From contig ONAY01000010.1 in the NCBI GenBank assembly GCA_900315895.1, forward strand, positions 1-53,879: a DNA stretch of 53,879 nt, read 5' to 3'. Under the pieces are notes generated by a model that was given only the letters and a program-made list of their open reading frames with translations, made no database searches and had not been told where the DNA came from. The stretch is from an uncultured Eubacteriales bacterium. GTDB lineage: Bacteria > Bacillota > Clostridia > Peptostreptococcales > Anaerovoracaceae. The position numbers were made by a program, and so were the translations under genes. Shown in pieces: positions 1-53,879 of the stretch (its first letter is position 1; each line of letters opens with the position of its first letter).

Positions 1-135
1 CAGCTTTTCCTGTCTTGCGTACCTCTCTAAAAAAGCCTTTTGATTCACAATGCTGTTGCTCTCGCCGCCGTCCCTGTCCTCGTCACCAACTGAAAGGCGG
101 GAGTATAGCGCGGTGATCTTGTTGTACTGTGTCAT
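1..135 (-). CDS. Large serine recombinase, N-terminal fragment (runs off window)
   Basis: The first 45 residues of a serine recombinase of the resolvase/invertase superfamily, the kind that moves clostridial transposons and conjugative elements. The N-terminus has the family's YxRLS motif, with the likely nucleophile at Ser15, followed by the Asp/Glu-rich turn and the NQK segment usual in large serine recombinases. The start at 135 is chosen because AAGGAGGAT lies eight bases upstream; an in-frame ATG at 159 lies upstream of that site and is less likely. The gene starts about 35 bases after the truncated virD4-like gene stops, so it probably marks the edge of an element inserted into virD4. 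The family is clear from the N-terminus; the subgroup cannot be read. Confidence 0.85.
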   Translation of the reverse strand, partial: MTQYNKITALYSRLSVGDEDRDGGESNSIVNQKAFLERYARQEKL

Positions 136-169
136 GGCGTTATCCTCCTTTGCGTCCATAAACAATTCC

Positions 170-490
170 TTACAGTTGATAGTATGCACCCCACCGGGCG
201 GATCCGTATTCTTGGTTGTGTTTGAAGTGCTTGGCATTCTTATGGCGGATATAAACAGCAAGGTACAGAGCGCCTCCGCAGATGGCACCGACCAGGAGAT
301 CCACAGGATGAAAGCTCGGGAGAGGATTGCTGAAGGCTGTCCCCAGTGTGCTGAAAAATGAGAGCAGCTTCTTACTGGCATCCGCGCCTTCAGCCAGCCG
401 CCAGGCCTCGCCCAGATTGGTACAGACGAGGCCCATCAGCACATACGGCAGAGCTTTGATGATGATCTTTTTCAGCTTTTTCGTATTCAT
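170..490 (-). pseudogene. Truncated VirD4/TraG-type coupling protein, N-terminus only
   Basis: The 106 residues match the start of VirD4-like type IV coupling ATPases of clostridial conjugative elements. There are two membrane segments (about 11-31 and 63-81), then the conserved EYGSARWG at 94-101, which precedes the nucleotide-binding domain. Family members are normally about 600 residues. Here the reading frame leaves the family right after that motif and stops five codons later, so Walker A and B and the rest are missing. The start overlaps the end of the pcfB gene by 4 bases, as in intact elements. The simplest reading is interruption by the serine-recombinase element to the left; the rest of virD4 may lie beyond the window. 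Confidence 0.8.
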
Positions 491-981
491 CGGTCAAGCT
501 CCCTCTTTTTCTCCCGGTTAATGACCTTGCCGGGGAGGGCAGCCACCAGCTCCTTGAACTTCCTGAGCTGATCCAGGACGCTCGGACGTTCCTCTTTCCT
601 GAGAGCCTTCTGGGAATACTCATTGAAGGCGGCAGTCATCGCATCCGCATCCTTAGCCTTGAAAAAGACCAGGTATTTCGGCGGATCCACGGAGGAATCC
701 TTCCGGATCGCATAGTCGATGCCGTATTTCCTGGCCACCTTTTCAAAGCCCCTGAGATCCGTCTTGGCAATATCGATATTGGTGACACCCTGTCCCTGGC
801 CAATAAGCTCCTTCACAGTCTGCTTTCCTTCAGGAGTCTTTTCAGCGTTATGCTCCTTCTTTACCGCCACATTTTTCCTGTGGTTCAGATAGGCCCGGAC
901 CGCAGATACTATGGTACGTGCGCTCAGCTTCGTCGTGCTGACCGCCAGGTTCACAGTCCTGCTTTCGACTTCCTCCTGCAT
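487..981 (-). CDS. PcfB family (DUF3801) conjugation protein
   Basis: A 164-residue protein resembling PcfB/DUF3801, which is found just upstream of the coupling protein in Gram-positive conjugative elements and is thought to help bring the relaxosome to it. The central part (about 55-125) has the family's pattern of a helix-rich start followed by the DLRGFEKVARKYGIDYA and YLVFFKAKDADAM segments. The C-terminus is strongly basic (NREKKRELDR). AGGAGGTGATG lies just before the ATG. It overlaps the virD4 fragment by 4 bases, so the two are probably translationally coupled. Since virD4 is broken here, this copy may have no working partner. Confidence 0.85.
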   Translation of the reverse strand: MQEEVESRTVNLAVSTTKLSARTIVSAVRAYLNHRKNVAVKKEHNAEKTPEGKQTVKELIGQGQGVTNIDIAKTDLRGFEKVARKYGIDYAIRKDSSVDPPKYLVFFKAKDADAMTAAFNEYSQKALRKEERPSVLDQLRKFKELVAALPGKVINREKKRELDR

Positions 982-1096
982 CCGTCATCACCTCCTCGTT
1001 TCTTTCTGCCCGGCTGCTTGCCACCATCAGGGCCATGGTCAGCATGCCGAACATGGCCCCTCCGAAGAAACACAGCATCGGGATGATCCACCTCAT
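848..1096 (-). CDS. Small membrane protein, DUF3789-like
   Basis: An 82-residue frame whose first 30 residues form one hydrophobic helix rich in Gly, Met and Phe (GGAMFGMLTMALM) followed by SSRAE. This is the look of the small DUF3789 membrane proteins that sit between replication and transfer genes in such elements. The ATG at 1096 overlaps the upstream stop codon (ATGA arrangement), and GGAGG lies just before it; a GTG at 1099 is also possible. The C-terminal half runs 134 bases into pcfB in another frame, so probably only the first 40 or so residues matter. Its role is unknown. Confidence 0.45.
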   Translation of the reverse strand: MRWIIPMLCFFGGAMFGMLTMALMVASSRAERNEEVMTDAGGSRKQDCEPGGQHDEAERTYHSICGPGLSEPQEKCGGKEGA

Positions 1097-2496
1097 CACA
1101 GGGCTTCCTCCTTCACTTTCTTGTGCGGCTTCAGTTCAGGTGCATCCGCCTTCTTCTCCGGCTTCTCAACCTTCTCATCCGGAAGGGGAACCGCCATGAT
1201 CCCACGGCCCATTCGGACAAAGACTTCCGGAGAATGGAACTTCTCTTCAAAGGTCTTCATCTGGTCCGGCGTAAGGGAACCGAAATCCTCATCCGTAAGG
1301 CCGACCACCAGGAAGGAACCGGCTACCACGTCGTAGATCTCGCCGTTATCATCCCTGAGGGCCCTGTTAAGTGGCAGACCGTCGAGCTTGCCCTCTTCAT
1401 TCATGACTAGGGCTACCGGCTCATCGAAGGGATAGACCACCTCGATATAGCCGCCGACAGCGCTCTGAAGATTTTCCAGCCCGGTTCCGATCTCAACGGG
1501 ACGGGGATGCTGGTTCGGCTCCACCAGAAGGACAGTCATCGTCTCGACGGCAGGAGCCGGAGCCTCGGCTGCATAGACGGCAGACTGTTCTGCCACGCGG
1601 CTTTCAAAGGTAACTGCCTTCTCGAAGACGTGATCATCACTGTCATAGTGATAGACACTGTCGGAGAGGAAATCCGCTTCGCTGACCTCAGTGGCATTAA
1701 CGCCCTGGACCATGCTTTCCAGCTGTTCCCGTTCAAAAGATCCGTCATCACGGATGAAAAGAACCTCATGCACGGAAGAAGGGAGGACAAAGAAGTCACC
1801 GCCGAGCCTGTCTGCAGCTTCTTGAAGGAAATCCGGGAGTTGGGTCACGGAAGCGCCGTTCATGCCGCCTTCGACTGTCGCCACCCACATGGGCGATTCC
1901 GGCATGTCGAACATGCCGCCGGACATCTCTGCCATCATCTCGGACATGTTCTTGAGAACCGGAGGATGATTGGCCAACTGCGCTGCAACCGCATCTGCGT
2001 GAAGCTGTTCCGGAGTGACGCCGTACTGATCCAGCAGCTGGTTCGTCACCAGAGTTGTTGCGGAGCTGTCTTCAGGATGGGGAAGCTCCACACGATACAC
2101 GACTGCGATATCTTCCACAGTCTTATGCGGGATGTTCTCCAGCATTTCTGCATTAGGTTCCACCGGGACAACCTGCATCACGAGATGGGTCTTCGCACTT
2201 TCGTAGTCCGTGATGCTGTTGACCTCAAACACCGGGATGGCGCCAGACACCTGTTTTGCATCAGCGGCGATCTTATCGAGAATGGCACTCTCCTGGGACG
2301 GATCCGCCTGGTAACGCTCAAAGGCCGGGCCGATATTGAACGTGGCTGCCGCAGCAGCACCTTCCGGCTGGACGGAGATCCCGACGTAGGATTCTCCCTG
2401 CAGCTTGTTGACCTGCTGGATCTTCACCTCCGTATCCGGAAGTTCCTCCTGAACACGAGACCTGGTGGCTTCCAGGAATTCATCAAAGTTCATCAT
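1096..2496 (-). CDS. DUF5688 family protein of conjugative elements
   Basis: A 466-residue soluble acidic protein. The start at 2496 (MMNFDEFLEA) is preferred over an upstream frame start because GGAGG lies nine bases before it and the N-terminus matches the DUF5688 pattern (FDEFLEA, then a paired V-x-KIQQVNKLQGESYVGI strand). Family members are found in conjugative elements of Lachnospiraceae and relatives; their function is not established. The last 30 residues are Lys/Glu/Pro-rich. It overlaps the preceding small gene by 14 bases and the next by 1, placing it in one long leftward operon with RepA and ParB. Confidence 0.75.
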   Translation of the reverse strand: MMNFDEFLEATRSRVQEELPDTEVKIQQVNKLQGESYVGISVQPEGAAAAATFNIGPAFERYQADPSQESAILDKIAADAKQVSGAIPVFEVNSITDYESAKTHLVMQVVPVEPNAEMLENIPHKTVEDIAVVYRVELPHPEDSSATTLVTNQLLDQYGVTPEQLHADAVAAQLANHPPVLKNMSEMMAEMSGGMFDMPESPMWVATVEGGMNGASVTQLPDFLQEAADRLGGDFFVLPSSVHEVLFIRDDGSFEREQLESMVQGVNATEVSEADFLSDSVYHYDSDDHVFEKAVTFESRVAEQSAVYAAEAPAPAVETMTVLLVEPNQHPRPVEIGTGLENLQSAVGGYIEVVYPFDEPVALVMNEEGKLDGLPLNRALRDDNGEIYDVVAGSFLVVGLTDEDFGSLTPDQMKTFEEKFHSPEVFVRMGRGIMAVPLPDEKVEKPEKKADAPELKPHKKVKEEAL

Positions 2497-2761
2497 CGCA
2501 GTACACCTCCACAACGCAGCACGGGAAGCAGCAGTCCGCTTCGATATCCTCTCCTCTGAGAAGCGACGCAGCCTGCACAAGCAGATCGGCAGCGTCTTCG
2601 ATAAGGTCTGCAGCTTCCATCAGCATATCGGCAGCAAGATCCATATCATCGTTCTCAGCTTCGACAGCATCCTGGGCTTTCTGCTTTTCCTGTTCCTTCA
2701 TGATCTTGTCAATAGCTTCCGCCATTGCCTTCATTCTCTTCATAGAATCACTGTTCTTCAT
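2483..2761 (-). CDS. Small acidic helical protein, function unknown
   Basis: A 92-residue protein with a Lys/Met-rich N-terminal helix (to about residue 30), then a strongly acidic, Ala/Asp/Leu-rich region with the heptad-like run ADMLMEAADLIEDAADLL. The C-terminus has three cysteines (CCFPCC). AAGGAG lies before the ATG, and the gene overlaps the DUF5688 start by 14 bases, which supports its being translated. I do not recognise a family. The pattern suggests a coiled coil or small helical bundle. Confidence 0.6.
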   Translation of the reverse strand: MKNSDSMKRMKAMAEAIDKIMKEQEKQKAQDAVEAENDDMDLAADMLMEAADLIEDAADLLVQAASLLRGEDIEADCCFPCCVVEVYCDDEL

Positions 2762-2849
2762 TTTTTCATTCTCCTTTGTGTTGTTTTTGATAAAGAAAAG
2801 CGCCTCTGATTCTCATCAAAGACGCCGCCTTGGGGTACATATTCAGTTG

Positions 2850-3728
2850 TCATCGTGCCTTGTCTCGCTGGCGTTTCTTCTGCCACTGGTCCAGCAACTT
2901 CAGGATCACATCGCTCATCTGCCTGGGCGTGTAGGACTTGGGAAAGTACTTCCGGAGCTGTTCGCTCTTGAAAGCGACTCGTTCCAGGTCACCCTTTTTG
3001 ACCTCACCGAGGATCTCGCACATATCATCCAGCCTGCATCCGCCTTCCTGGCTGAGCTTTTTCAGCCTCATCGCCTGGGAAAGGGAGGGGGCAGCCTGCG
3101 TGAAATCCATAGCTTCGATCAGATTTCTCTGTTCCTCCGGCTTCAGGTAAGAAAGCTCCACAGCAGGATTAAAGGAGATCTTTTTCTGATCGAGCATTTC
3201 CAGAAGTTCAGGGATCAGGTTGGTTAGGCGAATAAATCGTTGGATGGTCTTATAACTGTCGCCTGTCTCAGCGCCAATCGCTTCTGTAGTCCTCTTATAC
3301 TTTGGGACAACTTGTCCCAAAGTTCCGTCTTGCTGCAGATCTGTCCGTTCGCCCTGATGCTTCATGGCATCCGCCTTCATCTTGTAGGCAAATGCCCTTT
3401 CCGAAGGAAGGATGTTTTCTCTTTGCAGGTTGCTGTCCACGACGAGGATCCTGGCCACGTCATCATCCATATCCCGGACAATGACCGGCACCTCCGTCAG
3501 ACCGACTGCTTCTGCAGCGTGAGCTCTCCGATGTCCGGAGATGATCTCATATTTTCCGTCTCTGGCAGGCCGTGCGATGAGGGGAGTCAGGACACCGAAC
3601 ATCGAAATGCTTTCTGTAGTCCTGAGCATGGATTCATCCTCAACTACTCTGAAAGGGTGATCCTTAAAGGGTATCAGGTCTTGGATCGGGATCTTCTGAA
3701 CCCGGTCCATCTGTTTATCTTTGTCCAA
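2850..3728 (-). CDS. ParB/Spo0J-type partition protein
   Basis: A 292-residue ParB-family DNA-binding protein. The N-terminal ParB/sulfiredoxin-like domain carries the CTP-binding signature GHRRAHAA (65-72) and the following NLQREN box; a central helix-turn-helix region follows at about 110-170. The likely start is TTG at 3728, with GAGGAGGTG eight bases upstream; that site overlaps the repA stop codon, so translation is probably coupled to RepA. In conjugative elements such proteins stabilise the excised circular form or bind near oriT. No parA is visible in the window. A hydrophilic Lys/Arg-rich tail ends the protein. Confidence 0.9.
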   Translation of the reverse strand: MDKDKQMDRVQKIPIQDLIPFKDHPFRVVEDESMLRTTESISMFGVLTPLIARPARDGKYEIISGHRRAHAAEAVGLTEVPVIVRDMDDDVARILVVDSNLQRENILPSERAFAYKMKADAMKHQGERTDLQQDGTLGQVVPKYKRTTEAIGAETGDSYKTIQRFIRLTNLIPELLEMLDQKKISFNPAVELSYLKPEEQRNLIEAMDFTQAAPSLSQAMRLKKLSQEGGCRLDDMCEILGEVKKGDLERVAFKSEQLRKYFPKSYTPRQMSDVILKLLDQWQKKRQRDKAR

Positions 3729-3742
3729 TACTGTTCACCTCC

Positions 3743-4633
3743 TCACGCATGGACACCGTAGAAGTCATGATTGACCCTGGATTGATAGTAGGAATCGATT
3801 GTGACCGGAGCATTGAAAAGCGTTGTCAGCAGATACTGCTTCATATCCCGTACATAGGTCGTATTCTCTTTCAGACAGTCCAGAACATATTGGATGTGCA
3901 TGGAGTTCAGCTTCATCAGCCTGCTCTTTACCACCTCAATGGGTTTATCGTCTCCGGCAATGCGGATGGTCTTTCTCTTGGACGAGCAGGTTTCCGCCAG
4001 AAGGTCCAGAATAGCCTCCAAGGTTTCTCTGTCCCTCGACTTGTCCTGCATCAAGATGGGAATCTCCAATTCATCCATGAAATACTCTTCGTAACGCTTG
4101 TAATCGTCGATTCGCTTCGGTTCGCTTCCCGGAAGGAAAGAAAGATCAGTATCATTCAAATAAGTCTTTTTAATATCAGTCTTAGTTGAGTGTGATTCTA
4201 ACACTTCCTGAGATGTCGATTTCACACTTCCAGAAGTGTCGTTTTGACACTTCAAGAAATGTCTTTCCCCAGAGTTATCCACAGCCCGGTAGAAGCTTTT
4301 TACATAGATCAGGTTGGGCTTCCCGAGGCCCTGGCGTTTTCGTTCGATCAGGCCTGCTTTGTTTTCCAGTTCATCCAGAAGTTGAATGGCCTTTTTGTTG
4401 CCGCAGTTTAGGTTCTCCTGTATCTCTGCCACCGTAAAGATGATATAAACGCGATCCTGGTCATCTTTCCAGCCATTCTTATTCGAGAGCTCTGTGCGGT
4501 CAAACAGAAGGCTATACAACAGCTTTGCCTCGGCAGAGATTCCCTGAAAAGTCTCATTCTGAAGCAGGATTTTGGGAACCCTAATAAAAGCGAAATGATC
4601 TGCCTCTACACTGTGGAGATAATCAGGAAGCAT
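3743..4633 (-). CDS. Replication initiator protein A of a mobile element
   Basis: A 296-residue protein with the RepA_N-type winged-helix domain at about 10-110 (ADHFAFIRVPKILL, then AKLLYSLLFDR and FTVAEIQENLNCGNKKAIQLLDELENKAGLI) and a C-terminal helical region like those annotated DUF6017. It should start replication of the excised element at an origin that often lies in or near the gene. The variable linker (about 115-160) is Ser/Thr/Lys-rich; its DNA holds three near-repeats of an ACACTTC-type sequence around 4200-4260, candidate iterons. GGGAGG lies 11 bases before the ATG. The preceding gene ends at the adjacent base. Confidence 0.9.
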   Translation of the reverse strand: MLPDYLHSVEADHFAFIRVPKILLQNETFQGISAEAKLLYSLLFDRTELSNKNGWKDDQDRVYIIFTVAEIQENLNCGNKKAIQLLDELENKAGLIERKRQGLGKPNLIYVKSFYRAVDNSGERHFLKCQNDTSGSVKSTSQEVLESHSTKTDIKKTYLNDTDLSFLPGSEPKRIDDYKRYEEYFMDELEIPILMQDKSRDRETLEAILDLLAETCSSKRKTIRIAGDDKPIEVVKSRLMKLNSMHIQYVLDCLKENTTYVRDMKQYLLTTLFNAPVTIDSYYQSRVNHDFYGVHA

Positions 4634-4864
4634 TCATATCACCACCTCCCGGCATGGAAACTTGTCTTTCGGGAGAGGCTTCTGCCTGAAGTACTCCTTC
4701 TCCGGCTTACCGTAGGGACACGTCGCGAACAGACATTTCCTGTACTTGAAGTCCGGATGATAATAGCAGCACTGCCTGCATTTCGGAGCCGTCTTGTTCC
4801 GGTCTACTGTGACCTCGTGCTTCATGAGGTTCCTGTAGAAATTCAAGCCTCCATTCTCACGCAT
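4634..4864 (-). CDS. Small cysteine-rich protein of the conjugative element
   Basis: A 76-residue basic protein with six cysteines, including CRQCCYYH and C-x5-C pairs that could form a zinc ribbon. The stop codon lies directly before the repA start, and its own start overlaps the next cysteine-rich gene, so all three are co-transcribed. Similar short proteins occur upstream of repA in related elements; no function is known to me. Confidence 0.65.
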   Translation of the reverse strand: MRENGGLNFYRNLMKHEVTVDRNKTAPKCRQCCYYHPDFKYRKCLFATCPYGKPEKEYFRQKPLPKDKFPCREVVI

Positions 4865-5114
4865 TGTCCGGCACCTCCATCTTCGTCTTAAAGACTTCGT
4901 TCATGCACTTCTTCATGCAGAAGCTGACGCAGGGAGCGTAGCAGCAACCATTGCAGGGAGAGTTCTTTTTTGGAGACTCAGCCAGGTAATAGCAGTTCTC
5001 CTTCTTGAGAGAGCATCCGGCTTTGCGGTTCTTCCAGAAGAAACAGCCTCTGCAGCTTTTGGGGCGGTCAGCGTAGTAACGCACGCCGTCAATTACGATC
5101 GTTTCTTTTTCCAT
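4857..5114 (-). CDS. Small cysteine-rich protein, first gene of the element operon
   Basis: An 85-residue protein with thirteen cysteines in pairs (CRGCFFW, CNGCCYAPC, C-x3-C), suggesting two zinc-binding knuckles. The start at 5114 is chosen because AAGGAGGATTATTCG lies directly before it; a frame start at 5135 lies upstream of that site. It is the first gene of the leftward operon, with a terminator-like hairpin in its leader. It may be distantly related to its downstream neighbour, which has similar YY-rich cysteine pairs. Function unknown. Confidence 0.65.
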   Translation of the reverse strand: MEKETIVIDGVRYYADRPKSCRGCFFWKNRKAGCSLKKENCYYLAESPKKNSPCNGCCYAPCVSFCMKKCMNEVFKTKMEVPDNA

Positions 5115-5162
5115 CGAATAATCCTCCTTTTTCATGATGGTTCTGCAGAGCCTGCAGAAATG

Positions 5163-5200
5163 AAAAAAGCCCGGTTACCGTTTCGTACAGCAACCGGGCT
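5163..5200 (-). terminator. Terminator-like hairpin in the leader of the element operon
   Basis: On the minus strand AGCCCGGTT pairs with AACCGGGCT across a 15-base loop and is followed by six T. It lies about 50 bases upstream of the first gene of the element operon and has no gene just before it. It could terminate transcription entering from the chromosome or act as an attenuator. Confidence 0.6.
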
Positions 5201-5533
5201 ATGTATGGAGGCTTTTCTTCTGGGAAGACAAAGACGCCCGGCAGGAAGAACTTTCTGCTGAGCGTCATCAGATTCGGTCAAATTCTGACAGACGATCCGG
5301 AATCTCGAAAATCCGAAGTTGTAGTCATCAAAACCTGTCGTTCACGTCAGGTCCCGAGGGCTGAAAAATGAGGTCAAACGCATTTCTTACGTTCTCTCAT
5401 TTCAAAAAATTTCCCTCAAAATTTAACTACTGAGGCCCAAAAAAGGGCGGTTCCCTCAGTATTAACTACTTCTCTTCGGTCAGAATTCGTCAAAATTCGC
5501 GAAAACAAATCAAAAAGTTTTGGGTAAAGAAAG
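5201..5533. other. Gene-free junction between conjugative element and rpsI
   Basis: No gene is supported here. The stretch contains a nested inverted repeat near 5426-5463 (TACTGAGG and CCTCAGTA around a GCCC/GGGC hairpin) and two copies of TTCGGTCA about 200 bases apart, each followed by AT-rich near-palindromes. The right end of the conjugative element, and possibly its origin of transfer, must lie here or at the end of rpsI, but I cannot fix the boundary without an empty-site sequence. Confidence 0.35.
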
Positions 5534-5564
5534 AGCCCGGAAATGGCGTATTTCCGGGCTTTTT
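5534..5564. terminator. Terminator of rplM-rpsI (bidirectional)
   Basis: AGCCCGGAAA pairs with TTTCCGGGCT over a 7-base loop, 20 bases after the rpsI stop. T-rich sequence follows on both strands. Confidence 0.75.
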
Positions 5565-5584
5565 CGCGTGTTGATTGGTCTCGA

Positions 5585-5980
5585 TCAGCGCTTGCTGAAC
5601 TGCGGAGCACGACGTGCAGCCTTGAGGCCGTACTTCTTTCTTTCCTTCATTCTGGAGTCTCTTGTAAGGAATCCGGCTGCCTTCAGCGGTGCTCTGTAAG
5701 CTTCCGCATCAGCTTCGCAAAGGGCTCTTGCGATACCGTGTCTGAGAGCTCCTGCCTGGCCTGTGAAGCCGCCGCCGACTACTGTTGCGACTACGTCGAA
5801 CTTTGTCTCGGTTCCGGTAACTTCCAGAGGACGTCTGACCTCTCTCTTAACGATCTCCATTCCGAAATAATCTTCCAAGCTCTTCTTGTTGACAGTGATG
5901 TTGCCTGTTCCGGGGATCAGTCTAACTCTGGCAACTGAAGACTTACGTCTGCCTGTACCTTGATACTGCATCTTAGCCAT
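5585..5980 (-). CDS. rpsI: 30S ribosomal protein S9
   Basis: A full-length 131-residue S9. The N-terminus has the family's [16 protein letters not shown]. The C-terminal tail ends in QFSKR, the residues that reach the peptidyl-tRNA anticodon in the ribosomal P site. It lies 15 bases after rplM, the universal L13-S9 pair. The 3' end is intact although a conjugative element lies just downstream. Known streptococcal elements use the rpsI 3' end as an integration site, so that end is a plausible attachment site here. Confidence 0.98.
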
Positions 5981-5995
5981 TGTCTACTCCTCCCC

Positions 5996-6424
5996 TTAAA
6001 TTTCCATTGTCTCAGGCTTCTGTGCTGTGTGAGGATGCTCACATCCGGCATAGACCTTTAACTTTTTGAACATCTGCCTGCCAAGCTTGCCATCAGGAAG
6101 CATGCCCTTTACAGCATGTCTGATGATCTCTTCGGGCTTCTTCTGCTGTAACTTTTCGAAGGTGATCTCTCTGAGTCCGCCGGGATATCCGGTGTGCTTC
6201 TTGTAGATCTTGTTGGATCTCTTCTTACCGGTTACAACAACTTTTTCTGCGTTGATGACGATAACGTAATCTCCGCAGTCAACGTGTGGTGTGTAGATGG
6301 GCTTGTTCTTTCCTCTGAGAACCATGGCCACCTCTGAAGCAAGCCTTCCGAGAGTCTTGCCCTCTGCATCGACGACGTACCACTTGCGTTCGATCTCTGC
6401 AGGTTTTGCGATGAATGAACTCAT
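5996..6424 (-). CDS. rplM: 50S ribosomal protein L13
   Basis: A full-length 142-residue L13, an early assembly protein of the large subunit. Conserved segments are seen in order: [16 protein letters not shown] near the start, [12 protein letters not shown] at 47-58, [10 protein letters not shown] in the middle, and the [10 protein letters not shown] segment near residue 110. It is the first gene of the rplM-rpsI operon. A near-consensus promoter about 270 bases upstream gives it a long, structured leader, in which L13-type autoregulation could act. Confidence 0.98.
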
Positions 6425-6690
6425 CTTGTCTGATCCTTTCTACCTACTGAGTTCCCGCTATCTGTCCCCGCCTGTGCGGGACAACACGTGAACCGTTTCG
6501 GCTCTGCCTACTGGGTTTCGGGAAGATCTCTCACAGCAGACGGCGTACGTTTCTAAGCGCACGGCACCCGGTTCTTGATCTTCTCAGGAAACTTGATCGG
6601 CATCCTAAAAATAACTTTTAGCCCGGACGCTTACGGACGAAGCCTGGCGTCTCGGGAAGCCGCAACGCGAGCCACGGCGCACAATCGTGC
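6425..6690 (-). promoter_or_regulatory. Long structured 5' leader of rplM-rpsI
   Basis: The expected transcript runs about 265 bases before the rplM start. On the minus strand a strong hairpin is formed by TGTCCCGC and GCGGGGACA (6464-6484), with a smaller GAGCCG-AAA-CGGTTC hairpin just before it. Bacillota have a described L13 leader that binds L13. I cannot tell by eye whether this one fits that model. Confidence 0.4.
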
Positions 6691-6696
6691 TTGTAT

Positions 6697-6725
6697 ATTA
6701 TATTGCCTAACTATTGGTTTTGCAA
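6697..6725 (-). promoter_or_regulatory. Sigma-A promoter of rplM-rpsI
   Basis: On the minus strand TTGCAA (6720-6725) and TATAAT (6697-6702) are separated by 17 bases. Transcription should begin near 6690. Confidence 0.7.
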
Positions 6726-6759
6726 GGAGTTTTTTGAGGGAAAAACGGAATAAATCGGA

Positions 6760-6972
6760 TCAGGGGGTATACTGCTCTGCGTTCATGACCAGGCCGCTTG
6801 TTCCGTCGCCTTCGCACACTAAGCGTCCGTAGAAATCGAAGGTCTTGTTTCTGGCCTTATCGTAGTGTCCCAGCCTTCTTCCGTAGAAATCCGTGGCCAC
6901 TATCTGGTTTCCCTGGTCATCCAGGAAGCCTTGCACTCTTCCGTAGAAATCTTTGATGGGTGTCTTTGGCAT
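6760..6972 (-). CDS. Small protein with three DFYGR repeats
   Basis: A 70-residue protein containing the pentapeptide DFYGR three times (residues 8-12, 28-32, 46-50), each starting a segment of about 18-20 residues like 'DFYGRxxGxxD'. Between the copies are short Asp/Lys/Asn turns, so the protein may be built of repeated beta hairpins. The start at 6972 (MPKTPIKDFYGR) is chosen because AAAGGAG lies ten bases upstream; an upstream in-frame extension is Pro/Arg-rich and unlikely. I have seen similar short repeat proteins in clostridia without an assigned function. It follows the acyltransferase gene after a 110-base gap that is C-rich and G-poor on its strand. Confidence 0.6.
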   Translation of the reverse strand: MPKTPIKDFYGRVQGFLDDQGNQIVATDFYGRRLGHYDKARNKTFDFYGRLVCEGDGTSGLVMNAEQYTP

Positions 6973-7082
6973 GGTGTGTCTCCTTTCTGGTTGTGGGTTG
7001 GGCGCGGGGCTCCGTGATTGGGGGATCGTGCCGGGGTTCCGGGTCCGTGGCAGGCTCGGGTGGCTCGTGCCAGGGCTCCGGG

Positions 7083-8279
7083 CTAGATCTCCCTGGTGGG
7101 GTCGTCCGCAATTCCCTGTTCCAGCTGCCACAGTCTGGCGCACTTCCAGGCGTGGAACAGGTCGCCCTTCATTCCGTAGTAGACTCCTCCGTGGGTGAAA
7201 AACATCACGTCGGAGTAGATTATTGTAAGATTTGGTATTTCTTTGAATGGGAAAACTCTGTCTCCCATGACCATGCGGTCTCTGTACAGTTCCAGATCAC
7301 CGGTCTCAAGATCCACGTCTTTGTAGTTATCGTCCTTCTCGAAAAGGGTCACGGCCTGCTCCGTGAAAAGCCTCTCCTCCCCGGCCTGTGCCACGTCTCT
7401 GTCGAACTCTTTCTCCATCCAGCGGGTCCAGTCGTAGGTGTTGTCGAAGGGAAGGGGCGTATGTTTTGCGCCATCTGCGGTGGGCACCAAGAAGCCGTGC
7501 TCGTCGATCCGGCCCTGCATACCGCAGGCGCTGCAGCCGAACTCATCGTCCCGGGCCCACATCCGGTCGTAGGCGCCGCAGACCGGGCACTTGAAAAGAT
7601 ACTTCTCCATGCCCTCGGCCGGGTCGCCGCCCCGGTAGGTCCACATCAGCTTCCGCTGCTCGGCGTAGGCGTCGGAGCGGATGTCGCCGTTGATCAGCTC
7701 CGTGATCTGAGCCGGGGTCATGGCGCGGAGCTCCTCCGACGAGTAGGTGCCCACGACGTGGCCCTTCATGGGGCCCCGGCGTTTTTTGCGCGACCACCTG
7801 GCCTGTACGAAAAAGCCTCCGGTCAGCCTGTAGGTCACCAGCCCGCAGCCCGCCTGCCGGATGAACTTGCCCAAAGCCTCCGGCTGCGGCAGGGTGCGCC
7901 CGTGGTAGGACCGCCGCCCCTCGGGGAAGATCATGACGTTGCGGCCCGCCCGGACTCGGCGCATCATCTCCCTCACGGCGCTTAAGGAGGACTTGCCTTT
8001 TTCTACCGGGATGGGGTCCGCCAAGATCTTCAGGGGCCGGCCGTAGATCGGGTTCCGGAGCAGGTGCTCGCCGCACACGAAGTACATCGGCTGAGTGCTG
8101 GCCAGCATCACAAAGATCTGGTCCGACTCGGTCACATGGTTGCAAACCATTATGTAGGGTTCGCCCATGTCGGGGATCCCGTCGGTCTCGAATTCATATT
8201 TCTTTGCCAGCCGCCTGCAGATCACGCGCCCGATGGCGTAGGTCAGCCTGTAGACGGCCGGTATCTTCACATCTAGCAT
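7083..8279 (-). CDS. PlsC-type lysophospholipid acyltransferase with zinc ribbon
   Basis: A 398-residue protein. Residues 1-200 form a glycerolipid acyltransferase domain with NHVTESD (NHx4D catalytic motif, about 47-53) and FPEGRRSYHGR (the glycerophosphate-binding box, about 118-128), so it should acylate a lysophospholipid at the membrane face. Unusually for PlsC, a four-cysteine zinc ribbon follows (CPVCG ... CSACG, about 231-258) and then a C-terminal domain ending in a beta-rich PH/GRAM-like stretch (FPFKEIPNLTIIY, FHAWKCARLWQLEQ). The added domains may bind lipid or regulate the enzyme. The product is probably phosphatidic acid or a remodelled phospholipid; the substrate cannot be read. 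Confidence 0.85.
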   Translation of the reverse strand: MLDVKIPAVYRLTYAIGRVICRRLAKKYEFETDGIPDMGEPYIMVCNHVTESDQIFVMLASTQPMYFVCGEHLLRNPIYGRPLKILADPIPVEKGKSSLSAVREMMRRVRAGRNVMIFPEGRRSYHGRTLPQPEALGKFIRQAGCGLVTYRLTGGFFVQARWSRKKRRGPMKGHVVGTYSSEELRAMTPAQITELINGDIRSDAYAEQRKLMWTYRGGDPAEGMEKYLFKCPVCGAYDRMWARDDEFGCSACGMQGRIDEHGFLVPTADGAKHTPLPFDNTYDWTRWMEKEFDRDVAQAGEERLFTEQAVTLFEKDDNYKDVDLETGDLELYRDRMVMGDRVFPFKEIPNLTIIYSDVMFFTHGGVYYGMKGDLFHAWKCARLWQLEQGIADDPTREI

Positions 8280-8314
8280 AAAGTCTCCGCCTCAAATCGT
8301 AAGTTTACGTTCCA

Positions 8315-8344
8315 AGTGTATTCTATTATTGCTTCTTCTGTCAA
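8315..8344 (-). promoter_or_regulatory. Promoter of the acyltransferase gene
   Basis: On the minus strand TTGACA (8339-8344) is followed after 18 bases by TACACT (8315-8320), about 36 bases before the start codon. It lies between the gene and hairpin array A, so the array is not in this gene's leader. Confidence 0.55.
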
Positions 8345-8398
8345 TGATTTGGTGGGATTCTGGGAAAATAGGGGGTGTGGGTGGTAAGGATTGATGGG

Positions 8399-8717
8399 GT
8401 GGGTCAATTTCGGTTGATAAGCAAGATTTGACCCAATTTTCCAACTGGCGAGTGGGTCAATTTCGGGTGATGGGTCGGAATTGACCCACTTTTCCGGATG
8501 GCAGGTGGGTCAGTTTCGGGTGATAAGCAAGATTTGACCCAATGTTCCGACTGGTAGGTGGGTCAATTTCGGATGATAAGCAAGATTTGACCCAATTTTC
8601 CGACTGGTAGGTGGGTCAGTTTCGGGTGATAAGCAAGATTTGACCCAATTTTCCGACTGGTAGGTGGGTCAATTTCGGATGATAAGCAAGATTTGACCCA
8701 ATTTTCCGACTGGTAGG
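8399..8717. repeat. Hairpin array A, left part: six 53-bp tandem units
   Basis: Six units start at 8399, 8452, 8505, 8558, 8611 and 8664, each exactly 53 bp. Each has an arm GTGGGTCAA and, about 28 bases on, its complement TTGACCCA, so every arm can pair with the neighbour on either side. Units 3-6 are nearly identical; unit 2 differs in the loop but extends the stem to GTGGGTCAATT / AATTGACCCAC. The spacing of 53 is not a multiple of three, which argues against coding. The array is interrupted at 8717 by an IS and resumes at 10074. Confidence 0.95.
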
Positions 8718-8815
8718 TGAAGTGGTAAGCTAAAAGTAGACACCGTCCAAAAACATGTAAACATGACGTATAATATCATAAACAGCATGTTCGCATTCTA
8801 CACAGGAGGTGCTCA

Positions 8816-9169
8816 ATGCAGTATACTTACGACAAACGTCTTGCCATTGGCAAAGAAATAGTTACCGGCAAGATAACCACTTCTGAGGCAGCCGATAAAT
8901 ACAGCATTGGTTTGTCGACAGCTAAACTTTATGCCAAACAGTATCGTGACAGGAATAACATTCCTTCTCCTGCCAACTCTCACAAGCCCACCACTTTTAA
9001 ATCCGCAGACTTCGACATTGAAGCTTACCAGGAAATGTCGAAGGAGGAATTGATCAATGAACTGATAAAAGCGAAAGTCAATGAGGCCCGGGCAAAAAAA
9101 GGGTACGAAGTGAAAGGAGTTGGTGCCGACAAGGAGTTCGTTTCTTTAAGCAGCAAGAATTCGAAATAG
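8816..9169 (+). CDS. IS3-family transposase OrfA (helix-turn-helix subunit)
   Basis: A 117-residue DNA-binding subunit. The N-terminal half is a helix-turn-helix of the IS3 OrfA type (KEIVTGKITTSEAADKYSIG, about 9-28), followed by a Lys/Glu-rich helical region that probably mediates dimerisation. AGGAGG lies before the ATG. Near its end (9094-9100) a run of seven A reads A AAA AAA in frame 0. That is a canonical -1 slippery site, and the orfB frame is open from there, so some ribosomes should make an OrfAB fusion, the active transposase in this family. Confidence 0.92.
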   Translation: MQYTYDKRLAIGKEIVTGKITTSEAADKYSIGLSTAKLYAKQYRDRNNIPSPANSHKPTTFKSADFDIEAYQEMSKEELINELIKAKVNEARAKKGYEVKGVGADKEFVSLSSKNSK

Positions 9170-10020
9170 TGATGGAACTCTCCTCGCAGTTCCCTGTCAA
9201 AAGACTTTGTGATGTTATGGGTGTCAACAGGAGCGGCTTCTACAAATGGAAGAAGCGTCTTGAACATCCGTCGGACCGTATTAAGTCATTCATCAGTAAT
9301 ATTATGCTGTTCAAGGAATATCACGCAAAGTATCCTTCTCATGGATACCGCTGGTTAAATGCGAAGATGCGTCTTGATACAGGACTGATAGTATCTGATC
9401 AGTATGCACATAAATGCTGCAAAACAGCGGGTATCAAAAGCAAATCCAAACATTACAGATACAAGAAGCCCGGAGACCCATTCAAGGTATACCCGAATCT
9501 TCTTATGACAGGCTTGAATGTGGATGGACCGCTTCAGTGTGTTGCAAGTGACATGACAGCATTCTATCTTAATGGCATCTACTATGAGCTTACCCTTTAC
9601 ATGGATCTCTGGAACAATGAGATCCTGAGTTACTCGTTGTCAGCCAAGCGAGGCGATCGTATGACATACATCGCTGGTTTGAATGACCTTATCGAACTCA
9701 AGAAGAAGAATCCCGATCTCGAGATGATTCTTCACACAGACCAGGGTTCTGTATATGCTTCCAAAGCATTCAATGAACTCCTGCCGCTCTACAATATCGT
9801 CCATTCAATGTCCAGAGCAGGCACGCCGACAGACAACGCTGCAATGGAAGCGATAAACGGATGGATAAAGGCAGAACTGTTCACAGACCTGCATCTCACA
9901 AGCAATGAAAATATCAAGGGTGAAGTCGAACGGTATATCAGGTTCTACAATGAAGAACGGCCTGCCTACTCTTTAAACTATCTGACTCCCAAACAATACA
10001 GGGAGTATTTCACGACTTAA
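9169..10020 (+). CDS. IS3-family transposase OrfB (DDE integrase domain)
   Basis: The catalytic part of the transposase. An HTH_21-like segment (DVMGVNRSGFYKWKKR) is followed by the rve integrase core with all three catalytic acids visible: Asp in VASDMTAFY, Asp in LHTDQGS, and Glu in the NAAMEAINGWIKAE segment. The reading frame is open upstream to the A7 slippery run at 9094-9100, so the natural product is probably the OrfAB fusion made by -1 frameshifting rather than a protein starting at the GTG here. No internal stop or frameshift is seen, so the element may still be mobile. Confidence 0.93.
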   Translation: MMELSSQFPVKRLCDVMGVNRSGFYKWKKRLEHPSDRIKSFISNIMLFKEYHAKYPSHGYRWLNAKMRLDTGLIVSDQYAHKCCKTAGIKSKSKHYRYKKPGDPFKVYPNLLMTGLNVDGPLQCVASDMTAFYLNGIYYELTLYMDLWNNEILSYSLSAKRGDRMTYIAGLNDLIELKKKNPDLEMILHTDQGSVYASKAFNELLPLYNIVHSMSRAGTPTDNAAMEAINGWIKAELFTDLHLTSNENIKGEVERYIRFYNEERPAYSLNYLTPKQYREYFTT

Positions 10021-10073
10021 TTACTGAGTAAAATATTTTTAAAAGTGTCTACTTTTTGTTGACTAGTGCATAG

Positions 10074-10168
10074 GTGGGTCAGTTTCGGGTGATAAGCAAG
10101 ATTTGATCCAATGTTCTGGAAGGGAGGTGGGTCAATTCCAAGGAATGGCTTGAAATTGACCCACCTCC
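10074..10168. repeat. Hairpin array A, right part: two units after the IS
   Basis: Unit 7 (10074-10126, again 53 bp) and unit 8 (from 10127) continue array A. Unit 8 is diverged in the loop but keeps a longer stem, GTGGGTCAATT with AAATTGACCCAC. Confidence 0.9.
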
Positions 10169-10259
10169 CATCAAACCATTAGCCATTCGCCCATGATCTT
10201 AACACTGTTCTATGTGAATTTTTTGATTTTTATTTGTCCCTCGACATAATCCACAAAAT

Positions 10260-10289
10260 TTGTTCACATTCTCAACATAAACATATAAT
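10260..10289 (+). promoter_or_regulatory. Orphan promoter upstream of a candidate small RNA
   Basis: TTGTTC (10260-10265), an 18-base spacer and a perfect TATAAT (10284-10289) on the plus strand, in a gene-free region. The expected start is near 10296. Confidence 0.5.
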
Positions 10290-10295
10290 AGTATA

Positions 10296-10397
10296 ACTTT
10301 AGACGATAACAAAAGTAATGCTAAAACTTTTCTTCATAACGCATAGTGCCCCTAAGGACCGGAACGGCGGCCGGTCCTCGGGGGCGTTCGTTTTTTT
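10296..10397 (+). ncRNA. Candidate small RNA of about 100 nt
   Basis: Between the orphan promoter and a strong terminator there is room for a transcript of about 100 nt with no usable reading frame. The 3' part is a long GC-rich hairpin, GCCCCTAAGGACCGG (10348-10362) with CCGGTCCTCGGGGGC (10371-10385), followed by T-rich sequence with seven T in a row. The 5' part has a small AAAAGT / ACTTTT hairpin. It sits between array A and array C. I do not recognise a known RNA family. Confidence 0.4.
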
Positions 10398-10408
10398 GGA
10401 AAGGGGCG

Positions 10409-10648
10409 CAGGCTACATCTGGTCGAAACGCCTACTTGTGGCCTGAAGCCTGGGCCTGCGAGCAGGCTACATCTGATTGGAACGCCTGCTTGTAGCCTGA
10501 AGTGCGCGCCTGCGAGCAGGCTACATCTGGCGCAATCCCCTGCTTGTAGCCTGAAGTGGGTGCCTGCGAGCAGGCTACATTCGGTCGAATCCCCTGCTTG
10601 TAGCCTGAAGTGCGTGGCTGCGAGCAGGCTACATTCGGTCGAATCAGT
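10409..10648. repeat. Hairpin array C: four and a half 54-bp units
   Basis: Units start at 10409, 10463, 10517, 10571 and 10625, exactly 54 bp apart. Arm CAGGCTACA pairs with TGTAGCCTG about 28 bases later. The inter-hairpin spacer ends CTGCGAG in every copy. A protein-like frame runs through the array on the minus strand only because 54 is a multiple of three. Confidence 0.93.
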
Positions 10649-10650
10649 GT

Positions 10651-10840
10651 TTGCGTCCGAGTCGTAGCATCCTTCTCTCAGACGCAACCCTTAGAAATCC
10701 CTGATTGCGTCTGAGTCATGGCATCTTTTCCTCAGACGCAATGCCCCGAAATCCCTGGTTGCGTCTGAGTCATGGCATCTTTTCCTCAGACGCAATACCC
10801 CGAAATCCCTGGTTGCGTCTGAGTCCTAGCCTCGTTTCCC
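10651..10840. repeat. Hairpin array D: three and a half 54-bp units
   Basis: Units start at 10651, 10705, 10759 and 10813, exactly 54 bp apart. Arm TTGCGTCTGAG pairs with CTCAGACGCAA over a 16-base loop. The spacer CCCCGAAATCCCTGG is nearly constant. Array D begins 26 bases after the last arm of array C, which is half a period, so the two arrays are joined in register. Confidence 0.93.
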
Positions 10841-10876
10841 CAGCACACACCCCGGCACCCCCGCCCCCCACACAAC

Positions 10877-10904
10877 AAAAAGGCACTTCCCGCAGGGAAG
10901 TGCC
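10877..10904 (-). terminator. Terminator of tyrS
   Basis: On the minus strand GGCACTTCCC pairs with GGGAAGTGCC over a 3-base loop and is followed by five T, 19 bases after the stop codon. Confidence 0.9.
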
Positions 10905-10922
10905 TTCGCATCTTCTAATGTT

Positions 10923-12266
10923 CTATGCAAGTTTTACTCGCATGAATTTTTTCTTGCCCTTTTGGATCAGGAGGACGCCTTCTTCGTCGAACATGTCACG
11001 GGTCACCTTCATCTTGGGGTCTGTGACTTTTTCGCCTGCGACGGTGACGCCGCCCTGCTCAACTGTGCGGAAGCCGTCTGAAGTGTTTTGCACCAGTTTG
11101 AGGGTCTTGAGAAGGTTGATCAGGCCCATGCCTTCGCCTTCGAACTCGGCAGCAGGCACTTCGGTCAGCGGTACGTTGGACCAGTCGGTTCCCTGGCCGA
11201 AGGCGGCTCTTGCGCCTTCAAGGGCTTTTCGGGCTTCTTCCTCGCCGTGTACCAGCTTGGTGACTTCGAAGGCCAGGATCTCCTTGGCCTTATTCAGCTC
11301 GGCGCCCTCCAGTGCGGACAGTCTTTCAACCTCTTCCATGGGAAGGAAGGTCAGCATCCTCAGGCACTTGTTGACGTCTGCATCGGGCACGTTTCTCCAG
11401 TACTGGAAGAACTCGAAGGGGGAAGTCTTGTCGGCTCTGAGCCACAGCGCGCCCTTTTCGGTCTTGCCCATCTTCTTGCCTTCGGAGTTGGTCAGAAGGG
11501 AGAAGGTCATGCCATATACGTCCTTGCCGGTCATTTTCCTGGTCAGGTCTACGCCGCCGATGATGTTTGACCACTGGTCGTTGCCGCCGAACTGGACTTT
11601 CACGCCCAGATCCCTGGCCATGACCATGAAGTCATAGCTCTGCATCAGCATGTAGTTCAGTTCGAACAGGGTCAGTCCGCCCTCTCTCTCCATCCTCTGC
11701 TTGAAGCATTCGGCACGGAGCATGTTGTTCACGTTGAACTGGGAGCCGATCTCCCTGATGAACTCGATGTAGTTGAGGGGTCTGAGCCAGCGGGCGTTGT
11801 TGACGGAGACCGCTTTTCCGGGCAAGGGTTCTCTGTTCTGGTGTCCGGGAACGAACACGCCTTCGTTGCCCTCGTACTTCCACTCGTCGTCGAAGTCGAT
11901 GAACTGGTCGAAAAGTTTCTTGAACTCCTCGCAGTTATGCTCGATGGTTTCGATGTCCATGACCTTTCTCATGGATGTTTTGCCGGAGGGGTCTCCCACC
12001 ATGCCGGTGCCGCCGCCGATGAGCACTACCGGGGTGTGGCCGAACTTCTGCATGTACATCATGATGATGACCTGCATGAAGTGTCCCACGTGAAGGCAGT
12101 CCGCTGTCGGGTCGAAGCCGATGTAGAACTTGACCTTTTCGTTCTTTAAGAGCTCGCGGACCTTTTCCTCGTCGGTGGATTGCTCGATAAAGCCTCTTTC
12201 TTTAAGTACGTCGTATACGTTGTCGAATTTGCTGACGTTGTCAGGTATCAGCTTGGTTGCGTCCAT
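10923..12266 (-). CDS. tyrS: Tyrosyl-tRNA synthetase
   Basis: A 447-residue class I aminoacyl-tRNA synthetase that charges tRNA-Tyr. The HIGH-type motif appears as CLHVGH (about 59-64), the tyrosine-binding region as YDFMVMARDLGVKVQFGGNDQW, and the KMSKS-type loop as KMGKT (about 249-253). The C-terminal 80 residues form an S4-like RNA-binding domain (NLLKTLKLVQNTSDGFR, then GGVTVAGEKV). Its length and layout fit the bacterial TyrS. No T-box leader is possible in the 110 bases separating it from upp, so it may be read from the upstream cluster. It has its own strong terminator. Confidence 0.97.
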   Translation of the reverse strand: MDATKLIPDNVSKFDNVYDVLKERGFIEQSTDEEKVRELLKNEKVKFYIGFDPTADCLHVGHFMQVIIMMYMQKFGHTPVVLIGGGTGMVGDPSGKTSMRKVMDIETIEHNCEEFKKLFDQFIDFDDEWKYEGNEGVFVPGHQNREPLPGKAVSVNNARWLRPLNYIEFIREIGSQFNVNNMLRAECFKQRMEREGGLTLFELNYMLMQSYDFMVMARDLGVKVQFGGNDQWSNIIGGVDLTRKMTGKDVYGMTFSLLTNSEGKKMGKTEKGALWLRADKTSPFEFFQYWRNVPDADVNKCLRMLTFLPMEEVERLSALEGAELNKAKEILAFEVTKLVHGEEEARKALEGARAAFGQGTDWSNVPLTEVPAAEFEGEGMGLINLLKTLKLVQNTSDGFRTVEQGGVTVAGEKVTDPKMKVTRDMFDEEGVLLIQKGKKKFMRVKLA

Positions 12267-12377
12267 TTTTGTGATTTCCTTTACGATTTAGTATGTTTTT
12301 TTCGCGCCGCTAGCCGCTAGGCGTTAGCCGCGCCGCTAGGCGTTAGCAGCACCGCCCTAGGGTCCGGCAGAACTCGG

Positions 12378-13007
12378 CTATTTCGTTCCGAACAGCCTGT
12401 CGCCCGCGTCGCCTAAGCCGGGTACGATGTATGCGTCTTCATTTAAGCGCTCGTCTTCCTGGGCGATGTAGATGTCAACGTCCGGGTGAGCTTCCTGGAG
12501 AGCCTCGATTCCCTCGGGAGCAGCGATGAGGCACATGAAGATGATGTTCTTTCCGCCTCTCTGCTTGATGGAATTGATGGCGTCCACTGCGGATCCGCCG
12601 GTAGCCAGCATGGGGTCTACCACAAAGATCCATCTCTTGTCTATGTCATTGGGGAGCTTGCAATAGTATTCAACGGGAAGGTGTGTGGCAGGATCCCTGT
12701 AAAGTCCCACGTGGCCAACCTTTGCGTTGGGATAAAGGGCCAGCATGCCGTCCACGAATCCCAGTCCGGCTCTCAGGATGGGTACGATGGCGATGTCTTC
12801 GCCGGCCAGCATCTTCTGGGTTGTCTTGCAGATGGGAGTCTCGATCTCCACGTCTGTCAGGGGAAGATATCTTGTAGCCTCATATCCCATAAGGGTCACC
12901 ACTTCCCTGGCCAGTTCCCTGAACTCCTTGTTGTTGGTGTCCTTTTTTCTCATTAAAGTGACTTTGTGCTGAATAAGCGGATGATCGAATACTAATACTT
13001 TGCCCAT
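12378..13007 (-). CDS. upp: Uracil phosphoribosyltransferase
   Basis: A 209-residue enzyme making UMP from uracil and PRPP in pyrimidine salvage. The start at 13007 ([15 protein letters not shown]) is set by AAAGGAG 7 bases upstream and by the family's usual N-terminus; the frame upstream of it is not conserved. Seen motifs are [13 protein letters not shown] (about 78-90) and the PRPP-binding loop [12 protein letters not shown] (about 125-136). The C-terminal [11 protein letters not shown] is typical. It follows the rpiB domain as in many Bacillota, but a strong hairpin separates them. Confidence 0.97.
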
Positions 13008-13035
13008 GATAATCTCCTTTTCATTAAATATGTGA

Positions 13036-13065
13036 GCGCAAAACATCCGCCCCGGATGTTTTGCG
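13036..13065. terminator. Strong bidirectional hairpin between rpiB and upp
   Basis: GCAAAACATCCG pairs with CGGATGTTTTGC over a short loop, with further T on both sides. It lies between the rpiB stop and the upp start and probably ends the prfA-tsaC-rpiB transcript. Confidence 0.7.
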
Positions 13066-13088
13066 GTTTTTAACACTAAACTCCGGTC

Positions 13089-14573
13089 CTACATTTCGTC
13101 CAGAAGATCGGTCCTCCTCTTGTGGCGGCCGCCGCCGAACTCTGTTGTGAGCCACTCCTCCACCATGGCGAAGGCTTCCTCCGGCTGGGTGGTCCTGCCG
13201 CCCAGAGCCAGGACGTTGGCGTTGTTATGCTCTTTTGCCAGGTGAGCCATCTCCACCGATGTGACCAGGGCGCAGCGCACTCCCTTGACCTTGTTGGCCG
13301 CAATGGAGATGCCGATGCCGGTGCCGCAGCAGACGATGCCAAGATCCGCATCACCCTTCACAACGGTCTCGCCGCAAAGCTTCCCGTACACCGGGTAGTC
13401 CACGGACTCCTCGCTGTAGGTGCCCAGGTCTTTCACCTCAAGCTCGGGGTGTTTCTCGCCCAGGTACTCTCTGATCTTCTCTTTAAGCTGGAATCCGCCG
13501 TGGTCGCTGGCGATGGCAATTCTCATTTTTTGATCCTCCATGACATCTTCAATATTGTATCCTGCGGACTTGAACATCCGGTTCATCACCGAGAAGCCCA
13601 CCCCTTCTTCACGAAGGGCTGAGGCCAGTATCACGTCCGTGCCGTCCTTGTCGCACTCCCTGAGCCTTGCGAAAAACTCTCTGGCCGCAGTCTCCTGCTC
13701 CGAATCGGAGTAGGTGATTACCGAGACCTTCAGGCCCTGTGCCTCCAGCTTAGCCCGCCTGTCCTCGATCACGCGGAGCACCGCATCGTGGGGGCCTCTG
13801 AATATGGTCATCTCTGCCTTTGGCGCGTAGTGCTTGTATTTCATTCCCGGGGACTTTGGATGGAAGTCCTGGCCCGTCACCGGGTTTCCAGTGGCCTTGT
13901 CGATCTTGGGTTTTTTGAGGAGGCTGGGGTCCAGTGAGACTTCCCTGCCGATGACCTGGCTGATCTTTTCGGCTGTGACGATGCCCGGTCTCAGGATCAC
14001 AGGAGGCCTGTCGTCTCCTCCGGTCATGTCGATGACCGTGGACTCGATGCCTACCTGGCAGTCCGGGCCGCAGATGATGGCGTCCACCCTGCCCATCAGG
14101 TCATCCATGCAGTGTCTGTATGTGGTGGGGCTTGGGTGGCCGCTCAGATTCGCTGAGGGGGCTGCGATGGGAAGGCCGCTCTTCATTATGAGCTGCCTGG
14201 CCGTCTCCTCCGAGGGCATCCTGATAGCCACGGTGTCCAGGCCGCCGGTGGTGACCCTTGGGACTATATCCTTGGCGGGGACCACCATGGTCATGGGTCC
14301 CGGCCAGATGGCGTCCATGAGAAGCTCCATATCCCGGGTCATGAGGTCGGTCAGATCTTTAAGCCCGGACTTCTCCCCGATGTGAACTATCATGGGGTTG
14401 TCCGAGGGGCGTCCCTTGGCAAGGTAAACCCTCTTCACCGCGTCCGGATCCAGGGCATTGGCACCCAGGCCGTACACCGTCTCCGTGGGAAAGGCCACCA
14501 GGCCGCCTCGCCTTATGATCTCCGCTGCCTTCTCTATATCCTTTTCACTTGTGGTAAGTATAAGTGTTTCCAA
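13089..14573 (-). CDS. TsaC/Sua5 threonylcarbamoyl-AMP synthase fused to ribose-5-phosphate isomerase B
   Basis: A 494-residue fusion of two enzymes usually encoded side by side. Residues 1-345 are a Sua5-type protein: the YrdC domain (GGLVAFPTETVYGLGANA, PSANLSGHPSPT) makes threonylcarbamoyl-AMP for the t6A37 modification of tRNA, and a C-terminal Sua5 domain follows HYAPK. Residues 350-494 are RpiB (MRIAIASDHGGF, CCGTGIGISIAANK, LGGRTT), which interconverts ribose 5-phosphate and ribulose 5-phosphate. There is no stop codon between them. A perfect GGAGGA lies 7 bases before the internal ATG at 13526, so free RpiB (13089-13526) is probably also made. Confidence 0.93.
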   Translation of the reverse strand: METLILTTSEKDIEKAAEIIRRGGLVAFPTETVYGLGANALDPDAVKRVYLAKGRPSDNPMIVHIGEKSGLKDLTDLMTRDMELLMDAIWPGPMTMVVPAKDIVPRVTTGGLDTVAIRMPSEETARQLIMKSGLPIAAPSANLSGHPSPTTYRHCMDDLMGRVDAIICGPDCQVGIESTVIDMTGGDDRPPVILRPGIVTAEKISQVIGREVSLDPSLLKKPKIDKATGNPVTGQDFHPKSPGMKYKHYAPKAEMTIFRGPHDAVLRVIEDRRAKLEAQGLKVSVITYSDSEQETAAREFFARLRECDKDGTDVILASALREEGVGFSVMNRMFKSAGYNIEDVMEDQKMRIAIASDHGGFQLKEKIREYLGEKHPELEVKDLGTYSEESVDYPVYGKLCGETVVKGDADLGIVCCGTGIGISIAANKVKGVRCALVTSVEMAHLAKEHNNANVLALGGRTTQPEEAFAMVEEWLTTEFGGGRHKRRTDLLDEM

Positions 14574-14649
14574 ATCGGTATTAAAGTAAGTTTCTGGTTT
14601 AGATCCCGGAGTGCCCTGTGGGCCCCGTGAGCCCGGGCAGTGCCGGAGA

Positions 14650-15711
14650 TCAGAAGTTTTTCATCTTTTCCGCCTGGTCGGAGGTGATCAGGCCGTCTAC
14701 GATCTCGTCGATATCCCCGTCCAGGAAGCTGTCCAGTTTGTAGATGGTCATGTTGATCCTGTGGTCGGTGACTCTTCCCTGGGGGAAGTTATAGGTGCGA
14801 ATCCTTTCGGATCTGTCGCCGGAACCTATCTGGGAGCGGCGCTCTGCGGATACGGATTCCGCCTGCTCTCTCACCATCTTGTCGTAAAGTCTGGACTTGA
14901 GGACTCTCATGGCCTTATCCTTGTTCTTTAACTGGGACTTTTCGTCCTGGCAGGTGACCACCAGTCCTGTGGGCAGGTGGGTGATACGCACTGCGGAGTC
15001 CGTGGTGTTTACGCACTGGCCGCCGTGACCGGAGGCTCTGTAAACGTCCACCTTGATATCCTCGGGGCGGATCTCCACTTCCACGTCGTCCACTTCAGGA
15101 AGGACGGCCACTGTCGCAGCCGATGTGTGGATCCTGCCGGAAGACTCGGTATCGGGCACGCGCTGCACCCTGTGGGTGCCGGATTCGTACTTCATTCTGG
15201 AGTAGGCGCCCTTGCCCTTGATCATGACTTCCACTTCCTTGACGCCGCCAAGCTCTGTCTCGTTGGCGTCGATGACCTCGGCCTTCCAGCCTCTTCTCTC
15301 AGCGTACCTCAAGTACATCCTGAGAAGGTCAGTGCCGAAAAGCGCCGCTTCTTCGCCGCCGGTGCCTGCTCTGATCTCGAGGATGACGTTCTTGTCATCG
15401 TTGGGGTCCTTGGGCAGCATCAGGACTTTGAGCTCGTTTTCCAGGGCCGGGAGTCTCTCCTCCAGATCGGAGATCTCCATCTTGGCCAGTTCCCTGAGCT
15501 CCTCGTCATCCTGCTCCAGCATCTCCTTGGCCTGCTCCATTTCCTCTGTGGCCTTCTGATATTCCTTGTACTTCAAAGCTACCGGCTCCAGTTCTCCCAG
15601 CTCCTTCATGAATTTTTTCCACTGGGGCTGATTGGAGATAATGTCCGGATCCGAGACCTTGAGGGACAGTTCTTCGTATTTTTCTAAAATGAATTTGAGC
15701 TTGTCAAACAT
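14650..15711 (-). CDS. prfA: Peptide chain release factor 1
   Basis: A 353-residue class I release factor that ends translation at UAA and UAG. Seen in order: an N-terminal helical domain to about residue 110, [11 protein letters not shown] (about 115-125), the catalytic GGQ loop in [19 protein letters not shown] (GGQ about 229-231), and the QLKNKDKAM segment. The length is standard. It heads the prfA-(tsaC-rpiB) run. prmC, which methylates the GGQ glutamine and usually lies next to prfA, is here 6.5 kb away, separated by unrelated genes. Confidence 0.98.
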
Positions 15712-15859
15712 TGATTCTTTACCTTTTTCCCATATTTTCCTAATTTATTATGTTATCACAGATCGCGCCTTTTGAAAAGGTATGACCCTCCACTTTATTT
15801 TTGACTTCCGTTATGATAAAATCCTATTGGTATGAGTAGGAAAGGTACAGGAGCAGCTG

Positions 15860-16588
15860 ATGATCGGTACCATAGTTAACGCCTGCACCATCCTCCTCGG
15901 AGCGGTCTTAGGCGGCACATTCAAAAGATTCTTGAGCAAAAAACTTGAGGACGCTCTTCTGGGCGCCCTGGGCATGGCTGCCTTCGGCATAGGCATATCC
16001 AATGTAGTGAAAAACATGCCTGACAGCAAGTACCCTGTCCTCTTCATTGTGAGTCTTGCTCTGGGAGTCCTCTGCGGCACCCTTCTGGACATAGACGGGA
16101 GGCTCAAGAGAGCCGCAGCCCCCAAGGCGAAGGCCGGGGCAGAGGCTGCAGCAAGCGACAAACTTCCCGGACCAAGCGCCGGACGCGGCCGGCTCATCGA
16201 TGGCCTGACCACAGGCTGCCTCATCTACTGCATCGGTGCCCTTTCCATTCTGGGCCCCATCGAGGCTGCCCTCAGAGGCGACCACACACTGCTCTTCACC
16301 AATGCCACCCTGGACCTGGTCACATCCACGGTCCTGGCCGCCACTTACGGCTACGGCATGATGATCGCAGCGGGCGTGCTGTTTCTGTGGCAGGGATCGA
16401 TCTACGTGCTGACCCTCTCACTGGGAGAATTCATATCTTCTGCCATGATGACGGAGCTGTCCATAGTGGGCGGTTTCATGATAGCCATGACAGGCATCGG
16501 CATCATGGGGATCAAAGATTTCAAAGTGTTAAACTTCCTGCCGGCACTCATAGTGCCGGTAGTATGGTGTCTCATTACGGGGGCATGA
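15860..16588 (+). CDS. DUF554 family membrane protein
   Basis: A 242-residue inner-membrane protein with about seven predicted membrane helices. The N-terminus MIGTIVNACTILLGAVLGG and the later GIGISNVVKNMPDSKYPVLFIVSLALG are characteristic of DUF554 (YdfK/YqgA-like). The middle (about 80-110) is a Lys/Ala/Pro-rich loop, less conserved. The ATG follows an AGGAG-like site. The function of the family is not established; transport has been suggested. It reads away from prfA and lies just before the tdh-kbl pair on the same strand. Confidence 0.85.
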   Translation: MIGTIVNACTILLGAVLGGTFKRFLSKKLEDALLGALGMAAFGIGISNVVKNMPDSKYPVLFIVSLALGVLCGTLLDIDGRLKRAAAPKAKAGAEAAASDKLPGPSAGRGRLIDGLTTGCLIYCIGALSILGPIEAALRGDHTLLFTNATLDLVTSTVLAATYGYGMMIAAGVLFLWQGSIYVLTLSLGEFISSAMMTELSIVGGFMIAMTGIGIMGIKDFKVLNFLPALIVPVVWCLITGA

Positions 16589-16682
16589 CCCCGGACACCC
16601 GGTGAAGCTATATAGTTAAAAATCCCGCATCTACGGGTTTTGTTGGACGGCCTGCCCCTTGGCAGGCGGAAAGCGAGGAATC

Positions 16683-17720
16683 ATGAAAGAAATGATGGAT
16701 GCTCTGGTCAAGCCCATTGCAGGACCGGGGCTGGAACTGAGGCAAGTGCCTGTACCCCATGCCGGGCCGGGCGAAGTCCAGATCAAGATTCACAAGACCG
16801 CCATCTGCGGCACAGATGTACACATCTACAACTGGGATCCCTGGGCAGCAAAACACATTAAACCGCCCATGGTCATCGGTCACGAATACGTAGGTGAGAT
16901 CTCCGAACTGGGAGAGGGTGTTACCTCCTTCAAGCTGGGGCAGAGAGTCTCCGGCGAGGGTCACATCACCTGCGGACACTGCAGGAACTGCCATAACGGC
17001 AACATCCAGTGGTGCAAAAACACCAAGAGCGTAGGCGTTGACAGAGACGGTGCATTCGCAGAATACCTGGTCATTCCCGAGAGGAACGTGATCGCCATCG
17101 ACCCTGACCTGGATGAGAATCTGGTGGCTTTCTTCGATGCTTTCGGTAATGCCACTCACACCGCTCTCATGTGGCCTCTGGTTGGCGAAGACGTGCTGAT
17201 CACCGGCGCAGGCCCCATCGGCATCATGGCCGTAGGCATCTGCAAGTATGCAGGAGCAAGGCGCGTCATCATCACCGATACCAACGAGTACAGGCTGGGC
17301 CTTGCCAAGAAGATGGGCGCTGACTATGCTGTAAACATCGCCACAGAAGACCTGAGAGAGGTCATGAAAAAGGCCAAGATCGTAGAAGGCTTCGACGTAG
17401 GCCTTGAGATGTCCGGCGCAGGAGCCGCTCTCAAGCAGATGTTCACCGTCATGCGTAACGGCGCGAAGATCAGCCTTCTGGGCATCTCCAACGTCCCCGT
17501 TGCCATCGACATGAACGAGATCATCGACAGAGGTCTCTGCCTTCAGGGCATCTACGGACGCCGCATGGACAACTGGCATCAGATGTCCTACATGGTCCAG
17601 GGCGGACTGGATCTCAGCCCGGTACTGACCCACAAATTCCACTACACGGAGTTCCAGAAGGGCTTCGACATGATGAACACAGGCAAGTCAGGCAAGATCG
17701 TGCTTGACTGGACCAAATAA
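16683..17720 (+). CDS. tdh: L-threonine 3-dehydrogenase
   Basis: A 345-residue zinc-dependent medium-chain dehydrogenase oxidising threonine to 2-amino-3-ketobutyrate with NAD+. Catalytic zinc ligands Cys42 (ICGTD) and His67-Glu68 (GHEY), the four structural-zinc cysteines 97, 100, 103 and 111, and the NAD-binding GAGPIGIMA loop are visible. The start at 16683 (MKEMMDALVK) has GAGGA six bases before it and fits the family; an upstream TTG-started frame is rejected. kbl starts 18 bases after it, so the unstable product can pass directly to Kbl. Confidence 0.96.
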   Translation: MKEMMDALVKPIAGPGLELRQVPVPHAGPGEVQIKIHKTAICGTDVHIYNWDPWAAKHIKPPMVIGHEYVGEISELGEGVTSFKLGQRVSGEGHITCGHCRNCHNGNIQWCKNTKSVGVDRDGAFAEYLVIPERNVIAIDPDLDENLVAFFDAFGNATHTALMWPLVGEDVLITGAGPIGIMAVGICKYAGARRVIITDTNEYRLGLAKKMGADYAVNIATEDLREVMKKAKIVEGFDVGLEMSGAGAALKQMFTVMRNGAKISLLGISNVPVAIDMNEIIDRGLCLQGIYGRRMDNWHQMSYMVQGGLDLSPVLTHKFHYTEFQKGFDMMNTGKSGKIVLDWTK

Positions 17721-17738
17721 GATCAGGAGGAACAGATA

Positions 17739-18929
17739 ATGAGAAAATCCGCACTTGATAAGTTTAAGAAGAGAGTGGACGACATAAGAGATGCCGGCAC
17801 ATTCAAAGAAGAGAGGATCATCACCACTCCTCAGGGCGGCGTCATTGACACCACCAAAGCCGACAGCGTCGTAAACATGTGCTCCAACAACTACCTTGGC
17901 CTTGCCAACGATCCCGAGCTGATCCAGGCCGCCAAGGACACCTATGACACATGGGGATACGGCTGCGCATCCGTCAGATTCATCTGCGGCACCCTTAAGC
18001 TCCACAAAGACCTTGAGGCTGCCATCACCAGGTTCCTTGGAACAGAGGACACCATCCTCTACTCCTCCTGCTTCGATGCCAACGGCGGGCTCTTCGAGTC
18101 CCTCCTGAACGAGCACGACGCCATCATCTCCGATGAGCTGAACCACGCTTCCATCATCGACGGCGTACGTCTCTGCAAGGCCATGAGATATCGCTACAAG
18201 AACAACGACATGGACGACCTGAAGGCCAAGCTGGAAGAAGCAAAGGCAGCAGGCGCACAAAATATTTTGATCGCCACAGACGGAGTCTTCTCCATGGACG
18301 GCTACATCGCAAACCTTAAGGGCATCTGCGACCTGGCAGACCAGTACGACGCTCTCACCATGGTGGACGATTCCCACGCCGTAGGCTTCATGGGAGACAA
18401 GGGCAGAGGAACCCCGGAATACTGCGGAGTTCAGGACAGGATCGACATCATCACAGGCACCCTGGGCAAAGCCATGGGCGGAGCTTCCGGCGGATACACC
18501 TCCGGCAGGAAAGAGATCATCGACCTCCTTCGCCAGGTATCCAGACCCTATCTTTTCTCCAACACACTGGCTCCGGCCATCGCAGGCGCATCTCTCAAGC
18601 TCATCGAGCGTCTTGAGAAGAGCACCGAGCTGAGAGACAAGGTCCACGAGAACGCCAACTACTTCAGAGAGAAGCTTTCCAAGGTAGGCTTCGATCTTCT
18701 TCCCGGCAACCACCCCATCGTAGTCATCATGCTCTACGACGCAAAGGTGGCCCAGGAGTTCTCCAGAAGAGCTCTTGAAAAGGGCGTGTACGTAACCGCT
18801 TTCTCCTATCCTGTAGTTCCCAAGGGAAAGGCCAGGATCAGGACCCAGATCTCCGCAGGCCACACCAAGGAGGCTCTCGACAGAGCAGTCCAGGCCTTCA
18901 CGGAAGTCAAAGAGGAAATGGGACTCTAA
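17739..18929 (+). CDS. kbl: Glycine C-acetyltransferase (2-amino-3-ketobutyrate CoA ligase)
   Basis: A 396-residue PLP enzyme of the alpha-oxoamine synthase family that splits 2-amino-3-ketobutyrate with CoA into glycine and acetyl-CoA. The PLP lysine is Lys244 in [14 protein letters not shown], with Asp211 and His213 in VDDSHAVG binding the cofactor; the NNYLGLA segment near residue 50 is typical. AGGAGG precedes the ATG. Paired with tdh it forms the threonine-to-glycine route. A terminator follows 20 bases after the stop. Confidence 0.97.
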
Positions 18930-18948
18930 AAGTCACAGTATATTATCT

Positions 18949-18985
18949 GCCCCGCACGGCCCAAAAGCGGTGCGGGGCTCCTTTT
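18949..18985 (+). terminator. Terminator of tdh-kbl
   Basis: GCCCCGCAC pairs with GTGCGGGGC, followed by TCCTTTT. The 12-base loop is A-rich. Confidence 0.9.
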
Positions 18986-18998
18986 AGGATTTAACCAA

Positions 18999-19640
18999 AT
19001 GTTGCAAGACCTACGATCTTTTTTAAACAAAAAACAGGCAGCCCTTCTAATCGCCGCCCTCATATATGACCTTCTGGTGTTCTACGGCTCCCGCCTGATC
19101 AATCATGGCATGGAGCACCATGACTTCACCCTGGCCATAGACCACATGATCCCCCTCCTTCCCTGGATGATCTTCGTCTACATCGGGGCCTTCCTTTTCT
19201 GGGTCATTAACTACTGCATCTGCACCAAGTTCGACAAAGGCCACGGCCTGAGCTTCATCGGCACCCACTTCATAGGTGAGACAGTGTGCCTGGGTTTTTT
19301 CCTCCTGCTTCCCACTGCCATGGTGAGGCCTGACATAACAGGGAACAGTTTCGCCGACTGGGCACTGAGCGTGACCTACCAGAGCGACTCGCCGGACAAT
19401 CTTTTCCCGTCCCTTCACTGCTTCATGAGCTGGCTCTGCTGGATCGGAGTTCGCGGCAACGACCACGTTCCCAAGTGGTACCGGAACCTGTCCCTTGTGA
19501 TCGCCATCGCCATCTGCATAAGCACCCTTACTGTGAAGCAGCACGTCTTCGTGGACGCAGTGGCCGGAGTACTTCTGGCCGAGGTCTGCTACATCCTGTC
19601 CGGGATGCTGGACAGGCGCCTTGATCATAAACTTAACTGA
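18999..19640 (+). CDS. PAP2-like membrane phosphatase
   Basis: A 213-residue protein with about six membrane helices and the second and third PAP2 motifs: PSLHC (His catalytic, about 146-150) and VKQHVFVDAVAG (about 183-194). The first motif (KxxxxxxRP) is not clear, as in the PAP2_3/inositol phosphorylceramide synthase-like branch. It may dephosphorylate a lipid or prenyl phosphate at the outer face of the membrane. The start is the first ATG, only 14 bases after the kbl terminator, and no good ribosome binding site is seen. A terminator follows, then hairpin array E. Confidence 0.8.
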   Translation: MLQDLRSFLNKKQAALLIAALIYDLLVFYGSRLINHGMEHHDFTLAIDHMIPLLPWMIFVYIGAFLFWVINYCICTKFDKGHGLSFIGTHFIGETVCLGFFLLLPTAMVRPDITGNSFADWALSVTYQSDSPDNLFPSLHCFMSWLCWIGVRGNDHVPKWYRNLSLVIAIAICISTLTVKQHVFVDAVAGVLLAEVCYILSGMLDRRLDHKLN

Positions 19641-19652
19641 TGGAACACACAT

Positions 19653-19680
19653 CCCGCCCGCCCCGGGGCGGGATTTTTTT
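19653..19680 (+). terminator. Terminator of the PAP2 gene
   Basis: CCCGCCC pairs with GGGCGGG and is followed by seven T, then GCGCAAAAAA. It also forms the left border of hairpin array E. Confidence 0.88.
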
Positions 19681-19707
19681 GCGCAAAAAACTCTGCCCGG
19701 GGTTTGC

Positions 19708-19964
19708 ACTAGGACGCAAACCCCCGATTTCACTAGTTGCGTCCTAGTTTTTTCCCGTGGTACTAGGACGCAAACCCTCGATTTCGCCAATTGCGTCCTA
19801 GTTTTTTCACAAGGCACTAGGACGCAAACCCTCGATTTCGCCAGTTGCGTCCTAGTTTTTTCCCAGGGCACTAGGACGCAAACCCCTGATTTCACCAGTT
19901 GCGTCCTAGTTTTTTCCCGGGGCACTAGGACGCAATCCCCCGATTTCACCATTTGCGTCCTAGT
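19708..19964. repeat. Hairpin array E: five 54-bp units with U-tracts
   Basis: Units start at 19708, 19762, 19816, 19870 and 19924, exactly 54 bp apart. Arm ACTAGGACGCAA pairs perfectly with TTGCGTCCTAGT over a 17-base loop reading like CCCCGATTTCACCAG. The first four hairpins are followed by TTTTTT on the plus strand, so each resembles an intrinsic terminator. The array is bracketed by two ordinary plus-strand terminators (19653-19680 and 19990-20011). Confidence 0.95.
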
Positions 19965-19989
19965 CCCCCATCATATACGAGCCTGTAAC

Positions 19990-20011
19990 CCCGCGCGGCG
20001 CGGGATTTTTT
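19990..20011 (+). terminator. Plus-strand terminator after hairpin array E
   Basis: CCCGCG pairs with CGCGGG over a 3-base loop and is followed by ATTTTTT and GCGC. No gene precedes it on this strand after the PAP2 terminator. Confidence 0.7.
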
Positions 20012-20015
20012 GCGC

Positions 20016-20040
20016 AAAAAAAGGACCGCACATGCGGTCC
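20016..20040 (-). terminator. Terminator of the three-repeat protein gene
   Basis: On the minus strand GGACCGCA pairs with TGCGGTCC and is followed by seven T and GCGC. Confidence 0.88.
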
Positions 20041-20061
20041 TTTCGCGACTTCTTAAGTCAG

Positions 20062-20730
20062 TTACATTTCTGTGATCTCTTCGTACTCTGTAGCCTTGTT
20101 GAACATGTTGTTGAGAGCCTTGAACTTCTTCTCTACGTAAGCGTCGATCTCCTCGTCGGATACTGTGCCCTTGAGCTTAGCTTTCATGGTGTTGGCTACG
20201 ATAGCCTGATGAAGCTTGGGGTCATTGAGGAAGTTGACTGTGTAGACCTGCTCGAACTGTCTGTCCATGAGGCCTTCCTTGACTTCGTTGTCCACCACGT
20301 TGACATATCTGGACTCAAAATCTACGGCCTTCTTGAGCTCAGCGAATCTCTTCTTTACGTAAGCTGTGATCTTGTCTTCCGGAACCATGCCCTTGAGCTT
20401 AGCCTTCATGGTGTTGAGAACAACAATGTAGTGAAGATCCATGTCTCCCACGAAGTTTACTGTGGCGATCTGCTCGAACTGGCGGGCGAGAACAGCTTCC
20501 TCATCAAGATTTACAGGAGCTGATTCAGCGGCGATGTCAGCTTCTTCTGACTTAACAACTTCTGCAGCTCTTGCCTTGACATACTTCTCGATCTCTTCTA
20601 CCGGTACGATTCCGTCAAGCTTGGCGATCATGGAGTTAAGTGCCACTTTGTAGAACATGTCGTGGTCAGCTATGTTTCCGATCGAAGCCTGATGTTCAAA
20701 TTCTCTGTCAAGAATCAGTTTGTAATCCAT
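20062..20730 (-). CDS. Soluble protein made of three 74-residue-spaced repeats, function unknown
   Basis: A 222-residue protein without signal peptide or membrane segment. Three copies of a 50-residue repeat start at residues 8, 82 and 156, exactly 74 apart. The consensus is roughly RxFExxxxxNFxxDxxLHxxVxxNTMxAKLxGxVPxxxIxxYVKKRF. The pattern is helical and might be a small helical bundle with a ligand or peptide site. Repeats 2 and 3 are closest. Linkers are acidic (residues 60-80). AAGGAGG precedes the ATG, and a good promoter and its own terminator make it a single-gene unit. I do not recognise the family. Confidence 0.8.
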   Translation of the reverse strand: MDYKLILDREFEHQASIGNIADHDMFYKVALNSMIAKLDGIVPVEEIEKYVKARAAEVVKSEEADIAAESAPVNLDEEAVLARQFEQIATVNFVGDMDLHYIVVLNTMKAKLKGMVPEDKITAYVKKRFAELKKAVDFESRYVNVVDNEVKEGLMDRQFEQVYTVNFLNDPKLHQAIVANTMKAKLKGTVSDEEIDAYVEKKFKALNNMFNKATEYEEITEM

Positions 20731-20796
20731 TGCTTTCCTCCTTAAAAGTCTCCATACCGTATAAAAATCGGTGTGTATAATTCCATACCTATTTAG

Positions 20797-20802
20797 ATTA
20801 TA
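20797..20802 (-). promoter_or_regulatory. Extended -10 promoter of the three-repeat protein gene
   Basis: On the minus strand TATAAT is preceded by TGT (extended -10). No clear -35 is seen. Expected start about 60 bases before the ATG. Confidence 0.5.
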
Positions 20803-20844
20803 ACACAGTGTAAAAAATTTTGTATACTTATTTTTGAAACCTCA

Positions 20845-21702
20845 TTATTTCCCGTCAACTTCTATGGTGAATCCTCTGCCGTTTACCTCGGATACGTTGG
20901 TGACGGTGATGAAAGCTGTGGGATCGATCTTAAGAATCTGCTCCTTGACCCTGAAAAGGTCCTTTTTGTCCAGCACTGTCTGAATGATGTAGGTGGGGGT
21001 CTTCTCGTGACCGCCGATGGCGCTGTACATGGTGCTTCCATGGCCGGAGCTGGTCTGGATCATCTCGTTGATCTCCTCGTACTTGGGGCTGGAGATCTGA
21101 AGTTGTATGCGACTCACGCCCCTGGCAAGGAACCTGTCAAGAAGAGCAGTGTAGACGATTATGACCAGAAGTCCCGCCAAGATACCCTCCTTCTGGGAAT
21201 TGGGCACCTGGGCAGCCAGAGCCACCAGTTCCAAGGCGTTGAGCGCCCTGGACACGGAGATTCCTGTCTTCTTGTTGAGGATCACGGCGATGACGTCCAG
21301 TCCGCCGGAGGACGCACCGTTTCCAATTATCAAACTTATGCCGAAGGCGAATAATATGGCGGAAAACACTAGACACAGGGTGAAGTTGTCCGTCAGCGGC
21401 CCTGTCACATCGTAGATCCTCTCCACCGCCCAGAGGACGATGGGATACTCTATGGTGCAGACTATGGTGTTGGCCGCGAACTCACGCCCCATAAAAACTC
21501 TGGCAAGGACCAGGAAAATCACGTTAAGCCCTGCCACAACATAGGATATGGGAAGGCCGAAGGCCAGCCGGAAGGCGTTTCCCACGCCGGTCAGTCCTCC
21601 CACGATGAATCCGGGAGGAAGCAGGAAATACTGGATGCATATGGCCAGGATCACGTTTCCCAGCAGTATCATGATTTGTCTTTTAATGGATTTTGCGTTC
21701 AT
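20845..21702 (-). CDS. YitT family membrane protein (DUF161 and DUF2179)
   Basis: A 285-residue protein with five or six membrane helices in residues 1-190 (FLLPPGFIVGGLTGVGNA is typical of the YitT/DUF161 domain) and a soluble C-terminal DUF2179 domain (QLQISSPKYEEINEMIQ ... TYIIQTVLDKKDLFRVKEQILKIDPTAFITVTNVSEVNGRGF). The DUF2179 domain may sense a nucleotide or metal; the family's role is not established. The start at 21702 is preferred because upstream in-frame codons lie inside the rpmE terminator. It reads leftward, after rpmE. Confidence 0.85.
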   Translation of the reverse strand: MNAKSIKRQIMILLGNVILAICIQYFLLPPGFIVGGLTGVGNAFRLAFGLPISYVVAGLNVIFLVLARVFMGREFAANTIVCTIEYPIVLWAVERIYDVTGPLTDNFTLCLVFSAILFAFGISLIIGNGASSGGLDVIAVILNKKTGISVSRALNALELVALAAQVPNSQKEGILAGLLVIIVYTALLDRFLARGVSRIQLQISSPKYEEINEMIQTSSGHGSTMYSAIGGHEKTPTYIIQTVLDKKDLFRVKEQILKIDPTAFITVTNVSEVNGRGFTIEVDGK

Positions 21703-21709
21703 AACAGAT

Positions 21710-21734
21710 GAAAACGCCCCGGCGCAGCCGGGGC
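21710..21734 (-). terminator. Terminator of rpmE
   Basis: On the minus strand GCCCCGGC pairs with GCCGGGGC over a short loop and is followed by GTTTTC. It overlaps the region just before the YitT start. Confidence 0.7.
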
Positions 21735-21743
21735 TCATGTGTC

Positions 21744-21941
21744 CTACAGATTGTACTTGTTCTTAAACTTCTCAACACGGCCGCCACGGTTGACCATCTT
21801 GGCTGCGCCTGTGAAGAACGGATGGCATGCTGAGCATACGTCAAGCTTCATCTCAGGCTTTGTTGATCTCGTCATAAACGTGTTACCGCATGCGCAAGTT
21901 ACTTTACAGTCCACATAATTGGGATGGATTCCTTCCTTCAT
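21744..21941 (-). CDS. rpmE: 50S ribosomal protein L31
   Basis: A 65-residue L31. It is the zinc-binding (C+) form, with cysteines in TCACG and VCSACH. In many bacteria this form is replaced by a zinc-free paralogue under zinc limitation. The N-terminus MKEGIHPNY and the C-terminal [11 protein letters not shown] are canonical. In Bacillota rpmE commonly lies by rho, as here (with prmC and the yqhQ-like gene between). Confidence 0.97.
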
Positions 21942-22137
21942 GTCAGTTCCTTTCCCGGCAGCAAGTTACTACCGTATTCTTGAGATGTCTGCGCCTGATC
22001 ATGTCCGCGGAGCCATGCTTTATGGGCCTTGGGTCCCGCGCTGGTGGCCATGCCGGTCACAGCTTTTCAACTATATCACAGGAAGAGGGGGAATGCAAGA
22101 GTTTTGTAGGGAATTTTGTAAACCTATCTGATTGCAC

Positions 22138-22166
22138 AAAAAAGACGGATCTGTGAGCCCGTCTTT
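22138..22166 (-). terminator. Terminator of prmC
   Basis: On the minus strand AAGACGG pairs with CCGTCTT over a 10-base loop and runs into TTTTTT. Confidence 0.75.
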
Positions 22167-22224
22167 ATCATCTGCAGGGCTTGCTGCCCTCTGTCTTTAT
22201 GGGTTATGCCGCCTCTTGGTCCGC

Positions 22225-23076
22225 CTATCTGCGATGCACGATCACCATTCTGTCCAGGCCGTTGAGGTCCTTCATTACCCTGGTCTCTCCCAGATCCTTC
22301 ATTAGCTCAGGTACCGTCTCTCCCTGGTCGTAGCCGATCTCCATCATGAGTCGGCCGCCACAGTTAAGATGCTTTGGTGCTTCCTCTGCCAGTATCCTGT
22401 AAAAGTCCAGCCCGTCGGTCCCTCCTGAAAGGGCGATCATGGGTTCATGTTCTCTCACCTCTGAAGTCAGGGTCTCGATCTCCCGGTCCGTGATGTAGGG
22501 GGGATTGCAGAGTATCATGTGGAAGTTCCTGCCCTCAAGCGCCTTGAACATGTCGGACTTTAGTATTTCCACCTTCAATCCGTTTAGCTCTGCATTTATC
22601 TCAGCTGTCTGAAGCGCTCCGTCGCTTATGTCTGACAGGGTCACCTGGGCCTTGGGAAAATGCCTCTTCACGGATAATCCGATGGCTCCTGAACCGGTGC
22701 AGATGTCCAGAACTTCCGGTGCAGGTGCATCGGCTGCATCGTATTCCTCTCTCAGGGCTCTCAGCGCTTCCTCCACCAGAAGCTCGGTCTCAGGCCTTGG
22801 TATCAGCACTTCAGGGCCAACTTTAAGATCCAGGTCCATGAAGCCCTGGTGGCCAGTGATGTGCTGAAGGGGGATGCCGGAAGCGCGCTGTTGGATGAGA
22901 GATAGGTAGCGGGCTTGAATGTTTTGCGCCACGTCCTCACGCTGGGCCATGATGAGCCCGGTGTTGTCCAGGCCTGTCAGGAACATGTAGAGTGCCCGGG
23001 CGTCGTATCTTGGGCTGTCCTTTCCGGCCCGGGTCAGGAGGTCTTCGCCTTTTGTCAAAAGCTCTTTCAGGGTCAT
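22225..23076 (-). CDS. prmC: Release factor glutamine methyltransferase
   Basis: A 283-residue N5-glutamine methyltransferase that modifies the GGQ glutamine of release factors RF1 and RF2. The SAM-binding motif is DICTGSGAIGL (124-134) and the catalytic NPPY lies at 191-194. The N-terminal helical domain (1-90) contains the PLQHITGHQGFM segment that contacts the release factor. The start overlaps the end of the yqhQ-like gene by 4 bases, so they are co-translated. prfA, its substrate gene and usual neighbour, is displaced by 6.5 kb. Confidence 0.96.
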   Translation of the reverse strand: MTLKELLTKGEDLLTRAGKDSPRYDARALYMFLTGLDNTGLIMAQREDVAQNIQARYLSLIQQRASGIPLQHITGHQGFMDLDLKVGPEVLIPRPETELLVEEALRALREEYDAADAPAPEVLDICTGSGAIGLSVKRHFPKAQVTLSDISDGALQTAEINAELNGLKVEILKSDMFKALEGRNFHMILCNPPYITDREIETLTSEVREHEPMIALSGGTDGLDFYRILAEEAPKHLNCGGRLMMEIGYDQGETVPELMKDLGETRVMKDLNGLDRMVIVHRR

Positions 23077-24134
23077 ATCTCGGCTCCGTCTGCGTTGTAG
23101 TAGGTGACCTCTCCGTCAATGGGCTCGCCGTTTAGATTGCAGAAGCCCTCGAAGAACACGCCCTTGGGAAGGATCACGGAGACTCCCTGGGCTTTGGCAT
23201 CCTCGTCGGGAAGCACCGCCTTCACTGCGGCGATGGCCACCTCCAGTTGGCTGAAATCGGGCTCTCTGGTGGTCAGCTTCTGAAGGTAGATGCCGGGAAG
23301 GCTGAGGAACTCCACTATGCGGTTCTGGGATCTTCCCGCCCACTTGAGGAGCTCGTAGGAGATGCCCGCGATGAGCGGCAGGGCCAGAAGTCTCATGCCG
23401 ATCCTCATCCACACGTTGGGCCAGCCCATGAACACATGGACAATGATGGCCACGATCATGACGAACATGAGGAACGATGTCCCGCACCTGGGGTGCAGCC
23501 TGTAGAAGGTCTGAGCGTTCTCAGGGGTCAGGGGCAGGTTGTTCTCGTAGCAGTGGATGGTCTTGTGCTCCGCTCCGTGGTACTTGAATACGGTGTTGAT
23601 GTCTTCGAGCTTGGGGATCAGGGCGATGTATCCGATGAAGAGGGCGATCCTCACTGCGCCCTCCACGATGTTTAAAAGGATCACGGAATCGGTGACCTTC
23701 TTGAGTATCCCCACTATGGCTGTGGGGAGCAGCATGAAGACTCCTATGGCAAGCACCATGGCGAGAACCACTGAGATGGCCATGGTGGCGTTCCAGGCCT
23801 TCTCCTTGCCAAGTTTTTTCTCGAGCCACACCTCGGTCTTGTCCGGCTCGTACTCCTCCGGCACGTACTTTTCAAGGACGTCTGCGGAGTACATTATGGT
23901 CTTGGTGCCGGTTACCAGGGATACGATGAAGGAGACCACGCCCCTTACGAGTGGCACCTTGGACCACTTTCCCAGGGAAAGTGTGGGCTGGGTCTTCATG
24001 TGGATGCGGCCGTCGGGGAGGCGCACAGCTATGGCGGTCTTCTCCGGTCCACGCATCATGATCCCTTCCATTATGGCCTGTCCCCCTATGGAGGTGGGGC
24101 AGGCGTCTTTCAAAAAGATCTTGTTAAAATCCAT
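23073..24134 (-). CDS. DUF1385 membrane protein (YqhQ-like)
   Basis: A 353-residue protein. The N-terminal SIGGQAIMEGIMMRGP is the DUF1385 signature. Several membrane helices follow (about 95-240), and conserved YHGAEHKTIHCYE and HPRCGTSFL segments hold His and Cys residues that could bind a metal. The start at 24134 overlaps the rho stop by one base (TAATG). The rho-DUF1385-prmC order is common in clostridia. The function of the family is not established. Confidence 0.88.
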   Translation of the reverse strand: MDFNKIFLKDACPTSIGGQAIMEGIMMRGPEKTAIAVRLPDGRIHMKTQPTLSLGKWSKVPLVRGVVSFIVSLVTGTKTIMYSADVLEKYVPEEYEPDKTEVWLEKKLGKEKAWNATMAISVVLAMVLAIGVFMLLPTAIVGILKKVTDSVILLNIVEGAVRIALFIGYIALIPKLEDINTVFKYHGAEHKTIHCYENNLPLTPENAQTFYRLHPRCGTSFLMFVMIVAIIVHVFMGWPNVWMRIGMRLLALPLIAGISYELLKWAGRSQNRIVEFLSLPGIYLQKLTTREPDFSQLEVAIAAVKAVLPDEDAKAQGVSVILPKGVFFEGFCNLNGEPIDGEVTYYNADGAEI

Positions 24135-25528
24135 TAATCTACGAATACCTTTCTGATTATCTTGATGAAGTCTTTGTTGCTTCTGGTGTGCTGAAGTGTG
24201 TCTATGATCTCCTCGGTGACCTGAGCCTCGGGCTTGCTGGACAGGGCCTTGCGCATGGCCCATACTGCCTCCAGCTCCTCCTGGCTCATGAGAAGGTCCT
24301 CACGGCGGGTGCCTGAGCGGTTCAGGCTGATGGCCGGGAATATCCTGAGTTCAGAAAGTTTTCTATCCAGGTGAAGCTCCATGTTGCCTGTGCCCTTGAA
24401 CTCCTCGTAGATCACGTCATCCATACGGGATCCTGTCTCGATCAAGGCAGTGGCAAGGATGGTGATGGAGCCTCCCTCTTCCATGTTTCTGGCGGAGCCG
24501 AAAAACTTCTTAGGCTTGTACAGGGCCCCGGGATCGATTCCTCCTGAAAGGGTCCTTCCTGAGTTGGGCACCACCAGGTTGTAGGCCCTCGCGAGACGGG
24601 TTATGGAGTCGAGGAGCACCACTACGTCCTTTTTTTGCTCCACCAGGCGGCGGGCACGCTCCAGTACCATCTCCGCCACCTTCACGTGGTGCTCGGGCAT
24701 CTCGTCAAAGGTGGAGTAGATGACCTCCCCGGACCTCAGGCTCCTCTTCATGTCGGTGACCTCCTCGGGGCGCTCGTCCACCAGAAGCACTATGAGCTCA
24801 GACTCCGGGTAGTTCTCTTCGATGGCGTGGGCGATCTTCTTGAGGAGCACGGTCTTGCCGGCCTTGGGCGGCGCAACGATCAGGCCTCTCTGGCCCTTGC
24901 CGATGGGAGCGATCAGGTCGATGAGCCTGGTGCTGAGCTCACGGCCTTCGGTCTCCAGCTTAAGCCTCTCCTTGGGGAACACCGGCGTCAGCTCGTCGAA
25001 CCTGGGCCTTCTAATGGCGGCTCCCGGCTCCTCGCCGTTTACGGTGTTCACGTAGAGCAGGGCACCGAAGCGCTCCCCTTCGTGGGGAAGCCTGGTGATA
25101 CAGTTTATCTTGTCGCCCGTCTTCAGGTTGAAGCGCCTGATCTGCACGGGGGACACGTATATGTCTTTATCCGATGTAAGGAAATTGTCGAATCTCAAAA
25201 ACCCGAAGCTGTTCTCTTCCTGAATGTCCAGGATGCCTTCCACCACGGGGCGTTCCTGCTGGGGCTGAGGCTTGGGGTCCGGCTCTGCTTTAGCGGCTTC
25301 CTCTGCTTTGGGGTCTGCCTCTTCATTGGGGTCTGGCTCTGCTTTGGGGTCTGCCTCTTCATTTACCACAGTTTCCGGCACTTCAATCTCAGGCTGGGGT
25401 TCCGGCTGGGGTGCTGTTTCTGCGGGGGTTGGATCTTTTGCGGTCTTGGGGTCGGCTTCTATGATAATTGCTTTGCTGTCTTCTTTGGCTTTTTCGATAA
25501 GTTCTGCAGTCTTCTTGGTTCTTGGCAT
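24134..25528 (-). CDS. rho: Transcription termination factor Rho
   Basis: A 464-residue hexameric RNA helicase. The RNA-binding domain includes GFLRF (109-113); the P-loop is [12 protein letters not shown] (215-226); Walker B ([15 protein letters not shown]) and the Q/R loops follow. The start at 25528 has AAAGGAG just upstream. Between residues 26 and 94 there is a low-complexity insert of Asp, Glu, Pro, Lys and Ala with near-repeats ([12 protein letters not shown]), replacing most of the usual N-terminal domain. Such inserts occur in some Rho proteins and can alter RNA binding or drive condensation; the role here is not known. Confidence 0.97.
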
Positions 25529-25645
25529 GGAATGCTCCTTTGGGATTAAACACAAAAAAGAAAAATTAGAATCGTACGGCGATATTGTACACTTAAAAAC
25601 CCGCCAGTTCAAGGGTTTTCGGGGCCCGGCGGGCGGGATGTTTTG

Positions 25646-26443
25646 CTAGAGCAGCAGGCGCTCGACGGTGTGACGGACCACCCTCATGTCCAGGGGGAGG
25701 TTTTTTGTCTCAAAAGTTACGATCAGGTTGACCCCGAGATACCAGCCGTTCATCTCAAGTTCCATGAGCCGCCTGAGCGCCCTGGTGGCGTAGGTCGGGT
25801 CGTCCATCATCCCCAGATGCTCGTGGATGAAGACCTTGCGCTCCGCGATTAAGAGGAGCTTGAAGTCGGGGTGGATCACCCGGCCGTTCTTGAGCTTGAG
25901 GGGGCACTCATACTTCATGGGGATCCCGTAACTGTCATACATATCCGCCAAAAGCGCCTCCGACTTGGACCTCACCCTGAGCCCCTTTGCGGAATAAAAC
26001 TCGGGCGTTCCCTCCTTGAACCCCTTCGGCTCATAGGGCTCCGCCAGCCACTTCTCGGCATATTCCTCATCCGTAAGGATCCTCGGTGTCACAAGCTGCC
26101 GCCTGGCCGGGGTCAGACCGGGGAGGACATCCTCGACAGTCCCCTGATCCCACGTGAGCCTGAGCTCCTTAAGGGCATCCAGTTCCCGCTGAGCGGCCTG
26201 CCTGAGCATCAAGTCGTAGTCCCGCTGGGCGATGGCTGCCGCCTGCGGCATGGCGGACTTGTTGACGTAGGTGGATTTTTTATCATGGGGATTTTGTCTA
26301 ATATAATATTTGGGAATCCCATGATGAGACGTTATCCTCAGCTTTCCGTTAGGCGCATCCACCAGTGATAGGTCAATTTTTTTGATCATTTTTTCCAGAT
26401 AAGACTCTCTTTCCTTAAGCTCCTGCTTTTCTTTCTCCATCAT
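25646..26443 (-). CDS. PD-(D/E)XK nuclease-like protein, function unknown
   Basis: A 265-residue protein. The N-terminal half is a charged helical region (1-130). The C-terminal half looks like a PD-(D/E)XK nuclease fold: RSKSEALLADMYDSYGIP (Glu162), a strand with HPDF (Asp193), then FIHEHLGMMDDP (Glu208 with His209 where Lys is usual). I have seen relatives in clostridia as uncharacterised proteins; I infer nuclease activity only from the motif order. The start at 26443 is set by GGAG seven bases upstream. Its probable promoter lies beyond hairpin array B, so the array would be in its 5' leader. Confidence 0.7.
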   Translation of the reverse strand: MMEKEKQELKERESYLEKMIKKIDLSLVDAPNGKLRITSHHGIPKYYIRQNPHDKKSTYVNKSAMPQAAAIAQRDYDLMLRQAAQRELDALKELRLTWDQGTVEDVLPGLTPARRQLVTPRILTDEEYAEKWLAEPYEPKGFKEGTPEFYSAKGLRVRSKSEALLADMYDSYGIPMKYECPLKLKNGRVIHPDFKLLLIAERKVFIHEHLGMMDDPTYATRALRRLMELEMNGWYLGVNLIVTFETKNLPLDMRVVRHTVERLLL

Positions 26444-26474
26444 TGTGGTCTCCTTCACTTAAATGTAGCTAGAA

Positions 26475-26776
26475 TGGGTCTATTGGGATGTGATGATGAT
26501 AATTGACCCAATTACTTCTGTGTGGTTTGGGTCAATTTCTTGGTCCGGGGCATTTTAGACCCATTTTTCTCTCCGAACTTTGGGTCAATTTCTTGGTCCG
26601 GGGCATTTTAGACCCATTTTTCTCTCCACAATTTGGGTCAACTTCGCCACCCGGGGCATTTTAGACCCATTCACTTCCTCCTAAGTTGGGTCAGAATCTG
26701 ATATTCTGCAAAATGTGACCCAGATACATGCAAAAAAATTGGGTCGATTCTGCGCAAATCTCAGATATTGACCCAA
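26475..26776. repeat. Hairpin array B: six 53-bp units
   Basis: The arm TGGGTC occurs at 26475, 26528, 26581, 26634, 26687 and 26740, exactly 53 bp apart each time. Each is followed about 30 bases later by GACCC. The stem is that of array A, 16 kb away (TGGGTCA). Units 2-4 are alike (TTCTTGGTCCGGGGCATTTT). Units 5 and 6 have quite different loops and spacers but keep the same arm and exact length. Confidence 0.93.
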
Positions 26777-26805
26777 TTATCCCATATTCATTTTGATCCA
26801 GTACC

Positions 26806-26834
26806 ATCATAGCACACTCAAACATCCTTTTCAG
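26806..26834 (-). promoter_or_regulatory. Candidate promoter of the nuclease-like gene
   Basis: On the minus strand an extended -10, TGCTATGAT, with a weak -35 (CTGAAA) 17 bases upstream. It would give a 5' leader of about 355 bases containing all of array B. Two GCGCAAAAAA motifs lie upstream (26851 and 26885). Confidence 0.4.
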
Positions 26835-26940
26835 CCCAATCGGAGCTTTTGCGCAAAAAATCCCACCCCCACTCCAGTCTCCAAGCGCAAAAAACCCCAC
26901 CCCGGGGGCTCACAAGCACCCAGCACCCACCACCCCATGC

Positions 26941-26966
26941 AAAAACGGCGCCCGCAGGGCGCCGTT
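26941..26966 (-). terminator. Terminator of hbd
   Basis: On the minus strand AACGGCGCCC pairs with GGGCGCCGTT over a 3-base loop and is followed by T5. Confidence 0.9.
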
Positions 26967-26988
26967 TGCATACGGTTTCGATCAGATA

Positions 26989-27837
26989 CTATTTCTGATA
27001 GTTGTAGAAGCCTTCGCCTGTCTTTCTGCCAAGCTTGCCGGCTCTTACCATCTTTCTGAGAAGCGGATTTGCGCGATACTTGGTGTCGCCGAACTCTGTG
27101 TAGAGTACGTCCATGATGGCAAGGCAAACATCGAGTCCGATGAGGTCTCCCAGTTCAAGGGGTCCCATGGGGTGGTTTGCACCAAGCTTCATGGCTGTGT
27201 CGATTCCCTCAACAGATGCAAGTCCGTCAGCATAGATGCCGATTCCTTCGTTGATCATGGGGATGAGGATCCTGTTGACTACGAATCCGGGGCCTTCCTT
27301 GACCTCAACAGGTGTCTTGCCGAGGATCTCAGCAAGTTCGATAACTGTGTTCTTGGTCTCCTCAGATGTTGTAAGTCCGGGGATGATCTCAACCAGCTTC
27401 ATTGCCGGTACCGGATTGAAGAAGTGCATTCCTACGACCTTGTCGGGTCTGCCGGATGCTACTGCGATCTCGGTGATGGAAAGTGAGGATGTGTTTGTAG
27501 CAAGGATAGCTTCGGGCTTGCAGATCTCGTTGAGCTGTACGAAGAGAGCCTTCTTTGCTTCCATTTCCTCTGTGGATGCTTCGATGATAAGGTCAGCATC
27601 AGCGATGATGTTGATGTCTGTGGATCCATGGATCCTGGACAGAACTGCATCAGCCTCGTCCTGAGTGATCTTTTCCTTGGCTACCATCTTGGAGAGGTTC
27701 TTCTTGACAGTTGCGAGTCCCTTTTCGATGGAAGACTCATGTCTTGCTCTCATTACTACATCATAACCCTTCTGAGCGCATACCTGAATGATGCCTGCTC
27801 CCATGGTTCCTGTTCCTAAAACGCCGATTTTCTTCAT
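26989..27837 (-). CDS. hbd: 3-hydroxybutyryl-CoA dehydrogenase
   Basis: A 282-residue NAD(P)-dependent enzyme reducing acetoacetyl-CoA to 3-hydroxybutyryl-CoA in butyrate or butanol formation. The dinucleotide fold starts GVLGTGTMGAGI (about 4-15). NTSSLSITEIA and HFFNPVPAMKLVEII carry the catalytic residues, and the C-terminal dimer domain contains GPGFVVNRILIPMINEG. The start at 27837 is ten bases after GGAGG; the ATG at 27846 lies too close to it. It is alone here: thiolase, crotonase and bcd-etf are not in the window. Confidence 0.95.
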   Translation of the reverse strand: MKKIGVLGTGTMGAGIIQVCAQKGYDVVMRARHESSIEKGLATVKKNLSKMVAKEKITQDEADAVLSRIHGSTDINIIADADLIIEASTEEMEAKKALFVQLNEICKPEAILATNTSSLSITEIAVASGRPDKVVGMHFFNPVPAMKLVEIIPGLTTSEETKNTVIELAEILGKTPVEVKEGPGFVVNRILIPMINEGIGIYADGLASVEGIDTAMKLGANHPMGPLELGDLIGLDVCLAIMDVLYTEFGDTKYRANPLLRKMVRAGKLGRKTGEGFYNYQK

Positions 27838-27865
27838 TTGAAACATGCCTCCTTAAATATTGTTT

Positions 27866-27923
27866 ACGAGCGCGTTCGTTAAACATTTTCGTTAAAAAAT
27901 AAATTTAACACCCATATATTATA
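27866..27923 (-). promoter_or_regulatory. hbd promoter with inverted repeat in the leader
   Basis: On the minus strand TATAAT at 27918-27923 is preceded by TGT (extended -10). In the leader at 27866-27888 the arms GTTTACGA and TCGTTAAAC form an imperfect inverted repeat that could be an operator. It does not match a Rex site. Confidence 0.4.
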
Positions 27924-27934
27924 ACACATATGAA

Positions 27935-27969
27935 ACAAAAAGAAACCCCCGCAGGAGGCTTCTTTTTGT
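27935..27969. terminator. Bidirectional terminator-like hairpin upstream of hbd
   Basis: ACAAAAAGAA pairs with TTCTTTTTGT around a CC/GG stem. There is no gene ending at it on either strand. Confidence 0.5.
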
Positions 27970-28075
27970 TCAGTATTTAATACATCACGCTCATTGTTTT
28001 TTCTTCGGTTCATTTACGAATGCTCCCAATGTCACAATGGCTATTCCGGCCACCCATGTTTTGCTCCAAAAACGC

Positions 28076-28104
28076 AAAAACCCGACAAGGCTTTCCTTGC
28101 CGGG
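28076..28104 (-). terminator. Terminator of the DUF1846 gene
   Basis: On the minus strand CCCGGCAAGG pairs with CCTTGTCGGG (one mismatch) and is followed by T5. Confidence 0.85.
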
Positions 28105-28118
28105 TAATTTATTTTCTT

Positions 28119-29630
28119 TTATCCCAGGTACAGGTTGGTGGTCACGTACTCGGGGTCGCAGGTGACGTCGATACCCATGGACCTCAGGCTCTGCTCGTCA
28201 TTGTCCGAGAGGATGGCAGTGCAGTGGGCCTTGCAGCCGTTGAGCTTATGAAGCTGCCTCACGGTGCGGTTGGCGTACTCGTTCATGTCCGCCGAGATCG
28301 ACAGGGCCGTCAGTATGTCGTCCACGTTAAGCGACGTCCTGTCGTGGTGCAAAACATCCACCTTCAGCTTCTGTATATTGGAGAAAACATCCGGGGAGAT
28401 GACGTACATCTCATCCGGCAGCCCCTCCAGCTTTTTCACTGCGTTGAGGATGCACGCTCCCGCAGCCACCATCCTTCTGGATGATCTGCCTGTTACGATG
28501 GTTCCGTCGGGAAGTTCCAGGGCCATGACTACCACGTTCAGATACTTATCCGAGCAGTTTCTCTTATACTCTGCATAATCCCTGGCCGGAGCAACCACCT
28601 TGCGGTCCAGCTCAGTGGCGTTCACGTCCTTCATGAGAAGCTCGGACCTCTCAAGGGATTTTTCGTCGATCTTGCCCTTCTTGTAGGCCACCTTGGCGAT
28701 GAGGAAACGGCGGATGATCTCCTGAACTGCAGCCTCCCTCACCACCTCGTCGTCGGTGATGCAGAAGCCCACTCTGTTCACTCCCATGTCTGTGGGGCTC
28801 TGGTACTCGCACTCTCCTGTGATCTCCTCGATGATCCTCTTGATCACGGGGAAGATCTCCAGGTCGCGGTTATAGTTCACAGCCTTTTCGCCGTAGGCGT
28901 CCAGGTGGAAGCTGTCTATCATGTTTACGTCCTTAAGGTCAGCGGTGGCTGCCTCATAGGCGATGTTTACGGGATGTTTAAGGGGAAGATTCCATACGGG
29001 GAAGGTCTCGAATTTGGCGTACCTGGCCTTGCGCCCCAGCTTGTACTCGTGATAGAGCTGGGAAAGGCAGGTGGCCAGCTTGCCGGATCCGCCGCCGGGG
29101 GCGGTGACCACTACCAGAGGCTTGGTCACCTCGATGTAGGGGTTCTTGCCGTAGCCCTCTTCAGATACGATGGTATCCACGTCGGTGGGATATCCCTTGG
29201 TGAAGAAGTGCTTGTATGTTTTGATGCCTCTGCGCTCCAGGCGGGTAATGAACTGGTCCACCTGAGGGGACTGTTCGTATCTGGTCACCACCACGGAGTT
29301 GATGGCCAGGTCATACTTCCTGTAGATGTCTATGAGCCTCATGACCTCCAGGTCATAGGTGATGCCGAAGTCCTGACGGGTCTTGGAGTTGATGATGTCC
29401 CCGGAGTAGATGCAGATTATGATCTCCGCCTGGTCTTTCATCTTTTCCAAAAGCTTGATCTTGGCGTTCTCGTCGAAGCCGGGAAGCACTCTCATGGCGT
29501 GCTTGTCGTGGACCAGCTTGCCGCCGAACTCCAGGTACAGCCTTTCGCTGTTTCTGTGGTTTATCCTCTCCAGAATGTATCTGGACTGCTCCACAAGATA
29601 TTTTTCTGCATCAAAACCAATTTTTCCCAT
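28119..29630 (-). CDS. DUF1846 family protein
   Basis: A 503-residue cytoplasmic protein of the DUF1846 family. Typical segments are [19 protein letters not shown] at the start, [23 protein letters not shown] (a P-loop-like glycine-rich stretch, about 174-196), and [15 protein letters not shown]. The start at 29630 is placed by GGAGATGATT upstream; an ATG two codons earlier overlaps that site. Family members are widespread in Bacillota; crystal structures exist, but a function is not known to me. It is followed by its own terminator. Confidence 0.88.
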
Positions 29631-29701
29631 AATCATCTCCTTGATATTGAGCCCGGTCGGGGCCTTTCAACATAGAGATGTCCCCGCAGGGCGCGGGGCC
29701 A

Positions 29702-30127
29702 TCACATAAGATCGATCGTTATCCTGTTCCTGCCTTCAGCCATGCCGTCCAGGGATATGTCGTACTCCACATCCAGGCGTCCCTTGCCCTCTTCCTTGTC
29801 CACCAGGTTCCTGACCGCAGTGGTCAGAACTTCGATGCCCAGGGGACCCTCGGGAGTGTCGTAGCTGGACATGAAGCGTCTTCCCTCTTCAAAATACAGC
29901 TCTGACTGAGGCCCGTTCTTGCCCACCCTCTTCATCTTAAGTGACTTGTCGTTGAAGCGCAGGGTGGTCTTGAGACCCTCCATTCCGGAGATCTCGCTTT
30001 CGTCGTATATCAGGTAGCAGTATCCGTTCCTCTGATAGAGGCGTCCGTCAGTGATGAATTCCATCTGGTCCTCTTCACCGCCATCGTAGACCTGTTTACC
30101 TGTTATTTTTATAGTTATATCTCTCAT
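29702..30127 (-). CDS. DUF1934 beta-barrel protein (YwiB-like)
   Basis: A 141-residue protein of the DUF1934 family, a calycin-like beta barrel: alternating strands such as RLYQRNGYCYLIYDESEISG, TTLRFNDKSLKMKRVG and GRLDVEYDISLDG. The Bacillus homologue YwiB has no settled function. It starts inside the end of ddl (32-base overlap), which makes translational coupling likely. The reading frame is complete. Confidence 0.85.
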   Translation of the reverse strand: MRDITIKITGKQVYDGGEEDQMEFITDGRLYQRNGYCYLIYDESEISGMEGLKTTLRFNDKSLKMKRVGKNGPQSELYFEEGRRFMSSYDTPEGPLGIEVLTTAVRNLVDKEEGKGRLDVEYDISLDGMAEGRNRITIDLM

Positions 30128-31145
30128 ATCCCAGCTCTATTATCCTTTCTATGACGTCCGGATAGCTGATACCCACTGCTCCCATGAGAAGAGGGAACAT
30201 GCTTCTCTTGGTGAAGCCCGGTATGGTATTTATCTCGTTCAGCAGGATCTTCCCCGTGTCCTTTTCCAGGAAAAAATCTATCCTGGCGAAGCCTTCCCCG
30301 TCTATGGCTTCGTAGGCCTTCACCGCAAGGGCTCTCAGCTCCTCTCTGGTCTTTGGGTCTATGGGGGCGGGGATGATCATCTCCGACTTGTCGTTTATGT
30401 ATTTTGCGTTGTAATCGTAGAAGTCCGCACTGACTGCGATCTCTCCCACTTCTCCGGCGTAGGGCTCCTCGTTGCCCATTACTGCCACTTCCACGTCTCT
30501 GACGTTTAAGGCTTCCTCGATGATGACCCTCTTATCGTATGAGAAGGCGATCTCGCAGGCCCTGTGGAACTCTTCGGGGCCATGGACCTTGGTGATCCCC
30601 ACGGAGGACCCCATGTTGGCAGGCTTCACAAAGCATGGGTAACCGATCTCCTCTGCTACCTCCCTCTCACTCTTCTCCGGATGGGAATAGTATCTCCAGC
30701 TGAAAAGGGGCTTGTCCTTGCAGATGGGGAATCCCACCTTGGCAAAAACATCCTTGGAGGCCAGCTTATCCATGGCAAGGGCCGATGCCAGCACGCCGCA
30801 TCCGCCGTAGGGTATGCCCATGGTCTCAAAAAATCCCTGCAACTTGCCGTCCTCACAGTAGGGGCCGTGGAGGATGGGAAGGGCAAAATCTATGGAAGTC
30901 TTGAGGATCCCCATGTCGAAGTCCTCTGCATACTCCTCCCAGGTGCCGTTCTCCAGAAGCTCCTCTGCAGTGTGGGACTTGGGGACGTTGAGCCTCTTCC
31001 ATCCACCTTCCTTGGTTATTCCAAGGTAAACGATATTATATTTATTTCTGTCTATCGCCCTTGAGACCGAAGCAGCCGAAAGCAGTGATACCTCGTGCTC
31101 CGGTGATCTTCCGCCGAAGATCAGGCCGATCTTTGTCTTAGCCAA
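30096..31145 (-). CDS. ddl: D-alanine--D-alanine ligase
   Basis: A 349-residue ATP-grasp enzyme that makes the D-Ala-D-Ala dipeptide for peptidoglycan. The N-terminal GGRSPEHEVSLLSA is the family signature. ATP-grasp segments include CFVKPANMGSSVGITKV, IIEEAL-NVRDVEVAV and the metal-binding LLNEINTIPGFTKRSMFP. The SMFP segment suggests a Ddl giving ordinary D-Ala-D-Ala, but subtype calls need alignment. It lies in an hslO-ddl-DUF1934 run. The alanine racemase gene is elsewhere (44029). Confidence 0.96.
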   Translation of the reverse strand: MAKTKIGLIFGGRSPEHEVSLLSAASVSRAIDRNKYNIVYLGITKEGGWKRLNVPKSHTAEELLENGTWEEYAEDFDMGILKTSIDFALPILHGPYCEDGKLQGFFETMGIPYGGCGVLASALAMDKLASKDVFAKVGFPICKDKPLFSWRYYSHPEKSEREVAEEIGYPCFVKPANMGSSVGITKVHGPEEFHRACEIAFSYDKRVIIEEALNVRDVEVAVMGNEEPYAGEVGEIAVSADFYDYNAKYINDKSEMIIPAPIDPKTREELRALAVKAYEAIDGEGFARIDFFLEKDTGKILLNEINTIPGFTKRSMFPLLMGAVGISYPDVIERIIELGYERYNYKNNR

Positions 31146-31166
31146 TTTTTCTTTCCTTTATATATA

Positions 31167-32096
31167 TTATTCCGCCTTCTTGGTGTAGCGGTCCAGTATG
31201 CCCAGAAGGGCGTCCTTGTCAAAATGGTATTTTTTGCGGCAGAACTGGCAGGTGAGTTCAGCTTCGCCGTCCTCTTCCACGATCTCTCTTAAGTCCTGCT
31301 CTCCGATGGAAGCCAGCACCTGTTCCAGTCTGTCGTAGGAACAGTCGCACTCCCACTTGATCTCTCTGTAGGACAGGGCCTTTACCTGATATTCCTCAGG
31401 CATGCCGCCGAAGATCATATCCATCATCTTCTGAAGAAGACCCTCCATGGAAAGGGTGGGATTATCCGTAACAGCCTCTTCGATCACAGCGGTTATTGGC
31501 TTCAGGTCCTTTAACATGTTCTCCAGAGCATCCACCGCTTCTTCTGAAGCGCCGGGCAGCATCTGGATGAAAAGTCCTCCCGCGGCCTTCACCGACCAGT
31601 CCTTGTCCACCTTGACCCCAAGGGAGATGGCGGTGTTCTGCTGTTCGGATATGTAGTAGTATGCGGTCAGGTCCTCTGCGATCTCTCCGGACACCAGAGC
31701 GATGGTGCCCACGTAGGGTTCCTTGAGGCCAAGGTCCTTGATGACCGTAAGCTCTCCGATCCCAAGAGAACCGCCTACGTCCAGCTTGCCGTTTGATTTA
31801 AGCGGCAGTTCACAGCCGGGCTCAGCGATGTAGCCCTTGACCCTGCCGTCCTGATGGGATGTGGCCAGGATCTGCTTGGCCGGGCCGTCACCCTTAAAGA
31901 TCACTGTCAGCTTGTCCGATGGGTTCTTCATGTCGATACCCATGAGCCCTGCACCGGTCAGGACCCTGCCCAGTCCCGCCGTGGCGAGAGGTGTGGTATC
32001 GTGTATTTTCCTGGCTTCCTCCACCATCTGGGTGGTTATTGTGAGATACACCCTGTAGGAGCCGCTTCTGTCAATTCCTGTTATTACGTTGTTCAT
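31167..32096 (-). CDS. hslO: Redox-regulated chaperone Hsp33
   Basis: A 309-residue holdase chaperone activated by oxidation. The C-terminal redox switch has the expected four cysteines, CDC (about 250-252) and CQFC (about 284-287), which bind zinc when reduced. The N-terminal core shows TTPLATAGLGRVLTGAGLMG and the GGLFIQMLPGA segment. It lies directly upstream of ddl. In an anaerobe it would protect proteins on exposure to oxygen or hypochlorite. Confidence 0.95.
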   Translation of the reverse strand: MNNVITGIDRSGSYRVYLTITTQMVEEARKIHDTTPLATAGLGRVLTGAGLMGIDMKNPSDKLTVIFKGDGPAKQILATSHQDGRVKGYIAEPGCELPLKSNGKLDVGGSLGIGELTVIKDLGLKEPYVGTIALVSGEIAEDLTAYYYISEQQNTAISLGVKVDKDWSVKAAGGLFIQMLPGASEEAVDALENMLKDLKPITAVIEEAVTDNPTLSMEGLLQKMMDMIFGGMPEEYQVKALSYREIKWECDCSYDRLEQVLASIGEQDLREIVEEDGEAELTCQFCRKKYHFDKDALLGILDRYTKKAE

Positions 32097-32250
32097 TATG
32101 CCTTCCTTAAGCCCAATTTCTTTGATATTTTATCATATTTCACATGGTTTTTACACATAAAAAACACAATTGGTCAATATAATTTGATGTGCAAAAGGGT
32201 GGGGCCTTAATATTGCACGAACCCATCTCAACTTTTGGAGGAAAAGACTT

Positions 32251-34080
32251 ATGGATGAAAACAGCTTTACTATTGAGAACGCCGAGCATCTTACCACCGA
32301 CGCTGAGCAGGACTTAGTCCGGCCCGCCGAAGCGTTAGCGGAAGAGACGGCAGACCAGGTCGCAGCTGAAACAGCAGTGCAGACCCAAGAAGAGACAATG
32401 GACGCTGCAAAAGACGCAGCGCAGGATATTACAGAAGTTTCGGATGACACCGCACCTGAGGAAGTGGTGGTGGAGAAGATCGACCCCTTCATGGAGCAGG
32501 TCCACCTGTCAGGTGTGTCTGAGCCCACAGAGGAGTTCCCCCGTGTGGACGCCAAGATCAGTCAGGCTTACGAGTCCCCCGACTCCTACTTCGGCGAAGG
32601 CACCGCAAAAGATCTTCGTCCCGAACCGGAGCCGGATGTCAGTGCAGATCCTCTCAAGGCAGCACATGCTGAAGAGAGGCCCACTGCGGAGCCCTATCAG
32701 GCTACTGCACATCAGCCCGAGCAGCCCGAACCCACTCCCAAGACCTATCACGCATCAAACGAAGCTCCGCATACTGCAAAGCAGGTCTACTCAACCTACG
32801 ATGAAGAGCCACGTAAGGCTTCCAAAGAGCCCAAGTACGTGACCCGCAGATTCTTCGTCATCGCCCTGATACTGGCAATGATCTTCTCAGGGCTCGTAGG
32901 CGCTGCAGGCTACGGTCTTGCCAACTCCATCTTCGGCGGAACCACCGTGGATAAATCCATCAATACCACCAACTACAACCTGTCAAAGGCAACAGGCAGT
33001 GTCCTCTCCCTTCAGGAAGTCATCGCGAGAAACGAAAACTCCGTGGTTGCTATCCTTACCGAGACCGTGACCACTGACTTCTGGGCTGGACAGTACGTCA
33101 CCCAGGGAGCAGGCTCCGGCGTTATCTATAGAGAAGACGGCTACATCATCACTAACAACCACGTTATAGAGGGATCCTCTTCTATCACCGTCACTCTTCA
33201 TGATGGCACCGAGTATCCGGCTACGCTGGTGGCAACCGATGAACTTACAGATATCGCAGTCATCAAGATCGATGCTACCGGACTTCAGCCCGTTACCTTC
33301 GGCGATATGAACAAGGTCTCCGTGGGCGATGCAGTCATCGCCATCGGTAATCCCCTGGGAACACTTTCAGGAACAGCAACAGAGGGTATCATCAGTGCCC
33401 TTGAGAGAGAGATCACCATCGACAACAAGGCCATGACCCTGCTTCAGACATCGGCCTCTATCAATCCCGGAAACTCCGGCGGAGGACTCTTTGACCAGTA
33501 CGGCAACCTGATCGGTATAGTGGTGGCCAAGTCATCAGGATCCGACGTAGAGGGTCTGGGCTTCGCCATCCCCGTGGACAAGGTGGAATCAGTGGCTAAG
33601 TCTCTGGTTGAGAACGGCTATGTAGAGGGAAGACCCATGGCGGGAATCACCGTCATAGACCTGACTGATCCCTCCGAAGCCATGAAGTACGGCGTATCCA
33701 TCGTAGGAGTCTACATCCAGTCCGTCACAGGCGAGAAAGCCAAGGCAGCCGGTCTTCAGGCCGGAGACCTGATCTACTACCTGGACGATGACAAGATCAC
33801 AAGCTCCTCTCAGCTGATCTCTCTGATCCAGACCCACGAGGTAGGCGACGTGGTCACCTTCACCGTGGTCCGCAACAACGAGATACTGAAGTATGACGTG
33901 GAGCTGGTTGAGTCCACTCCTGAACTCCAGCAGGCTGCAAACCAGCAGATGCCATCAGAGGGTTCCGGTGAGGATTCTCAAGGTGAAAGCGTTCCGAATC
34001 AGCTGCCCGAAGAAAACGACAACCCCGGCAGTAACGGAGGCGGCAGCATATTCGACTGGTTCTTCGGCGGCGGCAACTAA
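32251..34080 (+). CDS. HtrA/DegP-type membrane-anchored serine protease
   Basis: A 609-residue protease. Residues 1-200 are an unusually long, acidic, Pro/Glu-rich cytoplasmic region; one membrane helix follows (201-222), then the trypsin-like domain with triad His304 (NNHV), Asp334 (TDIAV) and Ser409 (GNSGG), and one PDZ domain (about 455-545). The C-terminal tail is Glu/Asn/Gly-rich and ends FDWFFGGGN. The protease faces outside and should degrade misfolded envelope proteins. GGAGG lies ten bases before the ATG. It is monocistronic with a bidirectional terminator. Confidence 0.93.
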   Translation: MDENSFTIENAEHLTTDAEQDLVRPAEALAEETADQVAAETAVQTQEETMDAAKDAAQDITEVSDDTAPEEVVVEKIDPFMEQVHLSGVSEPTEEFPRVDAKISQAYESPDSYFGEGTAKDLRPEPEPDVSADPLKAAHAEERPTAEPYQATAHQPEQPEPTPKTYHASNEAPHTAKQVYSTYDEEPRKASKEPKYVTRRFFVIALILAMIFSGLVGAAGYGLANSIFGGTTVDKSINTTNYNLSKATGSVLSLQEVIARNENSVVAILTETVTTDFWAGQYVTQGAGSGVIYREDGYIITNNHVIEGSSSITVTLHDGTEYPATLVATDELTDIAVIKIDATGLQPVTFGDMNKVSVGDAVIAIGNPLGTLSGTATEGIISALEREITIDNKAMTLLQTSASINPGNSGGGLFDQYGNLIGIVVAKSSGSDVEGLGFAIPVDKVESVAKSLVENGYVEGRPMAGITVIDLTDPSEAMKYGVSIVGVYIQSVTGEKAKAAGLQAGDLIYYLDDDKITSSSQLISLIQTHEVGDVVTFTVVRNNEILKYDVELVESTPELQQAANQQMPSEGSGEDSQGESVPNQLPEENDNPGSNGGGSIFDWFFGGGN

Positions 34081-34096
34081 CAGAATCGGCACATAC

Positions 34097-34124
34097 AAAA
34101 AGATGGCCCTCGGGCCATCTTTTT
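34097..34124. terminator. Bidirectional terminator between htrA and the GntR gene
   Basis: AAAAAGATGGCCC pairs with GGGCCATCTTTTT over 2 bases; it serves both convergent genes. Confidence 0.9.
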
Positions 34125-34155
34125 ATTTGAATTTTTTGCGCCATTGGGCGTAAGT

Positions 34156-34827
34156 TTAGTGCTTGGTCAGGTTCTCCGCCTCGTTCTCTACGAATTCTTT
34201 CAAATGTGACAGGTGCTCCTCGGCCAGGCGTCTTGCGGAATCGGAATCGCCGCTTATGATGGCTTCCGTGATCAGGTGATGCTCCGCAGGCTGATTCTGG
34301 AATCTGGAGAAGTCTTCATAGTACATGTACCTGAATCTCAGGGACAGTTCCTGAAGTTTGGAGACCATCTGGATCAGGGTCTTGTTGCCGCTGATGCCTA
34401 CGATGCTCTTGTGGAATTCCTCGTCCAGGTCGATGATCTCCTTCACCTCGCCGGAATCGATGGCGCGCTTATAGCGTTCAGAAAGCTCCCGGAGTGCAGT
34501 CTTTTGCTCCGGCTGGATCTTCCTGGCTGCGATGGATGCGGCCATGCCTTCCAGGTCCTGTCTGACCTCCAGCACATCAAGCATCTCCTGAACCGAAATA
34601 TCAGAAGCATAGGCTCCGCGCCTCGGTTCTATGGTCACCAGGCCTTCCTTTTCCATTTTGCGGATGGCTTCCCTGACAGGGGTGCGGCTGACGCCCATTT
34701 CATCGGCCAGCTCCACTTCCATCATCCTGGTGCCGGGCTGGATCTCTCCAACCATGATCTGCCTCTTCAGTTCCTCGTAAACGATCTCTCTGAGCGGCTT
34801 ATGATTTTGCAGACTGAAATTTATCAT
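34156..34827 (-). CDS. GntR/FadR-family transcription regulator
   Basis: A 223-residue regulator. The N-terminal winged helix (about 12-75) has IVYEELKRQIMVGEIQPGTRMMEVELADEMGVSRTPVREAIRKMEKEGLV. The C-terminal FCD domain (about 85-210) has the acid and histidine positions typical of this domain (DLDEEFHKSI and EHHLITEAI), which usually bind a metal and a small carboxylate. It lies 15 bases after ispE and is probably co-transcribed with it. The effector is unknown. Confidence 0.9.
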   Translation of the reverse strand: MINFSLQNHKPLREIVYEELKRQIMVGEIQPGTRMMEVELADEMGVSRTPVREAIRKMEKEGLVTIEPRRGAYASDISVQEMLDVLEVRQDLEGMAASIAARKIQPEQKTALRELSERYKRAIDSGEVKEIIDLDEEFHKSIVGISGNKTLIQMVSKLQELSLRFRYMYYEDFSRFQNQPAEHHLITEAIISGDSDSARRLAEEHLSHLKEFVENEAENLTKH

Positions 34828-34842
34828 CTCTCAATTGTCCCT

Positions 34843-35751
34843 TCAAACTTTTTCTGCAGTGACGACGGTGTAGCCGGCCTTCCTGAAGCCTATGGCGGCC
34901 TTATGCGCGTCGTCTCCGTTTCGGTAAAATCCGATGACCGTGGGGCCGCTTCCGCTCATCATGGTGAGAAGCAGACCTTCGGTATCTTCCATTTCTTCTT
35001 TGATACGGGCCACCTCCGGGTAGGCTCTCAAGGTGTAATCCTCCAGCCCGTTTCCCATGGCCCTGTAGGCCCGGTCCTCATCGCCTGCGGACAGCGCTTC
35101 CATGAGCCCTGCCGTATCGGGACGAGTCCGTTCCTCATCGGGGATCCCGTCGATCCCCCTGTAAACTTCCGCCGTGGACACTCCGAATCCCGGATTGACC
35201 AGCAAAACATCCATGCCGAGCCTGTTCTCCACTGCTGTCAGCTTGTCTCCGATGCCCTGTCCCAGTGCGCATCTAGTGTCCGACACCTGGCTCAGAAGAG
35301 TGAAGGGCACGTCGGCCCCCAGCCCCGCAGCCAGGCCCAAAAGCTCTTCCACGGTCAGTCCCATGTTCCAGAGCTCATTCATGGCTATCATGCATGAGGC
35401 GGCATTGCCGCTTCCCCCGGCCAGGCCTGCGGCCACCGGAATGGACTTTTGGATATCTATGGATACCCTGCCTTCCGGCCTCGTCCCATCCGGGAAACGC
35501 TCAACGCGCACCTTCTCCATGAGGCGGACGGCCTTGGCCGCCAGATTCTTCTCATTAAGGGGCACAAAAGGCTTGTTGCAGGTGATCTTGATCTCCACCT
35601 GTCCCATTCCCGGGATCTCCTCCCACAGGACCTCCGTCTCGTCCATGAGGCCGATGCTCTGCATGACGGTCTCCACTTCGTGATATCCGTTGGGCAATAC
35701 CCCCAGGATATCCATGGATAGATTTATCTTCGCAAAAGATATGAGCTTTAT
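34843..35751 (-). CDS. ispE: 4-diphosphocytidyl-2-C-methyl-D-erythritol kinase, apparent AUA start
   Basis: IspE is a GHMP kinase of the MEP isoprenoid pathway. The ATP loop SIPVAAGLAGGSGNAA and the MSGSGPTVIG motif are clear. The first ATG (35715) would drop the conserved catalytic-lysine segment FAKINLS, which is encoded in frame just upstream. Going upstream, the frame is open but has no ATG, GTG or TTG in the expected place. The canonical N-terminus would start at an ATA (35751), which has AAAGGA 7 bases before it and overlaps the stop codon of the upstream gene (ATAA). I therefore place the start at this ATA, giving 302 residues; a -1 frameshift or a base error is the alternative. Confidence 0.85.
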   Translation of the reverse strand: MKLISFAKINLSMDILGVLPNGYHEVETVMQSIGLMDETEVLWEEIPGMGQVEIKITCNKPFVPLNEKNLAAKAVRLMEKVRVERFPDGTRPEGRVSIDIQKSIPVAAGLAGGSGNAASCMIAMNELWNMGLTVEELLGLAAGLGADVPFTLLSQVSDTRCALGQGIGDKLTAVENRLGMDVLLVNPGFGVSTAEVYRGIDGIPDEERTRPDTAGLMEALSAGDEDRAYRAMGNGLEDYTLRAYPEVARIKEEMEDTEGLLLTMMSGSGPTVIGFYRNGDDAHKAAIGFRKAGYTVVTAEKV

Positions 35752-36641
35752 TTTTTCTTTCCTTTCTTGCCCTTCTTGGCATTGGCTGCGTAGCGGGCTT
35801 CTCTGGCTGCCTTCTCTTCAGCGGCAGCTTTTCTTCCTGTTATATATGTGCTTCCGCCGGAGGCTACGGTGCGAAGTGTCTTCACTCTGTAGTGGCCCTC
35901 GGGAATGTAGGGCTCATAGTCCTCGTCATCGTCCTCTTCCTCAGCGGCTCTTGCTGCCTTCTGAGCGGCCTTTTCCTTCTTTTTGTTTTCCTTCTCGATG
36001 ATCTCCTCTACGGACTTGCCTGTCCTCTTGGCTTCCTTGTAGGGGTTCACCGGCTGATAACCGCCGTTGGTGCTCTTGTCATCTTCGGCCTTCTTCTTGG
36101 CGTTCCTCATGGTGAAGAAGATGATACCTGCATAGAGTATCAGCATCATTCCCATGCTGATCAGGGAGTTTCTGCTCTGATTGATGGTCTTGAAGGTGAT
36201 GGACTGATCCTGTCCCAGGGTGTCACCGTTGTCAGCCATGAGATCCTTGGAGATCTTAAGGGTGTACTCTGTGTCGCCCTTGATCCTAAGGGTGTTTCCC
36301 TCGGAGTCTTTCTTCTCGGTGTTGTAGTCGAAGAGCACCATCATGACTCCCGGGTTCTTGGGATCGTAGAGCACGATCAGGGGAAGCTTGTTCCCGTCTG
36401 CATCGGTAAGTTCGAAGCAGTCGTCGTTCTTGTCTCCCAGCACCTCGTCAGTCAGAACTCCGTCGAAGTAGAGCTTGACGTCGAAATTCTCGATGGCTGC
36501 GCCTGTGGCTTCGTCAGCGGGATAGGTCCTTTCGAGCTTGAGCCCGCCCTCTGTTCCATCCGCAAAGGCGGTTCCTAAGCTGAGAGTCACAGTCATTATA
36601 ACTAAAGCTACGATCAGTAATATGCGGCCTGTTCTCTTCAT
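35748..36641 (-). CDS. Secreted/membrane protein with Ig-like domain and charged tail
   Basis: A 297-residue protein. Residues 1-27 are a signal peptide (LLIVALVIMTVTLSLGTAFA). Residues 35-150 look like a bacterial Ig-like (SbsA/Big_5) domain, with YPADEATGAAIENFDVKLYFD and TEYTLKISKDLMADNGD. A membrane helix follows (about 160-178), and then a highly charged cytoplasmic tail ends in a Lys-rich run (AKKGKKGKKK). The orientation would put the Ig domain outside. It lies between tadA and ispE; its end overlaps the ispE start. Function unknown. Confidence 0.75.
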   Translation of the reverse strand: MKRTGRILLIVALVIMTVTLSLGTAFADGTEGGLKLERTYPADEATGAAIENFDVKLYFDGVLTDEVLGDKNDDCFELTDADGNKLPLIVLYDPKNPGVMMVLFDYNTEKKDSEGNTLRIKGDTEYTLKISKDLMADNGDTLGQDQSITFKTINQSRNSLISMGMMLILYAGIIFFTMRNAKKKAEDDKSTNGGYQPVNPYKEAKRTGKSVEEIIEKENKKKEKAAQKAARAAEEEDDDEDYEPYIPEGHYRVKTLRTVASGGSTYITGRKAAAEEKAAREARYAANAKKGKKGKKK

Positions 36642-37186
36642 TTAATAATATCCTCCGGTTTTATATGTCTGTTTTGCCACTTGGGCTTCTTTCTCAACTC
36701 TCTGAAAAAATCCTGAAGCATGCCTCTGCAGGCATCCTTCTCGGCGCATTCTTCCAGTTCCCTGTACTGGATCTGATGGTTCAGCCTCTCCTCCTGGATG
36801 ACGTTGAGCACTGAACCGCAGCCTCCCGCCTTGGGATCCGGCACTCCTGCCGTTATGCTCTCCACCCTGGCCCAAACCAGGGCTCCTGCGCACATGGAAC
36901 AAGGCTCCATGGTGACGTAGAGATGACAGTCCGTGAGCCTTCTCCAGCTCAGGGTCTCCCTGAGATATCTTCCCGCCTGCCTGATGGCATTGATCTCGGC
37001 GTGAGCTGTGGGGTCTCCATCCTGCTCCGTGGTGTTGTGACCGCGGCCGATGATCTTCCCCTCATGCACGATGACGGCTCCCACGGGGATCTCTCCCTCT
37101 TCCAGGGCTTTCCGCGCCTCCAGAATGGCCTCTCTCATGTATTCTATGCTCTTGTCTGAAGCGGGTACTGCCGTTGATCTTTCCAT
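36638..37186 (-). CDS. tadA: tRNA-specific adenosine deaminase
   Basis: A 182-residue deaminase converting A34 to inosine in tRNA-Arg(ACG). The zinc site is complete: HAE in PTAHAEINAIR (proton shuttle Glu) and PCSMC in TMEPCSMCAGALVWAR. About 20 residues are added at both ends compared with the shortest family members. It overlaps the next gene by 4 bases. A good promoter lies 30 bases upstream. Confidence 0.94.
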   Translation of the reverse strand: MERSTAVPASDKSIEYMREAILEARKALEEGEIPVGAVIVHEGKIIGRGHNTTEQDGDPTAHAEINAIRQAGRYLRETLSWRRLTDCHLYVTMEPCSMCAGALVWARVESITAGVPDPKAGGCGSVLNVIQEERLNHQIQYRELEECAEKDACRGMLQDFFRELRKKPKWQNRHIKPEDIIK

Positions 37187-37212
37187 TTTTTGCCCCTATT
37201 GACGTAGTTTAC

Positions 37213-37241
37213 ATTGTATCATAGCAGGGCCATGTTTTCAA
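37213..37241 (-). promoter_or_regulatory. Promoter of the tadA-ispE-gntR run
   Basis: On the minus strand TTGAAA (37236-37241), 17 bases, TACAAT (37213-37218). Confidence 0.6.
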
Positions 37242-37304
37242 CCGCATTTTGGATACAAAATGCATGGCAGTACATAACTCATTCCCTCTTTTGGCACAAA
37301 AAAT

Positions 37305-37334
37305 TTGTTCCTTTGCCTCCCTCTGTGGTAGAAT
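37305..37334 (+). promoter_or_regulatory. Promoter of the CDF transporter gene
   Basis: TTGTTC (37305-37310), 18 bases, TAGAAT (37329-37334), about 45 bases before the start codon. Confidence 0.45.
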
Positions 37335-37379
37335 AAAGGGTACATTATTGCTTAGTATCGATAAGAGAAACGGAATATC

Positions 37380-38546
37380 ATGTCGGAAAAGGAATTCAAC
37401 AACATTTCGGGAAGCGAGGCTTCCCTTCAGGACCAGGCCGCATCCCGCGGCAAGGTCATCATAAGGACAAGCATCATAGGCATCCTGGCCAATCTGGGTC
37501 TGGCCGCCTTTAAGATGGTCATCGGTCTTGCGTCCAACTCCATCGCAGTAATACTGGACGCCGTAAACAACATGACCGACATGCTGAGCTCCATCATCAC
37601 CATAATCGGTACCAGACTGGCGGGCAAGGCGCCGGATAAGAAGCACCCCTTGGGTCACGGAAGGACCGAATACATCACAGCCCTTCTGGTGGCGGGAATC
37701 GTGCTCTACGCAGGTCTCACCTCCCTGGTGGAATCCGTAAAGAAGATCATAACCCCGGAGGTTGCGGACTATTCCATAATATCTCTTATCATAATCGCTG
37801 CGGCAGTCATCGTTAAGCTGGCCCTGGGCCACTACGTGAAGGCCAAGGGGATCGAGGTGAACTCCGGTTCTCTGATCGCTTCCGGCTCCGACGCCACCTT
37901 CGATGCTCTGATCTCCGCATCTGTTCTTGCATCCGCGGTGATCTTCCTGGCTACAGGCTTGAGCCTTGAAGCCTACGTGGGCGTCATGATCTCCATCTTC
38001 ATCATCAAGAGCGGTATCGAAATGGTTCTTGATACTGTATCCGATATCCTGGGTAAGCGCGAAGATGGTGAGCTGGTCCGCAGGATCAAGGAAGTCATGG
38101 CGGAGGATCCCGACGTTCAGGGAGCCTTCGATCTCATCCTCTACAACTACGGTCCCGAGATGCTCTACGGCTCCGTTCACGTGGAGGTCAAGGATACTCT
38201 GACCGCTGCGCAGATCGACGAGATGGACCGCAGGCTGGTAAAGAGCGTCCTTAAGGAGACCGGCGTCTACCTTACGGGCATCAGCATCTATTCCCAGAAC
38301 ACCTCTGATCAGGAGGCCATGGACATCAGGCGCAAAGTCCTGGAGACCGTCATGGCTCACGACTACGCCCTTCAGATGCACGGCTTCTATCTGAACCGTG
38401 AGACCCGCAAGATGCGCTTCGACGTGGTGCTGTCCTTCGACTACAACAGAGACGACTGCATCAGCGAGATATATAAGGAAGTTTCCGGAATGTTCCCGGA
38501 TTACGATATCACTGTGGTCCCCGACCTGGATATAACCGACCTGTAG
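37380..38546 (+). CDS. Cation diffusion facilitator transporter
   Basis: A 388-residue CDF exporter with six membrane helices in residues 25-215. The family signature SNSIAVILDAVNNMTDMLSSIIT (about 53-75) has the metal-site Asp and Asn residues in helix 2, and DATFDALIS in helix 5 gives the second pair. HPLGHGR follows helix 2. The C-terminal cytoplasmic domain is longer than in the smallest members: a ferredoxin-like dimer domain (about 225-300) plus a further 85 residues, possibly a second such domain. Substrate may be Zn, Mn or Fe; it cannot be read safely. Confidence 0.92.
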   Translation: MSEKEFNNISGSEASLQDQAASRGKVIIRTSIIGILANLGLAAFKMVIGLASNSIAVILDAVNNMTDMLSSIITIIGTRLAGKAPDKKHPLGHGRTEYITALLVAGIVLYAGLTSLVESVKKIITPEVADYSIISLIIIAAAVIVKLALGHYVKAKGIEVNSGSLIASGSDATFDALISASVLASAVIFLATGLSLEAYVGVMISIFIIKSGIEMVLDTVSDILGKREDGELVRRIKEVMAEDPDVQGAFDLILYNYGPEMLYGSVHVEVKDTLTAAQIDEMDRRLVKSVLKETGVYLTGISIYSQNTSDQEAMDIRRKVLETVMAHDYALQMHGFYLNRETRKMRFDVVLSFDYNRDDCISEIYKEVSGMFPDYDITVVPDLDITDL

Positions 38547-38595
38547 GCCGGAGAGCGGGAAGTGGGGACGTGAGTTTTTTGCGCAGGAGGAAGCT

Positions 38596-39228
38596 TTGAT
38601 ACTGGATCTGATACTGCTTTTGATATTCGCCCTTACGCTCTTGATCAGCATGCGTAAAGGCTTCATGCACATCCTTGCCATGTTTCTCAAGGGTGTAGCT
38701 TCCATTGTCATCGCTTACTTCGGAGCGGCGCCCCTGGGCAGCCTCATCGAGAACAGCTCCCTGGGCAAGGCCTCACGCCTCAAGATCATGGATCTTTTGG
38801 TTTCCAAGTGGCAGGGAAGCGACATGTATAACGCCCTCCCGGGATTTTTCAGGGAGACCGGCGCGGCGGATTCCGCCATCGACAGCGCCGCCACCAACAT
38901 CAACCACACCGCCTGGGCGGTGCTGTCCTTCATCATCATTTTCCTGGGGATCAGGATCGTAGTGGGCATCCTCCACAAAATGGTCAAGTCCTCCAGGGAA
39001 AAGGAAGGCTTCACCGGTTCCGTGGACTGGTTCCTGGGTCTCATCATGGGTATCCTCATGGGAGTCTTCATGGTGTTCCTGTTCCTGGCGCTGCTGTTCC
39101 CCGTATCAAGCGTGGTGGCCCCCGGTTCCGTGTCCCAGATCATGGGCTGGTTCGACGGTTCCATCTTCGCCCAAGACCTTTACGACAACAATCTTTTGCT
39201 CCTGATCCTGTCCGGTGCAATCGCGTAA
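38596..39228 (+). CDS. CvpA family membrane protein
   Basis: A 210-residue membrane protein with four or five helices. The N-terminus (ILDLILLLIFALTLLISMRKGFM) and the GGxxD-less but similar third helix fit the CvpA/colicin V production family, which in Bacillota is linked to envelope functions. It starts with TTG, placed by a perfect AGGAGG five bases upstream. A GCGCA-type motif (38575) lies just before the ribosome binding site. Two tRNA genes follow. Confidence 0.75.
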   Translation: MILDLILLLIFALTLLISMRKGFMHILAMFLKGVASIVIAYFGAAPLGSLIENSSLGKASRLKIMDLLVSKWQGSDMYNALPGFFRETGAADSAIDSAATNINHTAWAVLSFIIIFLGIRIVVGILHKMVKSSREKEGFTGSVDWFLGLIMGILMGVFMVFLFLALLFPVSSVVAPGSVSQIMGWFDGSIFAQDLYDNNLLLLILSGAIA

Positions 39229-39249
39229 TTTGGCGCAAAAAATCCCTTC

Positions 39250-39278
39250 TTTACAATTCTCATCGCTTGTGGTATTCT
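39250..39278 (+). promoter_or_regulatory. Promoter of the tRNA-Val genes
   Basis: TTTACA (39250-39255), 17 bases, TATTCT (39273-39278), ten bases before the first tRNA. Confidence 0.65.
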
Positions 39279-39288
39279 AATTGGGCGG

Positions 39289-39364
39289 GATCCGTTAGCT
39301 CAATTGGGAGAGCATCTGGGTCACAACCAGAAGGTCCGCGGTTCGAGCCCGCGACGGATCACCA
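39289..39364 (+). tRNA. tRNA-Val (anticodon CAC)
   Basis: A complete 76-nt cloverleaf. Acceptor GATCCGT pairs with ACGGATC, the D-loop reads TTAGCTCAATTGGGAGAG, the anticodon loop is GTCACAA (CAC, reading GUG), and the TPsiC loop is GTTCGAG. CCA is encoded. Confidence 0.93.
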
Positions 39365-39408
39365 CTTCGAAAACTTAATACCTGCCCGGGTAATTCCCGG
39401 ACAATTGA

Positions 39409-39484
39409 GATCCGTTAGCTCAGCTGGGAGAGCGTCTGGGTGACAACCAGAAGGTCACAAGTTCAAGTCTTGTACGGGTCACCA
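39409..39484 (+). tRNA. tRNA-Val (anticodon GAC), integration target
   Basis: A complete 76-nt cloverleaf with anticodon loop GTGACAA (GAC, reading GUC and GUU), T-loop GTTCAAG and encoded CCA. The acceptor stem has one T-G pair. Its 3' half is repeated at 41068-41105, so the gene serves as an attachment site; the 3' half seen here should derive from the island. Confidence 0.93.
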
Positions 39485-39485
39485 A
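39448..39485 (+). repeat. Attachment-site repeat, left copy (within tRNA-Val)
   Basis: 38 bp from the anticodon stem to just past CCA, identical to 41068-41105. Together they bound a 1.6-kb AT-rich island. Confidence 0.88.
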
Positions 39486-39488
39486 ACC

Positions 39489-39524
39489 AGCCCTTGAAAC
39501 ATCTGCGTTTTGAGGGCTTTTTCT
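39489..39524 (+). terminator. Terminator after tRNA-Val (island-borne)
   Basis: AGCCCTTGAAAC pairs with GTTTTGAGGGCT and is followed by T5. It lies inside the island, which thus restores both the tRNA 3' end and a terminator. Confidence 0.85.
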
Positions 39525-39687
39525 TTACCTTAAATTGAAGTCCGGATAGCGTGTTTAACCCATTTTTAACCAATAAGTTTCTTTTGGAGCCAAAAAATAT
39601 TCATCAGCAATTCGGGGGGTGAGAAAGAAATGCGGGCCGGTATTGTTGCATGGCTACAAATAGTTAAAGGTCATTAGGCGCTACCGT

Positions 39688-39948
39688 TTGAGCATAGCAT
39701 TAATTGGAATGTCCGTGTTGGAATCATTGAAGGCATTACTGTCATGTGGTATATTACAGGGTGATGGGGTTTCTCATTTTATATGTAAAACGGATAGATC
39801 TCAAAATATGATACCCGATGAAAAAAGAGGGTATTTGAACCAATATCCGGGAGAAGAGATAGCAAAACGACTTGAAGAAATAATAAAGAGCGTAGACAAA
39901 GATCTTGAACTGGATCTGGATTTCGATCAGGGATATACGGTATCATAA
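39688..39948 (+). CDS. Possible short protein of the tRNA island
   Basis: An 86-residue AT-rich frame. The last 45 residues look protein-like: MIPDEKRGYLNQYPGEEIAKRLEEIIKSVDKDLELDLD, amphipathic and acidic. The first 40 are less convincing, so the true start may be at the internal ATG of MIPDEK, and this may be the remnant of a longer gene. A decayed second copy of the IPDEK region occurs at about 40920-40945. I do not recognise the family. Confidence 0.35.
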   Translation: MSIALIGMSVLESLKALLSCGILQGDGVSHFICKTDRSQNMIPDEKRGYLNQYPGEEIAKRLEEIIKSVDKDLELDLDFDQGYTVS

Positions 39949-39960
39949 AAAAGACGAGGA

Positions 39961-40173
39961 TCAATCCTCGTCTTCTTTATATTCTAGTATGTCTCCGGGC
40001 TGGCATTCCAGCGCTTTGCAGATGGCGTTCAGTGTGGTGAACCTAACACCGTTGACCTTGCCGGTCTTGATCTTGGAGAGGTTCACGTTGGAGATGTCTA
40101 CGCGCTCGGCAAGTTCGTTCAGGGACATTTTACGGTCTGCCATCATTCTGTCCAGTCTTAATATGATTGCCAT
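39961..40173 (-). CDS. XRE-family helix-turn-helix regulator (Cro/CI-like)
   Basis: A 70-residue protein that is almost entirely a Cro/CI-type helix-turn-helix (RKMSLNELAERVDISNVNLSKIKTGKVNGVRFTTLNAICKALECQPGDILEY). It resembles the YozG-type regulators that are usually found next to a DUF2975 membrane protein, as here: it follows that gene after a 10-base gap. The pair is often an autoregulated two-gene unit of unknown purpose. Confidence 0.88.
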   Translation of the reverse strand: MAIILRLDRMMADRKMSLNELAERVDISNVNLSKIKTGKVNGVRFTTLNAICKALECQPGDILEYKEDED

Positions 40174-40183
40174 GATGTCCTCC

Positions 40184-40687
40184 TTATAATATTTCGTCGG
40201 ATTCGTTCTGAAGCTCGCAGCCGTAGTCGAAGAGAAGAGCGATGGCCCAGATCACGAAGCCTGTCATTAAGGCGGGGATCACGCCCATTTCTATAAGGGT
40301 CACTACAGCAAAGATGACTGCGATCACTTTGATAAGTCTGACGTTCTCGGGAACGAAGGGTGAATATTCTTTGTTGATGTTTCTGAAGAGATCTCCCACT
40401 TTCCTGATGACCAGTCCGATTACAAGCAATAAGACGATCAGTATAACGAGGAAAATGACCCAGGCCGTAGTTTCATTAAAATGTTCTCTGAGAAATACGA
40501 AGAAACTGTCGATCTGGTCAGTGCCATCGATCTTGACGCCTAAATACTTAGTGTTGGTAAAGAGGGCTATGATGCTTGCGGCGCTTATAGCTGCGCCTAC
40601 ATAAGATACGACTTCAAGTATTCTGGAGATGATAGCGAATACCTTACATGTTTTCTTAAGATTTGCTAATTTGATTTCCTTATTCAT
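40184..40687 (-). CDS. DUF2975-like membrane protein
   Basis: A 167-residue protein with four predicted membrane helices (about 18-42, 74-97, 120-138, 139-157) and a short extracytoplasmic loop between the first two. The size, topology and pairing with a small XRE regulator fit the DUF2975 family. A consensus promoter with a flanking inverted repeat lies upstream. It is inside the tRNA-bounded island, so it is probably acquired. Confidence 0.75.
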   Translation of the reverse strand: MNKEIKLANLKKTCKVFAIISRILEVVSYVGAAISAASIIALFTNTKYLGVKIDGTDQIDSFFVFLREHFNETTAWVIFLVILIVLLLVIGLVIRKVGDLFRNINKEYSPFVPENVRLIKVIAVIFAVVTLIEMGVIPALMTGFVIWAIALLFDYGCELQNESDEIL

Positions 40688-40754
40688 GACTGTTTCCTTT
40701 CCAGATGTTTATTTCGATTTGTGAATTGGTTTATTTAGGATCCTTACAATACTC

Positions 40755-40807
40755 ATTATACATATGAATTTATCTTTGTCAACTAATTTTTAATGTTTTA
40801 CATTAAA
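40755..40807 (-). promoter_or_regulatory. Promoter and possible operator of the DUF2975-XRE pair
   Basis: On the minus strand TTGACA (40777-40782), 16 bases, TATAAT (40755-40760). Just upstream is the inverted repeat TTTAATG / CATTAAA (40789-40807), a plausible binding site for the XRE protein. Confidence 0.6.
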
Positions 40808-40897
40808 TTTTTTATGAAAAAGCTAATTACACTTATTGACTGTACTTTTTATGCCGATTATGGTTAAAAATAATCAGGAGTAAGAAGGGAGGCAGAA

Positions 40898-40936
40898 ATG
40901 GAAAATAATAGAACCATAGGATATAATACCCGATGA
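40898..40936 (+). CDS. Possible 12-codon mini-gene in the tRNA island
   Basis: ATG to TGA encodes MENNRTIGYNTR. GGGAGG lies before it, and TTGACT-17-TATGGT is found upstream. It may be a leader peptide or the disrupted start of the gene whose relative lies at 39688-39948. Confidence 0.2.
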   Translation: MENNRTIGYNTR

Positions 40937-41067
40937 AAAATAGGATAATAGAAGCAGTTATAGACGGACACATTAAATCAGTGTTCTTGAAAATCCCTTG
41001 AAAAACAAGGGGCTATATGTGCCAAGCCTTGAGAGGCCTGAATGAACGAAAAAAGGGTTCGGTCATT

Positions 41068-41105
41068 CAGAAGGTCACAAGTTCAAGTCTTGTACGGGTC
41101 ACCAA
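41068..41105 (+). repeat. Attachment-site repeat, right copy (tRNA-Val 3' fragment)
   Basis: 38 bp identical to the 3' half of tRNA-Val(GAC). It is not part of a complete tRNA: the bases upstream do not form the rest of a cloverleaf. It is followed by what must be the original tRNA terminator. Confidence 0.88.
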
Positions 41106-41110
41106 GTTGA

Positions 41111-41136
41111 GCGGTTCCATAGGGGACCGCTTTTTT
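41111..41136 (+). terminator. Original terminator of the tRNA-Val unit
   Basis: GCGGT-TCC pairs with GGG-ACCGC and is followed by TTTTTT. It lies directly after the displaced tRNA 3' fragment. Confidence 0.85.
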
Positions 41137-41142
41137 CTTTGT

Positions 41143-41171
41143 TTGACATTATGTGATATATCACATATAAT
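41143..41171 (+). promoter_or_regulatory. Consensus promoter with palindromic operator in the spacer
   Basis: TTGACA (41143-41148), exactly 17 bases, TATAAT (41166-41171). The 18-bp perfect palindrome TATGTGATATATCACATA (41150-41167) fills the spacer. The downstream HTH protein is the likely binder. Confidence 0.8.
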
Positions 41172-41204
41172 TAGGGTGTCAGATGTTTCTGGAGATAGAA
41201 TACG

Positions 41205-41690
41205 GTGAGTAACATGTTTCACAAAGCGATCGAATTGGATTTTTTGAGCGGGACTTCCCTTGAGGTCACATTTCAAAACGGTGTCATTAAAAGATACGAT
41301 ATGGGGCAGCTTTTCAAAAAATACCCCCAGTTTCAGGCGTTGAAAGACCGAGATCTCTTCTTATCCGGCAAACTACAGGGTTTCTATGGTATAGTATGGA
41401 ATGATGATCTGGATTTAGAGGCCGAAACCATCTATCAGGATGGACTTGAAGTGGGCAAATCCCCTCTTCTGATAAACACCTCTGTTGCAGACGCCGTGCA
41501 CTCTGCAAGGGCATTGGCAGGATTGTCTCAGTGCGAGGTGTCGCGACTTTCAGGCATTGACCAGGCAGATATATCCAGGATCGAGCGGGGTATCGCCAAT
41601 CCATCTGTGTCGACGCTGGATCGTATAGCCAAAGCATTGGGCGGGTCTCTCACTATTTCAATCACCATTCCCTCAGCTGAAGAGGGATGA
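41205..41690 (+). CDS. DUF2442 and XRE-domain regulator, probably autoregulated
   Basis: A 161-residue protein. Residues 1-85 resemble DUF2442 (FLSGTSLEVTFQNGVIKRYDMGQLF, then the FYGIVWNDDLDLEAETIY strand pair). Residues 95-150 are an XRE helix-turn-helix (SARALAGLSQCEVSRLSGIDQADISRIERGIANPSVSTLDRIAKAL). Such proteins often act as antitoxins or self-repressors; no toxin gene is adjacent. The start is GTG, ten bases after GGAG. The promoter has a perfect palindrome between -35 and -10. Confidence 0.85.
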   Translation: MSNMFHKAIELDFLSGTSLEVTFQNGVIKRYDMGQLFKKYPQFQALKDRDLFLSGKLQGFYGIVWNDDLDLEAETIYQDGLEVGKSPLLINTSVADAVHSARALAGLSQCEVSRLSGIDQADISRIERGIANPSVSTLDRIAKALGGSLTISITIPSAEEG

Positions 41691-41803
41691 GCATAGGAAA
41701 GCTCAGGTTTATGATGCCCTGATTATGTGGGCACAAACCTTTAACCTTTTTCAATAATTCTTCAATCTACCTTGATATAATCATTACCAAACGGAGGTCG
41801 GTA

Positions 41804-42505
41804 GTGAAAATACTGCTTGCAGAAGACGAAAAACGCATGGCGCAGGCTCTCATCGAGCTTCTCCGCCAGGAAAAATATGACGTGGATCATTTCGAGGACG
41901 GCTTGTCTGCTCTGGAGGCTCTGGAGACGGAGGTCTACGACTGTGCGGTGCTGGACGTAATGATGCCTGAACTCAACGGCTTCCAGGTCGCAAGAAGCGC
42001 CCGGAAGAAGGGGATCAGGACTCCCATCCTGATGCTCACCGCCAAGAGCGAGATCGACGACAAGGTCACAGGCCTTGACGCAGGCGCCGATGACTACCTG
42101 ACCAAGCCCTTCATGTCCAAGGAGCTTCTGGCCAGGATCCGCGCCCTCCTCAGGAGGAACTACGATACAAAGGACGACGAGCTCAGTTTCGGCGACATCA
42201 CTCTCAATACCAACTCTGCCCTTTTGACCTGTTCTTCAAACGGACAGTCCGTCCGCCTGGGGGAGAAGGAATATCGGATCCTGGAATACCTCATGTCCAA
42301 CAAAGGCTCCATCCTGACCCGTGAGCAGTTGGCCCTGAAGATCTGGGGCTACGAAAACGAGGCGGAGTACAACAACGTGGAGGTCTACATGTCCTTCACC
42401 CGCAAAAAACTTGCCTTCATCCACGCCCACACCCAGATCAAGGCTGTGCGGGGCATAGGCTACGAATTGAGATACGACGATGCTCAGGGGGACCAAAATG
42501 TTTAA
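41804..42505 (+). CDS. OmpR-family response regulator
   Basis: A 233-residue two-component regulator. The receiver domain (1-118) has the acidic pocket EDE (7-9), phosphoacceptor Asp51 (VLDVMMPE) and conserved LTKPF lysine. The DNA-binding domain (about 130-228) is the OmpR/PhoB winged helix, with VRLGEKEYRILEYLMSNKGSILTREQL and the RGIGYELR end. It starts with GTG, seven bases after GGAGG. Its stop overlaps the start of the kinase gene by 8 bases. Confidence 0.96.
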   Translation: MKILLAEDEKRMAQALIELLRQEKYDVDHFEDGLSALEALETEVYDCAVLDVMMPELNGFQVARSARKKGIRTPILMLTAKSEIDDKVTGLDAGADDYLTKPFMSKELLARIRALLRRNYDTKDDELSFGDITLNTNSALLTCSSNGQSVRLGEKEYRILEYLMSNKGSILTREQLALKIWGYENEAEYNNVEVYMSFTRKKLAFIHAHTQIKAVRGIGYELRYDDAQGDQNV

Positions 42506-43910
42506 GCGATCAAGAATCAAGATAATCGTCGCCATCATGGCGGCCCTTCTGCTGTTCCTTCTGATCATGACAGGAATGATATACGGCTCCAGCTACCGTG
42601 AGCTCTCCAAGGAGAACCGGGGCATGCTGGAAAGGTACTCCGATGATTTTAGGCTGGAACAGGCGATCATGGAGAAGGGCGGATACGGCGAAGACTACGG
42701 AACCTACAGCCAGCCCCAGATGCCGGCATTTCCCGGCGGACCCCACGGCCCCAGCTCCTGGGACGGCAGTGAATTCGAAGAGTCCCGCAATCAAGATAAC
42801 GACCCCGAGGACGACGATGCCGATGATAACGATGACTTCGACGATAACGATCCCGGAGACGACATGCTTCCTCCTGCCATAAGAGATGACAGGGACCTCC
42901 ATGCTTTTGCGGTATCATCCTTCTACTACACGGCTTTCGACGAGAACGGAGAGCCCATCATCACCGGCTGCGGCAACGGCGAGGTCTACTCCGAGGATGA
43001 CATAAGCTCCATGGCGGCAGAGATCCTGGAGTCCGGCAAGACCCAGGGCTCCGAGGGAGACCTGATCTACAAGGTGACAGAGAAGGACGACTGCACCCTG
43101 GTGGCCTTCATGGACAACACCGTTGTGAGAGACAGCATGGAGACATTCCTGAAATATGCCTTCATATCCTTCGGGATATCGGCGGTGCTGGTGTTCTTCC
43201 TGGCCCTCATACTTTCCAAGCGCATAATAAAGCCTCTGGAAGAGAACGATCAGAGGCAGAAGCAGTTCATTTCAGACGCAGGTCACGAGCTGAAGACCCC
43301 CATCGCAGTGATGAACTCCAACCTGGAGCTTTTGTCCCGGGATGTGGGGGAGGACAACCAGTGGCTCTCCAACGTCCAGTACGAAAACCAGAGAATGGGA
43401 GTCCTGGTGACCCAGCTCCTGGAGCTATCCAGGGCGGAGAACGGCACTCTTTCCAAGGAGAATCTGGACCTGTCCAATCTGGTCACCGGCGAGGCTCTGC
43501 CCTTCGAGAGCATAGCCTTCGAGCAGGGGCTCAGCCTTGAGAGCAACATTGAAGAGGGCATCCATATCCAGGGAAATGCCGGGCAGCTGAGGCAGCTTAC
43601 GGCCATCCTCATAGACAATGCCATCTCCCACTCCCAGGGGGGCGACAGCGTTGATATATCCCTCAGGACCGACAGGCACCAGGCGGTGCTCAGCGTCACA
43701 AACTCCGGTCCCGAGATCCCCAAAGATGTGCGGGACAAGCTCTTCGAAAGGTTCTACAGGACCGACGAGGCCAGGACCGGCGGCAGCGGCCACTACGGTC
43801 TGGGGCTTGCCATAGCCCGGGCCATAGTTCAGGGTCACTCAGGGGTGATCAGCGTGGACTGTGCAGACGGCAAGGTAACTTTCAAGGCCGCACTTCCCAT
43901 GAACAATTAG
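42498..43910 (+). CDS. Sensor histidine kinase with Asp-rich extracellular region
   Basis: A 470-residue kinase. Membrane helices lie at 9-29 and 217-239. The kinase core has the H-box AGHELKTP (His263), N-box ILIDNAISHS and G-boxes ending GHYGLGLAIARAIV. The extracellular domain (30-216) contains a run with 14 Asp and one Glu within residues 100-122, close to DPEDDDADDNDD, a plausible divalent or ferric cation-binding segment, and a Pro/Gly-rich stretch before it. The start at 42498 is favoured over one at 42480. It is coupled to the response regulator. The regulon is unknown. Confidence 0.94.
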   Translation: MFKRSRIKIIVAIMAALLLFLLIMTGMIYGSSYRELSKENRGMLERYSDDFRLEQAIMEKGGYGEDYGTYSQPQMPAFPGGPHGPSSWDGSEFEESRNQDNDPEDDDADDNDDFDDNDPGDDMLPPAIRDDRDLHAFAVSSFYYTAFDENGEPIITGCGNGEVYSEDDISSMAAEILESGKTQGSEGDLIYKVTEKDDCTLVAFMDNTVVRDSMETFLKYAFISFGISAVLVFFLALILSKRIIKPLEENDQRQKQFISDAGHELKTPIAVMNSNLELLSRDVGEDNQWLSNVQYENQRMGVLVTQLLELSRAENGTLSKENLDLSNLVTGEALPFESIAFEQGLSLESNIEEGIHIQGNAGQLRQLTAILIDNAISHSQGGDSVDISLRTDRHQAVLSVTNSGPEIPKDVRDKLFERFYRTDEARTGGSGHYGLGLAIARAIVQGHSGVISVDCADGKVTFKAALPMNN

Positions 43911-43920
43911 TTCAAAAACC

Positions 43921-43950
43921 AGAGTCGGCAAGTTCCGGCTCTGATTTTTT
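43921..43950 (+). terminator. Terminator of the two-component operon
   Basis: AGAGTCGG pairs with CCGGCTCT over a 6-base loop, then GATTTTTT and GCGG. Confidence 0.85.
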
Positions 43951-43960
43951 GCGGAAAATC

Positions 43961-43989
43961 TTGAAATGCGACCTTTAGAGTACTACAAT
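43961..43989 (+). promoter_or_regulatory. Promoter of alr
   Basis: TTGAAA (43961-43966), 17 bases, TACAAT (43984-43989), about 40 bases before the start codon. Confidence 0.65.
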
Positions 43990-44028
43990 GTATGAAGATT
44001 TTATTGCAACTTATCAAGGAGAAACATC

Positions 44029-45165
44029 ATGTTCAAAGAAGCTTTAAGACCGGTATGGGCTGAGATCAATCTCACCAATCTGGAATACAATATCGACCGC
44101 ATCAAGGAGAAGATCGGAGATGCAGAGCTCATCGGAGTCATCAAGGCCGATGCCTACGGCCACGGTTCCGTGAAGTTCGCCCAGGTCCTCCAGAAGAAGG
44201 GCTGCAAAAAATTCGCGGTAGCCACTCTTCACGAAGCCATCGTCTTAAGAGACGCCGGTTTCAAGGAAGACATCATCATGCTGGGTCTTACCCCCTCCAT
44301 GTACGCTGACACCGTCATCAAGTACGACATCACCGTTGCTTGTTGCGATTCCCAGAACGCCAAGGCCTTCGACGACGAGGCCGGACGCCAGGGAAGGCTG
44401 GCCAAGATCCTTCTGGTCTGCGACACGGGCATGGGCCGCATCGGCTACCAGGCCACCGATATCGATGGCGCCATCGCTGACATCAGAAAGATCAACGAGC
44501 TTCCCAACACCAAGATCGTGGGAATTTTCAGCCACATGTCCGTAGCCGACATCGTGGACAAGACCTACGCCTATGGCCAGAAGGAGAAGTTCGACAGACT
44601 CTGCGATGCGCTGACCGCCGCAGGCATCCGCATCCCCATGAAGACTCTTGCAAACTCCGCATCCATCATGGAGATCCCCGAGGTCCACTACGACGCTTGC
44701 CGCGCAGGCATCATCCTCTACGGACTTTATCCCTCCGACGAGGTGGACAGAGCTCAGCTCAGCCTGAAGCCTGTAATGTCCGTCAAGGCCAACATCGTAC
44801 ATCTCAAGGAAGTCGGCGAGGGCTTCTCCGTAAGCTACGGCAGGAAGTTCATCTCCAAGCGCCCCTCCAAGATCGCTACCATCGCTCTTGGATATGCTGA
44901 CGGTTATCCCCGTCCCTATTCTCCCAATGCCAAGGTCATCGTAAACGGCGTGGTCTGCCCCATCGCAGGGAACATCTGCATGGACCAGTGCATGATCGAC
45001 GTCACCGACGTTCCTGACGTCAAGATGGGAGACGAGGTCATCGTAATGGGCTCCGACGGCGTGAACACCGTGTCCGCTGACGACATCGCTCACGCTACAG
45101 GCACCATCAACTACGAGATCACCTGCGCCCTGGGCCAGAGACTTCCCAAGGTCTTTGTGAGATAA
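44029..45165 (+). CDS. alr: Alanine racemase
   Basis: A 378-residue fold-type III PLP enzyme converting L-Ala to D-Ala for peptidoglycan. The PLP lysine is Lys39 in VIKADAYGHG, and the second catalytic tyrosine lies in the SVSYGRKF segment (about 266-273). The C-terminal beta domain has GNICMDQCMIDVTDV. AAGGAG precedes the ATG and a good promoter lies upstream. It is not next to ddl, though both act in the same pathway. Confidence 0.97.
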   Translation: MFKEALRPVWAEINLTNLEYNIDRIKEKIGDAELIGVIKADAYGHGSVKFAQVLQKKGCKKFAVATLHEAIVLRDAGFKEDIIMLGLTPSMYADTVIKYDITVACCDSQNAKAFDDEAGRQGRLAKILLVCDTGMGRIGYQATDIDGAIADIRKINELPNTKIVGIFSHMSVADIVDKTYAYGQKEKFDRLCDALTAAGIRIPMKTLANSASIMEIPEVHYDACRAGIILYGLYPSDEVDRAQLSLKPVMSVKANIVHLKEVGEGFSVSYGRKFISKRPSKIATIALGYADGYPRPYSPNAKVIVNGVVCPIAGNICMDQCMIDVTDVPDVKMGDEVIVMGSDGVNTVSADDIAHATGTINYEITCALGQRLPKVFVR

Positions 45166-45193
45166 TACATTTCCCGGAGTTTAGCCTGAACCT

Positions 45194-46567
45194 ATGAGTT
45201 ACAGATCAAACAAGCTCAAAAAACTTAACGCTAACATCATGCCGAGGGCGCTCAGTGCTCTCGGCACTTTAAAATACAGGATAATCCTGGAAGGTGCGGC
45301 CGTTGGCGCCCTCGTAGGAGTGGTGGTATCCTCCTTCAGGTTCGCCCTGTCTGAGATGGACTACCTGAGAAACTGGTTCGTCTCAGGAGAGGACCGCCCC
45401 CAGTGGGCGATCCCCCTGGGCATAGGGATCCTGGTGATTTTCGCCGTCCTAGTGTCTCTTTTCCTCAAGTGGGAGCCGCTGATCTCAGGGTCCGGCATAC
45501 CCCAGGTGGAAGGTGAATTCGAAGGAAAGATCAAGCCCGTATGGTGGAGGGTGCTCCTTCTCAAGTTCCTGGGCGGCCTCATGGCCATCGGAAGCGGACT
45601 GGCCCTGGGACGTGAAGGTCCGTCAATCCAACTTGGAGCCATGACCGGCAAGGGTTTCTCCAGGCTGAGAGGCCGGCTGACCTCTGAGGAGCGTATGCTG
45701 GTGGCAGCGGGGGCCGGCGCAGGTCTGGCTGCGGCTTTCGGCGCACCTCTTGCGGGCCTCGTGTTCGTGCTGGAGGAGATATACAGAGTCTTCGACTCCA
45801 AGGTCCTCCTGAGCACATTGGCCGCCACCATAGTTGCGGATTTCATCTCGTCCTTTATCTTCGGGCTTAGGCCGGTGATCACCATCTTTTCATTCTCAGG
45901 CCCAAGGCTTGCGGATTACTGGATGATCATCCTCCTGGGCGTCCTTCTCGGAGCCTTGGGAGTGCTCTACAACGGAGCCATCGCCCTGGCCCAGGACCTT
46001 ATGGACAAACTTCATCCCGCCTGGCTCAAGGCGGTGCTGGCCGTACTTGCAGTGATCCTAATGGCTTATGTATTCTCCCCGGCCCTGGGTTCCGGCCACG
46101 GATTGATCGAAGAGACCGGCTGGGGCCGCATCGACGCCAGAATGCTTGGGATCCTGCTTTTAGTCAAATTCGTCTTCTGCGTGTTCAGCTTTTCCACGGG
46201 AGCTCCCGGAGGCATCTTCCTGCCCCTTCTGGTCATGGGCGCCCTGACCGGCGGCCTGTTCACCTCTGTGGCATCCCCCGCCTTCGGCATGGAGGACCTG
46301 AACATCGGCTTCTACGTCATAGTGGGCATGGCCGGAATGTTCAGCTCCGTGGTGAGAGCCCCTCTCACCGGGGTCATCCTCATTTCAGAGATGACCGGGG
46401 CCCTGAGCAACCTGCTGCCCCTGTCATTGGTAGCTCTCATAAGCTACATAGTGGCGGAGGGTCTTGGAGGCCGTCCCGTTTACGAGCAGCTACTGGACAG
46501 GATGATGTCAAAGAAAGCTGCGAATAAGGTTTTTTGCGCCGCTGAAAAGGTGCAAAAAACCCATTAG
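45194..46567 (+). CDS. ClC-family chloride channel or H+/Cl- exchanger
   Basis: A 457-residue ClC protein with the selectivity-filter segments GSGIPQVEG and GREGPSIQLGA (the gating glutamate is in GREGP), and GAPGGIFLPLLVMGA further on. The conserved glutamate pattern suits an exchanger, but this is uncertain. No regulatory CBS domains follow. The C-terminal 13 codons coincide with a hairpin made of GGTTTTTTGCGCC and GGTGCAAAAAACC, a motif otherwise found between genes, so the tail may be read-through of a non-coding element. The start has no clear ribosome binding site; 45239 is an alternative. Confidence 0.9.
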   Translation: MSYRSNKLKKLNANIMPRALSALGTLKYRIILEGAAVGALVGVVVSSFRFALSEMDYLRNWFVSGEDRPQWAIPLGIGILVIFAVLVSLFLKWEPLISGSGIPQVEGEFEGKIKPVWWRVLLLKFLGGLMAIGSGLALGREGPSIQLGAMTGKGFSRLRGRLTSEERMLVAAGAGAGLAAAFGAPLAGLVFVLEEIYRVFDSKVLLSTLAATIVADFISSFIFGLRPVITIFSFSGPRLADYWMIILLGVLLGALGVLYNGAIALAQDLMDKLHPAWLKAVLAVLAVILMAYVFSPALGSGHGLIEETGWGRIDARMLGILLLVKFVFCVFSFSTGAPGGIFLPLLVMGALTGGLFTSVASPAFGMEDLNIGFYVIVGMAGMFSSVVRAPLTGVILISEMTGALSNLLPLSLVALISYIVAEGLGGRPVYEQLLDRMMSKKAANKVFCAAEKVQKTH

Positions 46568-46589
46568 CCCGCCCTAACATCTGTTTAGG

Positions 46590-46630
46590 GCCCAAGAATC
46601 CCGAAACCCTATTGGGCATCGTGTTTTTTT
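46590..46630 (+). terminator. Terminator region of the ClC gene
   Basis: GCCCAA pairs with TTGGGC, and a T7 run follows a few bases later. The TTGGGC side can instead pair with TGCCC at about 46642-46647, so two exclusive hairpins are possible. Confidence 0.5.
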
Positions 46631-46653
46631 GATGATACACGGTGCCCATTTTG

Positions 46654-46683
46654 TTGACTTTTGCAACACTTAGGGAGTAATAT
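46654..46683 (+). promoter_or_regulatory. Promoter of the polyferredoxin-PFOR-Nfn operon
   Basis: TTGACT (46654-46659), 18 bases, TAATAT (46678-46683). It leaves a leader of about 100 bases with two small hairpins. Confidence 0.5.
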
Positions 46684-46792
46684 TATAGTGCATCTTTGTG
46701 GTGCAAATTTACCGTGCCTTAAAGCCGGTAATAAGTAAGTAAGATCCGCTCACGCGGGTTAAACCAATAACTATTTCAAGGAGGCAATTGTT

Positions 46793-47899
46793 ATGAAAAC
46801 CGAAATGGCTCCGGCAGCGGAAGAAAAGCTCATCGCTTTCGTCGCATGTGCCGGCAGCGCTGCAGGCAAAGCACGCTTTACCGGGTGTGCATCCTGCAAA
46901 GAGGCTTGTGAGTCCGGTTTCCTCAGAGGCGAGTGCAAGAGCGGCTGCGTAGGCGTAGGCTCCTGCATCGAGTCCTGCAAGGAAGGGGCTATGAAGCTGG
47001 TGGACGGCAAGATCGTTATTGACCCCGAGAAATGCAACGGCTGCGGCGACTGCGCCAAAGAGGGAGTCTGCCCTCAGCACCTGATCAAGATGATCCCTGC
47101 TGATGCGACAAACTTCATTCCCTGCTCATCCACGGAGGAAGACGAGCAGGTGGTGAGAGCCACATGCGGATACGGCTGCATTTCTTGCGGAGCTTGCGAA
47201 CAGGCTTGTCCCGAGAATGCTGTACACATCGTTAACAACCATGCGGTCATCGACTACGACAAGTGCGTAGGATGCATGGCCTGCACAGTCAAGTGCAAGA
47301 AGAAGATCATCGTTGATACTCTTCATGACCTGACAGTTCTTAAGTCCAACGTAGCATTCGTAAGATGCTCCGGAGACGGAAGGACCAACTACAAGCTTCA
47401 GCAGATGGGAGTTTCCACCTGTGACGAAGCTGCCAGACTTGATCTCAAGGCGCTTGGACTCTGCCACACAGGCTGCTTCGGTTGCGGCAAGTGCACAGAA
47501 GTCTGCCGCTATGACGCTATCCACGTTGAGAACGGCATAGCAAAGGTCGATCCTGACAAGTGCGTAGGATGCAAGGACTGCACATTCGCTTGTCCTCAGC
47601 ACCTCATCACCATCGTGCCCTACAAGGGACTCAAGCTCGTTGCCTGCTCATCCGAGGATGATCCGGCTACCAAGGCTCAGGTCTGCGGCACAGGATGCCT
47701 GTTCTGCGAAGACTGCAAGGTCAACTGCCCGAACCTGGCCATCTACGAGGACGGCACTCACACGATCATCGACCCCGAGATCTGCGAAGACTGCCACGTT
47801 TGCCAGTACATATGCCCGAGAAACGTAATCAAGGAACAGGTAGTTCCTGAATACATCTTCGCTCAGCGCGAAGCTCTGGGAATCAGAGAGGAGGACTAA
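46793..47899 (+). CDS. Polyferredoxin of four RnfB-like two-cluster modules
   Basis: A 368-residue cytoplasmic iron-sulfur protein with four ferredoxin modules, each binding two [4Fe-4S] clusters. The cysteine pairs of motifs span residues 48-93, 125-168, 224-267 and 298-341, for eight predicted clusters. Each first motif has an extra Cys (CxxxCxxCxxCxxxC or similar), as in RnfB. Between modules are short globular parts with a conserved CSS or RCSGDG segment resembling the RnfB linker. It lacks the membrane helix of RnfB. The stop is 2 bases before the PFOR start, so it probably exchanges electrons with PFOR and perhaps NfnAB. Confidence 0.92.
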   Translation: MKTEMAPAAEEKLIAFVACAGSAAGKARFTGCASCKEACESGFLRGECKSGCVGVGSCIESCKEGAMKLVDGKIVIDPEKCNGCGDCAKEGVCPQHLIKMIPADATNFIPCSSTEEDEQVVRATCGYGCISCGACEQACPENAVHIVNNHAVIDYDKCVGCMACTVKCKKKIIVDTLHDLTVLKSNVAFVRCSGDGRTNYKLQQMGVSTCDEAARLDLKALGLCHTGCFGCGKCTEVCRYDAIHVENGIAKVDPDKCVGCKDCTFACPQHLITIVPYKGLKLVACSSEDDPATKAQVCGTGCLFCEDCKVNCPNLAIYEDGTHTIIDPEICEDCHVCQYICPRNVIKEQVVPEYIFAQREALGIREED

Positions 47900-47901
47900 A
47901 C

Positions 47902-50900
47902 ATGAGAAGATTACAGACAATGGACGGCAACGCCGCCGCCGCTCATGTAGCATACGCCTTCTCCGAGGTCGCTGCGATCTACCCGATCACACCTTCCTCA
48001 CCCATGGCTGAAAACATGGACGAATGGGCTGCCAACGACCGTATCAACATGTTCGGCGAGAAGGTCAAGATCGTAGAGATGCAGTCTGAAGCAGGAGCTG
48101 CAGGTGCAGTCCACGGAGCTATCTCCGCAGGTGCCCTCACGTCCACCTTCACAGCATCCCAGGGACTTCTCCTTATGATCCCCAACATGTACAAGATGGC
48201 CGGCGAACTTGTTCCCGCTGTTTTCCATGTAGCTGCACGTGCGGTATCCACCCACGCTCTTAACATTTTCGGAGACCACTCCGACGTCATGGCCTGCCGT
48301 CAGACAGGATTCGCTATGCTTGCTTCCAACTCAGTTCAGCAGGCAATGGACCTGGCTGCAGTAGCACATCTTTCCGCTATCAAGGCTCACGTTCCCTTCC
48401 TTCACTTCTTCGACGGATTCAGAACGTCCCACGAACAGCAAAAGATCGAAGTCTGGGATTATGACGAACTCAAGGAAATGGTGGACTGGAACGAGGTAAG
48501 GAAGTTCAAGGATCATGCCCTGAACCCCAACCATCCTCACACCACAGGTTCCGCTGAACAGCCGGAGACATTCTTCCAGCACAGAGAAGCCTGCAACCCC
48601 ACTTATCTTGCAACACCTGACATCGTTAACTCCTACATGGAAGAAGTTAACAAGAGGATCGGCACCAACTACAAGCCCTTCAACTACTACGGTGATCCCG
48701 AAGCAACAGAAGTGCTGGTAGCCATGGGTTCCATCTGCGAGTGCGCAGAAGAAGTCATCGACTGGCTCAGAGCTCAGGGCAAGAAGGTCGGTATCGTAGA
48801 GGTACATCTTTACAGACCCTGGTCCACAGAATATCTCCTTAAGGTACTGCCCAAGACAGTGAAGAAGATCGCTGTTCTCGACAGAACCAAGGAACCCGGA
48901 TCTCTGGGCGAACCTCTCTACATCGACATCGTTACCGCTCTCAAGGGAACTGAATTCGATCAGTGCCTGGTATGCGGCGGAAGATACGGCCTTGGTTCCA
49001 AGGACGTACAGCCCGGCGACGTTCTCGCTTGCTACGAGAACCTTTGGGCAGACGAGCCGAAGAAGGAATTCACACTTTCCATCTACGACGACGTCACCAA
49101 CCTTTCCATCCACGGATCCTGCAACCCGGACGTTGCTCCCAAGGGAACACACGCCTGCAAGTTCTGGGGACTTGGAGCTGACGGTACTGTCGGCGCCAAC
49201 AAGAACTCCGTCAAGATCATCGGCGACCACACTGACATGAAGGCTCAGGCCTACTTCCAGTATGACTCCAAGAAGTCCGGCGGCGTTACCATCTCTCACC
49301 TGAGATTCGGCGACCAGCCCATCAGATCCACATATTATGTAAAACAGGCTGACTTCGTAGCCTGCCACAACTCAGCATATCTCTACAAGTATGAGATGGT
49401 ACAGGACGTCAAACCCGGCGGATTCTTCCTTCTCAACTGCGTATGGAATGACGAAGAGCTGGAAGAGCACCTTCCCAACAAGGTCAAGAGATACATCGCT
49501 GAGAACAACATTCAGTTCTACACCTGCGACGCTGTGACCCTTGCCAAGGAGATCGGTCTCGGTGCCAGAAGAACTAACTCCATCCTTCAGGCTGCTTTCT
49601 TCAAGCTGGCTGACATCATTCCCATCGACAAGGCTGAGGAATACATGAAGGCTGCTATCAAGAAGACCTACGGCAGGAAGGGTCAGGATATCGTCGACAT
49701 GAACTGCAAGGCTGTAGATGCAGGTCTCAACCACATCCACAAGGTAACAGTTCCCGAAAGCTGGAAGGGACTTCCCGATGATGCTCCCGCTCCGAAGCTT
49801 GTAGGAAGAGACGATTTCCACACAGATTTCCTCAACAACATCCTGGTACCGGAAGCCAACCTCACAGCAGACAAGGTTCCCGTATCCCAGTTCTTATCAA
49901 CAGCAGACGGTATGATGCCCAACGGCACAGCTGCTTTTGAGAAGAGAGGAATCGCTGCGGATCTTCCCATGTGGAATCCCACAAACTGCATGCAGTGCAA
50001 CTGGTGCTCCATCGTATGCCCCCACGGAGTAGTAAGACCCTTCGTCATGACAGAGGACGAGGCAGAAGGTCTGAAGAACGAGATGGGCTGCGGACCGGAC
50101 TGCAAGGGCGTATCCCAGATGAAGGGCATGAAGAACATGAAGTTCACCCTTGGCTGGTCACTTATGGACTGCACCGGATGCGGATCCTGCGCAGAAGTCT
50201 GCCCCGCAAGAAAGAAAGCCATCGAGATGGCTCCTGCGGAAGACGAATTCATGCACAAGCAGCAGAAGAAATTCGATTACCTGTACAAGAACATTGCCGA
50301 CAAGGAGACACCTTTCGCTGTTGACACCGTTAAGGGCTCACAGTTCAAGACTCCTCTCATGGAATTCTCCGGCGCTTGCCCGGGATGCGGAGAGTCTCCC
50401 TACGCTAAGCTGATCACTCAGCTCTTCGGCGACAGAATGTTCATCGCCAACGCTACAGGATGTACCTCCATTTGGGGAGCTTCCACACCTTCCACACCTT
50501 ACACAGTGAACAGAGAAGGTAAGGGACCCGCTTGGTCCAACTCCCTCTTCGAGGATAACGCAGAGTACGGCTTCGGTATGGCTACAGCCATGAAGACCAG
50601 AAGAAACGAGATGAAGACCGTTGTAACACGTCTTGCTGATGAGACCGGTATGTACCAGGCTAAGGCATGGCTTGCTATGATGGACGACGTTGACGGCGCC
50701 AGAAAGACCGGAGACGCTCTCGTTGAAGCTTGCGAAGCTCTTGATTCTGCAGATGCCAAGTATGTAGTCGAGAACAAAGACATGCTGACCAAACCCTCAG
50801 TATGGATCTTCGGAGGAGACGGCTGGGCATATGACATCGGCTACGGCGGCGTTGACCACGTACTTGCTTCCGGCGAGAACGTAAACGTCATGGTATACGA

Positions 50901-51450
50901 CACAGAGGTCTATTCCAACACAGGCGGACAGTCCTCCAAGTCCACACCTATCGGAGCTGTTGCTAAGTTCGCAGCTGCAGGTAAGTCCGTGAAGAAGAAG
51001 GATCTGGCTCAGATCGCCATGGCTTACGGATATGTATACGTTGCACAGATCGCAATGGGCGCTAATCCGGAGCAGACAGTAAGAGCCCTGAAGGAAGCTG
51101 AAGCTTACGACGGACCTTCCCTGATCATCGCTTACGCACCTTGCATCAACCACGGTGTCAAGGCCGGTATGAACCGCTCCATGCAGGAGATGAGGAAGGC
51201 TGTAAGATCCGGTTACTGGAACCTGCTCAGGTTCGACCCGAGGAAGGCCGAAGCCGGCGAGAATCCGCTTACAGTTGATTCTCACAAGCCCACAGACTCC
51301 TACAGAGACTTCATCATGGGCGAAGTTCGTTACAACTCCCTGATGCTCAAGTTCCCCGAGAGAGCAGAAGAACTCTTCACAAAGGGTGAAAAGATAGCTC
51401 TCGGCAGATACGACGAACTGAAGCACAGAGAAGATAGTTTTGAGAAATAA
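47902..51450 (+). CDS. nifJ: Pyruvate:ferredoxin (flavodoxin) oxidoreductase
   Basis: A single-chain PFOR of 1182 residues that oxidises pyruvate with CoA to acetyl-CoA, CO2 and reduced ferredoxin. Domain order is standard: the pyruvate-binding domain begins YPITPSSPMAE (about 31-41), the ferredoxin-like domain has CMQCNWCSIVCP (about 696) and CTGCGSCAEVCP (about 756), the proximal cluster CPGCGE follows at about 825, and the TPP site GDGWAYDIGYGG at about 972. AGGAGG precedes the ATG. It is the main gene of the operon and the source of low-potential electrons. Confidence 0.98.
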   Translation: MRRLQTMDGNAAAAHVAYAFSEVAAIYPITPSSPMAENMDEWAANDRINMFGEKVKIVEMQSEAGAAGAVHGAISAGALTSTFTASQGLLLMIPNMYKMAGELVPAVFHVAARAVSTHALNIFGDHSDVMACRQTGFAMLASNSVQQAMDLAAVAHLSAIKAHVPFLHFFDGFRTSHEQQKIEVWDYDELKEMVDWNEVRKFKDHALNPNHPHTTGSAEQPETFFQHREACNPTYLATPDIVNSYMEEVNKRIGTNYKPFNYYGDPEATEVLVAMGSICECAEEVIDWLRAQGKKVGIVEVHLYRPWSTEYLLKVLPKTVKKIAVLDRTKEPGSLGEPLYIDIVTALKGTEFDQCLVCGGRYGLGSKDVQPGDVLACYENLWADEPKKEFTLSIYDDVTNLSIHGSCNPDVAPKGTHACKFWGLGADGTVGANKNSVKIIGDHTDMKAQAYFQYDSKKSGGVTISHLRFGDQPIRSTYYVKQADFVACHNSAYLYKYEMVQDVKPGGFFLLNCVWNDEELEEHLPNKVKRYIAENNIQFYTCDAVTLAKEIGLGARRTNSILQAAFFKLADIIPIDKAEEYMKAAIKKTYGRKGQDIVDMNCKAVDAGLNHIHKVTVPESWKGLPDDAPAPKLVGRDDFHTDFLNNILVPEANLTADKVPVSQFLSTADGMMPNGTAAFEKRGIAADLPMWNPTNCMQCNWCSIVCPHGVVRPFVMTEDEAEGLKNEMGCGPDCKGVSQMKGMKNMKFTLGWSLMDCTGCGSCAEVCPARKKAIEMAPAEDEFMHKQQKKFDYLYKNIADKETPFAVDTVKGSQFKTPLMEFSGACPGCGESPYAKLITQLFGDRMFIANATGCTSIWGASTPSTPYTVNREGKGPAWSNSLFEDNAEYGFGMATAMKTRRNEMKTVVTRLADETGMYQAKAWLAMMDDVDGARKTGDALVEACEALDSADAKYVVENKDMLTKPSVWIFGGDGWAYDIGYGGVDHVLASGENVNVMVYDTEVYSNTGGQSSKSTPIGAVAKFAAAGKSVKKKDLAQIAMAYGYVYVAQIAMGANPEQTVRALKEAEAYDGPSLIIAYAPCINHGVKAGMNRSMQEMRKAVRSGYWNLLRFDPRKAEAGENPLTVDSHKPTDSYRDFIMGEVRYNSLMLKFPERAEELFTKGEKIALGRYDELKHREDSFEK

Positions 51451-51467
51451 GGAAGGAGGATAAACTG

Positions 51468-52337
51468 ATGGCAGATTATAAGAGATTTGAAGTCACTTGG
51501 AAAAGAAGACTTAATGACAATATGGTTTGGCTGAGGATCTATGCTCCCCTTGTTGCAAAACATGCCAAACCCGGTCAGTTCATCATCCTGAGAACTGATG
51601 AATATGGTGAGAGAATTCCTCTCACCATGGCCGGACACAATTCAGAAGACGGAACCATCGATCTGATCTACGCAGCAGTTGGCAGGACCACAATGCTCAT
51701 GGATCAGCTGGAAGTCGGCGACTGCTTCGCTGACATCGTAGGCCCTCTCGGCAAGCCCACCCACATGGAAGGACTTAAGAGTGTCTGCGTAATCGGCGGC
51801 GGTACAGGAAATGCCCTTGCATATCCCCTTGCCTGCGGAATGAAAGCTGCAGGAGTCGACACCTACATGATCGAAGGTTTCAAGAACAAGGATCTGGTCA
51901 TTCTTGAAGAAGAATTAAAAGAGAACCTTGGAGACGATCACGTATTCGTAGTTACCGACGACGGTTCCTACGGTGAGAAAATGTTCACCACCCAGAAGCT
52001 GGAAGACCTCATTGCAAAGGGCTACGTATTTGACGAAGTAGTTGCTGTTGGTCCTCCCATCATGATGAAGTTCACCTGTGAGATCGCAAAGAAGCACGGC
52101 ATCAAGTCCGTTGCATCCCTTACGGCTTACATGATCGACGGCACCGGAATGTGCGGCGGCTGCAGATGCAAGATCGGCGGCGAAGACAAGTTCGTGTGCG
52201 TCGACGGACCTGAGTTCGACGGCGAGCTGGTTGACTGGGACGACCTCATCAGACGTTCAGCTTACTACAGAGAACAGGAAGCTGAAGATCGTCAGCATAT
52301 CTGCAGATTGACAGGAGGTGTTCGTTACAATGATTAA
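51468..52337 (+). CDS. nfnA: NADH-dependent ferredoxin:NADP+ oxidoreductase subunit A (NfnA)
   Basis: A 289-residue flavoprotein of the ferredoxin-NADP reductase type (DHODH electron-transfer-subunit-like). The FAD region is PLTMAGHNSEDGTIDLIY, the nucleotide-binding loop VIGGGTGNALAYP starts at about 107, and the C-terminal [2Fe-2S] site is in GTGMCGGCRCKIGGEDKFVCVDG. In NfnAB this subunit binds NADH and FAD. GGAAGGAGG lies just before the ATG. It overlaps the next gene by 8 bases, which supports a complex made in equal amounts. Confidence 0.94.
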   Translation: MADYKRFEVTWKRRLNDNMVWLRIYAPLVAKHAKPGQFIILRTDEYGERIPLTMAGHNSEDGTIDLIYAAVGRTTMLMDQLEVGDCFADIVGPLGKPTHMEGLKSVCVIGGGTGNALAYPLACGMKAAGVDTYMIEGFKNKDLVILEEELKENLGDDHVFVVTDDGSYGEKMFTTQKLEDLIAKGYVFDEVVAVGPPIMMKFTCEIAKKHGIKSVASLTAYMIDGTGMCGGCRCKIGGEDKFVCVDGPEFDGELVDWDDLIRRSAYYREQEAEDRQHICRLTGGVRYND

Positions 52338-53718
52338 TTTAGTACATTCACAGAACCCGATGCCGGAGCAGGCGCCTGACGTAAGAAACAAGAACTTCCT
52401 GGAAGTATGCACAGGCTACTCTGAGCAGCAGGCCATCAACGAGGCCATGCGCTGCCTTAGATGCCGCAAAAAACCCTGCGTCTCCGGATGCCCCGTAAAC
52501 ATCAAGATCCCTGATTTCATCGCACGCGTTGCCGAAGGAGACTTCGAGGGCGCATACGATGTTATCTCCCAGGACAGCTCCCTTCCCGCTATCTGCGGAA
52601 GAGTCTGCCCCCAGGAAACACAGTGCCAGGGCAAGTGCGTTCACGAAGTTAAGGGCGAGTCTGTCGCTATCGGAAGACTTGAAAGATTCGTAGCAGACTG
52701 GCACGCAGCAAACTTCGGAGACGTAGAAGTACCCAAGGCAGAGTCCAACGGTCACAAAGTCGCCATCATCGGTTCCGGCCCTGCAGGCCTTGCCTGCGCA
52801 GGCGACCTGATCAACAAGGGCTATGACGTAACAGTCTACGAAGCTCTTCACAAGACCGGCGGCGTACTGGTTTACGGAATTCCTCAGTTCCGTCTCCCCA
52901 AGGAGATCGTAGCTATGGAAGTTTCCAAGCTGGAGGAAAAGGGCGTCAAGTTCGTAACTGACGCAGTCGTAGGCAGATCCTTCACAGTTGACGAGCTCAT
53001 GAAAGAGGGCGGCTATGAATCCGTCTTCATCGGAACCGGCGCAGGCCTTCCGTCCTTCATGAACATCCCCGGTGAGAACCTCATCGGAGTATGCTCCGCC
53101 AACGAGTACCTCACCAGGATCAACCTGATGAAGGCTTACAGACCCGAATACGACACACCCATCATGCACGGCGACAAGATCGCAGTAGTAGGCGGCGGAA
53201 ACGTTGCCATGGACGCTGCAAGATGCGCTAAGCGTATGGGCGCCAGCGAGGTCTACATCATCTACCGTCGTTCCATGACTGAGCTTCCCGCAAGAGCTGA
53301 GGAAGTTCACCACGCCATGGAAGAAGGCATCATCTTCAAGCTTCTCAACAACCCTGTTGAGATCCATGGGGATGAGAACGGAAACGTAAGATCCATCGAA
53401 TGCGTAGAGATGGAGCTTGGCGAACCCGATGCTTCCGGAAGAAGAAGACCCGTTGAGAAGAAGGGCTCCAACTTTGAGATCCCCGTTGACATGGTCATCA
53501 TGTCCATCGGAACCAAGCTGAACACCCTGATCCTCGACACCACCGAGAACCTTGACGCTAACGCCAAGGGCGGTATCGGAACAGACGAAGGCGCAGCTAC
53601 AAACCGTGACGGCATCTATGCCGGCGGCGACGCTGTAACAGGCGCAGCTACAGTAATCAAGGCCATGGGAGCAGGCAAAGTTGCCGCAGCATCCATCGAC
53701 CAGTACTTAAGCGAATAA
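52330..53718 (+). CDS. nfnB: NADH-dependent ferredoxin:NADP+ oxidoreductase subunit B (NfnB)
   Basis: A 462-residue protein of the glutamate synthase small-subunit family. The N-terminal iron-sulfur domain carries CLRCRKKPCVSGCP (about 41-54) and CGRVCPQETQCQGKC (about 91-105), for two [4Fe-4S] clusters. FAD (IIGSGPAGLACAGDL, about 144) and NADP (VVGGGNVAMDAAR, about 286) binding loops follow. No glutamate synthase large subunit is near, and nfnA is adjacent, so NfnB, the bifurcating subunit, is the better call than GltD. The start at 52330 is placed by AGGAGGTG. Confidence 0.93.
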   Translation: MINLVHSQNPMPEQAPDVRNKNFLEVCTGYSEQQAINEAMRCLRCRKKPCVSGCPVNIKIPDFIARVAEGDFEGAYDVISQDSSLPAICGRVCPQETQCQGKCVHEVKGESVAIGRLERFVADWHAANFGDVEVPKAESNGHKVAIIGSGPAGLACAGDLINKGYDVTVYEALHKTGGVLVYGIPQFRLPKEIVAMEVSKLEEKGVKFVTDAVVGRSFTVDELMKEGGYESVFIGTGAGLPSFMNIPGENLIGVCSANEYLTRINLMKAYRPEYDTPIMHGDKIAVVGGGNVAMDAARCAKRMGASEVYIIYRRSMTELPARAEEVHHAMEEGIIFKLLNNPVEIHGDENGNVRSIECVEMELGEPDASGRRRPVEKKGSNFEIPVDMVIMSIGTKLNTLILDTTENLDANAKGGIGTDEGAATNRDGIYAGGDAVTGAATVIKAMGAGKVAAASIDQYLSE

Positions 53719-53748
53719 GTTCTGCAATTGCCTTAACTGAAATGCTAA

Positions 53749-53776
53749 AGAGCGGACTTTCAGAAGTCCGCTCTTT
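53749..53776. terminator. Bidirectional terminator after nfnB
   Basis: AGAGCGGACTT pairs with AAGTCCGCTCT over 4 bases, then TTTG. It also suits the gene ending from the right. Confidence 0.9.
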
Positions 53777-53809
53777 TGTTTGGGGATATAGGACAAAAAG
53801 CGTTGGTGA

Positions 53810-53879
53810 CTAGTCCCAGTAAACAGGATATTTTGAATAGTGATGAAGCTCACTCCAAACTATCGCATCACCCCAGTTG
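53810..53879 (-). CDS. C-terminal end of an unknown protein (runs off window)
   Basis: On the minus strand 22 codons are open to the window edge and end with TAG at 53810-53812. The peptide is rich in Trp, Tyr and His (AIVWSELHHYSKYPVYWD), which looks like a real protein end rather than chance. It converges with nfnB across the terminator. The family cannot be named from this fragment. Confidence 0.4.
   Translation of the reverse strand, partial: NWGDAIVWSELHHYSKYPVYWD

Follow-up and report, generated by a model that had tools for sequence, protein, structure and literature searches.

Intergenic arrays in the source genome (G000) keep their inverted arms and the distances between them while the sequence of the spacers is free to vary, and in congeners several of these intergenic positions hold arrays too, with their stems changed. 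We tentatively explain them, at rather less than an even chance, as double-stranded DNA platforms for a putative lineage-tuned, sequence-specific DNA-binding protein. All five arrays described in the first-pass annotation of the window (the whole 53,879-nucleotide stretch that was analysed) were recovered by TRF and by a stem-blind alternating-arm detector, with periods of 53 or 54 bp; none has a strand. The first part of array A (8399..8717; TRF 8398-8719, 53 bp, 6.1 copies) comprises six 53-bp units with core TGGGTC and gaps of 24/17. The array is interrupted by an IS3-family element, the ORFs of which occupy 8816..10020 on the + strand (orfA, 8816-9169, without a match in an NCBIfam search; orfB, 9169-10020, NF033516, 194 bits), and the remainder lies at 10074..10168. 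Arrays C (10409..10648; TRF 10408-10643; core CAGGCT), D (10651..10840; TRF 10651-10843; core TCAGAC, arms TTGCGTCTGAG), and E (19708..19964; TRF 19706-19964; core TAGGAC, arms CTAGGACGCAA, convergent flanks) all have a period of 54 and gaps of 25/17. Array B (26475..26776; core TGGGTC, gaps 24/17, period 53) was called by TRF only at 26526-26671, but the stem-blind detector extended it to 26475-26775, with 12 arms.

Ten more array loci were found in the source genome. Overall, the stem-blind detector reported 18 arrays in 371 kb, a set picked from the 1.736-Mb genome partly for its array hits, and none in shuffles. This detector overlooks diverged arrays, and a wider-range run lost two of the G000 arrays reported by the earlier one as well as that of Bifidobacterium canis; that wider-range detector found no arrays in the 150 kb of the G000 set without known ones. 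A 51-bp tandem repeat (L049, 1111-1416), without obvious inverted arms, was set aside. A period varying widely elsewhere had been named as grounds for refutation, and this applies in part: in the sampled part of the source genome all 18 reported periods were 51-54 even though the detector allowed 30-84, but relatives also harbor arrays of 73 bp (L197, genome G426) and 86 bp (L112, genome G032), and a 53-bp rule is not universal.

The period, originally called exact, is so for most units but not all: among 123 same-strand distances of 40-66, 83 were 53, 9 were 54, and 5 were 52. Between TGGGTCA arms with at most one mismatch, the inner distance was 29 in 49/58 cases and the outer distance 24 in 47/50. 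Units 5-6 of array B do retain their length, as had been claimed, with an inner gap of 24 in 6/6 and an outer gap of 17 in 5/5. Spacer identity between arrays is just 36% or 35%, while arms and distances are constant; the earlier proposal of selection for phasing is thus supported, because distances were kept although the spacer sequences diverged. A unit corresponds to about five helical turns. Outside arrays, TGGGTCA is neither enriched nor avoided (n = 48, versus a mean of 41, sd 24, for 60 permuted 7-mers), and with solitary copies at the permuted level a restriction-site or uptake-sequence reading was rejected.

The "different stems" of the arrays appear, on sequence comparison, to be mostly versions of a single half-site, YRGGNY (TGGGTC, TAGGAC, CAGGCT), with the common geometry core-N24/25-anticore-N17-core. 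Nor are the stems unrelated: after a change of half-site register, A/B, D, and E share one geometry, and C, whose alignment in this comparison is weak, does so less surely. A shared origin is supported not just for the stems of D and E, whose relatedness had been suspected, but also for those of A/B and perhaps C. Modal gaps of 23-25 and 16-18 were present in 28 of the 31 arrays examined (G000, G019, G337, MAG007, and B. canis); the core was picked by eye, and one displaced by d would have its inner gap altered by -2d and its outer gap by +2d. The comparison covered arrays with such a core, which the TACTGC, AGGATA, and G102 arrays lack. The G019-tyrS and G426 arrays fell outside the common geometry, and one of the two outer gaps of the G379 array fits it.

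Arrays lie outside genes, as stated at the outset, when genes are chosen by coding score, although mechanical ORFs do run across them; the C10 locus is an exception in form, its longest-ORF start call reaching 58 bp into the array end. They follow the 3' ends of genes that are mostly of the housekeeping kind. At the 13 G000 loci where both flanks were called, nine pairs were co-directional, four were convergent, and none was divergent.

The geometry recurs in the congener G019, in another genus of the family, in a horse-faeces Lachnospiraceae MAG, and in B. canis. With gaps of 10-40 allowed, TGGGTCA 7-mers were separated by exactly 22 bases in eight of nine pairs in MAG007 (the ninth by 21) and in all four in B. 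canis, versus one and zero, respectively, in the reversed control; by eye, the B. canis units have longer stems and shorter loops. An array with another stem was present in G019 at four of the nine G000 loci tested (tyrS, E, B, and C30), each detected by the same kind of detector, and none was present at C5, C14-A, C14-G, C31, and C9; C38, C50, and the C10 TACTGC array were excluded from the cross-genome comparison. For C5 and C14-A a single side was used for the verdict, and the C14-G context is rearranged; of the six loci matched at both flanks (tyrS, which is spread over two contigs, E, B, C30, C31, and C9), four had an array. Blind stretches of G019 yielded just two arrays in 240 kb, and the G000 counterpart of G019 array L068 has none. 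In G102, arrays were seen by eye at two of the nine loci (E and C14-A), both missed by the detector (0 in 251 kb); there were none at tyrS, C30, C10, C33, and C9, nor beside the conserved gene at B and C31, where the context is rearranged.

Across 20 other genera (291 kb), the first detector range gave no arrays and the wider range one, of 86 bp. The lone TGGGTCA pairs of G116 and G098 were discounted as being at control level, four control genomes also having one. Stretches from Phormidium, Thermoanaerobaculia, and Coriobacteriales, among seven from a genome-contig scan, were put down on visual inspection as chance or unclear; where counted, these genomes had 2-3 pairs versus a control of 1. 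Phage origin was rejected after a four-arm TGGGYC scan of IMG/VR returned nothing, and a three-arm TGGGTCA scan returned one stretch that by eye resembles a dense cluster of TGGGTCA copies lacking the 53-bp layout. A search of open-licence PMC papers found no recognised account of arrays like these in the groups concerned.

The description of the arms as hairpin stems is not the best one, in that the arms are conserved and pairing past them mostly is not. Pairing beyond the arms was near the permuted level, with slight inner pairing at positions 1-2 (p ~0.035). Arms are nevertheless able to pair, and transcribed rows of hairpins might end transcription from either side or shield 3' ends, an RNA-level role we regard as quite unlikely. 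Five units were folded: that of E forms a perfect 12-bp stem (-17.2 kcal/mol, z -4.4) with a T-run behind it, but folding was moderate for D (z -2.4) and unexceptional for A (-1.9), C (-0.95), and B (+0.35). The C31 array sits, by eye, after a stop codon and before a terminator-like T-run, and between L056 and L067 the loop is constant while the inner stem is altered on both sides, also by eye; in GACGCAA units, however, the outer arm tetranucleotides mismatch within 8/18 with no compensation. Furthermore, a terminator-like stem-loop already separates the array from the end of the upstream gene at tyrS and E. Downstream of tyrS (10923-12266, - strand), 13 pairs form such a structure (10879..10907, - strand) ahead of arrays D/C/A; past the PAP2-family gene (18999-19640), which ends upstream of array E, nine pairs do so just before the array (19651..19674, + strand), and a second stem-loop lies past it (19990-20004). 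Array B is preceded only by a weak one of five pairs (26895..26907, - strand), downstream of the 3-hydroxybutyryl-CoA dehydrogenase gene (26989-27846, - strand). Terminator-like sites numbered three in the tyrS region versus 2.7 in shuffles, four versus 0.7 around array E, and one versus 0.9 around array B. Searching Rfam gave only two tRNAs in the window and seven matches at nine loci, none over an array; no known RNA family was thus recognised. The perfect E stem, the inner pairing at positions 1-2, and the two-sided L056/L067 change leave room for a hairpin function. About as slim is the chance that the arrays are a non-adaptive satellite without function, in which slippage duplication and template-switch correction would keep arms palindromic and the period constant. 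Some arrays are indeed nearly homogeneous by TRF, those beside two tuf copies (L057 versus L058; the second tuf inferred from its identical 3' sequence) are unlike in copy number and composition, and G019 is empty at five of nine loci. Yet neutral spacers at 36% identity should hold indels, whereas the distances were kept in the proportions given above; in addition, the TGGGTC geometry is also found in Bifidobacterium, and loci recur between species.

Non-autonomous mobile palindromes of the BIME/REPIN type, in which a transposase recognising the paired arms would move or copy units and leave tandem arrays as a by-product, are somewhat unlikely but carry appreciable weight. The arrays resemble them as dispersed extragenic families of 20-40-bp palindromic units with lineage-specific stems, and passages of PMC6379681 and PMC2817692 describe the BIME layout as extragenic repeats at regular spacing whose orientation alternates, which is what we found, in clusters downstream of genes. 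The C31 array has an array-free counterpart in G019, and among the REP stems listed in PMC2817692 is one with TGGGTC/GACCCA, from Haemophilus parasuis. The earlier statement that REP/BIME do not fit consequently fails as to layout but stands otherwise, the REP tag and short loop being absent and no RAYT being found above cut-off. Many REP families, as a passage of PMC3733652 has it, possess 2-3-base loops and finish in an unpaired GTAG or CGTC; in the present arrays, ~17-25 bases separate the arms (half-site gaps ~16-18 and 23-25 bp), GTAG occurs within 10 nt of 5/112 A arms (4.5% at random positions), 0/37 G, and 0/18 C arms, and CGTC of none. The arms of C and D/E do contain GTAG and CGTC strings, which would be paired there. 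A Y1 search of five genomes gave no RAYT flanked by repeats. G000 has one broken and one intact Y1 transposase, the latter of IS200/IS605 type (139.8 bits; RAYT model 24 versus cut-off 80) in a 1.9-kb locus without an array; because G000 is 87% complete, a RAYT gene may be missing from it. MAG007 encodes a RAYT-like protein that scores 61 bits and so falls short of the cut-off (80), but its 3.3-kb locus lacks GGGTCA, and B. canis has no Y1 match. The detector found an array at one of seven Y1 loci; G019 array L103 (~1950-2393) begins ~160 bases past a truncated IS200-type transposase ORF (1489-1788). Stems also turn over within the genus, unlike those of BIMEs, and with spacers only ~36% identical between arrays there is no sign of recent whole-unit copying between loci.

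Other known systems are matched in part. The regular repeat-spacer layout is CRISPR-like, but both repeat orientations alternate and spacers repeat within arrays. Iteron and centromere-type plasmid arrays are phased binding sites for one protein; the present arrays differ in being chromosomal, at many loci, and of alternating orientation, with no linked partner gene identified. AT content provides a further periodicity: in 13 of 18 G000 arrays, the strongest of 12 harmonics was one-fifth of the period (10.2-10.8 bp), and with arms masked five of ten A-family arrays gave p < 0.025 and the other five p 0.05-0.34. AT phasing is not universal among arrays, the fifth harmonic being strongest in 16/30 overall and in 0/5 GACGCAA, 1/6 G019, and 0/3 MAG arrays.

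What points to a docking platform for a putative DNA-binding protein is that a close relative has similarly spaced rows at several of the same places with the site sequences changed. Such a platform would consist of rows of one asymmetric half-site, a 6-bp YRGGNY core within a 7-13-bp arm, in alternating orientation, and a unit of about five helical turns would place the protein on the same face of successive units. The putative protein may occupy the arms and coat or wrap the DNA, its preference presumably drifting between lineages. By analogy, the arrays could have a chromosome-organising or topology-handling role, as BIME-2 has with gyrase; a passage of PMC6379681 describes gyrase as wrapping AT-phased DNA and, in E. 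coli, BIME-2 elements as strong sites for it. Going beyond a platform as such, we consider it unlikely, although not to be dismissed, that these arrays form a new class of chromosomal platform in two bacterial phyla, with a fixed ruler, core-N24-anticore-N17, several genomic positions kept, and the recognised sequence swapped between species. That exchange at kept positions would imply a rapidly evolving array-binding protein organising the chromosome, comparable to satellite/centromere-protein turnover.

Keeping the same places while the bound sequence is exchanged is better known from eukaryotic satellites. If the platform reading is true, bacteria too retain arrays at some of their intergenic positions and exchange the sequence that is bound there, and the arrays, apart from RAYT-linked palindromes, would offer testable sites, defined by arm sequence, spacing, and position, with which to look, in this family and in Bifidobacterium, for a factor that binds DNA or acts on its topology.

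All five arrays proposed in the first-pass annotation, A to E, were recovered at their sites in the window, with TRF periods of 53 (A and B) and 54 (C, D, and E). The window is contig C23 of a 1.74 Mb genome (G000), and a stem-blind detector, which seeks at least five arms of 6-mers alternating with their own reverse complement at any period from 30 to 84, found 18 arrays in 371 kb of G000 and none in shuffled sequence; every period that it reported lay between 51 and 54. Genome-wide, TGGGTCA-N12-28-TGACCCA occurs 40 times and GACGCAA-N12-22-TTGCGTC 18 times, the reversed control giving zero in each case. Array A is split by an IS3-family element, and elements of this family are described as targeting REPs (PMC1525189). 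A six-copy 51-bp direct repeat at L049 1111-1416 (G000 contig C14) has no obvious inverted arms.

Flanking genes are co-directional at nine, convergent at four, and divergent at none of the 13 G000 loci with both flanks called; the full set is 14 loci, with A, C, and D counted, after manual merging, as one, C33 present as a single pair, the L058 locus truncated by a contig end, and weak flank calls at C5 and C30. Genes whose 3' ends face arrays include tyrS, tuf, polC, murC, a parB/noc-family gene, and those for 3-hydroxybutyryl-CoA dehydrogenase, enoyl-CoA hydratase, and arginine deiminase. A mixed array row lies directly 3' of a parB/noc-family gene (L011 1057-2425). The upstream gene end is separated from the array by a strong terminator-like stem-loop at both tyrS and E; that at the B locus, of 5 bp, is no better than background. 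The string TTTTTTGCGCAAAA occurs on either side of array E, in both cases at a terminator T-run (window 19674-19690 and 20006-20022), and the strict pattern is absent elsewhere in the 23 loci scanned.

The loci are partly conserved in relatives, with changed stems. The counterpart of the window in the congener G019 is its contig C12, where identity is 83-88% in the longest four of the matched stretches and 69-94% across all of them. In G019, an array with other stems occupies the intergenic space at each of tyrS, E, B, and C30 (GTGGTCCAC, GTGGGCCGCA, TTGGGCCACA, and TTGGGCCRCA); none was found at C5, C14-A, C14-G, C31, or C9, and restriction to two-sided matches gives arrays at four of six G000 loci. 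Because 240 kb of G019 chosen regardless of arrays yielded just two by the detector, this agreement is far above background. The relative G102 has arrays with TAGTACTA-like arms at two of nine loci (E and C14-A) when read by eye, and none by the stem-blind detector. Within G000, the tuf-side loci L057 8977-9700 and L058 9672-10000 carry C, A, and GACGCAA arrays in rows that are related yet different, and are a natural experiment for array gain and loss.

A common geometry emerges when a 6-base core, YRGGNY, is assigned to each arm (TGGGTC in A and B, TAGGAC in E, CAGGCT in C, and, taken as a variant of the E core, TCAGAC in D): every window array then reads core-N24/25-anticore-N17-core, with the core picked by eye, its fit weak for C, and any shift trading the inner gap (core to anticore) against the outer (anticore to next core). 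Inner/outer gaps are 24-25/17-18 in G019 TGGGCC arrays at the E, B, and C30 loci, 23-24/17 in TGGGCC arrays of another genus of the family (G337), and 23-24/15-17 where the arms are of TGGGTC type, in Bifidobacterium canis and a Lachnospiraceae MAG from horse faeces. Modal gaps fit in 28 of the 31 arrays submitted, a set that omits the TACTGC, AGGATA, and G102 arrays, which have no YRGGNY core; G379 fits in part, and neither the G019 tyrS array (21-22/20-21) nor an array of the congener G426 (24/37) matches. With separations of 10-40 allowed, TGGGTCA and TGACCCA lie 22 bases apart in eight of nine MAG pairs (21 in the ninth) and in all four B. canis pairs.

Arms and distances are kept, and spacers are not: in G000 TGGGTCA arrays, the inner distance is 29 in 49/58 and the outer 24 in 47/50, and different arrays agree at just 36% and 35% of spacer positions. 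Pairing beyond the TGGGTCA arms is at the permuted-partner level, except at two inner positions (p ~0.035); of 18 GACGCAA units, 10 have the same outer four bases in their two arms and eight do not; and, in single-unit folding, E alone is exceptional among the five window units. This pattern fits repeated double-strand half-sites more than hairpin stems. A 51-bp family found at different loci in G000 and G019 (L056 6910-7110 and L067 108-225) retains an outer TACTG/CAGTA stem and the loop TTTCAAAAAATC while its inner stem is altered on both sides (GCTTA/TAAGC vs. TACAG/CTGTA), a change that would suit a hairpin.

Longer periods exist: 73 bp in G426 (TAGGTC arms, L197 5506-5687), where the outer gap of 37 rather than 17 represents a surplus of about two helical turns beside an inner gap of 24, and 86 bp in another genus, G032 (CGTGGTGC/GCACCACG arms, L112 1652-2047, just upstream of ruvC). 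A three-arm TGGGYCR pattern matched five of 393 genomes of the order (reversed control, one); matches look array-like in G000, G019, G337, and G379, and G357 has a single match. Scanning a one-genome-per-species collection for three TGGGTCA arms gave seven stretches in five organisms, with arrays in the MAG (three contigs) and B. canis. One viral-contig scan yielded a single non-array stretch and the other none.

The layout is that of BIMEs, but the arrays differ from REPs in tag and loop length. A transposase link behind them is possible, in that a truncated IS200-type ORF lies ~160 bases ahead of a TGGGCC array in G019; however, the intact G000 Y1 transposase is of the IS200/IS605 type (139.8 bits, vs. 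24 bits for the RAYT model, cut-off 80) and has no array at its locus, a RAYT-like MAG protein scores under the family cut-off with no arms nearby, and a Y1 search of B. canis gave no match. No RAYT scored above cut-off in the five genomes searched, classification covering the Y1 genes of those other than G102. The truncated G019 ORF, of IS200/IS605 type, and the 54-bp TGGGCC array after it (L103 1489-2393, contig C2) follow a tRNA cluster. Given the BIME layout, the departures from REPs, and the lack of a RAYT above cut-off, we file the arrays as a variant of extragenic-palindrome arrays; they may be a separate repeat class.

A unit near five helical turns would place successive units on one face. 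The strongest AT harmonic falls at one-fifth of the period in 16 of 30 arrays overall, including 13 of the 18 from G000 (10.6 bp in 11, 10.8 and 10.2 bp in one each); with arms masked, A-family phasing reaches p < 0.025 in five of 10 arrays and p 0.05-0.34 in the other five. A similar phased AT/GC pattern has been described for gyrase-wrapped DNA, in a source that also reports BIME-2 as strong gyrase sites (PMC6379681). Because phasing is missing in all five GACGCAA arrays, all three MAG arrays, and all but one of the six G019 arrays, we treat it as supportive only. From these sequence patterns, we infer that the arrays are platforms for a sequence-specific protein, which would occupy the arms, putatively with the DNA wrapped and in an architectural role.
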